Below, piece by piece: positions 1-40,164 of a stretch of 40,164 bases of DNA. The notes under the pieces were generated by a model. It did no database searches and was not told where the DNA came from. It saw only the letters and a program-made list of their open reading frames with translations. Each line of letters begins with the position of its first letter. The stretch's first letter is position 1. Source of the stretch: Terriglobia bacterium (GTDB taxonomy: Bacteria; Acidobacteriota; Terriglobia; Bryobacterales; Bryobacteraceae); contig JAIQFK010000037.1 in NCBI GenBank assembly GCA_020073305.1, positions 1 through 40,164 of the forward strand. The letters run 5' to 3'. The position numbers were made by a program, and so were the translations under genes.

Positions 1-197
1 CGTTTCCAACGCGAGATGGTAGGAGCGGTCGTGCGCAGGCTGCGCATGATCTCGACGTAGCTCGCGCCGTCGGCCAGCGCCAGAATCAGCCGGGCGCGGA
101 AGACATCACCGGCAGGCAGTGTGCGCGACTGCGCCCACTTCGCCAACTCCACTCGCTGTTCGTCGGTTACCTGCAGCAACTTTCGATACTGTCTCAC
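1..197 (-). CDS. IS630-family transposase, N-terminal fragment
   Basis: The reading frame runs from a GTG at 197 off the window edge, giving about 65 residues. Near the start is VTDEQRVELAKWAQSRTLPA, followed by a helix-turn-helix region with FRARLILALADGASYVEIM and ending in TAPTISRWK. This is the usual N-terminal DNA-binding domain of IS630/Tc1-mariner-like transposases. The DDE catalytic domain lies outside the window. The start is not certain: GTG is the best candidate, with an ATT two codons upstream and no strong ribosome-binding site. The frame overlaps, in another phase, the read-through tail of the interrupted stress protein gene next to it. Confidence 0.75.
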   Translation of the reverse strand, partial: MRQYRKLLQVTDEQRVELAKWAQSRTLPAGDVFRARLILALADGASYVEIMRSLRTTAPTISRWK

Positions 198-249
198 AAC
201 AATGAGACGGATCGGAAGCAATAACGTTATGACAGGGACGGCTTACTAG
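1..249 (-). mobile_element. IS630-family insertion sequence, 5' end only (cut by window edge)
   Basis: The left edge holds the upstream end and N-terminal coding part of an IS630-type element read on the minus strand. The boundary with host DNA is placed at the CTAG at 246-249. IS630-family elements are known to insert at TA, with CTAG as a favoured target, and to duplicate the TA. The transposase start at 197 is about 50 bp inside this boundary, a normal distance. The other end lies outside the window, so the terminal repeats and target duplication cannot be confirmed. Confidence 0.7.
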
Positions 250-813
250 GGGCTCTGCGTGGCGCCGTACGGGTCGGTCGGTCTTTGCGAAATCTGAGCT
301 CGCTTCACCCGCTGAAGCGATGCTCCCGGCCCCGGTTTGCTTCAAACGATCCTTGGCACGCTTCACCCAGTCCGGGCTGTCGCAGTGAACAGAGAGCAGG
401 ATGCCGCCTTGCCTCATGCGACCGTCATACCTCTTCGCCTCGTACTCCGGTATCCCGATCCCAGCAAGGCATCCAATAATGGCACCCGCCGTACCGCCGA
501 TGCCGGCTCCAGCCAGCAACCCCATGATCGGGCCCGCCGTGATAAACAACGGCCCGACTCCCGGAATCGCTACAGTGCCAATTCCAGCAAGAAATCCAAG
601 TGCGCCCCCTACGACAGCGCCTAGACCCGCGCCAGAGATCGCGCATTCCGGGGCTTTCGTATGTTTCTCGTGAGCAAAGTCCTTGGAACCTGCGTTCTCC
701 GAAAACAACACGGAAGTATCCGTGTTCCGAAAGCCAGCCTTGTGTAGAGCGTTAACTGCGTCCTCGAGATGGACTCGATTCTGGTAGATGCCGAAAACGG
801 CGGTGTTTGCCAT
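106..813 (-). CDS. Glycine-zipper general stress protein with IS-derived C-terminus
   Basis: The N-terminus (MANTAVFGIYQNRVHLEDAV, then FRNTDTSVLF) resembles the YflT-like domain of general stress proteins. A glycine-rich region at about residues 60-122, dense in GxxxG (GAGLGAVVGGALGFLAGIG and similar), fits a membrane-inserting glycine zipper. From memory, relatives are about 175-185 residues and end near GEASxDFAKTDxP, a motif seen here around residues 167-178. After residue ~188 (CTAG at 246-249) the frame continues into the IS630 element, so the last ~45 residues are probably foreign. The start has a good AAGGAG about 10 nt upstream. Role inferred: envelope or osmotic stress tolerance. 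The protein may still work because the conserved core is intact. Confidence 0.7.
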   Translation of the reverse strand: MANTAVFGIYQNRVHLEDAVNALHKAGFRNTDTSVLFSENAGSKDFAHEKHTKAPECAISGAGLGAVVGGALGFLAGIGTVAIPGVGPLFITAGPIMGLLAGAGIGGTAGAIIGCLAGIGIPEYEAKRYDGRMRQGGILLSVHCDSPDWVKRAKDRLKQTGAGSIASAGEASSDFAKTDRPVRRHAEPLVSRPCHNVIASDPSHCCETVSKVAAGNRRTASGVGEVGAVAHTACR

Positions 814-906
814 ATGCCTGTCTCCTTACTCAATTCCCGTACGTACTTGCATGTGCATGGCCTTTGTGCAAATGCGCGAAACATTGTAAGGTGCCAATTC
901 AAATTA

Positions 907-920
907 GGCAAAACCTGCAT
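907..920 (-). promoter_or_regulatory. TGCAG-N4-TTGC element, copy 1
   Basis: On the minus strand this reads ATGCAGGTTTTGCC and lies about 95 nt upstream of the glycine-zipper gene start at 813. It matches the recurrent intergenic element, but has GA rather than GG or AG at the -25/-24 positions, so it is a weaker copy. Confidence 0.35.
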
Positions 921-1049
921 CCAGGTGCATTACTTGTGCCTTCAGTCTTGGATTCAGATCAAGATCCTGATGTTCTTCGGCATAGCGAAATCCGTCCGGG
1001 TGGCGAAAATCAACTCCGCGATGGCCGAACGGGAAGCGGCGTAGACTCG

Positions 1050-1931
1050 TCACTTTTTCGCGTGGTGCCTGAGTGCAAGCTTGGGTCGCGCGGACTCGAT
1101 AGACTCGAGGCGCAGATAGCCGGCGGCGGCACGGACGCGCACTGCTTCCTTCTTGTCCTCGAACAGGGGAAGCAGATCCTTCTCCAAAGCGGGATCGTTC
1201 CTGAGGGCGATGGCGTGGACCGCGGCGGCCCGGACGGACCAATCTTTATCGGTGAGCGCATCCTCGAGCGCCAGCAATACCTGAGGATCCCTGTCGGTGC
1301 TCAGGAGGAGTGCCGTCGCCGCCCGGCCCGAAACGCCTTGATCGGAGAGAATTCCTTGCAAGGACGAAACACCGGCGCCCAATCCTGGGACTGGAGCGAA
1401 GTTCGCACCCTGTTGCAGCGCAAACAGGAACAGCGTCTTGGGCGTATGCAACATCCTGAGCGCTTCCCTCTTCTGCCGGGTGATGAATCCGGATGACGTC
1501 TTCGTCTCGCCGCTGAGAACCGCAAGGAGCGCTTCGTGCCCAACCGGATCGTTGAGCGTCCAAAGCGCTTTGGCAGCCGCAAAACTCACCTCAGGCACAT
1601 CACTGTCCAGTGCCCTGCGCAACGCAGAAACCGTGCGCTCATTCTTCAAATCCATGAGACTTGTGATCGTAGCCAGCCGCACCTCGACATCCTTGTCGTC
1701 GAGCATCGCTTCCAGTTGCGAAAGGTAGGGCTCCACCGGGCTGACCAGGCCTAGCGCCTGTACCGCGTGCTTCCGGTTGTCCGGGTTCTTGTCTCTTAAC
1801 GAGTCATCGAGGAAGGCGCGGGCCCGATCCTGCTGAGATGGCGCCACGGTAATGGGAAGCGAAGCAGGCTCAGGAGTTTGTCCGAAAACGATACAGAGCG
1901 AAAGAAGTGCAGATGCGAAGAAGGTTCGCAT
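1050..1931 (-). CDS. Secreted HEAT-repeat protein
   Basis: A 293-residue protein when started at the ATG at 1931 (MRTFFASALLSLCIVFGQ), which gives a clear signal peptide; the frame is open further upstream but would overlap the preceding gene. The mature part is built of helical HEAT/PBS-lyase-type repeats, for example NPDNRKHAVQALGL, DVEVRLATITSLMDL, VPEVSFAAAKALWTL and DWSVRAAAVHAIAL. Such repeats form solenoids that bind other proteins; no catalytic motif is visible. It starts 13 nt after the two-TM protein gene and is probably co-transcribed with it. Likely periplasmic; partner unknown. Confidence 0.75.
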   Translation of the reverse strand: MRTFFASALLSLCIVFGQTPEPASLPITVAPSQQDRARAFLDDSLRDKNPDNRKHAVQALGLVSPVEPYLSQLEAMLDDKDVEVRLATITSLMDLKNERTVSALRRALDSDVPEVSFAAAKALWTLNDPVGHEALLAVLSGETKTSSGFITRQKREALRMLHTPKTLFLFALQQGANFAPVPGLGAGVSSLQGILSDQGVSGRAATALLLSTDRDPQVLLALEDALTDKDWSVRAAAVHAIALRNDPALEKDLLPLFEDKKEAVRVRAAAGYLRLESIESARPKLALRHHAKK

Positions 1932-1944
1932 GAAAGTAGCTCGC

Positions 1945-2166
1945 TCAGGCTTTTTTTCTGCCGACAACCAGCAACACAACACCGCTGACCGCAGCGATCA
2001 TTCCCACAATCGGGGGGAGCGGAATCGTCTTAGTCCTCTCCGTCGTCACGTGGACCGGACCGAGATCCACAACTTTTTCTCTAGTGGTGTAGGTGAAGCC
2101 TTGATAGGCAAAGGCCATGATCCCAACAGCTATCAGGACGATGGCGAACACTGTGCTTGTTTTCAT
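1945..2166 (-). CDS. Small two-TM membrane protein
   Basis: 73 residues with an N-terminal membrane helix (TSTVFAIVLIAVGIMAFAY), a soluble loop carrying TTREKVVDLGPVHV, and a second helix (IVGMIAAVSGVVLLVVGRKK). This layout is common in small acidobacterial and proteobacterial proteins of unknown function, possibly of the DUF3185 type. It sits between the OmpA-like gene upstream and the HEAT-repeat gene downstream on the same strand. Function unknown; a structural or stress role in the inner membrane is only inferred from its neighbours. Confidence 0.65.
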   Translation of the reverse strand: MKTSTVFAIVLIAVGIMAFAYQGFTYTTREKVVDLGPVHVTTERTKTIPLPPIVGMIAAVSGVVLLVVGRKKA

Positions 2167-2240
2167 TTTGGGATCCTTTCACTTCCGCTCAGGGCCGGCG
2201 GTAGATTGAATGCAGGCCCTGAGTTGAAGCCCATTCAGGT

Positions 2241-3974
2241 TTACTTAGAAGCGATTGGCGATCCGATCGCGGCGCCAATGATTTCGCCGGAGACAACCAG
2301 TTCCACGCGACGATTCTGCTGCCGGCCTGCGGTGGTCTCGTTTGAGGCTACGGGCTGGGTCTTTCCGAATCCTCTTGCAGTGACTGAATTCCCCGGAATG
2401 CCGGCCTGGGTCAGGTAGTCGCGCACGGATGTGGCGCGATGTTCGGAGAGCTGCTGGTTATAGTCATCGCCGCCCACGCTGTCGGTATGACCCTCCACCT
2501 CCAGTCTCAGACCCGGGTGCCCCGAGATGATGCCGGCTACTCTGGCCAGCTTCTCACGCGCTCCAGGTCGCAACGAGTACTTGGCCGTGTCAAAAAGGAC
2601 GTCCGACATATTGACGATCAATCCGCGGGCTGTGTCGCGAGTTTCTAGAATCACGTTGAATTGCCGTAATAGCTGAACTCGCAACTCCGTCTTCTCAGAC
2701 TCGGCTTGTGCTTTCTCTTTTGCCGCACGATCGAGGTCGGCCTGGAAACCAGCCTTTTGTGCGTCATTCTCCCGCTTTAGACGATCCGCTTCGGCTCCCG
2801 CGGCAGCTATGCGCGAGTCGCTTTCGAGTCTTAGACGGTCCGCCTCGGTTTTGGCAGCCGTTGCGCGCGCCTCATTTTCGAGCTTCAGGCGATCCGCGGC
2901 GCTTGCTGCAGCAGCCGTTCTGGCGTCATTTTCTCGCTTCAAACGATCAGCTTCAGCCAGAGAGGCCGCTGTCTGCGCATCCTTTTCCCGCGTTAACCGC
3001 TCAGCTTCCGCCTGCGCCTTGATCCGCGCCGCTTCGGCTTCCCTTGTGACGCGATCTGTTTCGGACTGCGCGGCAAGCCGTCCGCTCTCCGCGCTGGCTT
3101 CGCGCTCTGCGGACTGCTGCCGCTCGGCGGTCAGCGCCTCTTCCTCCTGGCGTTTGACGGCGATTGCCCGCGAGTCTTCCGCCGTCTGCACGGCTTCCCG
3201 GGCACTCATGGTTACAGGCTTCTTGCCTGCGTTGCGCGCCTGGTAAGCTTCGGCCTGAGACAGGCTATTCTCGGCCTTCTGAAAGGTCTCGGCAGCAAAT
3301 TGGTCCGCGCCCACGGCACGCGCGATCTGCACGGCGTTGCGCGCTTCGTAGAGCTCCAGCGGCAGTTTGCGATCGGCCTTCAGCGCCAGCGGGTTCGCGA
3401 GACGCTGATACTGGCCGCGCTGCAACAGTTCGTACTTGGCGTCGATCTCCTCGATCTTCCCCTTCGTGTCCGCGCGCACCACGTTTTCCATGACAATCAG
3501 GTCGCTGGGCATGGTGACTGCGTAGTAGGGTTCGGCGGTGACCACCAACCCGAATACCTGTAGCTCGGTGGTTACGTCCAGCTTGCTCTTCGTTCCATTC
3601 AGGAGGATTTCACCCAGGTTGGACGTGCGCCCTTCGGGGGTGATAGCCCACAACACATAAGTGAGGTATTCGGCTCCGTTCTTTGTCGCCGGCTGCAGGT
3701 TATCGAATTCGACCTCGATCTCGATGTAACCCTGCTTGCTCTCCACTTTGGCCTCGCCGCGGGCCCCTGGGAGGAGCTCGGTTCCGCGAAAATCGATCTT
3801 CGTCGCACCGCCACGGTGTCTGTAATTGATTGCCTTCGCGGTCCGTTCAGTTACAGTGACCCGGAAAATAGGCTGTGCTCCGGCTGCCATCCGCGCGGCA
3901 TTTTCGCTCTGATTCTGCGGCTCCTGGGCCGATAGAACTCCGCATACCAGGAGGAATGCGCCAATCATCTTCAT
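2241..3974 (-). CDS. OmpA-family peptidoglycan-binding protein with long coiled coil
   Basis: 577 residues. Residues 1-16 are a signal peptide (MKMIGAFLLVCGVLSAQ). A beta-rich region spans about 36-165. An alanine- and charge-rich helical region spans about 215-445 and includes an exact 18-residue periodicity (see repeat). The C-terminal OmpA domain at about 455-562 shows VLFDTAKYSLRPGAREKL, EVEGHTDSVGGDDYN, and the conserved LSEHRA and RRVELV segments; the Asp and Arg that bind diaminopimelate in this family are present. Known role: OmpA C-terminal domains anchor envelope proteins to peptidoglycan. Inferred: the helical rod spans the periplasm between a beta domain and the wall. It follows the SYLF gene by 46 nt. 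Confidence 0.85.
   Translation of the reverse strand: MKMIGAFLLVCGVLSAQEPQNQSENAARMAAGAQPIFRVTVTERTAKAINYRHRGGATKIDFRGTELLPGARGEAKVESKQGYIEIEVEFDNLQPATKNGAEYLTYVLWAITPEGRTSNLGEILLNGTKSKLDVTTELQVFGLVVTAEPYYAVTMPSDLIVMENVVRADTKGKIEEIDAKYELLQRGQYQRLANPLALKADRKLPLELYEARNAVQIARAVGADQFAAETFQKAENSLSQAEAYQARNAGKKPVTMSAREAVQTAEDSRAIAVKRQEEEALTAERQQSAEREASAESGRLAAQSETDRVTREAEAARIKAQAEAERLTREKDAQTAASLAEADRLKRENDARTAAAASAADRLKLENEARATAAKTEADRLRLESDSRIAAAGAEADRLKRENDAQKAGFQADLDRAAKEKAQAESEKTELRVQLLRQFNVILETRDTARGLIVNMSDVLFDTAKYSLRPGAREKLARVAGIISGHPGLRLEVEGHTDSVGGDDYNQQLSEHRATSVRDYLTQAGIPGNSVTARGFGKTQPVASNETTAGRQQNRRVELVVSGEIIGAAIGSPIASK
2736..3005 (-). repeat. Five 54-bp coding repeats (18-residue helical units)
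   Basis: Inside the OmpA-like gene, five units each begin A(E/D)RL at residues 324, 342, 360, 378 and 396, exactly 18 residues apart. Each continues with a charged pair and then an alanine-rich run, for example ADRLKRENDARTAAAASA. Eighteen residues equals five alpha-helical turns, which fits a straight helix or coiled coil. Confidence 0.85.
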
Positions 3975-4020
3975 CTCTTTGCCTCAATCTTTCTTTTTAC
4001 GGCTTCGTGAGTTCGAGTCT

Positions 4021-4707
4021 TTACTTAACTTCTGCATTCTGGTGCCGGGAGTAATGGTTCAATTCAGCCATCAGCTTCGCGGCGTCGTGAGGCGCGCGTA
4101 TCCCCTTGGTTACGATCTCCCGGTTCTCCAGCTTCTTGCCGTAGAGTTCGGCGTTCTCGTCCAGGTCTTCCCGGAGCGTGGCTCCTTCTAGGGCGAGACC
4201 CACAAACAGCCCCTGGGACCGCGACCACGAAAGAATCTCCGCGTGCATCTGGGCGTCGGTTTGTGCTGTCGCCGTGCGTCCCACGGGACCGGCTGCGACT
4301 GAGCCTTCCGCACCCAAAGTGAATTTACTCGAGAGCAGTTTTTCCTCGCCGCGGTCATTCATAAGCAGCATGATCAGGTCCGTCTCAGAGCCGCCGATCT
4401 GGAAACCCACACTGCCGCCCTCAATGCGGACTGTGGCCGGCGCTGACCAGCCCTCGCCGCTCGTCTTCCGGCAGGACAGGTATCCCTTTCCATATTTCCC
4501 GCCAAATACGAAAGCCGCCGTCTTGAGTCCAGGCACAATCACGATGCAGTGGGCGTTCTCAAGAAGCTCTGCCGGAATGCCCTTATCCGGCGCTCCCATG
4601 ACTTCGGAAAATACTGCGGCGGCTTCATCCAGCCGCTTGACAGAATCGTTGTTGTCCTTGCCCAGCAGCGGTGCAATAGCCAGAGCAGCCACTATCGTCA
4701 GTCTCAT
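4021..4707 (-). CDS. SYLF-domain lipid-binding protein (Ysc84 type)
   Basis: 228 residues with a short N-terminal signal sequence (MRLTIVAALAIAPLLG). The SYLF domain is recognised from GIPAELLENAHCIVIVPGLK, then FVFGGKYGKGYLSCR, a WSAPATVRIEGGSVGFQIG segment, the TDLIMLLMND strand and the later SWSRSQGLFVGLALEGA. Proteins of this family bind phosphoinositides in eukaryotes; in bacteria they are mostly secreted and of unknown role. It is the first gene of a likely minus-strand group with the OmpA-like, two-TM and HEAT-repeat genes. The start has AGGAGAG close upstream. A weak sigma-54-like site lies at 4751-4770. Confidence 0.85.
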   Translation of the reverse strand: MRLTIVAALAIAPLLGKDNNDSVKRLDEAAAVFSEVMGAPDKGIPAELLENAHCIVIVPGLKTAAFVFGGKYGKGYLSCRKTSGEGWSAPATVRIEGGSVGFQIGGSETDLIMLLMNDRGEEKLLSSKFTLGAEGSVAAGPVGRTATAQTDAQMHAEILSWSRSQGLFVGLALEGATLREDLDENAELYGKKLENREIVTKGIRAPHDAAKLMAELNHYSRHQNAEVK

Positions 4708-4750
4708 GTTCTCTCCTCTTGCGCCGCGAACATTTCCGCGGCGTATGTCC

Positions 4751-4770
4751 TATTGCACGACCAGCACCAA
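4751..4770 (-). promoter_or_regulatory. Weak sigma-54-like promoter candidate for the SYLF gene
   Basis: On the minus strand TTGGTGCTGGTCGTGCAATA has GG and GC separated by exactly 10 bp, as sigma-54 requires. The -24 box (TTGGTGC) is poorer than the consensus TTGGCAC. The predicted start would leave a leader of about 36 nt before the ATG at 4707. Confidence 0.3.
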
Positions 4771-4902
4771 CGTCTTCGTCAGGGCAACGTCCGCTGACCA
4801 CCAGGCTGCAGGTTGTTGGCGTGGTAGAGGGTTCTGGACCAAAGGGACCCCGTTGCCGCGGGTTCCTGGGTCTTAATAGAGAAGCGCAGCCGCGGAGGGG
4901 AC

Positions 4903-4936
4903 GTGCAGAACTTGTCAGTGGAAGTGCAGGATTTGC
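4903..4936 (+). promoter_or_regulatory. TGCAG-N3-4-TTGC elements, copies 2 and 2b
   Basis: GTGCAGGATTTGC at 4924-4936 (preceded by AA, giving AG-N10-GC) and a poorer copy GTGCAGAACTTGT at 4903-4915. Both read on the plus strand within the 275-bp gap upstream of the SYLF gene, pointing away from it towards the end of the NtrC-type gene. Confidence 0.5.
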
Positions 4937-4982
4937 GTGTACGGTCAGGCGCTCAGCGGCCAGCCGTCAGAGCTGGTTTCCC

Positions 4983-6395
4983 CTATGAGTCGATCGCTGC
5001 GGCTACCTTCGCCACTTTGTGGAATTCGGCGATACGGTTCTGCAGTGTCCGAAGACTGATCCCCAGGATTTCTGCGGCGCGCTTGCGGTTGTTGTTCACG
5101 TATTCGAGGGTAAGTTTGATATAGGCTTCTTCGGCTTGCGACAGTGGCTGCCCGGGCTGAAGCGTCAGATGACCCTTGTTGTCGGAGGGTTTTGGCGTCT
5201 TCCCGCCGGATCTCCCGTCAAAGCTGCCAGAAGGCAGGTGATGCAGCTGAATCGCACCAACTCCAGCGACTATCGTAGCCCGCTCGATCACGTTGCGCAG
5301 CTCCCTGACATTGCCGGGCCAATCATAGGTACCAAAAAGCTTCAGCACATCGGAATCGAGACCTGTAACACGGGCGCCGTGCTTCTTGTTGAGAATCTGG
5401 ATCATGACCTCCGCAATGAGCGGAATATCTTCCTTTCGCCCGCGGAGCGGTGGAAGCATGATTTGAAAGACGCTTAATCGATAGTAGATTTCTTCTCGCA
5501 CGTGCGCTACCACGGAGTGGCTGGTGGCGGCAAGCACACGCGCATCTACAGGAATTTCGCTCTTGCCGCCGAGTCTTCGCACCCGCAGGTCTTCGAGCAC
5601 GCGCAAGAGCTTTGGCTGCGCGGATAGCGGCATCTCACCGATCTCATCAAGAAAAAGGGTGCCGCCGTGAGCCTGCTCAAAGCACCCCGCACGGCGCTCC
5701 ATCGCGCCCGTAAACGCACCCTTCTCGTGGCCGAACAACTCGCTCTCAATCAAACTCTCCGGCAACGCCGCTGCATTGATAGCGACGAAAGGACCGTCAC
5801 CGCGCGAGGATAACTTATGGATTTCCCGCGCGACCAACTCCTTCCCCGTACCACTCTCCCCGCAGATCAATACCGACGCTGATGTAGGCCCTACCTGCCG
5901 GATAACCGAGAAGACTTCTTGCATGGCAGGGGAGGTCCCCACCAAGTCTCCAAGGACGCCATGAAGCGTCAGCTCGCGCCTAAGCTCGTCGGTTTTCTGC
6001 AGAGCGCGTTTGTGGAGAATCGCGCGTTCCAGAAGAATCTCGAATGCGCGTGGTTCCACCGGCTTTTCGAGATACCAGAAGGCTTTGAGGTCGTGAACGA
6101 CGGCCAGCGCTTTTTCGATGCTGCCGAATGCGGTGAGCACAATCGCCGGAGTGTGGTCGCCGCGATCCTTCAAGTGCTGGATCAGCTCGAATCCGTCCAT
6201 GCGCGGCATAACCAGATCCGCAACAATGACGTCCGCGCTGAAGGTGCTGAGCCGTTCCAGCGCGTCGAGGCCGTCCGTGGCAACCTGCGTTACAAAGCCG
6301 CGGTCGGAAAGAATGGTCGCCAACGCGGCGCGCTGGGAGGCGTCATCATCTACTATAAGGATGCGGCCAGAAGTGGCTGGCGCTGGGGGCGACAC
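4983..6395 (-). CDS. NtrC-family sigma-54-dependent response regulator
   Basis: 470 residues with three domains. The receiver (residues ~10-125) has the acidic triad DDD at 16-18, phospho-acceptor D60 in VIVADLVMP, and K111 in LEKP. The AAA+ sigma-54 interaction domain (~148-385) has Walker A GESGTGKE (179-186), the sigma-54-contacting loop GAFTGA (226-231), and Walker B GGTLFLDE (244-251). A Fis-type helix-turn-helix lies at the C-terminus ([16 protein letters not shown]). Known role: phosphorylation drives oligomerisation and ATP-dependent opening of sigma-54 promoters. Oddity: the segment between sensor I (AATS) and YYRLSVF is about five residues shorter than usual, lacking the typical EGRF part. 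No cognate kinase is adjacent. Confidence 0.93.
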
Positions 6396-6459
6396 TTCTC
6401 AGTTTACCAAGCCGCATGGCCGAATGTGGCCTAAATCGGTTTGCGCGGGCGTTTTTGCG

Positions 6460-7317
6460 CTATTCTGCCGGCTGGCGACGGATGTGAACCGAGGCTAGTG
6501 AAGTGGGCGGAGGCAATTGGTAGTCCGAATAGGTCAAAATTCTGTTGATGTCGTAACTCTTTACGAAAAGGATCCTGGCGCTGGCGCGCAACTCGATGCG
6601 GTTCGGCATCCAGATCCCGTCATCGAAGAGAGTCTGCTCCATGGTAATGTGCGAGCCGCGCAGCACGCGCGCCAGAAACAAACCCATTGAGAACCCCTGG
6701 GTCACGTCTCCTTCGACCTTAACCCACCCGAAGTCCTGCTTGTCGACCCAGAGCTTACCCTCCACCTTGGACATAAGTTTGCCGTACTTGCCGCGCGCGC
6801 GATAGCCGGCTCGCGGCGTTGCCCGAAGGATGTAGGCCGGCCTGTGGTTGATGATCTCTTCGCCGATGAGCTGGAAGTCGAAGCCATCGGGCACTTCCCG
6901 GACGAACGACCGGTTCTGCTCCTGCTCGTGCAGTCGCGCAGCCCGCTCCGGCCGAGTCTCGTGCTTTAATTTGTCGAGCTTCTCCGCCTCCTTCCTTTGT
7001 TCCTCAGCCGATGGAGGCCGCCCGTTGCGTTTCACGAGCTGCTCGAAAGGGGCCTCGCCGACAAAAATGATTCTCGAATCATCGATATCCTGCGACTTCA
7101 CCCGCCCGTCTGAGTCCAGGCGCCGGTCCTCATCATGCTCGGTGAATGCGTAATGCTCCCGCGCCTCCCAGCTCCGCTCTGTTGCCACGATGGACCGCTG
7201 CAGGATCTGGCGTGCGTCCAGGACGCTTACCGGATTCTGAAGTTTGTCTGGAGACGAACCGTGGCTTTGGGCAAAGAGCGGGACCGAGGCCGCGAGGATG
7301 ATGGCCAGCATTTTCAT
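6460..7317 (-). CDS. Secreted LolA-like fold protein
   Basis: 285 residues with a signal peptide (MKMLAIILAASVPLFAQ). A helical, charged middle part (EEQRKEAEKLDKLKHETRPE) is followed by a beta-rich C-terminal half. There, AYILRATPRAGYRARGKYG, KVEGKLWVDKQDFGWVKVEG and GIWMPNRIELR resemble the half-barrel of LolA/LolB-like and outer-membrane lipoprotein-sorting proteins. The family is widespread in Acidobacteria without an assigned role. The start has GAGGTGA nearby. It lies 55 nt downstream of the Thivi_2564-like gene and may belong to that transcript. Role inferred: carrying a hydrophobic ligand in the periplasm. Confidence 0.6.
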   Translation of the reverse strand: MKMLAIILAASVPLFAQSHGSSPDKLQNPVSVLDARQILQRSIVATERSWEAREHYAFTEHDEDRRLDSDGRVKSQDIDDSRIIFVGEAPFEQLVKRNGRPPSAEEQRKEAEKLDKLKHETRPERAARLHEQEQNRSFVREVPDGFDFQLIGEEIINHRPAYILRATPRAGYRARGKYGKLMSKVEGKLWVDKQDFGWVKVEGDVTQGFSMGLFLARVLRGSHITMEQTLFDDGIWMPNRIELRASARILFVKSYDINRILTYSDYQLPPPTSLASVHIRRQPAE

Positions 7318-7372
7318 TTCGAACTCACCTCAATTCCGCACGGAAGATGTTTCACAACCTATTCACCGCGGA

Positions 7373-7570
7373 TCAATGGGTGAGTCGATAATTAGTTACG
7401 CTCCCCCACAGGCCCACTGCCTTCAATACCCAAACGCCAATAGCCACCACAACGACGACGTTCAGAATGGCCTTGATGCTGGAGGCCATGGGGATGTAAC
7501 TGTTGACCAGCCACAGCGCCACGCCGACCACGATTAACACTAGAACGATGTTTAGCAACGGCATTTTCAT
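7373..7570 (-). CDS. Thivi_2564-family small membrane protein
   Basis: 65 residues, nearly all membrane: MPLLNIVLVLIVVGVALWLV, the hallmark NSYIPMASSIKAILNVVV, then a second helix and a short polar tail. This sequence is typical of the Thivi_2564 family of small two-TM proteins of unknown function. The ATG at 7570 overlaps the stop of the upstream gene (ATGA), which suggests translational coupling; AGGAGA lies just upstream. It is the third gene of a small-protein operon. Confidence 0.8.
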   Translation of the reverse strand: MKMPLLNIVLVLIVVGVALWLVNSYIPMASSIKAILNVVVVVAIGVWVLKAVGLWGSVTNYRLTH

Positions 7571-7740
7571 TCTCCTGAATGCGGTGGAGCACTCCGCTGG
7601 CCATCCGCCATTTCCTGGGTGGGCGCTGCCTGCGGCCCCTGAAATAGCCGGTTCCGCAATGCGCGCATGCGTTGGCGGCGCGCTATCTTCTGCTGCCGTA
7701 GCCGGCCGAATCGAGCTTCATCTCCGTTACGTGCTGACAT
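7567..7740 (-). CDS. Small basic protein (57 aa), unknown function
   Basis: 57 residues starting MSARNGDEARFGRLRQQKIA and rich in Arg and Lys, with a proline- and glutamine-containing tail. The ATG at 7740 has GGAGG five bases upstream; a start at 7761 is also open but would overlap the preceding gene. Small basic proteins beginning SARNGDxxRF...RKxKIARR are, from memory, common in Acidobacteria next to small membrane proteins. The stop overlaps the next start. No domain recognised; RNA or ribosome binding is a guess from charge alone. Confidence 0.55.
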   Translation of the reverse strand: MSARNGDEARFGRLRQQKIARRQRMRALRNRLFQGPQAAPTQEMADGQRSAPPHSGE

Positions 7741-7753
7741 GAAAGCCTCCGTC

Positions 7754-7906
7754 TCAGACAATTGACCTGCGTCCCTGAATTAGCTGGAACACCAGGACAA
7801 TCAACGCGAACACCAACAAGACGTGAATGACGCCACCCATCGTATAGGAGGTGACCATTCCCAGCGCCCACAACACGAAGAGAATCACACAAATCGTCCA
7901 CAGCAT
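7754..7906 (-). CDS. Lmo0937-family small membrane protein
   Basis: 50 residues: MLWTICVILFVLWALGMVTS followed by YTMGGVIHVLLVFALIVLVF and a QGRR end. This is the compact two-helix pattern of the lmo0937 family (DUF5670), often seen near stress genes. The ATG at 7906 has GGAG upstream. It is the first gene of a likely operon with the 57-residue protein, the Thivi_2564-like protein and perhaps the LolA-like protein. A good sigma-54-like promoter lies at 7975-7990. The exact molecular role of the family is not known. Confidence 0.85.
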   Translation of the reverse strand: MLWTICVILFVLWALGMVTSYTMGGVIHVLLVFALIVLVFQLIQGRRSIV

Positions 7907-7974
7907 TTTCTTGCTCCTTCGAAAGAATCGTTTCCTGCTAAAAGGCTCAGGATTGCTCTTTTCCTAGTGGTACT

Positions 7975-7990
7975 TGCAATAGCGGGGCCA
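7975..7990 (-). promoter_or_regulatory. Sigma-54 promoter candidate for the 7906 small-protein operon
   Basis: On the minus strand TGGCCCCGCTATTGCA matches the consensus TGGCACG-N4-TTGCA at TGGC and at all of TTGCA, with GG and GC separated by 10 bp. The predicted transcription start is near 7964, leaving a leader of about 58 nt before the ATG at 7906. Confidence 0.5.
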
Positions 7991-8061
7991 AACAGAATGT
8001 GGTCAGTCTGGAGGCTGTGGTGCCGCAGCAGGGTCAGGCGGTGTGAATTGTCACGGGTGGA

Positions 8062-8096
8062 GATGCAATACTTGCACCTGCAAGTGCCGAATCTGC
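8062..8096. promoter_or_regulatory. TGCAG-N3-4-TTGC elements on both strands, copy 3
   Basis: Minus strand 8062-8079 reads AGGTGCAAGTATTGCATC (GG-N10-GC), pointing to the 7906 operon. Plus strand 8084-8096 reads GTGCCGAATCTGC (AG-N10-GC including the preceding base). The two face away from each other within 35 bp. Confidence 0.45.
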
Positions 8097-8113
8097 AGAT
8101 GCTCAGGTTTCGG

Positions 8114-8887
8114 CTATTCGGAAAAATCTTGATCAGCCGGAGGAAGTGTGAAGTAGAACGTCGAGCCGGCCCCGGGTGTCGATTCCACCCAGATTCGCCC
8201 GCCAAGGCACTCGATGGCCTTCTTGCAGAACGCGAGTCCCAGTCCGGTTCCAGGGCATTCCTTTCCGTGCAGACGCTTAAAGACGCCGAAAATGCGGTCG
8301 TGAAATGCCGGGTCTATGCCAGGACCATTGTCTTGCACGGAAAACACCCATTCCAGATTTCCTCGCTTGGAAGAAATATGAACGCGCGGATGGGGTGTGC
8401 CACAGTATTCTAGGGCATTTCGGATGAGGTGCTTCAGGACCTTTGTAAGTATCTCGGAATCTCCCATTACCGCCGGCAATGGATCATGAGTAACGACTGC
8501 ACTCCCATCGTTTAGCTGCCCGCCCATCGAGAGCAACAAGACGGCCTCCATATCCGTCCGTGACGGCGGCCTGTCGCCGGTATCGGTAACCGCGTACTCC
8601 ACCATGTCGGTCAGCAGCGATTGCATTCTGGCAACGCCGTCCCGGATATGGCTGAGGCATCGATCGGCGTCAGAATCCAGACGGCCGGCATACGATTCGG
8701 CCATCAGTTGACTATTCGCAGCTACGTCGCGGAGAAACTCGCGCAGGTGGTGAGCCGCAATCGAGACGAACTCTTCGAAGCCCCTGTTTGCTTGCTCCAA
8801 CTGCTTCTGTACCTGGAGACAACGCTCTGTTTCCTCGTCGAGTGCCCGGCGCAAATGTTCGATTTCATCTGTCGCGGAGTTATCCAT
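8114..8887 (-). CDS. Soluble histidine kinase paralogous to the kinase part of its neighbour
   Basis: 257 residues without membrane segments. A short coiled coil (residues ~8-40) leads to a HisKA-like helix, FVSIAAHHLREFLRDV, with the likely phospho-acceptor H46; the usual HDLREP reads HHLREF here. The ATPase domain shows the N box (HLIRNALEYC), G1 DNGPGID, FKRLHG and G2 GTGLGLAFCKK. The C-terminal half is clearly related to the end of the CheB/CheR kinase just upstream (FSVxDNGxGIDP, FKRLHGxExPGxGxGLAxCKK, GRIWVES in both). The start codon directly follows the stop of that gene (TGAATG), so translation is probably coupled. It has no sensor domain. Confidence 0.85.
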   Translation of the reverse strand: MDNSATDEIEHLRRALDEETERCLQVQKQLEQANRGFEEFVSIAAHHLREFLRDVAANSQLMAESYAGRLDSDADRCLSHIRDGVARMQSLLTDMVEYAVTDTGDRPPSRTDMEAVLLLSMGGQLNDGSAVVTHDPLPAVMGDSEILTKVLKHLIRNALEYCGTPHPRVHISSKRGNLEWVFSVQDNGPGIDPAFHDRIFGVFKRLHGKECPGTGLGLAFCKKAIECLGGRIWVESTPGAGSTFYFTLPPADQDFSE

Positions 8888-11800
8888 TCAGTACGTGCCG
8901 CCAGGATTGCCGGGGATCCGGCTCGGCACAACGTTCCGGGCAGGAATAGTGAATTTAAATGTGGCGCCTTGGCCGGTTTCCGACTCCACCCAAATCCGTC
9001 CGCTGAGACGCTCCACCACCTTTTTACATAGCGCAAGTCCAATGCCCGCGCCGGGAATCTCCGGTCCATGCAAACGCTTGAACATGCCGAAAACCCGCTC
9101 AGCATCTTGCGGATCGATACCGACTCCGTTGTCACTCACCGAGAACAGCCACCCTTCCGCATTTTTCTTGGCCGCGATATGGATTCTCGGAGTTTCTCCG
9201 CTTCTGTACTTGATCGAATTGGAGATGAGGTTCTGGAAGACCTGCCTGAGCATGACCTGGTCAGCCACCACGGTCGGCAACGGTTCAGAGGTGACTTTAG
9301 CTGCACTCTCTGCAATGACGGCCTGTAGGTTGGCCAGCGTCTTGGCCAGAACGTCGTTGCAGTCGACGGGGGCAAAGCTATCCTGGCCCTGCTCCGTAGT
9401 CTCCCAATAGGTAAGCAAGGCCTTCAGCAAGGCTTCTATCCTCAGCGCCCCCTCCACCGAATACCCAATGAATTTATCCGATTGCTCGCCCAGCTTTCCT
9501 TGATGTTCCCGTGCCAGTAACTGCGTGAAGTTCACCACCATCCGCACGGGCTCCTGGAGGTCATGCGTGAGCGCATAAGCGAAATTCTGAAGCTCCATAT
9601 TGGTCGCCTTGAGCGCGTCCTGAGCCCGTTTGCGGTCGGTCGTGTCCTCAATGGCGAGAAGAATGGTCCGCGCTTGCGCATTCGCATCGAAGACCTCGCG
9701 AGCGTTCAGCAGCATCACTTTCCGTCCAACGCGTGCGAATTCGTGCACCACCTCAAAGTCGCGGAATGCTGAGTGCGCGGGGAGGATGTTATCCAATAGT
9801 TCGCGCAGTTTCGGGATGTCCCATTGTCCTTCTCCCAGGTCGTAGATGAGCCGATCCTCGGTCTCCTGCGGCGTGACCTGGAACGTTTCATAGAACGCCT
9901 TGTTGGCGCTTACGACCCTCAGGTTGTGGTTCAGAATCACGAGAGGCTCCCGGACCGTCTCCACGATAGCTTCGGCGAAATCCAGACCGCGTTTCGCCGC
10001 ATCGATATCGATCAGCATCACTACGGCGCCGTCGATTTTCCCGTTCGGCCCTGTCGATGGCAATATGCGGAGCGAATACCAGTGCCCGTGCGCATCCCGG
10101 ATATTATGGGGCTTTCGATTGCCGCCTTCCATGGCATCCAGCAACAACTGTTGTAGATCAGGAAGTTCAATGTGAGGCTGGAGGTCAGTGATCAATCGCC
10201 CGGCATCGGATGCGATCAGATTCAACATGGGCTCGATGGTCCGGGTGAAGCGACGAATGCGCAGGTCCTTCCCAACCATGACCAGCGGGATGTTGATGCT
10301 TTCAAGAAGATTGCTCAGATCCCGGTTGACCTGGCTCAATTCCGTGTTACTGGTCTTGAGCTCTTCATTTAGTGTGTTCAGTTCTTCGTTGGCGGATTCC
10401 AACTCTTCTTGGGCGGTCTCCAGTTCCTCATTGCCCGCTTGAGCTTCTTCGCTTGCGGATTTGAGCTCTTCCAGGGCACTTTCCTTTTCGTCGATGATCG
10501 ATTGCAGGTACTCCTTGGTGGCCGCAAGCTCGCGCCGCAGCCGGGTGGCCTCTCGGCCGTTGTGCGAGGGTGTTTTGCGCTTCGCCGCAGTAGCCTTCGT
10601 GTTCCCCGGCTCTGGTCCAGCGGCCGGCGCCGTATCCTCGAACAGGATCAAGAAGTAGCGTTCTTTGGAAGAGGATTCCCGGAGCGGGATTACCTTGATC
10701 TTGACCTCGATGAACAGCCCGTTGCTTTCGAGTCGCAAGCCCTCCTCTTTGGCCACGGCGTTGTGTCCTCTGGCGGCTTGGATGGCCTTGTTCAGACCCG
10801 CTATCATGCCTTCCCGCACCATTTTCAGAACGTTATGGCTTAGCTCTCCCGTCGGCAGCTCGAGGTAGGGGCCCGTGCGTCCCCGGACCTGCACGATGTT
10901 CATGGCATCGTCAATGACGACGCCAGCAGGAGCGTATTCCGCCAGCGCCAACCGGTCGGCTTCTCTCTGCACATCTCGGATGTCCGTAGCAATCCACTCG
11001 CGGAAGTCCCCTCGGCCTCCAGTGCGGCGGCCCTCGCCAAGCGCGGGAGGCGGCGTGCCTGTGGCTGGCAGCGGGCAGAAGATTTTGTGTTTCTTCTCGA
11101 CTTGGTGAAACAAATCCGAAAGCGTGCCAATACTTTCCGACGGACCCAACACGAGGAAGCCCGCCGGCTTGAGGGCGTAGTGAAATGTCGACAGCACCTT
11201 GCGCTGCAATACCGCTCCAAGGTAGATCAGCACGTTACAGCAACTGATGAGGTCCAACTTGGAAAAAGGCGGGTCGCGCGCCAGGTCGTGCCTTGCGAAA
11301 ACGCACACGTCACGAATGCTCTTCGCGATCTGGTAGCCGCGTTCCGACCTCGTGAAGAAGCGCGCCAACTGTTTCGGCGAGATAGGGCCCAGCGCCGCCG
11401 GGGTGTATATGCCCACGCGGGCTTTTTCGATTGCCGTTTCGCTGATATCCGTGGCGAAAACCTGAAATGGAACCGTTAAAGCCGCATCGTCCAGGAATTC
11501 GATCATACTGATTGCGATCGAATAAGCTTCCTCGCCAGTGGCGCACCCTGGTACCCAGATCCGGATGGGATCTTCGGGTACTTGATGAGCAAGAAGAGCG
11601 GGAAAAACTTTTTTCTTCAATTCCTGGAAGACCGCGGGTTCCCGAAAGAATGCGGTAACTGTGATAAAAAAGTCCTCGCACAGCGCGCTTGCTTCCTTGT
11701 GGTTCGTTCCGAGATCCGCGATGTAGTCTTCCAGCCTCTCAAATCCGCGGAGAGCCATGCGCCGCCTTATGCGCCGCTTGATGGTGCTGTGTTTATAGTG

Positions 11801-12652
11801 AGTGAAATCCACTCCGGTGGCGCTCCGCAACAGCCGGAATACCTTGCCTAGTTCGGCATCCGCCTCGTGCGCTGGTTCAATACTTTGACGATCGAGTCTG
11901 ACATAAGAATGGGGCGCCATGGTCGCCAGTTGCCGGGCGATCCCGGCTGGCGGCAGCACAAAATCCACCGCACCCGCAGCGATGGCGCTTCCCGGCATGC
12001 CGTCGAACCTCGCCGAGCGCTTCTCCTGAGCGAACGTGATGCCACCTTCCGCCTTTATCGTTTCGAGGCCAATCGTCCCATCCGATCCAGTTCCTGACAG
12101 AACCACGCCGAAGGCTTTGCTGCCGCGATCTTTCGCCAGGGTGCGCAGGAAAGAGTCGACAGGCATGTTTCGGCCACTCTCCGGACGGGGAGGGGTGTGC
12201 AGGACTCCACCGGAAATGCCTAAATTGCATCTGGGTGGAATCACGTAAACGTGATTGGCCTCGGCGCGCGTGTCGCCCTTTACCTCGGCGACTGGCATCT
12301 TGCTTACCTTGGCAAGCAACTGAGTCAGATGGCTATCGTGCTTCGGGTCAAGATGCTGAATCAGCACGAATGCCATGCCGGTGTCATCCGGCAGATGGCC
12401 GAGCAACTCCGTGAATGCCTCCAGTCCACCGGCGGAGGCCCCTATGCCAACAATTGGGAATGAACCGTTGGCGGCCACCGGGGAGACGGGCTTCAGCGCA
12501 GATTTCGTGACGTTCTTCAGCGCTTCGGCGGCGACTCGGCGGAGTGGCGAGTGCGACACGAGCGGCGTACTCGCGGCCTTGCGTGCCGGACGTCTGCCAG
12601 CGTTCTTCTTTGCCACACCACCCATGCCTTTCGCCGGACTCACAGCACGCAT
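8888..12652 (-). CDS. CheB-CheR-PAS-histidine kinase fusion protein
   Basis: 1254 residues. A CheB methylesterase domain (~65-245) has the catalytic triad S73 (GASAGG), H100 (QHLDP) and D191 (SGTGSDGT). A CheR methyltransferase domain (~265-525) has the SAM motif GCATGEEAYSIA and a CNVLIYL segment. PAS-like regions flank a glutamate-rich coiled coil (~700-770), and the kinase end shows THDLQEPVRM with the phospho-His near 1030, N box LISNSIKY, DNGVGID and GAGIGLALCKK. The CheB part lacks a receiver domain. Known role: such fusions occur in many soil bacteria; signal and target are mostly unknown. The start may lie downstream (ATG at 12625), because a sigma-54-like site overlaps the ATG at 12652. 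Confidence 0.92.
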   Translation of the reverse strand: MRAVSPAKGMGGVAKKNAGRRPARKAASTPLVSHSPLRRVAAEALKNVTKSALKPVSPVAANGSFPIVGIGASAGGLEAFTELLGHLPDDTGMAFVLIQHLDPKHDSHLTQLLAKVSKMPVAEVKGDTRAEANHVYVIPPRCNLGISGGVLHTPPRPESGRNMPVDSFLRTLAKDRGSKAFGVVLSGTGSDGTIGLETIKAEGGITFAQEKRSARFDGMPGSAIAAGAVDFVLPPAGIARQLATMAPHSYVRLDRQSIEPAHEADAELGKVFRLLRSATGVDFTHYKHSTIKRRIRRRMALRGFERLEDYIADLGTNHKEASALCEDFFITVTAFFREPAVFQELKKKVFPALLAHQVPEDPIRIWVPGCATGEEAYSIAISMIEFLDDAALTVPFQVFATDISETAIEKARVGIYTPAALGPISPKQLARFFTRSERGYQIAKSIRDVCVFARHDLARDPPFSKLDLISCCNVLIYLGAVLQRKVLSTFHYALKPAGFLVLGPSESIGTLSDLFHQVEKKHKIFCPLPATGTPPPALGEGRRTGGRGDFREWIATDIRDVQREADRLALAEYAPAGVVIDDAMNIVQVRGRTGPYLELPTGELSHNVLKMVREGMIAGLNKAIQAARGHNAVAKEEGLRLESNGLFIEVKIKVIPLRESSSKERYFLILFEDTAPAAGPEPGNTKATAAKRKTPSHNGREATRLRRELAATKEYLQSIIDEKESALEELKSASEEAQAGNEELETAQEELESANEELNTLNEELKTSNTELSQVNRDLSNLLESINIPLVMVGKDLRIRRFTRTIEPMLNLIASDAGRLITDLQPHIELPDLQQLLLDAMEGGNRKPHNIRDAHGHWYSLRILPSTGPNGKIDGAVVMLIDIDAAKRGLDFAEAIVETVREPLVILNHNLRVVSANKAFYETFQVTPQETEDRLIYDLGEGQWDIPKLRELLDNILPAHSAFRDFEVVHEFARVGRKVMLLNAREVFDANAQARTILLAIEDTTDRKRAQDALKATNMELQNFAYALTHDLQEPVRMVVNFTQLLAREHQGKLGEQSDKFIGYSVEGALRIEALLKALLTYWETTEQGQDSFAPVDCNDVLAKTLANLQAVIAESAAKVTSEPLPTVVADQVMLRQVFQNLISNSIKYRSGETPRIHIAAKKNAEGWLFSVSDNGVGIDPQDAERVFGMFKRLHGPEIPGAGIGLALCKKVVERLSGRIWVESETGQGATFKFTIPARNVVPSRIPGNPGGTY

Positions 12653-12659
12653 CGTGCCA
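12644..12659 (-). promoter_or_regulatory. Sigma-54-like site overlapping the annotated start of the CheB/CheR kinase
   Basis: The minus strand reads TGGCACGATGCGTGCT, with a perfect -24 box (TGGCACG) and GG-N10-GC spacing; the -12 box is GTGCT instead of TTGCA. If real, transcription would begin near 12633 and translation at the ATG at 12625 or later, making the annotated first nine residues untranslated. Confidence 0.35.
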
Positions 12660-12756
12660 GTAAGCTAGTTCGCATACGGCGTCGTTAACTTGCTTGAATT
12701 GTAACGCAGCCAGTGGTGTCCAGCCGAAACCTCGCTGCTGAAGATGTTACGGAACT

Positions 12757-12793
12757 GAGCAATATTGACCAGACAGCGACTTCAACCTAGATT
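12757..12793 (+). promoter_or_regulatory. Sigma-70-type promoter containing a shared 19-mer
   Basis: The 19-mer GAGCAATATTGACCAGACA (12757-12775) contains TTGACC at 12765-12770, followed after 17 bp by TAGATT at 12788-12793. This is a good -35/-10 pair. It reads towards the gene starting at 12815, with GGAG at 12800-12803. The same 19-mer occurs at 16298-16316 on the minus strand. Confidence 0.6.
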
Positions 12794-12814
12794 TAACCTG
12801 GAGCGTCGGGTGAT

Positions 12815-13072
12815 ATGGACCTTCAGAAGGTTCTCACGGACCTTCGCGAACAACGTGACCTGGTTGAAGCAGTAATATCGGCCCTACAAAGGATCAGCGG
12901 CCAGCAAACGCCCCGAAGAGGCCGGCCACCCAAATGGCTGACAGCGAAGCGAATCCACGCGTCCAAAAATGGCACCAACGGCTCAGTGAATGGGGCACTT
13001 CATCTGCCTACTCCAAGAAAATCAGCCAGCAATTCCACGTTCGCCGCAACTGGACAGGGCTCGGGGGATTAA
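12815..13072 (+). CDS. Small AT-hook-like protein
   Basis: 85 residues. The first ~30 (MDLQKVLTDLREQRDLVEAV) form a helical, coiled-coil-like segment, followed by PRRGRPPKW, an AT-hook-like RGRP core, and a basic, Ser/Thr-rich tail. Small acidobacterial proteins of this layout (helical N-terminus plus RRGRPPKW) are common, but their role is not established. AT hooks bind the minor groove of AT-rich DNA; DNA binding here is inferred. The gene starts a plus-strand run with the half receiver (7 nt apart) and a response regulator. Confidence 0.7.
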   Translation: MDLQKVLTDLREQRDLVEAVISALQRISGQQTPRRGRPPKWLTAKRIHASKNGTNGSVNGALHLPTPRKSASNSTFAATGQGSGD

Positions 13073-13078
13073 GCACGC

Positions 13079-13234
13079 ATGCCTGATCGGTCTTCGCCTC
13101 GCAGCAAGACGGTGCTGGTCTACAGTCACGATTACGCCGCCTTACAGGTCATTCGCGACTTCCTGGAACCACTCGGATTTACGGTCGAAGTTGTGCCTGC
13201 ACCCGAAGGAAATTCGGTGGCGGATCCGTCGTGA
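13079..13234 (+). CDS. 51-residue half receiver domain
   Basis: An ATG at 13079, seven nt after the previous stop, opens a 51-residue frame with KTVLVYSHDYAALQVIRDFL and EPLGFTVEVV. This looks like the first beta-alpha-beta unit of a response-regulator receiver (compare VLVVDDD...LRDFLEPLGFTVEVA), but the acidic pair is replaced by SH and the phosphorylation-site half is missing. Codon use resembles its neighbours, and it ends 11 nt before the full response regulator at 13246. It may be a degraded regulator or a small receiver mimic. Too short to classify with confidence. Confidence 0.5.
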   Translation: MPDRSSPRSKTVLVYSHDYAALQVIRDFLEPLGFTVEVVPAPEGNSVADPS

Positions 13235-13245
13235 GTTAGCTGCCT

Positions 13246-13641
13246 ATGGAACCGGACAAGTCAAGTCAAACGATTTTGGTGGTCGACGATGACTGCTCAA
13301 TTCGGACATTTGTAAAGCTTTTTCTGGAAATTGAAGGATATGCCGTGCTCATAGCTCACGATGCAGAGACCGCGATGAAGCTATATACGGAGCACCAGTC
13401 CACAGTTGCGCTGTTGTTAACCGACGTGGTTATGCCGAACATGAACGGTTTGGAACTGGCCGATCAGCTCTTGAGCCGGGAACCGCAACTACCAATTCTC
13501 TTCATGTCGGGTAGCGAGGACGCCAGCCGCGGTATCGGCTGTGTGGCCAAACCATTTACGGTAGCAGGTTTGATCCGCAGAGTCGGTGAGGTGCTGGAAT
13601 CGCGGTCGCCTGCCCAGCTTGCTCGAACCGCTGCGGCCTAG
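13246..13641 (+). CDS. Single-domain response regulator (CheY-like)
   Basis: 131 residues, one receiver domain. Visible: ILVVDDDCSIRTFVKLFLEI with the acidic triad, LLLTDVVMPNMNGLELA with the phospho-acceptor Asp, ILFMSGSED with the switch Ser, and VAKPF with the conserved Lys. There is no output domain, so it acts by protein contacts or in a phosphorelay. It is the last gene of a short plus-strand group and converges with another single-domain regulator at 13654. The two kinases at 8114-12652 are plausible donors, from proximity only. Confidence 0.85.
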   Translation: MEPDKSSQTILVVDDDCSIRTFVKLFLEIEGYAVLIAHDAETAMKLYTEHQSTVALLLTDVVMPNMNGLELADQLLSREPQLPILFMSGSEDASRGIGCVAKPFTVAGLIRRVGEVLESRSPAQLARTAAA

Positions 13642-13653
13642 AAGCCAGTGGTT

Positions 13654-14118
13654 TCAGGCGGCCGCGTGCCCGGCCAGCAGGTCCTTTATGAGTTTGCCAA
13701 TCTCCAAGAACTGATCCAGCCCTGCAGGTTTGGTGACGAATTGCGCTACCCCGAGATCCATGAGTCGCGTCCGGTCGCGCCGGGATTGTGAAGAACTCCA
13801 CGCGCACACCAAAGCCCTGGCGAGATGTTTGGTCTCGTGGATCTCGCGCAAGATGTCTTCGCCGTTATACTTGGACAGGTTCAAGTCCACCAGGATCAGG
13901 TCTGGAATCGGCGCATCCGCATAGGCGCCTTCCCTGCGAATGAATGCCAGGGCTTCGCCTCCATCCGCAAGATGAGTCAGTTCAAATAGAAAATCTTGCT
14001 GATTCATCGCCCGCTGGAGAAGGAAGACATCCGAACTGTTGTCTTCAATCACGAGGACCCGGGCAGGAGAAACCGCCGAAGCTTGCTTCACGCCTATTCC
14101 TATTGCTAATTGTCTCAT
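13654..14118 (-). CDS. Rcp1-type single-domain response regulator
   Basis: 154 residues from the ATG at 14118; an ATG at 14139 is also possible, and the frame stays open to 14466. The receiver shows ARVLVIEDNSSDVFLLQRAM, LADGGEALAFIRREG, the phospho-acceptor Asp in DLILVDLNLSKYNGEDIL, and VTKPAGLDQF with the conserved Lys. The long loop after the second beta strand (ADAPIPDLIL) and the LxLPxxxG-like region resemble Rcp1, the response regulator of bacterial phytochrome kinases. The usual LTSS reads AWSSS, an uncommon change near the switch residue. It is a likely partner of the PAS or phytochrome-type kinases nearby. Confidence 0.82.
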   Translation of the reverse strand: MRQLAIGIGVKQASAVSPARVLVIEDNSSDVFLLQRAMNQQDFLFELTHLADGGEALAFIRREGAYADAPIPDLILVDLNLSKYNGEDILREIHETKHLARALVCAWSSSQSRRDRTRLMDLGVAQFVTKPAGLDQFLEIGKLIKDLLAGHAAA

Positions 14119-14171
14119 TTCTCTGACTCGGTGACTCATTCCAGAGCAGGTGAAACTTGCCTTTGCCCTCA

Positions 14172-14285
14172 CTATGAACCGCGGATGGTTTTCTTGTCCC
14201 ATTGGTCTGCCTGAAGGCTTGGTAGCAGGGCAGCGCCGATACATCCAGCGAAGGCCGCCAAAGCAATATTCGATAGATACTTCAT
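14172..14285 (-). pseudogene. Truncated N-terminus of a secreted DQWDKKT-type protein
   Basis: A 37-residue frame starts at the ATG at 14285 with AAGGAG about 10 nt upstream: MKYLSNIALAAFAGCIGAAL, then LPSLQADQWDKKTIRGS and a stop. A signal peptide ending QADQWDKKT is, from memory, the start of a widespread acidobacterial secreted protein that continues TIVTFNEPVEIPG. Here the similarity ends right after KKTI and the frame closes four codons later. The ribosome-binding site and signal peptide are intact, so a short peptide could still be made. Cause of truncation (deletion or recombination) is not visible. Confidence 0.6.
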
Positions 14286-14383
14286 TCTTCTTGATCTCCT
14301 TGTCTCCCTTCTCTAGGCAGATTGGGCACCAAACCTGAAACTCCCTGGAAACCGATCCTGACGACAGAACTGGTTGAGGATTG

Positions 14384-14416
14384 TGCAATTCCTGCCATCG
14401 AAAGTGCAGGAACTGC
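14384..14416. promoter_or_regulatory. TGCAG-type elements, copy 4
   Basis: Plus strand 14404-14416 GTGCAGGAACTGC (AG-N10-GC with the preceding base). Minus strand 14384-14397 TGGCAGGAATTGCA resembles sigma-54 boxes but is 2 bp too short between GG and GC. Both lie upstream of the truncated gene at 14285. Confidence 0.4.
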
Positions 14417-14458
14417 TGCGAAATGCAGAATGCCCGCCCGTTGATCGTGGAGAAGCCA

Positions 14459-14683
14459 TCATCCAACTGCGCGACTAGTCAGGTTAGATATCATTCGAGC
14501 TTTACGCCAGAGGCTTTTTAAACTGATGTACGACCAATAGGGCAAGGAGGGCAGGAAACGCAGGGCGTATTCGTACTGCCCGCAATTGCAGCATTTGTAG
14601 GCTCTGCTAAAGATGCACTTCTCCCAAAAAGTGCGGTGCACCCGGTTCAAAGCGCGAGCCTGACAGGCCTGACAGGAACGCAC
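14459..14683 (-). CDS. Small zinc-ribbon protein
   Basis: 74 residues. Two CxxC knuckles are visible: CQAC at residues 4-7 and CCNC at about 31-34, separated by RALNRVHRTFWEKCIF. This CxxC-RVHRxxxE-CxxC spacing matches small zinc-ribbon proteins often found in Acidobacteria. A more hydrophobic, aromatic part (LPSLPYWSYISLKSLW) follows, possibly membrane-associated. It starts 3 nt after the stop of the DUF3309 gene and is probably co-transcribed with it. Function unknown. Confidence 0.6.
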   Translation of the reverse strand: MRSCQACQARALNRVHRTFWEKCIFSRAYKCCNCGQYEYALRFLPSLPYWSYISLKSLWRKARMISNLTSRAVG

Positions 14684-14686
14684 TCT

Positions 14687-14833
14687 CTAAATGCGCCCCA
14701 ACAATGCCAGCACAATTACCACCAACAGAACGGTGCCCAGTATCCCACTGGGACGGTAGCCCCAGCTTCGACTATGTGGCCACGCCGGGACAACTGCCAG
14801 CAGCAGCACGATCAACAAAATAACCAGCAACAT
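14687..14833 (-). CDS. DUF3309-family small membrane protein
   Basis: 48 residues from the ATG at 14833 (AAGGAG upstream): MLLVILLIVLLLAVVPAWPH, then SRSWGYRPSGILGTVLLVVI and a GRI end. The WPHSRxWGYxPSG core between two membrane helices is the DUF3309 signature. Role unknown. It is divergently placed to the Crp/Fnr gene, with the facing upstream regions sharing about 165 bp. Confidence 0.85.
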   Translation of the reverse strand: MLLVILLIVLLLAVVPAWPHSRSWGYRPSGILGTVLLVVIVLALLGRI

Positions 14834-14999
14834 GTTTCTTCTCCTTAGCGCTCTTCGGCAAAATGACTCCAAGCGAATTCGGCTAACTTCCCTAGAGAGC
14901 ACGTGTTGCTCCATTCCTATGTATGCCAGCACCGTCATGGCGACCGACTTGCTCACAGAAAGAAAACCGATGCTCGAGTTGGCCGTTCAGAGGCTGTGT

Positions 15000-15668
15000 A
15001 TGAAACCGAAAGAAGAGATTCCATTCGATCCCAAGGTCTTTCTGACCAAGGCTGGCAACGGAAGTAACACCACGGAATACCGTAAGAAACAGGTGGTCTT
15101 CTCGCAGAGCGACTCGGCCGACGCCATCTTTTACATTCAAAAAGGCAAGGTCAAGCTCACGGTCGTCTCCGACCACGGCAAAGAAGCGGTCATCGCTATT
15201 TTGGGTGTCGGTGACTTCCTTGGCGAGGGGTGCCTGGCGGGCCGGCCGTTGTACCTGGGAACCGCCACGGCAATGTCCGAGTGCTCGATCGTGCGGCTGG
15301 GGAAACCGAGCATGATCCGGTTGCTGCACGAGGAACCCGCCTTTTCCGAGCTGTTCGTCTCCTATCTGCTCTCGCGCAACATTCGGATTGAGGAGGATCT
15401 GGTAGATCAGCTCTTCAATTCCAGTGAGAAGAGGTTGGCGCGGGTGCTTCTGCTTTTGGCTAATTTCGGGAAAGAAGGCAAACCGGAGCCCGTTATCGCC
15501 AAGATCAGCCAGGAGACGCTGGCGGAGATGATTGGCACCACTCGCTCCAGAGTCAGCTTCTTCATGAACAAGTTTCGGAAACTGGGGTTCATTGAGTATA
15601 ACGGCGGACTACATAACGGCGGACTGCACGTTCACAGCTCGCTGCTGAATATCGTCCTGCACGACTGA
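15000..15668 (+). CDS. Crp/Fnr-family transcription regulator
   Basis: 222 residues from the ATG at 15000 (AGAGG six nt upstream, and homologues recalled as starting MKPKxEIPFDPKVFL); the frame is open back to 14832. The cyclic-nucleotide-binding fold spans ~20-140 (VVFSQSDSADAIFYIQKGKV, VGDFLGEGCLAGRP). The helix-turn-helix is at ~170-205 (ISQETLAEMIGTTRSRVSFF, MNKFRKLGFIEY). There is no Fnr-type cysteine cluster. A 15-bp tandem duplication near the end adds five residues (NGGLHNGGLHVHSS). It acts in the cytoplasm as a DNA-binding dimer; ligand unknown. Confidence 0.88.
   Translation: MKPKEEIPFDPKVFLTKAGNGSNTTEYRKKQVVFSQSDSADAIFYIQKGKVKLTVVSDHGKEAVIAILGVGDFLGEGCLAGRPLYLGTATAMSECSIVRLGKPSMIRLLHEEPAFSELFVSYLLSRNIRIEEDLVDQLFNSSEKRLARVLLLLANFGKEGKPEPVIAKISQETLAEMIGTTRSRVSFFMNKFRKLGFIEYNGGLHNGGLHVHSSLLNIVLHD
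15598..15627 (+). repeat. 15-bp tandem duplication in the Crp/Fnr gene
   Basis: Two adjacent copies, ATAACGGCGGACTAC and ATAACGGCGGACTGC, differ at one base and encode (Y/H)NGGLHNGGLH. The reading frame is kept. Confidence 0.85.
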
Positions 15669-15970
15669 CGGTAGCGAAAGCTTTCGGGCCCGCTGAAGAC
15701 GCAACCGGCAAATTTCGCATGTCAGGTGCAGATTTTGCATCTCGGCCCGGGTGCTTTGTAGGTTACTTGCGTTGCTACTCCGCTACTGTCCCGCCACAAC
15801 CTGCAGGTCTGCCCCTATCAATCCATCGAGTTCCTTGAGCACCCTGGCCCATTCTTTGTCGTTAGCCGTGGTCGAGGTCCGGGCGTCGAGATTTAGAACC
15901 TGTCGAGAGACCTCCGGATCGTGCCCCGAGGTGGCCCGTTCAGAATGCGCTTGTCGTCGCTTCACTCACC
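15669..15970. other. Gap between convergent genes, with one doubtful small frame
   Basis: About 300 bp. It holds the 12-bp palindrome CGAAAGCTTTCG just after the Crp/Fnr stop and the TGCAG element at 15726. A minus-strand frame 15783-15965 (GTG start, 60 residues, DKEWARVLKELDGLIG) begins 5 nt after the neighbouring stop. Its codon use is acceptable but it resembles nothing I know; I leave it as a possible small gene. Confidence 0.4.
15726..15738 (+). promoter_or_regulatory. TGCAG-N4-TTGC element, copy 5
   Basis: GTGCAGATTTTGC, preceded by G and followed by AT, giving GG-N10-GC and TTGCA. It lies between convergent genes, so it cannot be the promoter of an annotated gene; a non-coding transcript or another kind of site is possible. 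Confidence 0.5.
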
Positions 15971-16243
15971 TTAATCGTGATCTGGATGCTTGTGACGCCA
16001 CTTCCAGTATTCCCTCTGCTCCTTGGCTTTGAGTTTGGCAAAATCGCGTTTCGCGTGATGCTTCTCTTCCGCCCACTTTTGGTAGGCACGATCCTCACGG
16101 TCATTCCACTCGTGGTCGTCGTTGTGCTGCTTATCGTGGTATCGCTGGGGGTGGTCGTCAGTAGCCCTTAGCGCCGTCGGTACGGTCGCAATTGCCGCCA
16201 TGAGGGCAGTGCCTAGCAAGGCCACTTGTAGAAAACGATGCAT
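15971..16243 (-). CDS. Small secreted charged protein
   Basis: 90 residues from the ATG at 16243, with AGGAGA upstream. A signal peptide (MHRFLQVALLGTALMAAIAT) is followed by a highly charged, His-rich mature part: HDKQHNDDHEWNDREDRAYQ, then KLKAKEQREYWKWRHKHPDH. The HEWNxxEDRAYxxYxEE...YWKWRHxHP pattern is, from memory, recurrent in Acidobacteria and has no known role. His/Asp/Glu richness could allow metal binding (inferred). The upstream region carries the 19-mer shared with the promoter at 12757. Confidence 0.7.
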   Translation of the reverse strand: MHRFLQVALLGTALMAAIATVPTALRATDDHPQRYHDKQHNDDHEWNDREDRAYQKWAEEKHHAKRDFAKLKAKEQREYWKWRHKHPDHD

Positions 16244-16297
16244 GTGTTGTTTTCTCCTAACGGACTCAATATATAAATATGTCTTTTCTGCCTTTGA

Positions 16298-16316
16298 TGT
16301 CTGGTCAATATTGCTC
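16298..16316 (-). promoter_or_regulatory. 19-mer shared with the promoter at 12757
   Basis: The minus strand reads GAGCAATATTGACCAGACA, identical over 19 bp to 12757-12775. It ends 54 nt upstream of the ATG at 16243. TTGACC could be a -35 box, but the best -10-like sequences downstream (AT-rich near 16270-16285) are spaced too far, so the element may instead bind an activator. Confidence 0.55.
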
Positions 16317-16472
16317 ACATTGAACACCTTCCAATTTCCGTCAGGCGACGGCGATGCTGGCGGTGTCTGCTTAGGTGGCTTGCCGGGTGCTGTTTTTGCG
16401 GTTAACATTACACGCGGATGCATCTCAACGCAAATCTCCAGCGCACCGAGCGACGCCAGCAGGATCCTTGCC

Positions 16473-18026
16473 GTGCATAGCCGCTCATCCTTTGCGCGCT
16501 GGTGCCTGATCGTGGGGGCTTTCGTCGCCGTCCTCTTCGGCGTTGCGACGATTCTGCTCGTCCGGAACTGGCCGTTCACTCGGCAGGCGGTCACCGCCGC
16601 ACTGCAAGACCGGTTCGCCAGAACGGTCGAAATTCGCAATTTTCGCAGCACTTACTTTCCGCCTGGATGTGTAGCGGAAGGAATCAGTTTCCTGCACCGA
16701 ACGCACAAAGGCCTTCCGCCGCTGATCACGGTTCGGACTCTGATTGTCCAGGCTAGCTACTTCGGCATCTTCAGTCTTCACAAGCGCGTGGGTCAGGTTC
16801 AGGTAGTTGGGTTGCATGTATTGGTGCCCCCGAAGAGTCCGAACGGACAATCAAACGGCGTGATGCCATTGACGGACAGCAGTTCGAACGACTCTCTGTC
16901 AATTGGCGAGATAAGAGCGGATGGCGCGGTGCTGGAGTTCATGTCCCGCCGGCGCGACCAAGAACCGTTCAAGCTGGAAATTCATCAACTCATCCTCGAC
17001 CATGTGGGCGAGAATGGGCCCATCTTTTATCGTGCAACGCTGTTAAACACAGAGCCACCGGGCGAAATTCGTTCAACCGGTCAATTTGGTCCCTGGGACT
17101 CGGAGGCGCCTGGCAGTACGCCGGTTTCGGGCTCCTACACTTTTGAGAACGCGAATCTGGGTGTCTTCGAAGGCATCGCCGGAACGCTCTCTTCCCGAGG
17201 AAAACTCAACGGCACGATCGAGCATATCGAATCCGAGGGCGAGGCCGACGTGCCGAACTTCCACGTTTCCGGCAGCAACCACACCGTTCACCTGTCGACC
17301 GAATTCCGGGCGGTGGTTGACGGGACGAACGGGGACACCTATCTTCAGAACGTCCAATCTCATTTTCAGCGAACCATGTTGCTCTCGAGCGGCGGCGTCA
17401 CCGGCCAACCCGGCCAGCAGGGAAAAACGGTGGCGCTTGAGATGACCGTGAAGGACGGTCGCATCGATGATCTGTTGAGCCTGATTACGGAAGACAAGAA
17501 TCCCTCGATGACAGGTAGCGTCAGCTTGCATGCCAGGATCAAAGTGCCGCCGGGACCACCGGGATTTCTGAAGAAACTGGATCTTGAAGGCGACTTCGGC
17601 GTCGGCAATGAACGCTTCACGAACGCAGCGGTGCAGGTGCCTCTCAACCGGTTAAGCGAGAGCGCCCGCGGCGAGAACAAGAAGCAGCAAGCAGAAGATC
17701 CTGAAACCGTGCTCTCGAATCTCAAGGGGCATGTCTCCGTGAAAAATGGAATTGCCAAGTTGTCTAATGTCTCGTTTACCGCCCCGGGCACCTCTGCCCA
17801 GATTCGTGGCACGTACAACTTGTTGGACAAAACCGTGAACCTACAGGGAGTCTTGCATACGAACGGAAAATTATCCGACACGACGACCGGATTCAAAGCA
17901 CTCGTGCTGAAAGCAGTCGGTCCGTTCTTAAAAAAGAAGACCATAACAATCGTGCCATTCACGGTCACTGGCACGTCTAAGCAGCCATCGTTCGCACTGG
18001 ATTTCGACGGTAAACGGACGCTCTAA
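16473..18026 (+). CDS. AsmA-like protein
   Basis: 517 residues from a GTG at 16473 (AGGA about 8 nt upstream). The frame is open far upstream, but that would run through a divergent gene. One N-terminal membrane anchor (WCLIVGAFVAVLFGVATILL) is followed by VTAALQDRFARTVEIRNFRS, the typical opening of AsmA-type proteins. The long beta-rich part ends with LSNLKGHVSVKNGIAKLSNV, SAQIRGTYNLLDKTVNLQGV and a TKQPSFALDF-like end, matching the AsmA C-terminal region. Known role: AsmA-like proteins bridge inner and outer membranes and help move phospholipids. Inner-membrane anchored and periplasmic here. Confidence 0.8.
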   Translation: MHSRSSFARWCLIVGAFVAVLFGVATILLVRNWPFTRQAVTAALQDRFARTVEIRNFRSTYFPPGCVAEGISFLHRTHKGLPPLITVRTLIVQASYFGIFSLHKRVGQVQVVGLHVLVPPKSPNGQSNGVMPLTDSSSNDSLSIGEIRADGAVLEFMSRRRDQEPFKLEIHQLILDHVGENGPIFYRATLLNTEPPGEIRSTGQFGPWDSEAPGSTPVSGSYTFENANLGVFEGIAGTLSSRGKLNGTIEHIESEGEADVPNFHVSGSNHTVHLSTEFRAVVDGTNGDTYLQNVQSHFQRTMLLSSGGVTGQPGQQGKTVALEMTVKDGRIDDLLSLITEDKNPSMTGSVSLHARIKVPPGPPGFLKKLDLEGDFGVGNERFTNAAVQVPLNRLSESARGENKKQQAEDPETVLSNLKGHVSVKNGIAKLSNVSFTAPGTSAQIRGTYNLLDKTVNLQGVLHTNGKLSDTTTGFKALVLKAVGPFLKKKTITIVPFTVTGTSKQPSFALDFDGKRTL

Positions 18027-18043
18027 GAGCGCTGCAGTGCGCC

Positions 18044-18958
18044 TTATGGAATGCCTCTGAATTTCAAATTCGATGCCGTAGCAGACAAAGGAGTGAGCAT
18101 TGGAGCGCGACGGCATGCGTACACCCGGGTGAATTCGGCCCCCAGATAAAACACTTGCGCCGAATAGTAGACCCATACCAGCACGATTACGAGCGAACTC
18201 GCCGCTCCGTAGGTGTCCGTAAAACTTGCTTTACCGAGGTACACTCCCAGCATCCACTTTCCGGCAGTGAACAAAAGCGAGGTGAGGACCACGCCGACAG
18301 TTACATCGCTCCATTTCAACGGCACATTGGGCAGAACTTTGAAAATGAAAGCGAACAGAACCGTGACGACCGCAAAGGAGACCAGCCAATCGGCGGTCCG
18401 AATTATGCCACGCGGCGGAGTTGCAACCGAATTCAGGTACTGGCCCGCCGCAGAAATCCCCACGTTCACAATCAGCGAGGCCAATAAGAAGAATCCGGCG
18501 CCCAGCACGAGCGCGAATGAAAGAAACCGCTCTTTCACCACGTTCACCACGCTGCGGACCCGGCTACAAGTCGTGTCCTCGGGCACTTTCCAGATCATGT
18601 TCAGAGCATCCCTCAGTTCGCTGACGACCGCCGTCGCGCTGAAGAACAGAGTGACCAGCCCAAGCACGGTAGCTGTGATCCCACTCGAAGGCCGATGCGC
18701 ACCTTGGAGCAAGGTCTGAATCACCTTGGCGCCTTCGCTTCCCACCAGGTCTCGGATCTGCGAGACCATGCGGCCCTCGGCGGCGTTAGAGCCGAACACG
18801 AAACTGGAGACAGCGAGGAGAATCACCAAAGTCGGCGCCAGCGACAGCGCCATGTAGTAGGCCAGCGCCGCCCCCAGCCGTGGCGCTCTGTCCGTTTGCC
18901 AGTTCTGGACTGTATGCCTGATTAGAAGTGCGATCTCTTTGAGCTGAATATGGCTCAT
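18044..18958 (-). CDS. YihY/BrkB-family inner membrane protein
   Basis: 304 residues from the ATG at 18958; the frame stays open to 19108. About six membrane segments are visible. The family motifs RAPRLGAALAYYMALSLAPT, near the N-terminus, and TYGAASSLVIVLVWVYYSAQ with FYLGAEFTRVYA at the C-terminus identify YihY/BrkB. The family was once called RNase BN in error; it is probably a membrane transporter or flippase-like protein, with the substrate unknown. It converges with the AsmA-like gene (17 bp apart). Confidence 0.88.
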   Translation of the reverse strand: MSHIQLKEIALLIRHTVQNWQTDRAPRLGAALAYYMALSLAPTLVILLAVSSFVFGSNAAEGRMVSQIRDLVGSEGAKVIQTLLQGAHRPSSGITATVLGLVTLFFSATAVVSELRDALNMIWKVPEDTTCSRVRSVVNVVKERFLSFALVLGAGFFLLASLIVNVGISAAGQYLNSVATPPRGIIRTADWLVSFAVVTVLFAFIFKVLPNVPLKWSDVTVGVVLTSLLFTAGKWMLGVYLGKASFTDTYGAASSLVIVLVWVYYSAQVFYLGAEFTRVYACRRAPMLTPLSATASNLKFRGIP

Positions 18959-19171
18959 CTGCTGCTCGGAACACACAAAGAGAGATGCTCGTCTAAACGA
19001 TACATCAACAACCGCGAAGGCGATGAGCAAATTTGAGCAGACTACAGAGATGTGTCTGTTATAGTAAGAGCCTCGCCACGAGTATAAAGATGGTGCAGTG
19101 CCATGCATGACGGGTGCGTGCGCGGAGGATAACGCTTGAAATCGCCGGGCGTGGCCGGAAAACGCCGTGTT

Positions 19172-20407
19172 TCATTCGTACCTGAGAGCCTCAATCGGAT
19201 CCAAGAACGCCGCTTTCCGCGCCGGGTAGTACCCAAAGAAAACTCCCACCAGTGCTGAAAACAAAAACGCCATCATGATCGACAGCAGGCTGACCACCGT
19301 GGACCATTGCGCGAAGTACGAGATCAGCCAAGAAGCCGCCAACCCAACCACGATTCCGATGATCCCACCCAGCAACGATAGCGTCACCGCTTCCACCAGA
19401 AACTGCGAGAGGATGTCGCGCGTTTTTGCTCCCACCGCTTGCCGCAGGCCTATCTCGCGCGTCCTCTCGGTCACCGACACCAGCATGATATTCATGATCC
19501 CGATGCCACCCACAATCAACGACACCGACGCGATCGCACCCAGCAGAATGGACATTACCTGTGCCGAGGTTTCCTGAGCCGCGAAAACTTCGGTCAGGTT
19601 GCGAATGGTGAAATCATCGTCCAGGCCCGGCAAGATCCTGTGCCGCTCGCGAAGCAGCGCCTCCATCTCCTGCTGTGCCTGATCCATGGCCTGAGTCCCG
19701 ATGGCCTGCACCATCAGCGAGCCGACCGCCTTGGCATTCGCCTTATTTGTGCCGAGCACCTTTTGCTTCGCCGTGGAGATCGGCAGCAGGATAATGTCGT
19801 CCTGGTCCTGGCCCGAAGGCGACTGGCCCTTCGGTGTAAGCACGCCCACCACAGTGAACGGCACATTCTTGATGATGACCACCTGGCCCGTGGGATCGCT
19901 GTCGCCGAACAGGTTCTGCGCGACGCTCTCACCCAGCACTGCCGCTTTGGCGGCGGCATCCACATCCTGGTCCGTGAAGAACTCGCCGGACATCATAGTG
20001 TAATCGCGGATCGTCATGAAATCCGGAGTCACGCCTTGGGCGGTGGTGGCCCAGTTGTTGTTTCCGTACACCACTTGGACGCCACCGCGGACGGCGGGAG
20101 CGACAGCCGCTACGGAGGGGCACTCTGCGGCGATGGCCTTGGCGTCATCCTCGGTCAGAGTCACGACCGCGCCGGAGCCGAGCCGGACGCCGTTGCTGCT
20201 GATGCTGCCTGGCAGCACGATGATCAGGTTGCTCCCGATGCTCTGGATCTGCTCCTGTATGCGCGCCGTGGCACCCGCACCGACCGCCACCATCGCGATT
20301 ACCGCCGCCACGCCGATGATGATACCCAGCATAGTGAGGGCGGAGCGTGTGCGGTTCACCTCCAGTGCGCGCAACGCGATCTTCATACTGGCGATAATCT
20401 TGTTCAT
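19172..20407 (-). CDS. MacB-like ABC transporter permease
   Basis: 411 residues. The N-terminal helix (ALTMLGIIIGVAAVIAMVAV) is followed by a large periplasmic domain (~50-285, with FFTDQDV, AVLGESVAQNLFG and DIILLPISTA) and three C-terminal helices starting at SLIVGGIGIMNIMLVSVTER. TREIGLRQAVGAKTRDIL and the closing YYPARKAAFLDPIEALRYE are MacB/FtsX-type signatures. The ATG overlaps the stop of the ATPase gene (ATGA), so translation is coupled. It works with the ATPase and adaptor upstream as an efflux or envelope-export pump; the substrate cannot be read from the sequence. Confidence 0.92.
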   Translation of the reverse strand: MNKIIASMKIALRALEVNRTRSALTMLGIIIGVAAVIAMVAVGAGATARIQEQIQSIGSNLIIVLPGSISSNGVRLGSGAVVTLTEDDAKAIAAECPSVAAVAPAVRGGVQVVYGNNNWATTAQGVTPDFMTIRDYTMMSGEFFTDQDVDAAAKAAVLGESVAQNLFGDSDPTGQVVIIKNVPFTVVGVLTPKGQSPSGQDQDDIILLPISTAKQKVLGTNKANAKAVGSLMVQAIGTQAMDQAQQEMEALLRERHRILPGLDDDFTIRNLTEVFAAQETSAQVMSILLGAIASVSLIVGGIGIMNIMLVSVTERTREIGLRQAVGAKTRDILSQFLVEAVTLSLLGGIIGIVVGLAASWLISYFAQWSTVVSLLSIMMAFLFSALVGVFFGYYPARKAAFLDPIEALRYE

Positions 20408-21162
20408 ACAGCAGCCACCTCCTCCGGCGGTTCCGCGGGGAGCTGTTCCAGATCCTTTTGGGCCTCGCCCGGGTGTGCGATCCTCTCATCCAGCTGCAGC
20501 TTGCCGTCTTTGAAGTGGATGTTGCGGTTCGCGTACGTCGCGACATCCGGATCGTGCGTCACCACAATCATGCTGATCCCTTGGTCGCGATTCAGCCGCT
20601 GGAAAATCGCCATGATCTCGAGGCTGGTCCTGGAATCCAGCGCTCCGGTGGGTTCATCCGCCAGGATAATCCGGGGATCGTTCACCAGGGACCGCGCGAT
20701 GGCCACACGCTGTTGCTGGCCACCGGAAAGCTGGCTGGGCTGATGCTCCTCGCGTCCGGCCAATCCCACCGACAGGAGCGCTTTCATGGCTCGCTCGTGG
20801 CGCTCGTGGGCCGGCATATCGGTGTACATCAGCGGCAGCTCGACATTCTCCGCCGCACTGGTTCGTGCCAGCAGGTTGAACTGCTGGAACACAAATCCGA
20901 TTTTTTTATTCCGAATCTCTGCCAGTTGGTCACGATTCAGTTCTCCAACACTGGTGCCGTCCAGCCTGTAAATCCCCGACGTAGGTTTATCCAGGCACCC
21001 GAGAATGTTCATGAGCGTGGATTTGCCCGACCCCGACGGCCCCATGATCGCCACGAAATCCCCGCGTTCGATCTCGAACGAAATGCCCTTCAACACGTGT
21101 ACCGGAACATCTCCGAGCTTGTAATCCTTCACCAGATGCTTGATTTCGATTACTGCCGCCAT
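20404..21162 (-). CDS. MacB/LolD-type ABC transporter ATP-binding protein
   Basis: 252 residues from the ATG at 21162. Walker A GPSGSGKST (41-49), Q-loop FQQFNLLART, signature LSGGQ (145-149), Walker B IILADEPTGALDSRT and the switch His in VVTHDPD are all intact. The opening IEIKHLVKDYKLGDVPVHVL is typical of the LolD/MacB group. A C-terminal tail of about 25 residues is Pro/Glu-rich. It lies 22 nt downstream of the adaptor gene and overlaps the permease gene by four bases. It hydrolyses ATP in the cytoplasm to power the permease. Confidence 0.93.
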   Translation of the reverse strand: MAAVIEIKHLVKDYKLGDVPVHVLKGISFEIERGDFVAIMGPSGSGKSTLMNILGCLDKPTSGIYRLDGTSVGELNRDQLAEIRNKKIGFVFQQFNLLARTSAAENVELPLMYTDMPAHERHERAMKALLSVGLAGREEHQPSQLSGGQQQRVAIARSLVNDPRIILADEPTGALDSRTSLEIMAIFQRLNRDQGISMIVVTHDPDVATYANRNIHFKDGKLQLDERIAHPGEAQKDLEQLPAEPPEEVAAV

Positions 21163-21184
21163 GGCGTCATTAACGAGCCGCGCA

Positions 21185-22687
21185 CTAGAATCCGGGGCCT
21201 CTGCCGCCCTTGGAGCCGGAGCTGGCGCTCGAAGCGGTGCTCTTCGCCAGGGCCGCAATAATCACGCGGTCTCCGTCTTTCAGGTCGCTATTGGTTACCT
21301 CGGTGTAGGTGCCGTCGCTTTCCCCCGTCGAGACAACCACGCGCCGTGGCTTGTTGCTTTCATCTAGCACCCAGACGGCTTGCTCCGGCGCGGTAACCTT
21401 GCGCGCTCCCTTAGCGCCAGCGGCCGGCGCGGTAGCCTCAGACGCGGGATGATACCGCAGTGCGGCGTTGGGCACCTTCAGCACGTTGGGGCGCTGATTC
21501 ACCAGGATCTTCACATTCGCGGTCATGCCCGGAAACAGTTTCAGATCCGGATTCGAAACGCCGACCACAGCGTCGTACGTAATCACGTTCTGCACGTTGA
21601 TGGGAGCCTGGCGGACGGAGGTAACAGTTCCTTTGAACACCCGCCCGGGATACGCATCCACCGTGAACGTCGCCGGTTGGCCGACGCGCACGCGGCCAAC
21701 GTCCGCCTCCGACACGTTCGTGTCCACCTGCATCTTGGTCAGGTCCTGCGCGATCAGAAACAGCGTGGGAGCTGCCAGGCTCGCGGCGACGGTCTGGCCG
21801 ACATCGACATTGCGCGACACCACAACGCCGTCCACCGGAGCTTTGATGTTCGTATGATCCAGGTCGATCTGGGTTGAGTGCAGCGCCGCCTCGAACTGCT
21901 TCACCTGTGCCTGGTTGGCTGTCAATTGCGTGCTCGCCACTTTCAAATCAGCCTGGGCAACCTTCACGTTGTCCTCTGCTGCGCGATGCTGTGCGGCGAA
22001 GGCGGCTTGATCGGCAACGGCCGCTTTGTAAGTCGCCTGGGCGGTATCCAGGTCCTCCTGGGCGTCCGCATTCTGACTGACCAGTACCACGCGCCGGTCG
22101 ACTTTGACCTTGTCATCCTCAGCCGTCGCCTGTGCCTTCACGACGTTCGCCTTGGCACCCGCCACAGCAGCATAAGCGGCCTGTATCCCCGCATGCGCCT
22201 TCTGCACACCGGCTTCAGCATTGGCAACAGCGGCCTGCGCACTGTCGACGTTGGCTTGCGCCTGATCGACCTTTGCCTGGAAGGGCGCCGGATCGATCCG
22301 CGCGATCAACTGGCCCTTGGTCACTTTGGTGTTGAAGTCGGCGAACAAAGCCAGGATAATGCCGGATACTTGGGAGCCCACCTGAACGGTTACGACCGCG
22401 TTGGGGTTGCCGGTGGCCGAAATGGTGACGTTGATGTCGCCGTGTGCGACGGTCGCCGTGCGGAATTGAATTCCGCTTTGGCCGCGGAGTAGAAACCACG
22501 TTCCCAGCCCTACAATGACGCAAACCGCAGCCGCAGCCAAGAGAACCTTTTTCTTCCGCACCCCCACAGTTTGCTCTCCCAGCGCGCTCGGGTCAACTTG
22601 CAGCGCAGTGATGGCGTCTTGATCCGGCGGTTTCACTGCAGGTGGGGCGGATGCGGCAGACAAAAAGCTCAACATTAGATTTGTCAT
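21185..22687 (-). CDS. Efflux adaptor protein (HlyD/MacA-type membrane fusion protein)
   Basis: 500 residues from the ATG at 22687; 22675 is also possible. A cytoplasmic start of ~42 residues precedes one membrane helix (VLLAAAAVCVIVGLGTWFLL). Then come a biotinyl-lipoyl half (VQVGSQVSGIILALFADFNT), a long alanine-rich helical hairpin (~130-270), the returning half (IKAPVDGVVVSRNVDVGQTV) and beta-barrel parts (FTVDAYPGRVFKGTVTSVRQ). The hairpin is longer than in MacA. Known role: it connects the inner-membrane pump to an outer-membrane channel. First gene of the efflux operon; no TolC-like gene is present in the window. Confidence 0.9.
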   Translation of the reverse strand: MTNLMLSFLSAASAPPAVKPPDQDAITALQVDPSALGEQTVGVRKKKVLLAAAAVCVIVGLGTWFLLRGQSGIQFRTATVAHGDINVTISATGNPNAVVTVQVGSQVSGIILALFADFNTKVTKGQLIARIDPAPFQAKVDQAQANVDSAQAAVANAEAGVQKAHAGIQAAYAAVAGAKANVVKAQATAEDDKVKVDRRVVLVSQNADAQEDLDTAQATYKAAVADQAAFAAQHRAAEDNVKVAQADLKVASTQLTANQAQVKQFEAALHSTQIDLDHTNIKAPVDGVVVSRNVDVGQTVAASLAAPTLFLIAQDLTKMQVDTNVSEADVGRVRVGQPATFTVDAYPGRVFKGTVTSVRQAPINVQNVITYDAVVGVSNPDLKLFPGMTANVKILVNQRPNVLKVPNAALRYHPASEATAPAAGAKGARKVTAPEQAVWVLDESNKPRRVVVSTGESDGTYTEVTNSDLKDGDRVIIAALAKSTASSASSGSKGGRGPGF

Positions 22688-22829
22688 CTGAAGGCGCAGA
22701 GGTGCTTGCAGAATCTTCGGCTCCTTCGCGACGCATGACTGCAAGAGCGGGTCCAAAACGGCGAGTTGAGCTACATGGGGACTGCGCCAACCGGAACGCT
22801 GCCGGACTGGGCAGTTCCATCGTCGCAAG

Positions 22830-22844
22830 GTGCAGAATCTGCAC
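22830..22844. promoter_or_regulatory. TGCAG element, copy 6, palindromic
   Basis: GTGCAGAATCTGCAC is an inverted repeat with one central base. Including the preceding G, it gives GG-N10-GC on the plus strand. It lies between the divergent adaptor (22687) and Mg2+ ATPase (23048) genes and could serve either. Confidence 0.5.
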
Positions 22845-22949
22845 TGAACCCGGCAGTTGCTGCACGTCAAACTTCCGGCGGCGGCCGGGCTTTCCGCCCA
22901 TACTCCCAAATGGCAGACAGGATCGTGAGAGATGTAAGATCCGGTGTCG

Positions 22950-22965
22950 TGGCAGTAGCCGTGCA
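22950..22965 (+). promoter_or_regulatory. Sigma-54 promoter candidate for the Mg2+ ATPase
   Basis: TGGCAGTAGCCGTGCA has TGGCA, GG-N10-GC spacing and TGCA at -12. The predicted start is near 22976, leaving a leader of about 72 nt before the ATG at 23048. Confidence 0.45.
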
Positions 22966-23047
22966 ATCGGGCCGAGATCGCCCAATACCTTGGCGCGCGG
23001 GCAGCGTCAAGCCCAGGCAGATATAGTATCCACGGGAGAGGTTGCGC

Positions 23048-25591
23048 ATGAGCAAACCAGACAAAACGCTGGACCGCTTCTGGGATATGCCCCTGCAGGA
23101 CCTGCTTGCCCTGCTCGAAGCAACTCCAGCCGGACTGACTTCCGCCGAGGCGAAACAGCGACTGCGGCTTCATGGACCAAACAGCCTGGCAGAAGAGTCG
23201 CGCTTCGCTGCCCTGATCGGTTTTCTGCGCTTCTTTGCCAATCCCCTTGTCCTGATTCTGCTGGCGGCCAGCACCATCTCGATCGTCCTGGGTGATCCGG
23301 TCGGCGGCACGATCATCATCGCCATCGTACTGCTCAGCGTGATCGTGAACTTCTACGTGGAGTTTCAGGCTCGACATGCGGTGGAGGACATTCGGAAGCA
23401 GGTTGCCAGAACCGCCGCGGCTTTGCGCGACGGACAAGAACTGGAGTTGCCGATCGCAGAGTTGGTTCCCGGAGATATCGTCCGGCTCAATGCCGGGGAC
23501 CTGGCGCCAGCCGACGCCCGTTTATTGGACGCCAAGGACCTGCACGTGCGCGAGTCCGCGCTCACGGGGGAGTCTTTGCCCGTCGACAAGGCAGCGGCCG
23601 ATCTTCCAGCCGGGCAACATAGCATTGCCGACGCCAGCAACAGCGTTTTCCTGGGCACGGCTGTTCAAACCGGAATCGGCACCGCAGTTATCGTTCTCAC
23701 AGGCAAAGACACTGCATTCGGCGAGATTGCCCAGCGGCTGGCTATGCGGCCACCGGAGACCGAATTCGGCCGTGGCATACGCCACTTCGGACTGATGATC
23801 ATGCGAGTGATCATGCTGCTGGTGCTCTTCGTCCTGCTGGTGAACATTGTCTTACATCGTCCGCTGCTGGAATCGTTCTTGTTCTCGGTCGCGCTTGCCG
23901 TCGGGATGACGCCGGAGATGATGCCGATGATCATCACGATCACGCTGGCGCAGGGTGCGCGACGGATGGCCAAAAAAAAGGTTCTGGTCAAACAACTTTC
24001 GGCCATCGAAGACTTCGGCAGCATTGAGATCCTTTGCAGCGATAAAACCGGGACCCTGACCGAAGGCGAGATCGTGCTTGACCGGCACGTGGACGTTCAC
24101 GGCCAGGACAACGAAGACGTCCTCCAGTTCATCTACCTCAACAGCTACTTTCAATCGGGTATCAGGAGCCCGCTGGACGACGCCATACTGAAGCATGAGC
24201 ATCCTGCCATCGTGGAATATCAGAAGGTGGACGAGATCCCTTTTGACTTCAACCGTAAGCGCCTCTCCGTGGTAGTGAGGCGTGGCGGCGAGCACCTTCT
24301 CATTACCAAAGGCGAGGCAGAAAGCGTCTTTGCCATCTGCGGGACCGTCATCATTGACGGGGCTCCTCAACCGTTCGATGAAAGCCGGCGAGCCCAGGCG
24401 GCGGAGACCTTCAAGAAGTTGAGTGCCGACGGATTCCGCACGCTCGGAGTCGCGGTCCGAAAGGTAGAGCAGCAGGATGCGTATGCGCTCACGGCCGAGC
24501 AGGAGATGACGCTGGCCGGGTTTGCTGCATTCCTCGACCCGCCCAAGGAGGGGATTCTTGCCGTTCTCGAATCGCTGAACAAGAACGGCGTTTCCGTAGT
24601 CATTATGACCGGCGACAATCAATACGTCACGCAGAAGGTGGCCCACGATGTCGGGCTGGCCACTGACCGCATTGTCACCGGCAGCCAGGTGGACACGATG
24701 GACGATGCCGCCCTGGCTTACCAGGCGGAGCACGGCGCCATCTTCGCTCGCGTGTCTCCGGAACAGAAGAACCGGGTAATCCTCGGCCTGAAGGCGCGCG
24801 GGCATGTCGTTGGGTACATCGGTGACGGCATCAACGATGCTCCGTCACTACACACCGCGGACGTCGGCATTTCCGTAATGAATGGCGTGGATGTGGCCAA
24901 AGATGCCGCGAAAATCATCTTGCTGGAGAAAGACCTTGCGGTCTTGAATGAGGGAGTCATCGAAGGGCGGCGGTGCTTCGCCAATATCATGAAGTACATC
25001 ATCATGAGCACCAGCTCCAACTTCGGCAATATGTTCAGCATGGCTGCGGCGTCGCTTTTCCTGCCATTCCTGCCCATGTTGGCGACTCAAATTCTGCTGA
25101 ACAACTTTCTTTATGACACTTCGCAGGTCGCCGTCCCCGGCGATAATGTCGATCCGGCCCTGCTGCACAAGCCCAAGCGGTGGCAAATTGGGTTCATTCG
25201 CCAGTTTATGATGGTCATCGGCCCCATCAGCTCCGTCTACGATTTCCTCACTTTCGGGGTCCTGCTCTGGCTGTTCCACGCTTCCACCAACGCGCCGCTG
25301 TTTCGGACCGGATGGTTCGTGGAATCCCTCGCCACGCAGACGCTGGTAGTGTTTGTCATCCGGACGGCGGGCAACCCGTTCAAGAGCCGTCCGAGCGGGC
25401 GGTTGCTGTTAGGGGTTGTCGCCGTCTCAGTTGCCGGTGCCGTGCTGCCGTACACGGGCCTTGGCGTCGTGCTTGGGTTTACCCCATTACCACTGTCGTT
25501 GCTGGGTGCGATTTTGCTGCTTGCCCTGACGTACCTGGTTTTGGTGCAAGGCGTCAAGACCTGGTTCTATCGCCGGCATGCGCTGCTGTGA
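23048..25591 (+). CDS. mgtA: Magnesium-translocating P-type ATPase
   Basis: 847 residues from the ATG at 23048 (GGGAGAGG upstream; an in-frame TTG two codons earlier is less likely). Present: TGES of the actuator domain (173-176), phosphorylation motif DKTGTLT with D332, VIMTGDN and the hinge GDGINDAP. The segment FLFSVALAVGMTPEMMPMII with the NPL of FANPLVLILL is typical of the P3B Mg2+ importers MgtA/MgtB, as is LLNNFLYDTSQVAVPGD near the C-terminal helices. About ten membrane helices are expected. Known role: Mg2+ uptake at low Mg2+. It converges with a VIT-family metal transporter. MgtA versus MgtB cannot be settled by eye. Confidence 0.92.
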   Translation: MSKPDKTLDRFWDMPLQDLLALLEATPAGLTSAEAKQRLRLHGPNSLAEESRFAALIGFLRFFANPLVLILLAASTISIVLGDPVGGTIIIAIVLLSVIVNFYVEFQARHAVEDIRKQVARTAAALRDGQELELPIAELVPGDIVRLNAGDLAPADARLLDAKDLHVRESALTGESLPVDKAAADLPAGQHSIADASNSVFLGTAVQTGIGTAVIVLTGKDTAFGEIAQRLAMRPPETEFGRGIRHFGLMIMRVIMLLVLFVLLVNIVLHRPLLESFLFSVALAVGMTPEMMPMIITITLAQGARRMAKKKVLVKQLSAIEDFGSIEILCSDKTGTLTEGEIVLDRHVDVHGQDNEDVLQFIYLNSYFQSGIRSPLDDAILKHEHPAIVEYQKVDEIPFDFNRKRLSVVVRRGGEHLLITKGEAESVFAICGTVIIDGAPQPFDESRRAQAAETFKKLSADGFRTLGVAVRKVEQQDAYALTAEQEMTLAGFAAFLDPPKEGILAVLESLNKNGVSVVIMTGDNQYVTQKVAHDVGLATDRIVTGSQVDTMDDAALAYQAEHGAIFARVSPEQKNRVILGLKARGHVVGYIGDGINDAPSLHTADVGISVMNGVDVAKDAAKIILLEKDLAVLNEGVIEGRRCFANIMKYIIMSTSSNFGNMFSMAAASLFLPFLPMLATQILLNNFLYDTSQVAVPGDNVDPALLHKPKRWQIGFIRQFMMVIGPISSVYDFLTFGVLLWLFHASTNAPLFRTGWFVESLATQTLVVFVIRTAGNPFKSRPSGRLLLGVVAVSVAGAVLPYTGLGVVLGFTPLPLSLLGAILLLALTYLVLVQGVKTWFYRRHALL

Positions 25592-25612
25592 CTGGGCGCC
25601 CACAATAGTGTA

Positions 25613-25628
25613 CAGGCCTTCGGGCCTG
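25613..25628. terminator. Stem-loop between convergent genes
   Basis: CAGGCC-TTCG-GGCCTG forms a perfect 6-bp stem with a stable TTCG tetraloop, 22 bp after the Mg2+ ATPase stop and 32 bp from the VIT stop. No T-run follows on either side, so it is at best a weak or Rho-assisted terminator. Confidence 0.45.
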
Positions 25629-25659
25629 GCCGGCGAGCGCTAGAAGCTCTTCGCCCTCC

Positions 25660-26385
25660 TCAAACCCCGGTTGTGGCGGTTCCAAACAGTGCTCCGACGG
25701 CAGCGGTGAGCGCCATGGCTAAAGCGCCCCAAAACGTGACGCGTATTGCTCCCAGCGTCACGCCTGCGCCCCCAGCGCGCGCAGCCAATCCTCCCAAAAT
25801 CGCCAGAAACAACAGTGACGTTCCAGAGACCAGAGGGATCAGACCCGCCTCCGGAGCTATGGCGGTGACCACCAGAGGCATGGCCGCTCCGACGGCGAAG
25901 CTGCCGGCCGAGGCCAACGCAGCCTGAATCGGCCGCGCCCTGAGCGCCGGGGAGATACCGAGTTCGTCGCGCGCATGAGCGCCCAGCGCGTCATGGGCCA
26001 TCAACTGCTGGGCGACCTGTTTCGCAAGCGAAGGATCAAGCCCGCGAGCGACGTAGATCGCCGCCAGCTCCTTGTGCTCGCCTTTGTCATCCGTCTTCAG
26101 TTCCGTGCGTTCAAGCTTGAGGTCGGCCTGTTCGGTGTCTGCCTGTGAATGCACAGATACGTATTCGCCTGCTGCCATCGACATCGCCCCGGCGACCAGG
26201 CCGGCCACGCCCGCGACCAATACATTGCTGTGAGTCGCATGCGCTGCTGCGACACCGAGCACCAAACTGGCCGTTGAAAGTATGCCATCGTTCGCGCCCA
26301 ATACCGCCGCGCGTAGCCAGCCGACACGTTCGCCGCGATGTCGTTCCCTCTGGAATGCAGCAGGCATCTTGGCCGACTTTGTCAT
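25660..26385 (-). CDS. VIT-family Fe2+/Mn2+ transporter
   Basis: 241 residues. After a basic start, GWLRAAVLGANDGILSTASL and MSMAAGEYVSVHSQADTEQA are the signature segments of VIT1/CCC1 proteins. The cytoplasmic helical region (~85-150; ELAAIYVARGLDPSLAKQVA) carries acidic metal-binding positions, and the C-terminal half has three more helices. Known role: moves Fe2+ or Mn2+ across the membrane, usually protecting from excess. It begins 13 nt after the Q-rich protein gene and is probably co-transcribed. Confidence 0.9.
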   Translation of the reverse strand: MTKSAKMPAAFQRERHRGERVGWLRAAVLGANDGILSTASLVLGVAAAHATHSNVLVAGVAGLVAGAMSMAAGEYVSVHSQADTEQADLKLERTELKTDDKGEHKELAAIYVARGLDPSLAKQVAQQLMAHDALGAHARDELGISPALRARPIQAALASAGSFAVGAAMPLVVTAIAPEAGLIPLVSGTSLLFLAILGGLAARAGGAGVTLGAIRVTFWGALAMALTAAVGALFGTATTGV

Positions 26386-26398
26386 CGCCGCTCGTCAG

Positions 26399-27286
26399 CT
26401 AGAGTGCGACGGTGATCGCAAGTCCGACGCCCGGATATCTGCGGTCGTAAAGGTAGTACCCGTTGTCATAATCGATGTAAAGGTCATCGGTGTCGTACCA
26501 GCTTTCTGACCAGTATTCTGGCCAGGGATCCACGAGCATGAACGAAAAGCCGCCGTATGAGAAGCGCGGATACCCCATGTAGATTGTGGGGCGATAGTTC
26601 ATCCGGAAGGCGTGCTGACTTCCGAAATAGAGGCTGAAACGGTCCTCAGGAATGTAGTAGCCGCCATAGCCTCCACGCTGCGCCCAGGTGCGATGATCGC
26701 TGTCCCACCGTTGAGCGCGATTCTCCTGCCATGTACTATGCCCCTGCCAGCCGCCCTGCTGTTGCCATCCGCGTTGCTGTTGCCACGCGACTGCCTGCTG
26801 CTGCGTACGCTGCGGTTGCTGTTGTTGCTGGGCCTGCCGGGAACGTTGTGCCTGCCGCTGTTGCGGCCGCTGTTGTTGAGTCTGCTGGACCCGCTGCTGC
26901 TGCGGTTGTTGTTGCTGAGCCCGTTGGTCCCGCTGCCGCTGCGGTTGTTGTTGCTGAGCCTGTTGGGCTCGCTGCTGCTGCGGTTGTTGTTGCTGAGCCT
27001 GTTGGGCCCGCTCCTGTTGTGGTTGTTGTGGCCGAGCCTGTTGGTCCCGCTGCCGCTGCGGTTGTTGTTGCTGAGCCTGTTGGGCCCGCTCCTGTTGTGG
27101 TTGTTGTTGCCGAGTCTGTTGGGCCTGCTGCCGCTGCGGTTGTTGTTGCTGAGTCTGTTGGACCCTCTGCTGCTTTTCAGGCTTGCCCTGTTTTTCGCTC
27201 TGTTGGTCGTGCTGTGCGTACACAGGGACAATCGTCCCTAAAAGCAGAAAAAGAGCAGCTCTACTGATACCTCGAACAGATTGCAT
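26399..27286 (-). CDS. Secreted Q-rich repeat protein with conserved C-terminal domain
   Basis: 295 residues from the ATG at 27286 (GAGGAG nine nt upstream; an ATG at 27292 is too close to it). A signal peptide (MQSVRGISRAALFLLLGTIV) is followed by a Gln/Arg-rich region with eight exact 13-residue units (residues ~41-144). A Trp-rich stretch (WQQQRGWQQQGGWQGHSTWQ) leads to an aromatic C-terminal domain of ~85 residues (YYIPEDRFSLYFGSQHAF, YMGYPRFSYGGFSFMLVDPW, DRRYPGVGLAITV). From memory, that domain recurs in Acidobacteria with no assigned function. Likely exported and possibly self-associating; this is inferred from composition. Followed by the VIT gene. Confidence 0.72.
   Translation of the reverse strand: MQSVRGISRAALFLLLGTIVPVYAQHDQQSEKQGKPEKQQRVQQTQQQQPQRQQAQQTRQQQPQQERAQQAQQQQPQRQRDQQARPQQPQQERAQQAQQQQPQQQRAQQAQQQQPQRQRDQRAQQQQPQQQRVQQTQQQRPQQRQAQRSRQAQQQQQPQRTQQQAVAWQQQRGWQQQGGWQGHSTWQENRAQRWDSDHRTWAQRGGYGGYYIPEDRFSLYFGSQHAFRMNYRPTIYMGYPRFSYGGFSFMLVDPWPEYWSESWYDTDDLYIDYDNGYYLYDRRYPGVGLAITVAL
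26855..27166 (-). repeat. Eight 39-bp tandem coding repeats, Q-rich
   Basis: Eight consecutive 13-residue units of the type RAQQAQQQQPQRQ occupy exactly 312 bp inside the Q-rich gene. Units alternate in their second residues (RV, QA, RA, RD, RA, RA, RD, RV), so higher-order duplication is likely. Confidence 0.85.
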
Positions 27287-27292
27287 AATCAT

Positions 27293-27655
27293 CGTCTCCT
27301 CTAAGATCGGTATTGGATGTGCACGCAGACGACCAGTCAGTGTTCCTCCTCTTGGAAGTGTCGCCTTTGTGTCTGTGCCGAGCCGGGTCAAGCATCGGAG
27401 ACCACGCTACGGGGAGATACGAAGTAGGGCCGCACCCGCAAGTGCAGAATTTGCTTTTGGCAATGCACATTTAGCTGAACGTAAAGGCCGGATGGCCCAG
27501 CTCGCGGCGGCCTCGCCCCATAAACCTCTCGAATTCAAACGGCGGCAAATGTGCAACAGGTCAGTTACGCCGTCTTGCGCGTTCCGCGTGACGCCACGGC
27601 GGGCGAGTTACTGCGCGCGATTCCCAGCCCACCAGACACCCGGCCACCGTCGGCA
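27293..27655. other. Gap upstream of the Q-rich gene
   Basis: 363 bp with no credible gene on either strand. It holds the TGCAG element at 27442. The next gene to the right ends here on the minus strand. Confidence 0.6.
27442..27454 (+). promoter_or_regulatory. TGCAG-N3-TTGC element, copy 7
   Basis: GTGCAGAATTTGC, preceded by AA (AG-N10-GC). It reads on the plus strand, away from the Q-rich gene whose upstream region it occupies. Confidence 0.5.
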
Positions 27656-27859
27656 TCAGGCCTGCGCCTTATGAAAAATGTAAAAGAACACCGCCAGACT
27701 CAGACTTGCCAGCACATGAATGAGGGAGGTCAACACCCGGATGGCCGGAACCAGGCCGCGAGCAGCATTCGATACATCAAGGATGAAATGCGCTAGCAGC
27801 AGTATCGCCAGCAGGCCCGTCCCGAGAAGCGCAAGCAACGCCGCACTTTTGAGATTCAT
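27656..27859 (-). CDS. Small two-TM membrane protein
   Basis: 67 residues: MNLKSAALLALLGTGLLAIL, a short loop with NAARGLVPAIRVL, then a second helix LIHVLASLSLAVFFYIFHKA. Proteins of this length with MNLKSAxLLALxG and AVFFYxFHxAQ ends occur, from memory, in many Acidobacteria. No function is known. No good ribosome-binding site precedes the ATG. It is divergently placed to the small gene at 28061. Confidence 0.6.
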   Translation of the reverse strand: MNLKSAALLALLGTGLLAILLLAHFILDVSNAARGLVPAIRVLTSLIHVLASLSLAVFFYIFHKAQA

Positions 27860-28060
27860 GCTGGAAGTATGGCCGCTCGCAGAAGCCTGCGCAACCCCTC
27901 GGGGTCAGCGTTACACTCCTCTCATGCGGTTTATGAGCAATACAGCTCAGCAAATTATGGCCTTGCCGTCTACGCTTAAGTTGACATTGTGAAACTCCTA
28001 CCCACTGGTCGCCGAGAACACGTCAACGTGGTTGTGACGCTGGTGCGGGCAAGCAGAAGG

Positions 28061-28468
28061 ATGAAACAGAGAGTTTTGATTTTGACGGTCGTTCTGCTCG
28101 TGTTTACCACACTCGTGGGTATGGGCGCGTCCAGAACCCCGAGCGGGCACTTCCTGTCGGGGCATGTGTTGCTGGCGAGCGCCGCTGCAGAGGTCGTGCA
28201 AACCTCTGCATCGCCAGCTGTCCCCTTGATTCCCTTCACCCTGGTGTCTGCAAGGTTCGCAGTGAATTTCGTTGCACATCCCGGCAACGTACGTCATACA
28301 AAGGTGGAAGCGGTCAGCGGGAGTAATCGGCACATCCGCCTCGATCTAAGCTTTGAGCACTTGGACGAAATTGCTCACTTTGGCGGGAGATCAAATCGCA
28401 ACGCGCTGCCCCGGGCCGTTCATCAGGATGTTCGTGCACGCGCAGGGCGGAGCGCGATAGAGGATTGA
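28061..28468 (+). CDS. Possible small secreted or anchored protein
   Basis: 135 residues if started at the ATG at 28061, where MKQRVLILTVVLLVFTTLVG forms a signal peptide or anchor; the frame is open to 27989. The remainder (SGHVLLASAAAEVVQTS, PLIPFTLVSARFAVNFVAHP) has no recognisable domain and the C-terminal third looks low in order. AGAAGG lies directly before the ATG, closer than ideal. It could be a real orphan gene or a chance frame. Confidence 0.4.
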   Translation: MKQRVLILTVVLLVFTTLVGMGASRTPSGHFLSGHVLLASAAAEVVQTSASPAVPLIPFTLVSARFAVNFVAHPGNVRHTKVEAVSGSNRHIRLDLSFEHLDEIAHFGGRSNRNALPRAVHQDVRARAGRSAIED

Positions 28469-28577
28469 CACACTCGGGAATCCGCCCTACTCTGATTCTG
28501 GAGTATCAGGTCCTTATTTTGTGTTGTCGGCCGATTCTTGCCCCATTTTTAGAGCAGTCTCGGAAAGAAAGCATGTC

Positions 28578-28721
28578 ATGGAAGCACCCGCATGGCCGAT
28601 GGCCACAGAACTTGCCGAAGCCTTTGAACTCTGGCAGAGCGCGTGCTGTCCACAAGCGGTGGCCGACGAATACTTGTTGGGCGAGGAAGAGGGGCTTCGA
28701 TGCCACGCCAGTTGCCTGTAG
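28578..28721 (+). CDS. Doubtful 47-residue frame upstream of the acyltransferase
   Basis: An ATG at 28578 (GGAAAG upstream) opens a 47-residue frame, MEAPAWPMATELAEAFELWQ, ending CHASCL at 28721. It overlaps the proposed acyltransferase start by 22 bp. Codon use is compatible with coding and an overlap could couple translation. No relative recognised. Confidence 0.3.
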   Translation: MEAPAWPMATELAEAFELWQSACCPQAVADEYLLGEEEGLRCHASCL

Positions 28722-30517
28722 GCGCTGCCGGTCCGAGGGGGAACGCAGATCGGCGAGTTACCCGCCGGCCACGCGGGGAAGATGGCCACAGGGACACGAA
28801 AAACCCTGCTCCCAATAATCGTTTGTCGGCCGTAGATGCCGCTTTCCTCTACCTTGAACGCAAAGAGATGCCCTTGCACATGGCGAGCGTCTCCGTCTTT
28901 GACGGCCCCATACCGTTTGACGAATTCGTCGCCTGCATCGACTCGAAGCTGCATCTCGTCCCGCGCTACCGGCAAGTCGCGGTGGTGCCGCCGTACCACC
29001 TCGGGGAACCCACGTGGCAGGATGATCCGCACTTCGACATCCGGCGGCACATTTTCCGGGTGAGCCTCGATCTTCCCGGCGGACAGGCCCAATTGGAAGC
29101 GCTGGTCGGGCGCATTCTCAGCCAACTGATGGACCGCAGCAAGCCGCTGTGGGACCTTCACGTCGTGGATGGTTTGAAAGACGGTCGGGGCGCCCTGATT
29201 GTGCGGATACATCACGCCCTCGCCGATGGCATTTCTGGGACGGCGCTCGTGAGAGTGATGCTGAGTCCGACGTCGGAAGGCTCCCGTGCCATCCGCAAAA
29301 AGCGCTTTCGGCCACCGAAGCGCCAACCATCCGGGAACGCTCTGACGGCTACAATCGGCAAGGCAGTTCAGACCACGATGGAGAGCTTGATCGCCGCCGA
29401 GGCGACCCTCGCTGGTTTCGCGCAGGCTCTTTTGATCGACTCGCCCCGGAACAACCTCAAAGGACTTCTGGATTTGGTGCCAGAAATGGTGAAATCCGTG
29501 GAGAGACTTCCGTTCAACGAGTCGTGTAGCGGGGATCGGAAGTTCTGCGGCGCAGAGTTCGACTTCGCCGATGTGCAGGCCATCCGACAGGCTGCGGGCG
29601 GCACAGTGAACGATGTCATCCTGACGGTGTTGACCCGGGCGTTGGCGCGGTACGTGAAACTGCACCGGCAGAGCGTCGTGAACCGCTTCGTGCGTATCGT
29701 TTGTCCGGTGAACTTGCGGCGAGGGACCCAGCAGGATGGCGTGGGCAACCAGGTCTCATTTTTGCCGGTGGCGCTGCCCATGGACGTGCGGGACCCGGTC
29801 CAGATGCTGCGCACCGTCGCCACCAGGACGGAGACCATGAAGCGCGGAAGGGCTGCCGACCTGGTCGCACTTGCGGCCAGTTGCATCGCCGCCGCTCCGC
29901 CTCTGCTGCAAGCCCTATTTTGGAAGAGCATTTCGCAGATCACACTGCCCCTACCGCTCTTTAATATCATCTGCACGAACGTGGGAGAGTTGTCCCCAGT
30001 GCCCCTTTTTGCGGCCGGGAGGCGGATGATTGCGTATTATCCGCAGGTGCCGACCGGCTGTGAATTGGGCATCGGCTGCGCCGTGCAGAGTTATGACGGG
30101 AAGCTCTTTTTCGGGCTCAGCGCAGATGCTCTCGCAGCCCCGGACGTAGGCCGCATGCGCGATTTCCTCTACGTGTCATTCCGGGAACTGTGCCGGTCGG
30201 CTGGGGTCAGGAAAGCACCACGCCCGGTCGGGACGCGAGCGCAGGCAGCGCAGCCGGCCGAACAGGCTCCAGTCGTGGCTTCTGAGTCGCCTGCAGAGAC
30301 GACATCTGAAGCGCCAGCTCAGGAGCCGCCGAAGACGCCACCTGATACCGCGCCTGCGCCGTTGGTCATGCCCTCCAGGGACGTTGCGTTGCAGATACTT
30401 TTGCCTGGGCCGAAGCACGGTGTGCGCCGGCCACCTGTGCCAATCGGTATTCTGCGGCCTGCAGCCCGCTCGACTGGGGCATCTGGCGGACGCGGTGACG
30501 GGCAGGGCGGGCCATGA
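28700..30517 (+). CDS. Wax ester synthase / diacylglycerol O-acyltransferase (WS/DGAT)
   Basis: 605 residues from the ATG at 28700 (GAGGGG upstream). The basic start (~1-38) precedes the acyltransferase: LSAVDAAFLYLERKEMPLHM, DRSKPLWDLHVVDGL (the PLW motif) and the catalytic HHALADG (171-177; HHxxxDG). The second half has GGTVNDVILTVLTRALARY (ND motif) and YDGKLFFGLSADALAAPDVG. Known role: esterifies acyl-CoA with fatty alcohol or diacylglycerol, making storage lipids. The last ~75 residues form a Pro/Ala-rich tail that the family usually lacks. No fatty acyl-CoA reductase is near, so triacylglycerol is the simpler product guess. Confidence 0.92.
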   Translation: MPRQLPVGAAGPRGNADRRVTRRPRGEDGHRDTKNPAPNNRLSAVDAAFLYLERKEMPLHMASVSVFDGPIPFDEFVACIDSKLHLVPRYRQVAVVPPYHLGEPTWQDDPHFDIRRHIFRVSLDLPGGQAQLEALVGRILSQLMDRSKPLWDLHVVDGLKDGRGALIVRIHHALADGISGTALVRVMLSPTSEGSRAIRKKRFRPPKRQPSGNALTATIGKAVQTTMESLIAAEATLAGFAQALLIDSPRNNLKGLLDLVPEMVKSVERLPFNESCSGDRKFCGAEFDFADVQAIRQAAGGTVNDVILTVLTRALARYVKLHRQSVVNRFVRIVCPVNLRRGTQQDGVGNQVSFLPVALPMDVRDPVQMLRTVATRTETMKRGRAADLVALAASCIAAAPPLLQALFWKSISQITLPLPLFNIICTNVGELSPVPLFAAGRRMIAYYPQVPTGCELGIGCAVQSYDGKLFFGLSADALAAPDVGRMRDFLYVSFRELCRSAGVRKAPRPVGTRAQAAQPAEQAPVVASESPAETTSEAPAQEPPKTPPDTAPAPLVMPSRDVALQILLPGPKHGVRRPPVPIGILRPAARSTGASGGRGDGQGGP

Positions 30518-30634
30518 GGATTCGTGCAGTGGTTGCAGTTGCTGGTGGGTCCGGAGTCGCACTGGGAGGAACTTGATCGGCGGCCGGATATCCGGGCTGA
30601 GTTCTGTGGCTCCCACCCCGGTTGTATTCTGTCG

Positions 30635-30657
30635 TTGCCGTCTTCTTCCTACGGCAA
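30635..30657. terminator. Hairpin downstream of the WS/DGAT gene
   Basis: TTGCCGT, a 9-base pyrimidine-rich loop, then ACGGCAA form a perfect 7-bp stem 118 bp after the stop. Followed by TTCTT only, so termination is uncertain. Confidence 0.35.
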
Positions 30658-30673
30658 TTCTTGCGTTATGGAA

Positions 30674-30686
30674 GGCAGGAATTGCA
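30674..30686 (+). promoter_or_regulatory. TGCAG-like element, copy 8 (variant)
   Basis: GGCAGGAATTGCA; the GG and GC are 8 bp apart, so it does not fit sigma-54 spacing as the others do. The core GCAGGAATTGCA also occurs on the minus strand at 14384-14397. Confidence 0.3.
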
Positions 30687-30911
30687 CCTGCGCGCGGGCG
30701 CCTCCAGTCTCTGGCTTGTTGTTTCCACGCATTCTGCTTTGGTCCAGAATCTGCTCAAGCAAGACCCGATGGAATACAGTATTTAAGACCTACAACTACT
30801 GGACTGTGCTTGGCGGCTCCTGCAGAGCTTCAAATCGAACATTACCGGGGAATCCGCACAGCGAGCGGTCTCGTAGTTCGTCTAATTCCTAATCTGAAAG
30901 AAGGAGATATC

Positions 30912-31292
30912 ATGCCACAAACGAGAGACGCCAAAGGACGTTGGATGCAGAGCGTTTTGGCGGCAGACACTCTTACAGGCGACAAGGTCGTGAACCGTCA
31001 AAAAGAGGATCTCGGAAAAATCGAACATTTGATGATCGACGTCGAGAAGGGTCGAGTCGCTTACGCGGTCCTTTCTTTCGGGGGGTTCCTGGGTATGGGT
31101 GATAAATTGTTTGCCATCCCCTGGAATGCACTCGCGGTAGACACCGTTGAAAGACAGTTCATCCTGGATGTCGATAAACAGTTGTTGGAGCACGCTCCCG
31201 GTTTCGACAAGGCTCACTGGCCGAACATGACCGACCGCGCCTGGGGCGCCGAAGTCTCAAGCTATTATGGCGCCAAGCCCTATTGGACCTAG
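30912..31292 (+). CDS. PRC-barrel domain protein
   Basis: 126 residues; AAGGAG lies 6 nt before the ATG. The PRC-barrel is visible in SVLAADTLTGDKVVNRQKED, LGKIEHLMIDVEKGRVAYAV, LSFGGFLGMGDKLFAIPWNA and the closing FILDVDKQLLEHAPGF. Known: this beta-barrel, first described in photosynthetic reaction centre H subunits, is also found in small stress-associated soluble proteins and in RimM. No second domain. It opens a plus-strand run of small stress genes (CsbD, DUF3309-like, GlsB/YeaQ, YXWGXW). Confidence 0.88.
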   Translation: MPQTRDAKGRWMQSVLAADTLTGDKVVNRQKEDLGKIEHLMIDVEKGRVAYAVLSFGGFLGMGDKLFAIPWNALAVDTVERQFILDVDKQLLEHAPGFDKAHWPNMTDRAWGAEVSSYYGAKPYWT

Positions 31293-31377
31293 AGTCTGGA
31301 ACTAAAGCGGGAATTCTCGCATGTAAGCATCACGTCCGCAGGGGGTCAAAGACCGATTCGAAATCGAGCCCGAATGT

Positions 31378-31393
31378 TGGGCATCAAATTGCA
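31378..31393 (+). promoter_or_regulatory. Sigma-54 promoter candidate for the CsbD gene
   Basis: TGGGCATCAAATTGCA has GG-N10-GC spacing and a perfect TTGCA at -12; the -24 box (TGGGCA) is one base off the usual TGGCAC. The predicted start is near 31404, giving a leader of about 64 nt. Confidence 0.4.
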
Positions 31394-31467
31394 ATTCCTT
31401 CAGGGGTGGGTGACGGAGAACCCGCCCCTTACCGATTACGCAAACTTGAAGAATACGGAGAAGACAA

Positions 31468-31647
31468 ATGAAGTCGAGCACGAAAGACCAGATTAAGGGC
31501 AAGTTTCACGAGGTGAAAGGCAAAGTCAAAGAGAAGGCTGGCCAGGTCATCAACGATCCTGACTTAGAGGCTGAAGGCAAATCCGAGAACCTCACTGGCA
31601 AGGTTCAAAAGAAAGTCGGGCAGGTCGAAGGCGTCTTTGAAAAGTAA
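31468..31647 (+). CDS. CsbD-family stress protein
   Basis: 59 residues, ATG at 31468 with GGAG 8 nt upstream. STKDQIKGKFHEVKGKVKEK, AGQVINDPDLEAEGKSENLT and GKVQKKVGQVEGVFEK are the standard CsbD pattern: a short, hydrophilic, Lys/Glu-rich helical protein. Known: CsbD of Bacillus subtilis belongs to the sigma-B general stress regulon; the molecular role is unclear. In this window a sigma-54-like element lies upstream instead. The next small membrane gene begins 53 nt downstream and may share the transcript. Confidence 0.93.
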   Translation: MKSSTKDQIKGKFHEVKGKVKEKAGQVINDPDLEAEGKSENLTGKVQKKVGQVEGVFEK

Positions 31648-31700
31648 GCGAGGCGGGCTCGGCGCGAGCGCCAAGCTTCAGAAAGAAGCGAGGATTCAAA

Positions 31701-31856
31701 ATGCTGATACTGATTGTGATTATTCTATCGTTGGTTCTCAGCGGCGGCGGGTACTACGGCTATGGCCGCTGGGGTTACCGAGGCGGCGCAGGCGTGGGGC
31801 TGGGTACCGTCTTGTTGATTCTCCTCGTAGCCTACCTGTTGGGGCTTTTCCACTGA
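31701..31856 (+). CDS. Glycine-rich small membrane protein (DUF3309-like)
   Basis: 51 residues; GAGGA lies about 6 nt before the ATG at 31701. A hydrophobic start (MLILIVIILSLVLSG) leads to GGGYYGYGRWGYRGGAGVG and a second helix (LGTVLLILLVAYLLGLF). The layout equals DUF3309 proteins, but the central motif is YYGYGRWGY rather than WPHSRxWGY, so it is a variant of that group. Location: inner membrane. Role unknown; it follows CsbD and precedes GlsB/YeaQ, both stress-linked. Confidence 0.75.
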   Translation: MLILIVIILSLVLSGGGYYGYGRWGYRGGAGVGLGTVLLILLVAYLLGLFH

Positions 31857-32176
31857 GGCTACGCGCGACACTCGGGATGCCGCGCGATGCAGGCAGTCTT
31901 ATCGATTCCAACACGCGGGCACGGAGCCAGCACGTAGAGTTATGCACTTGAGTGCAGGTTTTGCCGGTACCCGCGTAGCTGCCTGATGGCGTGTCAAGTG
32001 TTTGCATACGGTCACGCACGTGCAGTGCTAAACGTCGGAGAGCGGTGAAATATGATCCAACCGAGAAAGATACATCGCATCTTATTTGCGCTTGTGCTCT
32101 ATTCATCATGCGAGGTGGCGCATACGGCCGGTCGTCTTCGTCGCTACATTCATTGACGGGACAAACGGGAGCGACT
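31857..32176. other. Gap before the GlsB/YeaQ gene
   Basis: 320 bp. It holds a TGCAG element at 31952 and a possible 34-residue frame at 32052-32156 (MIQPRKIHRILFALVLYSSC...), with GGAG upstream but no recognised relatives. I do not see anything else. Confidence 0.5.
31952..31964 (+). promoter_or_regulatory. TGCAG-N4-TTGC element, copy 9
   Basis: GTGCAGGTTTTGC, preceded by GA (AG-N10-GC). It reads towards the possible 34-residue frame at 32052 and the GlsB/YeaQ gene at 32177, so here the orientation fits a promoter. Confidence 0.5.
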
Positions 32177-32434
32177 ATGTCATTTGTGGCTTGGATAGTT
32201 CTCGGCCTGATCGCAGGGTTCATTGGCAGCAAGCTGGTAAATCGGAGGGGCGAGGGCATCCTGCTCAATATCCTGTTGGGTGTTGTCGGCGCTTTTGCTG
32301 GTGGCTGGCTGTTCCACATCTTTGGAGCCCATGGCGTAAGCGGACTTACTCTCCACAGTCTCATCGTGGCGGTTAGCGGCTCAGTGGTTTTGCTGGTTCT
32401 CTATCACACCCTCAGACGGAGAAGAGCTTGGTAG
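32177..32434 (+). CDS. GlsB/YeaQ/YmgE-family stress membrane protein
   Basis: 85 residues from the ATG at 32177 (GGGAG upstream; the frame is open further 5'). MSFVAWIVLGLIAGFIGSKL with VNRRGEGILLNILLGVVGAF and GGWLFHIFG is the classical transglycosylase-associated/GlsB pattern. A third hydrophobic segment (SLIVAVSGSVVLLVLYHTL) ends in RRRRAW. Known: these three-helix proteins are induced by stress in many bacteria; the mechanism is unclear. It lies in the small stress gene run. Confidence 0.92.
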   Translation: MSFVAWIVLGLIAGFIGSKLVNRRGEGILLNILLGVVGAFAGGWLFHIFGAHGVSGLTLHSLIVAVSGSVVLLVLYHTLRRRRAW

Positions 32435-32490
32435 TGCATTCTGCGGCCGGATTGGTTCGCAGTTAGGTACTGAGAATAGGAGAGCGAGTT

Positions 32491-32784
32491 ATGGTTTTTA
32501 AGCGATTGATCGGATTGGTTTTTGCAGGCTCGCTGTCCTTCAGCGCTGCGGCGGCCGATATTGTGGTTCGCATCGCGCCACCCCGTGCTGAAATCGAAAG
32601 GCGAGCGCCGCCGCCCAGCCGTAACTATGTGTGGGTTTCCGGGTACCATCGTTGGGATGGCAACGCTTATGCCTGGACCCCAGGAAGGTGGGAACAGCCT
32701 CCACGACGGCACGCCCACTGGGTAGCGCATCGATGGAGGCACCATAGGGGCGGCTGGGTACTAGTGGAGGGGCACTGGCGCTAG
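32491..32784 (+). CDS. YXWGXW repeat-containing secreted protein
   Basis: 97 residues. A signal peptide (MVFKRLIGLVFAGSLSFSAA) precedes a Pro/Arg region and then aromatic repeats YVWVSGYHRWDGNAYAW, WEQPPRRHAHWVAHRW and GWVLVEGHWR. This is the YXWGXW repeat pattern (Pfam PF12779 type), common in envelope proteins of Acidobacteria and Proteobacteria. It is short, with about two and a half repeats. Probably periplasmic or outer-membrane associated, function unknown. Last gene of the small stress run. Confidence 0.88.
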   Translation: MVFKRLIGLVFAGSLSFSAAAADIVVRIAPPRAEIERRAPPPSRNYVWVSGYHRWDGNAYAWTPGRWEQPPRRHAHWVAHRWRHHRGGWVLVEGHWR

Positions 32785-32900
32785 AGGTCCCCTCACCAGC
32801 GAACTCCACATTAGCGGTAGATAGCCTTACGGTCCTGTGTCCGGCTCGGAAAACAGAGACCTGTGCCGCAGGCCGGCTGGCGACCACCTGTCCGTGCACC

Positions 32901-33836
32901 ATGAGGTGCTGTCCTCATTTCCGAAGAAGGGCGAGAGCGGCGATCTTGCTGACCCTTGCGGGGGGCGCTTTTGTGAGCGCGCAGGAGGTTGTGTCCCCAG
33001 CCACCGCTATCGCCGGTGATGCTCTACCAGGCGTGCCTTTACTTGACGCCACTTCACGGGGTGCCGATTTACTGGGCGCGCTTTTACGGGGCTCAGCGTC
33101 GCCTGTGGAGACCACGAAAAACGTGGCCGCGCCGTGCCTGGAGCCGCCGCCGCTCCTCAGCTTTGAAGACTACCACGGTCCATTCCAGAAGGTAGTGGGA
33201 GCCTTCGCCCGGAAACTGGAGCTTAAATCGGTGCATCCTCCGCGGTACAAACCCGGAACCGTACTGTGCTCTCTCGAGGTGAAAGACAAGTTCATCCTAT
33301 TCGTTCGGGATACGTTTGATCCAATCTCATTTTTTGAGGCCGCCTTCAACGCAGGTTTGGATCAGGCATCAAACCGGGACCCCAAGTTCGGACAGGGCGC
33401 CGGGGGTTATGGGAAACGCTTTGGCGCCGACTTCGCCGGGCAGACAACGTGGAGGTTTTTCACGGATTTCGCGTATCCAACGATCTTCTCGGAGGACCCT
33501 CGATACTACCGCCTGATCCACGGCAGCGGCAGGCAGCGTTTCTTCCATGCAGTCGAGCATACCTTTGTAGCGCAGCGCGACAGCGGCAAGCATATGCTCA
33601 ACGTTTCGCGATGGTTGGGAACTATTACCGCTGTCGCTCTCAACGATGCCTACCATCCGGGGAACGAACGCGGTCTTACTCCCGCCCTGAGGACGGGTGG
33701 CTATTCCCTCGCAGCCGGCATGGGTTTCGACGTCCTCCGGGAATTTTGGCCAGATATCGCTCACAAGCTCCGCATTCCCTTCCGCGACACGCGTGAGCGG
33801 CCGACGACAGAGACTACTGGCCGTTCGTCTCGGTAA
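32901..33836 (+). CDS. Secreted protein of unknown function
   Basis: 311 residues with an N-terminal export signal (Arg-rich, then AAILLTLAGGAFVSAQ). The conserved part begins near residue 100 (KPGTVLCSLEVKDKFILFVR) and includes DTFDPISFFEAAFNAGLDQA, GGYGKRFGADFAGQTTWRFF, SEDPRYYRL and LNDAYHPGNERG. This pattern recurs, from memory, in many Acidobacteria proteins without annotation. Repeated aromatic and charged positions suggest a helical or porin-like fold, but I cannot assign a family. It leads a likely operon with the DUF6675-like and PAP2 genes (43 and 46 nt gaps). Confidence 0.6.
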   Translation: MRCCPHFRRRARAAILLTLAGGAFVSAQEVVSPATAIAGDALPGVPLLDATSRGADLLGALLRGSASPVETTKNVAAPCLEPPPLLSFEDYHGPFQKVVGAFARKLELKSVHPPRYKPGTVLCSLEVKDKFILFVRDTFDPISFFEAAFNAGLDQASNRDPKFGQGAGGYGKRFGADFAGQTTWRFFTDFAYPTIFSEDPRYYRLIHGSGRQRFFHAVEHTFVAQRDSGKHMLNVSRWLGTITAVALNDAYHPGNERGLTPALRTGGYSLAAGMGFDVLREFWPDIAHKLRIPFRDTRERPTTETTGRSSR

Positions 33837-33878
33837 GCATCGCTCACAGCGCACAGGGCTGCCGTTGTTTTCTTCGAT

Positions 33879-34742
33879 ATGCGCGCATCGCTGACCTACC
33901 TAGGTACGGGCAACAACTATGATGGTCACATGAGCGCAGATTCGCGCCCTGGGGCGCTCGCCCGGACCTGGACCTGGCACCGCGTTCGGTTTGTATTGTC
34001 GGCAATGCTGCTCTGCCAGGCGCACGGCTATGCGCAATCAGGGCCGCAGCCGCCATGCGGAAGGGAACCGTTTCCGCCCTATCCTGATCTGGATGATTCG
34101 GCCATCGTGAAGTCATGGAGCAAGTCTGATTTCGGCCGCGACTGGAAACCGCCCGCGTGCACCGTTTGGACTGGCGTGGGATTTACAACGTTGGTAACCA
34201 TCGTTGCGAGATTTCGTCATACCGCGGGGGCTGAGGGCTTCCTTCGCCGCATCGGGGCAATTTCAGAACTCGCGGGCATGCGCTACTGGTCGACCACTCA
34301 CAAGCAGTGGCAAACATTGATTGTAGAGGCCCACGCACTGACCGGCGCGCAGCCTGGTCAACGCCGCACGGACTTCACACCCGATGAGATGAAGGAAGGC
34401 AAGGTGCTCTACTTTGAACAGGCCGATAACCTTTCTGGCAAGGGCATCTACCGCATGCACATTGCTGAGGCGTCAGCGGACCGGCTCGTCTTCGATGTCG
34501 AGAACGTCAGCACGATGCGTTATCTCTTCATACCTTTCCTTCACCCGGGCGAGATGCAGTCGATCTACTTTCTGGATCGCGAATCGGAAAACGTCTGGCG
34601 CTACTACAGCATTGTGCGCACAGGACAGAACGCGAATCGGCTGATCTTAGGAAATGAGTCTTCCGCCATCAACCGGGCCGCGGCGTTCTACCGCTCCCTA
34701 GTCGGAATTCCCACCAGCCAGGAGCCTCCGGTGGCGCGATGA
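33879..34742 (+). CDS. DUF6675-like secreted protein
   Basis: 287 residues; an ATG at 33930 is an alternative start that puts the signal peptide (VRFVLSAMLLCQAHGYAQ) nearer the N-terminus. The mature part opens PCGREPFPPYPDLDDSAIVK and contains LVTIVARFRHTAGAEGFLRR, GMRYWSTTHKQWQTLIVEAH, GKVLYFEQADNLSGKGIYRM and NRAAAFYRSLVG. This matches my memory of DUF6675, a family of exported proteins in soil bacteria. Function unknown. It sits between another secreted protein and a PAP2 phosphatase. Confidence 0.65.
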   Translation: MRASLTYLGTGNNYDGHMSADSRPGALARTWTWHRVRFVLSAMLLCQAHGYAQSGPQPPCGREPFPPYPDLDDSAIVKSWSKSDFGRDWKPPACTVWTGVGFTTLVTIVARFRHTAGAEGFLRRIGAISELAGMRYWSTTHKQWQTLIVEAHALTGAQPGQRRTDFTPDEMKEGKVLYFEQADNLSGKGIYRMHIAEASADRLVFDVENVSTMRYLFIPFLHPGEMQSIYFLDRESENVWRYYSIVRTGQNANRLILGNESSAINRAAAFYRSLVGIPTSQEPPVAR

Positions 34743-34788
34743 AGCACAGACCTTCGAAACCCTCGCAGTTTCGCTCACGGATACGGCG

Positions 34789-35454
34789 ATGTTCATGAGT
34801 CGCACTTTGTTCTCGACCCGCGCAGGGCGTCTCTCTCTGTGGTTGGGCGGTGCTGCGCTCGCATTCCTGATGTTCGTTCGTATTACAAGGGAGTTGATCG
34901 AAGGAGATGTGGGTGCCATGGACAGCGCAATCCTGCTTGCTGTGGCAAAAAAGCGGACTCCATGGCTTACGATCGCGGCAGTCGATGTGACAGCGCTCGG
35001 ATCGGTCACCTTGGTGGTGTTGTTTTCGGCCTTTACTCTCGTGGTGTTGCTTGTGTTGCGCGACCGGATAAGCGCCCTCCAGTTGCTCGCCGCTTCGGCG
35101 GGAGCAGGAATATTGACGCTCGTGACTAAGAACATCATCGAAAGAGTTCGTCCAGAGGAGGCCCAGCAGCTGATCGTCGTGTCGGGCTTCTCATACCCAA
35201 GCGGACATTCGGTTTCGACCTCCGCGCTTTACCTGACGATCGCGATCATCGCAGGCCGTCATGTACAGCACTCGGGCGCAAGAGTCGCAATCTTTCTGGC
35301 CGTATCGGCGGTGCTTGTCATGGTTGCTGCTTCACGCGTGTACCTTGGCGTCCATTATGCGACTGACGTCGTGAGTGGCATCTCGCTCGGAGCGGCGTGG
35401 GCGCTACTGCTCGCCGGATGCTTCACACTCGTTGGTGATCGTGGCTCGTCCTGA
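34789..35454 (+). CDS. PAP2-family phosphatase, membrane-bound
   Basis: 221 residues with about five to six membrane helices. The three acid phosphatase motifs are complete: KNIIERVRP (114-122; KxxxxxxRP), YPSGHS (136-141; PSGH), and SRVYLGVHYATD (182-193; SRx5Hx3D). Known: such proteins dephosphorylate lipid phosphates such as phosphatidic acid or undecaprenyl pyrophosphate at the periplasmic face. Which one cannot be told here. It converges with the phospholipase C-like gene (44 bp between stops). Confidence 0.9.
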   Translation: MFMSRTLFSTRAGRLSLWLGGAALAFLMFVRITRELIEGDVGAMDSAILLAVAKKRTPWLTIAAVDVTALGSVTLVVLFSAFTLVVLLVLRDRISALQLLAASAGAGILTLVTKNIIERVRPEEAQQLIVVSGFSYPSGHSVSTSALYLTIAIIAGRHVQHSGARVAIFLAVSAVLVMVAASRVYLGVHYATDVVSGISLGAAWALLLAGCFTLVGDRGSS

Positions 35455-35498
35455 GCGTTTGTAGCAGGCGAGGTGCTCCGTCAAGAACTGCTTACGCC

Positions 35499-36809
35499 TT
35501 ACGGTTCGCTTTCCGGAACCGCTTTCAGTCGATCGATCTGATCGAGCAGCTTCGCCGAGTCGGCTTTTTCCTTCTTGGTGGACTTCGTGGAGACTGGCGG
35601 CTTCAGGTCCTTGTAGTACGCCAGGATATTCCGGCGAAGCTCCGGCGGAATCCCGGCGAACTGATGGTCCGCCAGCTTTCCCATCAGCTTCGCGTAGGCT
35701 TCGTCGGTTCCTTGGTACTTGCCGGCGATGCTTGGTCCGCCAACATCGAAATTCTCGTTCGGCAGCTCCGGCTGCCCGGCTTCCGCGTTTGCCAGAACCG
35801 ACCGGTAGCGGTCGACGGTCGCGTTGAAGCTCGCCATGAATAGCTTTTCTACTTCCGGAGTCGGCGTGCGGACCTTGAGCGCCCTGAACGGGCCGGACAT
35901 CGGAAAGATCCGGAACAGGAAGGTCAGCAATCTCGTGCCAAAGCCGGGCTTGTGGTACTCCGTTCCCCACTCCTTTTCGTAGCTCGAGCGGGAGAGATTG
36001 TAGAGGAACTTCTTGCGCGTAACGCCCGGAATCTCTTTCTGAAGCTGGTCCTTCTTAAGGCTCCACGCCACCCGCGTCATGCCCGGAATGATCGAGCTGA
36101 CGGTGTGTCGATAGGAGCCGAGTGCCAGGGTCACATTTCCGAACACGTCCTTCATTTCGACGCCATACGTATCCCGGAACGCGCGCTCCAGCACCGCCCG
36201 CGACACCTGGAAACCGATAAAGCTCCGATACTGGTCCGTTGCGTATCGCCCCGACGCGACCTGGAGCACATCGAAGCCGAACTCCGTCCTGATGTGCGCC
36301 ACCGGATCATCCCAATAGGCCACAGAACTCCCGAATTTCCGTCGCAGCTCGGGATACAAAATCGGCACAGCACGATTGGTGGCGATGCGGTGCCCCTCTG
36401 TATCGGCGGCATAGTGCTCCAGCGCGCCGAGCGCGAACGCATATTCGTTCAGGTCCTGCGATTCGCGAATCAGCGCCGAGATGAAATCGCCACTGCGGAC
36501 GTAGTGTGTGAGATCGCTGAAAAAGCGGCTGCTGAACGGATAATATCCCATGTCCTGAATGATGCAGCCTCCGTAAGCGTAGGCGTGCGCCTGCTCCAAC
36601 TCCTCCGGCGTCGCGCCGGGGAATCGTTTCAGAAGCAGCTTCCTCACCGATGTATCCCAAACGGAGTCGATAATTGCTTCGTGGGTGAGAACCGTATAGC
36701 CGGAGGAGAGCGAGGTCGAAACAAAGACCGCAAGAACCAAACGCCCGATGGCAGAGATCTGGAGCCCCTTTCCTTTCAGTAAATCGAGGGCGGAGTTTAC
36801 GAAGTACAT
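35499..36809 (-). CDS. Zinc-dependent phospholipase C-like protein
   Basis: 436 residues from the ATG at 36809; an upstream ATG at 36833 is also open. An N-terminal hydrophobic segment (IGRLVLAVFVSTSLSSGY) is followed by TVLTHEAIIDSVWD, where the His fits a first zinc ligand, then GGCIIQDMGYYPFS and LGALEHYAADTEGH. These His/Asp positions match the S1/P1-type zinc phospholipase C fold (PF00882). The C-terminal ~150 residues are specific and end in a charged tail. Likely secreted and acting on phospholipids; activity is inferred from ligands only. Confidence 0.8.
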   Translation of the reverse strand: MYFVNSALDLLKGKGLQISAIGRLVLAVFVSTSLSSGYTVLTHEAIIDSVWDTSVRKLLLKRFPGATPEELEQAHAYAYGGCIIQDMGYYPFSSRFFSDLTHYVRSGDFISALIRESQDLNEYAFALGALEHYAADTEGHRIATNRAVPILYPELRRKFGSSVAYWDDPVAHIRTEFGFDVLQVASGRYATDQYRSFIGFQVSRAVLERAFRDTYGVEMKDVFGNVTLALGSYRHTVSSIIPGMTRVAWSLKKDQLQKEIPGVTRKKFLYNLSRSSYEKEWGTEYHKPGFGTRLLTFLFRIFPMSGPFRALKVRTPTPEVEKLFMASFNATVDRYRSVLANAEAGQPELPNENFDVGGPSIAGKYQGTDEAYAKLMGKLADHQFAGIPPELRRNILAYYKDLKPPVSTKSTKKEKADSAKLLDQIDRLKAVPESEP

Positions 36810-36833
36810 TGTTCTTCTATCGTATATGGTCAT

Positions 36834-37167
36834 TTGGCCTCAGTAGACGATTGTTTGTTGACATACGAACGTGGATTGGCGGAGACAGCCCAGTTGGTCT
36901 AGACCAGCGACTTCGCCCTGCACTGTGCTGACTATGCATTCGGTGCCCGCATAAGGGGGGTAACAGACTGATCCCTAATTGTCCGTTTGCGTCGTCCAGT
37001 TGCGGTGCTCGATGAAAGTTGAAAACGTCGGCCGCACATTCCTCCTGGTGCAGCAGGCGAGCAGGAGGATTCTGGTGCGTTCAAGCCGGCTGCTACCCGT
37101 TCGGAGACGAGTGCCCCACTCGTGCGGGTAGTGCGAGTTGAGGGTAGATTGTTGTTAGGAGGAGCAG
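36834..37167. other. Gap at the left border of the recombinase region
   Basis: 334 bp with no credible gene. It contains the palindrome TGGTCTAGACCA and a GGAGGAG ribosome-binding site just before the gene at 37168. This may be the boundary of a mobile region. Confidence 0.5.
36895..36906. promoter_or_regulatory. 12-bp palindrome TGGTCTAGACCA
   Basis: A perfect inverted repeat without spacer, about 90 bp upstream of the phospholipase C-like start and 260 bp before the gene at 37168. It could be an operator or a recombination or insertion site (it contains CTAG). No further evidence. Confidence 0.3.
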
Positions 37168-37818
37168 ATGGCTGACTCCAATTTACGCCGCAAGAGGGCC
37201 AAGTGGGCAAGGAATTCAGCGACCGGCGCCGTAGGTCAGGCCGCCGCCGCCGAAAAGAACCGGCAACACAAAGTTCGGGCTTGCATTGTTCAGGCTCTCA
37301 GTCGTTTGGGAATTCCATACGGTGAGTGGCCGGATTTTGTCCAAGTGTATTACACCAGAGCGCAGGATCAGAACCATTATCGCCAGCTCATATCGCTATC
37401 TCCGTTCCAGCCACCCGCATTCGACCGATTGAATCAATCGAAGGAAGAGTGGGTGAAGACCGCCGATAAGGCGTGGGAGCAACATCGGAACAAGTTCTTA
37501 CAAGGGTGTAAGTACTGGATCAAAGTAAACGTGGATGAGGAGATTCCGCAGGCGAAGCGCACCCGCGGCCCTGGCATAGAGCTGGGCGCGACTCGTGCAG
37601 GCCGGAAACGTGGAGCCAACGCACCCCTGGATCAACGGTACGAATGGACTGCGAGACACCTGGTCGGTGTGCCATTGAAGGAAATCGCCGGCGCAGATGC
37701 TGACGCGTCCACGGTGGGGAAGATTGTCAGAGAAATTCTTCGAAGAGCTGGCTGGGCGAGAAGGCCCAAATCAAAGAGTGGGCCCCCACGTAGCGTAGCG
37801 GAAGTATCACGCCTCTAA
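37168..37818 (+). CDS. Orphan basic protein with possible C-terminal helix-turn-helix
   Basis: 216 residues, ATG at 37168 with AGGAGGAG upstream. It is rich in Arg and Lys. The middle (VYYTRAQDQNHYRQLISLSP, WVKTADKAWEQHRNKFLQG) has no known motif. The end (YEWTARHLVGVPLKEIAGADADASTVGKIVREILRRAGWARR) looks like a helix-turn-helix of the type found in transposases and resolvase-linked proteins. I do not recognise the family. It lies in the same direction as the recombinase gene and is probably part of that mobile region. Confidence 0.55.
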   Translation: MADSNLRRKRAKWARNSATGAVGQAAAAEKNRQHKVRACIVQALSRLGIPYGEWPDFVQVYYTRAQDQNHYRQLISLSPFQPPAFDRLNQSKEEWVKTADKAWEQHRNKFLQGCKYWIKVNVDEEIPQAKRTRGPGIELGATRAGRKRGANAPLDQRYEWTARHLVGVPLKEIAGADADASTVGKIVREILRRAGWARRPKSKSGPPRSVAEVSRL

Positions 37819-37858
37819 CTACGCCCGCTCAACCTACGCAACAGCTCTACCCGGGGGA

Positions 37859-37892
37859 AAACGGCAATAACGTTACGCGCTTATTGCCGTTT
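37859..37892. terminator. Perfect 12-bp stem hairpin
   Basis: AAACGGCAATAA, a 10-base loop, and TTATTGCCGTTT form a fully paired 12-bp stem. On the plus strand the stem is followed by ATTTTC; on the minus strand by TTTCCCC. Placed 40 bp after the stop of the 37168 gene, it is a good bidirectional terminator candidate. Confidence 0.6.
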
Positions 37893-37938
37893 ATTTTCAT
37901 CGCTTTACATCTCACTATGTTCTACGCTGGAGTTTGGA

Positions 37939-38295
37939 GTGTGGGCGGCAGAACGCTTTTCCTCCTGGGAGCAGCAAGCGACCGGGGGAGAGCTTCTGGG
38001 CCAGACCGATCAAGGATTGTTGGATTTTCACATGGCCTCACGAACGTTCAATGCGCCGGCTGGTGGGACAAAGCTAACGCAGTTGGAAAGCGCAGCTCGA
38101 GGGGCACTCGAAGGAGTTGCCTCTCGGGCCTTCAGTGATTTGGAATGGGGGCGAATGCGCGCACGGCTGTTGGAGTTCGTAGGCATCCTGTGGGAATGGG
38201 ACCGTCTGACCAAGACGAGCGCACCCACAGCTGATAATGTTGTGATGATACGGCGCCCGACCACCAGTGAGTCTGGGCTCGATAAGGCTGCCTAG
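37939..38295 (+). CDS. Orphan small protein
   Basis: 118 residues, ATG at 37939. It is mixed helical (GELLGQTDQGLLDFHMASRT, TKLTQLESAARGALEGVASR, WGRMRARLLEFVGILWEWDR) without a membrane segment or known motif. The ribosome-binding site is weak (GGAGTTTGGAGTG before the ATG). Codon use is like its neighbours. It sits between the hairpin and the recombinase gene, in the same direction. Not recognised; probably part of the mobile region. Confidence 0.5.
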   Translation: MWAAERFSSWEQQATGGELLGQTDQGLLDFHMASRTFNAPAGGTKLTQLESAARGALEGVASRAFSDLEWGRMRARLLEFVGILWEWDRLTKTSAPTADNVVMIRRPTTSESGLDKAA

Positions 38296-38345
38296 GCATG
38301 CAAAGCACGGTTACACCGCTCAGGCAATCCGTAGGGTTGCATGCC
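38295..38345. repeat. 9-bp inverted repeat upstream of the recombinase
   Basis: GGCATGCAA at 38295-38303 and TTGCATGCC at 38337-38345 are perfect inverted arms 33 bp apart, 50 bp upstream of the recombinase ATG. Partly inside this interval and beyond it, GCTCAGG occurs twice (about 38318 and 38378). Such dyads close to a large serine recombinase gene are where one would look for an attachment or autoregulatory site. Confidence 0.4.
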
Positions 38346-38395
38346 ACCCGTACAGGTGATGAGAACGAGATTCGCAGGCTCAGGTAGGCCTATTT

Positions 38396-40045
38396 ATGAC
38401 GAGAGGTGTTACGAAGCATCAATTGACAGCCGGGGCGGTGGACACGCGGCGACTGGCGGTTCTTTACGCGCGGGTCTCGAGCAAGGAGCAGGAGCAGGGG
38501 TATAGCATTCCCGCCCAACAAGATTTGTTGCGGCCCTATGGGACCCAAATCGGGGTGCGCATCGCGGAGGAGTTTGTGGACGCGGAGACGGCCAAGACAA
38601 CGGGACGACTGGGATTTGGGACGATGATCGCCTACTTCAGGCAGCACCCTGAGTGCCGCGTTCTACTGGTTGAGAAAACCGACCGGCTGTACCGGAATTT
38701 CAAGGACTACGTCACCATTGACGAGTTGAACCTGGAGATCCATTTCGTGAAGGAGAACGTGATCCTCACCAACCAGTCACGTTCATCGGAGAAGTTTGTC
38801 CACGGCATCAAGGTCTTGATGGCCAAGAACTACATCGATAACCTCAGCGAGGAGGTGCGGAAGGGGCTGCGCACGAAGGCCGCCCAGGGCTTGTGGCCGT
38901 CGTTCGCCGCCCTAGGCTACGTGAATACGGACGGTCCTGATGGCAAGCGGATCATCGTGCCTGACCCGGTCCTGGGACCCATCGTGACAACGTTATTTAC
39001 TTGGTTCCATTCGGGGGAATACTCTTTGAAAGCTCTCGCGAAGAAGGCCTACGAAGAGGGATTTCGATTTCGCAAAAGCAAGAGCAAAATCCCGGTGACC
39101 ACGCTGCACAAAATGCTTCGGAACCGCATCTACATGGGCGAGTTCGAGTACGCCGGCACGGTCTACCAAGGGACTCATGAGCCGCTGGTGAGTGGGGAGG
39201 TGTGGGAACGCTGCCAGGAAATTCTGGACGGTCGCCACGAGAGAAGGGATCGCAAGGTCACACACGATTTCGCCTTCTCGAGCCTGCTCAACTGCGGACA
39301 TTGCGGGTGTTCCCTTGTCGGTGAGCTCAAGAAGGGACGCTACGTGTACTACCATTGCACGGGCTACCGCGGGAAGTGCCCGGAGCCGTACACGCGCGAA
39401 GAAAAGCTGACAGACCTGTTCGCCGGGCAGTTGCGTGCCCTGGTCATTCCCCCCGCCGTGCTCGAATGGTTGCGGGAGACGGTCGTTGCTAGTGACGTTA
39501 CCGAACGAGCGGCGCGCGCGCAAACCCTCGGTCGGTTTCAGATGGAACTGGACCGGCTTCAGACGCGCCTGGACGTGCTGTACGATGACCGCCTGGACGG
39601 GAGAATCGACGCCAGCACGTACGATAAGAAAGCCGATGAGATCCGCGGGACTCAGCAGCGCGTCCGAACCAAGATCGCTCAGTGCCAGTCGGCTGAATTG
39701 GCTCCCGCAACCGAAGCAGTCGATCTGATGTCACTGACCAGCAACGCAGCAGAGTTGTTCGAGCGCCAAAGCGCGCGCGAACGGCGCCGGCTGCTTCGGC
39801 TTGTTGTGCAGGAGGCGATTTGGCAGAACGGGGAGTTGCGGACGTGCTTCCGCGAGCCGTTCGAGCAATTGCGACTATCGAACTCTGTAACCACAACAAA
39901 AGACGGACAGTTTTTGAGAAACGAAGGCAATTCTGGGGCTCTTCATCAGAAATGGGGGCAGCCCAGGATTCCTGACTTGATAAAACATTCTTGGAGGAAT
40001 TGTTTTGATCAAATCAGAGATCGTATTAGGACTGCCCGACTATGA
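38396..40045 (+). CDS. Large serine recombinase with IS-altered C-terminus
   Basis: 549 residues as read. The resolvase catalytic domain (~20-160) has YARVSSKEQ with the likely nucleophile S28, and SEEVRKGLRTKAAQGLWPS. The recombinase domain (~180-265) contains TLHKMLRNRIYMGEFEYAGT. A zinc ribbon (NCGHCGCSLVG ... HCTGYRGKCPEPY) and a coiled coil (~370-440) follow. Known: such enzymes integrate or excise phages and conjugative or transposon elements at specific sites. At about residue 513 (39936) the frame enters an ISL3-type end, and the last ~36 residues are foreign. The recombinase core is complete, so activity could persist. Confidence 0.92.
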   Translation: MTRGVTKHQLTAGAVDTRRLAVLYARVSSKEQEQGYSIPAQQDLLRPYGTQIGVRIAEEFVDAETAKTTGRLGFGTMIAYFRQHPECRVLLVEKTDRLYRNFKDYVTIDELNLEIHFVKENVILTNQSRSSEKFVHGIKVLMAKNYIDNLSEEVRKGLRTKAAQGLWPSFAALGYVNTDGPDGKRIIVPDPVLGPIVTTLFTWFHSGEYSLKALAKKAYEEGFRFRKSKSKIPVTTLHKMLRNRIYMGEFEYAGTVYQGTHEPLVSGEVWERCQEILDGRHERRDRKVTHDFAFSSLLNCGHCGCSLVGELKKGRYVYYHCTGYRGKCPEPYTREEKLTDLFAGQLRALVIPPAVLEWLRETVVASDVTERAARAQTLGRFQMELDRLQTRLDVLYDDRLDGRIDASTYDKKADEIRGTQQRVRTKIAQCQSAELAPATEAVDLMSLTSNAAELFERQSARERRRLLRLVVQEAIWQNGELRTCFREPFEQLRLSNSVTTTKDGQFLRNEGNSGALHQKWGQPRIPDLIKHSWRNCFDQIRDRIRTARL

Positions 40046-40164
40046 GATTACCGATTTACAGATCAGCGGTGGTGGGGTGAGGATTTCTGCCCGGCATAAC
40101 GGGCTGAAATCGTGCCCGCACTGCGGCAGCGAGCGGCTGCGCAACAAGGGCCGATACCCAAGGC
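39936..40164 (+). mobile_element. ISL3-family insertion sequence, left part (cut by window edge)
   Basis: The likely left end GGGCTCTTCATCAGAAATGG fits the GGCTCTT-type ends known for ISL3-family elements. It is followed at 40005 by the transposase start. The element interrupts the 3' end of the serine recombinase. ISL3 elements make 8-bp target duplications, which cannot be checked here because the right end is outside the window. Confidence 0.65.
40005..40164 (+). CDS. ISL3-family transposase, N-terminal fragment
   Basis: A TTG at 40005 (GGAGGA about 6 nt upstream) opens a frame that leaves the window after 53 residues. LIKSEIVLGLPDYEITDLQI leads to a zinc-binding segment SCPHCGSERLRNKGRYPR, the zf-ISL3 motif at the start of ISL3 transposases (CPxCxS...G). 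The catalytic DDE domain is beyond the window. It overlaps the read-through tail of the recombinase in another phase. Confidence 0.8.
   Translation, partial: MIKSEIVLGLPDYEITDLQISGGGVRISARHNGLKSCPHCGSERLRNKGRYPR

Follow-up and report, generated by a model that had tools for sequence, protein, structure and literature searches.

The recurrent TGCA-containing element described here is, with high probability, an enhancer (upstream activating sequence) of the NtrC-family regulator encoded at 4983-6395, and would control a mostly co-located envelope/stress regulon that includes the regulator's own operon. The parts of this reading drawn from the sequence are the motif, its local clustering, the -24/-12-like sites downstream and the co-occurrence with orthologs of the regulator. 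The window, that is, the whole stretch of DNA that was analysed, is the complete contig C8 (40,164 nt); the genome to which it belongs comprises 6.98 Mb in 51 contigs.

A sequence-only reading of the window had described nine copies of a GTGCAG-N3-4-TTGC repeat, all between genes. A string check found all nine strings where that reading had placed them, and second gene calls put 9 of 9 copies between genes; in the first, cruder gene calls, a doubtful plus-strand ORF (769-1044) spans the copy at 907. The proposed consensus holds in that the nine sites exist, with deviations at 8084 (GTGCCGAATCTGC), at 14404 and 22830 (CTGC) and at 907, which starts with ATGCAG. The plain string GTGCAGNNNTTGC occurs five times in the window against 0.07 expected, a number reached in none of 100 shuffles; its fifth copy, at 30524, lies directly past the stop of a wax-ester-synthase-like gene, has no partner and falls outside the element layout. 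The repeat is a real feature that had been mis-framed: in most cases, a copy forms one half of a longer paired palindrome.

This class I element has the layout TGCA-N5-TGC-N9-TGCA-N5-TGC (33 nt), with two palindromes whose dyads are 21 bp apart. A repeat finder aligned 4903-4936, 8063-8096, 14383-14416 and 27442-27475 over 34 nt and matched 30654-30687 on the other strand. The window contains six class I elements with at most one mismatch, five of which cover six of the nine coordinates noted earlier: the minus-strand copy at 8062 and the plus-strand copy at 8084 together make up a single element, and the partners of other half-sites lie about 21 bp off, at 4903, 14383, 22853-22865 and 27463. 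The sixth element, 30654-30687, was absent from the earlier list. The copies at 4924 and 27442, which had been said to face no gene, each stand upstream of a gene on the minus strand, and the palindromes are non-directional. The class I elements, listed without strand, and one weak match are:

4903-4936: class I element, 33.4 bits, E 9.8e-5, upstream of the Ysc84 gene 4021-4707 (minus)
8063-8096: class I element, 31.9 bits, upstream of the DUF5670 gene heading the activator's presumed operon
14383-14416: class I element, 36.5 bits, core matched perfectly
22830-22867: class I element, 41.1 bits, E 3.6e-6, between two divergent genes
27442-27475: class I element, 35.2 bits, upstream of the repeat-protein gene 26399-27292 (minus)
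30654-30687: class I element, 34.7 bits, upstream of the PRC-barrel gene
15705-15742: weak orphan match (noted earlier as 15726), E=0.022, 20-bp spacing

The weak match at 15726 has no GG-N10-GC within 383 nt to its right or 36 nt to its left and is not accounted for by the present reading.

The class I weight matrix holds about 32 bits of information and is symmetrical, both over its 34 columns (r=0.77; the highest of 500 shuffles gave 0.47) and within each 13-bp half (0.83 and 0.82). The first fetched loci, where 82% of the sequence is called coding, contain 53 places that deviate from the element by no more than one mismatch, 46 of them intergenic and 7 in called genes. After refinement, 78 of 82 hits of at least 22 bits are intergenic (0.89 Mb), a share that is partly circular because intergenic hits alone had entered the refinement of the matrix, which favours it. 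Throughout the source genome, a sequence-only model built from 49 sites yields seven matches at E<=0.05, all seven on the window's contig, and the next-best match, on contig C21, has E=0.06. The simple pattern of the earlier reading, scanned across the genome, gives 32 matches against 23 in the reversed control, little excess at this scale. Therefore, the element is a local cluster and no genome-wide repeat.

These results bear on the suggestion that the element is an unrelated small repeat, namely, a dispersed REP-like sequence, a recombination site or an RNA element without a regulatory role, to which we assign next to no probability. The copies are indeed numerous, intergenic and partly palindromic; however, the flanks of the six class I copies in the window are on average 27% identical compared with 61% for the cores, the confident copies in the genome number only seven and share one contig, promoter-like sites follow many copies, and the element co-occurs with one regulator. 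The repeat reading was dropped on the unrelated flanks, and the RNA/hairpin reading was set aside on the symmetry, spacing and promoter results.

The sequence-only reading had proposed, among other possibilities, a divergent sigma-54 promoter class, given that a G and a GC stand 10 bp apart. This spacing is present in many copies, a sigma-54 activator is encoded nearby, and the genome encodes sigma-54 itself (rpoN; one Sigma54_DBD match, 3.5e-57). Nevertheless, the spacing is a consequence of the palindrome layout; GG precedes the left TGCA in 10 of 49 aligned elements and the right TGCA in 3 of 49, so the element lacks the invariant -24 GG; the element is palindromic, whereas sigma-54 promoters are directional; and better TGG-N10-GC sites are found downstream of many elements. 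The view that the element is itself a -24/-12 promoter is highly improbable and was dropped on the missing GG and the palindromy, whereas the involvement of sigma-54 is very probable. The alternative of a regulator site, also raised in that reading, is the supported one, in the form of an enhancer for an NtrC-family activator with a separate TGG-N10-GC downstream of many elements.

To locate candidate promoters, the stretch from element to start codon was scored with a hand-written matrix for sigma-54 -24/-12 sites. The best score averages 8.65 in 59 element-bearing upstream regions compared with 5.06 in element-free, length-matched ones (sd 0.45, highest of 151 draws 6.06); orthologous promoters in the scored sets are non-independent observations. 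After enlargement to 91 site-gene pairs, the means are 8.42 on the forward strand and 4.88 on the reverse, with the forward score higher in 70 of 91. The 53 sites scoring at least 8 have the consensus TGG(C/A)(C/A)C-N4-C-NTGCA, including, in 41 of them, a C at the eleventh position that the matrix had not asked for. After collapsing the set by target family, 44 of the 50 element-to-promoter distances are between 43 and 119 nt, with clusters at 51-56, 64-66, 73-79 and 83-85; the phase of these distances, with a resultant of 0.50 at 10.5 bp that none of 3000 random sets reached, carries no weight because the null cannot separate a single preferred distance from true periodicity.

Convincing promoters are lacking in some target families. 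In seven YflT/ActD promoters, conserved blocks comprise the element, the -24/-12 and the stretch ahead of the start codon; the largest target family (eight promoters) shows no clear footprint, as it aligns patchily and its candidate promoters lie either 51-56 or 133-137 nt from the element; three of the six ATPase-family promoters score 3.2 or less; and four of the five promoters of one recurrent small-protein family score below 5. A GG-N10-GC between site and gene is found for the set as a whole, not at every site. Within the window, scores of at least 8 precede four elements (five candidates), three elements have scores of 4.3-6.2, one has 2.3, and the match at 15726 has none. The candidates downstream of class I elements are:

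4754-4769, minus: candidate -24/-12 TGGTGCTGGTCGTGCA, score 8.1, about 134 nt from the element, similar in relative L203
7975-7990, minus: candidate -24/-12 TGGCCCCGCTATTGCA, score 13.3, before the DUF5670 gene
14316-14331, minus: weak candidate -24/-12 TGGTGCCCAATCTGCC, score 6.2
22950-22965, plus: candidate -24/-12 TGGCAGTAGCCGTGCA, score 10.6, before the P-type ATPase gene
22740-22755, minus: candidate -24/-12 TGGACCCGCTCTTGCA, score 9.3, identical 16-mer in relative L192
27320-27335, minus: weak candidate -24/-12 TGGTCGTCTGCGTGCA, score 5.0, similar in L189
30740-30755, plus: candidate -24/-12 TGGTCCAGAATCTGCT, score 10.7, similar spacing (53-55) in L185 and L195

The copies at 907 and 31952 are outside the paired model (scores 3.5 and -3.0), and both fit a second layout, TGCAC-N5-TGCAG-N4-TTGC, denoted class II:

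908-929, minus: class II element TGCACCTGGATGCAGGTTTTGC, upstream of the YflT/ActD-like gene 106-813 (minus)
848-863, minus: weak -24/-12-like site AGGCCATGCACATGCA, score 4.3, 44 nt from the class II element 908-929
31943-31964, plus: class II element TGCACTTGAGTGCAGGTTTTGC; the exact 22-mer recurs between genes in relatives L196 and L301
32009-32024, plus: weak -24/-12-like site CGGTCACGCACGTGCA, score 2.3, spacing (44-45 nt) as in relatives
31965-31980: rival GG-N10-GC with the higher score of 7.8, abutting the class II element 31943-31964

The Pfam scores of the YflT/ActD-like gene 106-813 (minus) are slightly below the curated cut-offs. A looser class II pattern produced seven hits, 7 of 7 intergenic, and none in the reversed control. 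Among nine class II sites inspected, seven have a GG-N10-GC 44-45 nt downstream; at L213:7558 it is at 87 nt, and in L206 the site overlaps a class I element and lacks a GG-N10-GC at the 44-45 nt spacing. These downstream GG-N10-GC sites score low on the canonical sigma-54 matrix.

The proposed activator combines a receiver domain, an AAA+ sigma-54 interaction domain with the GAFTGA loop and a Fis-type HTH, and its closest named relatives, among the matches listed, are from Acidobacteriota. It scores below the curated NCBIfam cut-offs for AtoC (389 against 714 bits), NtrC (380 against 558.6) and ZraR (318 against 760), and the status of an equivalog of any of the three was accordingly rejected. 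The HTH of the aligned orthologs has a common 12-residue string or a near variant; three 50-56% paralogs carry LGISLKTLHNKL. The presumed operon runs on one strand from the DUF5670 gene through two genes (7373-7570 and 6460-7317) to the regulator:

7754-7906, minus: DUF5670 small protein (8.9e-16), lmo0937 family in relatives
4983-6395, minus: NtrC-family sigma-54 response regulator, proposed activator

Because element 8063-8096 and the good candidate promoter 7975-7990 precede DUF5670 and the same-strand regulator, the arrangement suggests that the operon is self-activated. Kinases are encoded near the regulator at 8114-8887 and 8888-12652 (CheB-CheR-PAS-kinase fusion), and related kinases are present in 13 loci. 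The window also encodes a CRP-like protein (14832-15668) and other response regulators.

Taking the first gene past an element, with a promoter score of at least 6, gives 69 putative target proteins. Their Pfam families include ActD/YflT (7), DUF5670 (5), PRC-barrel (4), P-type ATPase (3), OmpA (3), HlyD (3) and Ysc84 (2); no enrichment is claimed because the tally, with 25 of 44 families listed, covers the targets alone. The target ATPases match the magnesium-translocating model. In addition to the genes already named, the window contains:

23048-25591, plus: magnesium-translocating type P-type ATPase (TIGR01524, 1.5e-265)
30912-31292, plus: PRC-barrel protein (the gene caller used here starts it at 30945), followed by a CsbD-like gene at 31468-31647
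32177-32434, plus: transglycosylase-associated protein (PF04226)

Co-occurrence was analysed in a sample of 121 genomes of the same family, searched separately with the window's NtrC-type regulator and with the paired pattern, the core of this first pattern search being derived from the window alone. Orthologs with about 70-77% identity were detected in 17 of the 121 genomes (16 from the regulator search, including the partial match in G090, and a contig-end fragment in G095). At least one perfect pair is present in all 17 of these compared with 18 of the 104 others; some of the perfect pairs are probably coincidences within genes, and the perfect matches in G020, G053, G065 and G067 look like chance matches in coding sequence. 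Among 237 family genomes, 20 have at least four model matches at E<=0.05, 21 have an ortholog (18 by search plus fragments in G090, G095 and G121; that of G120 is a partial frame), and 19 have both (Fisher 8e-25), that is, the ortholog is present in 19 of 20 element-rich genomes compared with 2 of 217 others, a table that is partly circular because most element-rich genomes contributed training sites to the model. G121 and G122, outside model building, have 7 and 8 matches.

Palindromic sites upstream of a candidate promoter are co-inherited with the activator, with three exceptions. G232 and G236 encode the regulator with the same HTH, yet have 0 and 2 matches, none of them on the regulator-bearing 10-kb contigs; G036 has 15-16 matches and no ortholog, and its contig C78 stops about 100 nt before the gene start seen in the sister genome G095. 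The congeneric G035 and G094 have no ortholog (best matches 55% identical) and 2 and 0 matches. In a phylum-wide sample, with the best few candidates per genome scored, none of 395 other genomes yielded an ortholog at E<=1e-172. The loci of 80 kept activator relatives (36-50% identity, among the matches listed) contain three single matches with at most one mismatch and no cluster; allowing two mismatches, there are 23 in the 1.21 Mb of these loci compared with 93 in 0.63 Mb of ortholog/element loci and 16 in the reversed control. L210 (inside L285) and the own-genome regions L211, with one coding pattern match, and L212 were left out of the pair and promoter tables.

The element could instead be the operator of a different regulator that is co-inherited with the activator, such as the CRP-like protein or another response regulator of the cluster. 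We consider this unlikely. It would fit the presence of these proteins in the window, as well as G232 and G236, where the activator occurs without clustered elements. Against it, gene clustering of the fetched loci places the activator in 22 loci and the CRP-like protein in no listed group (at least four members, or target), although this comparison is not neutral because the loci were picked by activator or element; on its absence from the listed recurrent groups, the CRP-like protein was rejected as the binder. Moreover, sigma-54-type promoters require an enhancer-binding activator, and the sigma-54-like character of the downstream sites demands one of the NtrC class.

For the activator as the binder, we infer a course of events comprising binding, phosphorylation, looping and activation, together with a kinase partner. 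Two dimers would bind, via the Fis-type HTH, the two TGCA-N5-TGCA palindromes, which at 21 bp (two helical turns) would present one face of the DNA. Phosphorylation of the regulator, perhaps by a nearby histidine kinase, would lead to assembly of an ATPase ring, which would contact, through a DNA loop, the sigma-54 RNA polymerase on a -24/-12 promoter lying in most cases 43-119 nt further downstream. The predicted output is the switching on of the mostly co-located envelope and stress genes and of the regulator's own operon.

For a regulon in what is apparently a member of the Acidobacteriota, the analysis supplies a proposed activator with its DNA motif, the positions of candidate promoters and a list of putative targets, and the motif-regulator pairing makes the roles of several small conserved stress proteins (DUF5670, YflT/ActD, PRC-barrel and DUF3309) testable as one response. 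More tentatively, it is possible that, in one Acidobacteriota family, sigma-54 with a single dedicated activator runs the type of envelope or general stress response that sigma-B or ECF sigma factors run elsewhere, and that the activator, kinases and enhancer-tagged targets (YflT/ActD, DUF5670, PRC-barrel, Ysc84, transglycosylase-associated protein, Mg-type ATPase and, probably, CsbD-like) form a compact module, patchily inherited even among congeneric genomes.

The sigma-54 regulons of Desulfovibrio vulgaris have been rebuilt by linking each activator to its motif and to a sigma-54 promoter across orthologous upstream regions, and some of the activators are listed there with envelope stress response (PMC4641369). 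The reconstruction logic is the same as ours; the phylum is different, and the main text contains no TGCA string (PMC4641369). A survey proposes sigma-54 as a controller of the bacterial exterior, with which the envelope-heavy putative target set agrees; Acidobacteria, Solibacter and Koribacter are not mentioned in its main text (PMC3162934). Among the matches listed in literature searches that combined sigma-54 with Acidobacteria or addressed the target families or the motif strings, there is no description of the regulon, and a search for TGCAC-type consensus strings found no paper.

The palindromes of NtrC itself are of the TGCAC type and similar in style to the element. The regulon appears most likely to be an addition to a known class, that of a sigma-54 enhancer-binding protein with its upstream activating sequence. 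Like NtrC, AtoC and ZraR, the regulator has the receiver-AAA+(GAFTGA)-Fis HTH architecture, paired palindromes upstream of -24/-12 sites and apparent self-regulation; unlike these three, it has its own motif, TGCAG-N3-CTGCA, with 21-bp pairing, and where NtrC and AtoC control nitrogen and acetoacetate genes, its putative targets are proteins of the envelope/stress type.

A candidate sensor for the activator, the NtrC-family sigma-54 response regulator encoded in the window, is a CheB-CheR-PAS-histidine kinase fusion that adjoins a second kinase (8114-8887). A second 20-nt motif, TGTCTGGTCAATATTGCTCA, occurs in the window in two exact copies, one of them upstream of the fusion gene.

8888-12652 (-): CheB-CheR-PAS-histidine kinase fusion, 1254 aa
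12756-12775 (-): exact motif copy, ~100 nt ahead of the fusion gene
16298-16317 (+): exact motif copy, close to where the gene that ends at 18026 begins
about 19024-19043 (-): looser third motif copy with 4 mismatches, close to the BrkB gene start

Looser copies were also detected in a relative, at positions 9921 and 11141 of locus L182 (3 and 4 mismatches), and the motif is possibly an operator of another regulator.

A repeat-bearing gene and a short ORF of the window resemble sequences in loci of relatives.

26399-27292 (-): gene carrying 8.5 tandem copies of a 39-bp repeat
32052-32156 (+): short ORF with the start MIQP..., soon after the promoter-like site of class II, the second element layout

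Homologs of the repeat gene recur in the relatives' loci, where some adjoin an element (the paired palindrome). Starts similar to that of the short ORF are present in loci L186 and L203, and this ORF could encode a genuine small protein or act as a leader.

Four relatives have only part of the activator gene: in G090 (L194) and G095 (L285) it lies at a contig end, in G120 (L193) its frame is shortened, and in G121 it is a fragment in contig C177. In G036, contig C78 (L282) stops just short of the gene, which seems to break assemblies. Three genomes, G020, G067 and G108, each encode two activator orthologs.

The patchy distribution of the cluster of activator, kinases and element-tagged putative targets might be related to a recombinase gene.

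38396-40045 (+): gene for a large serine recombinase, close to the end of the contig
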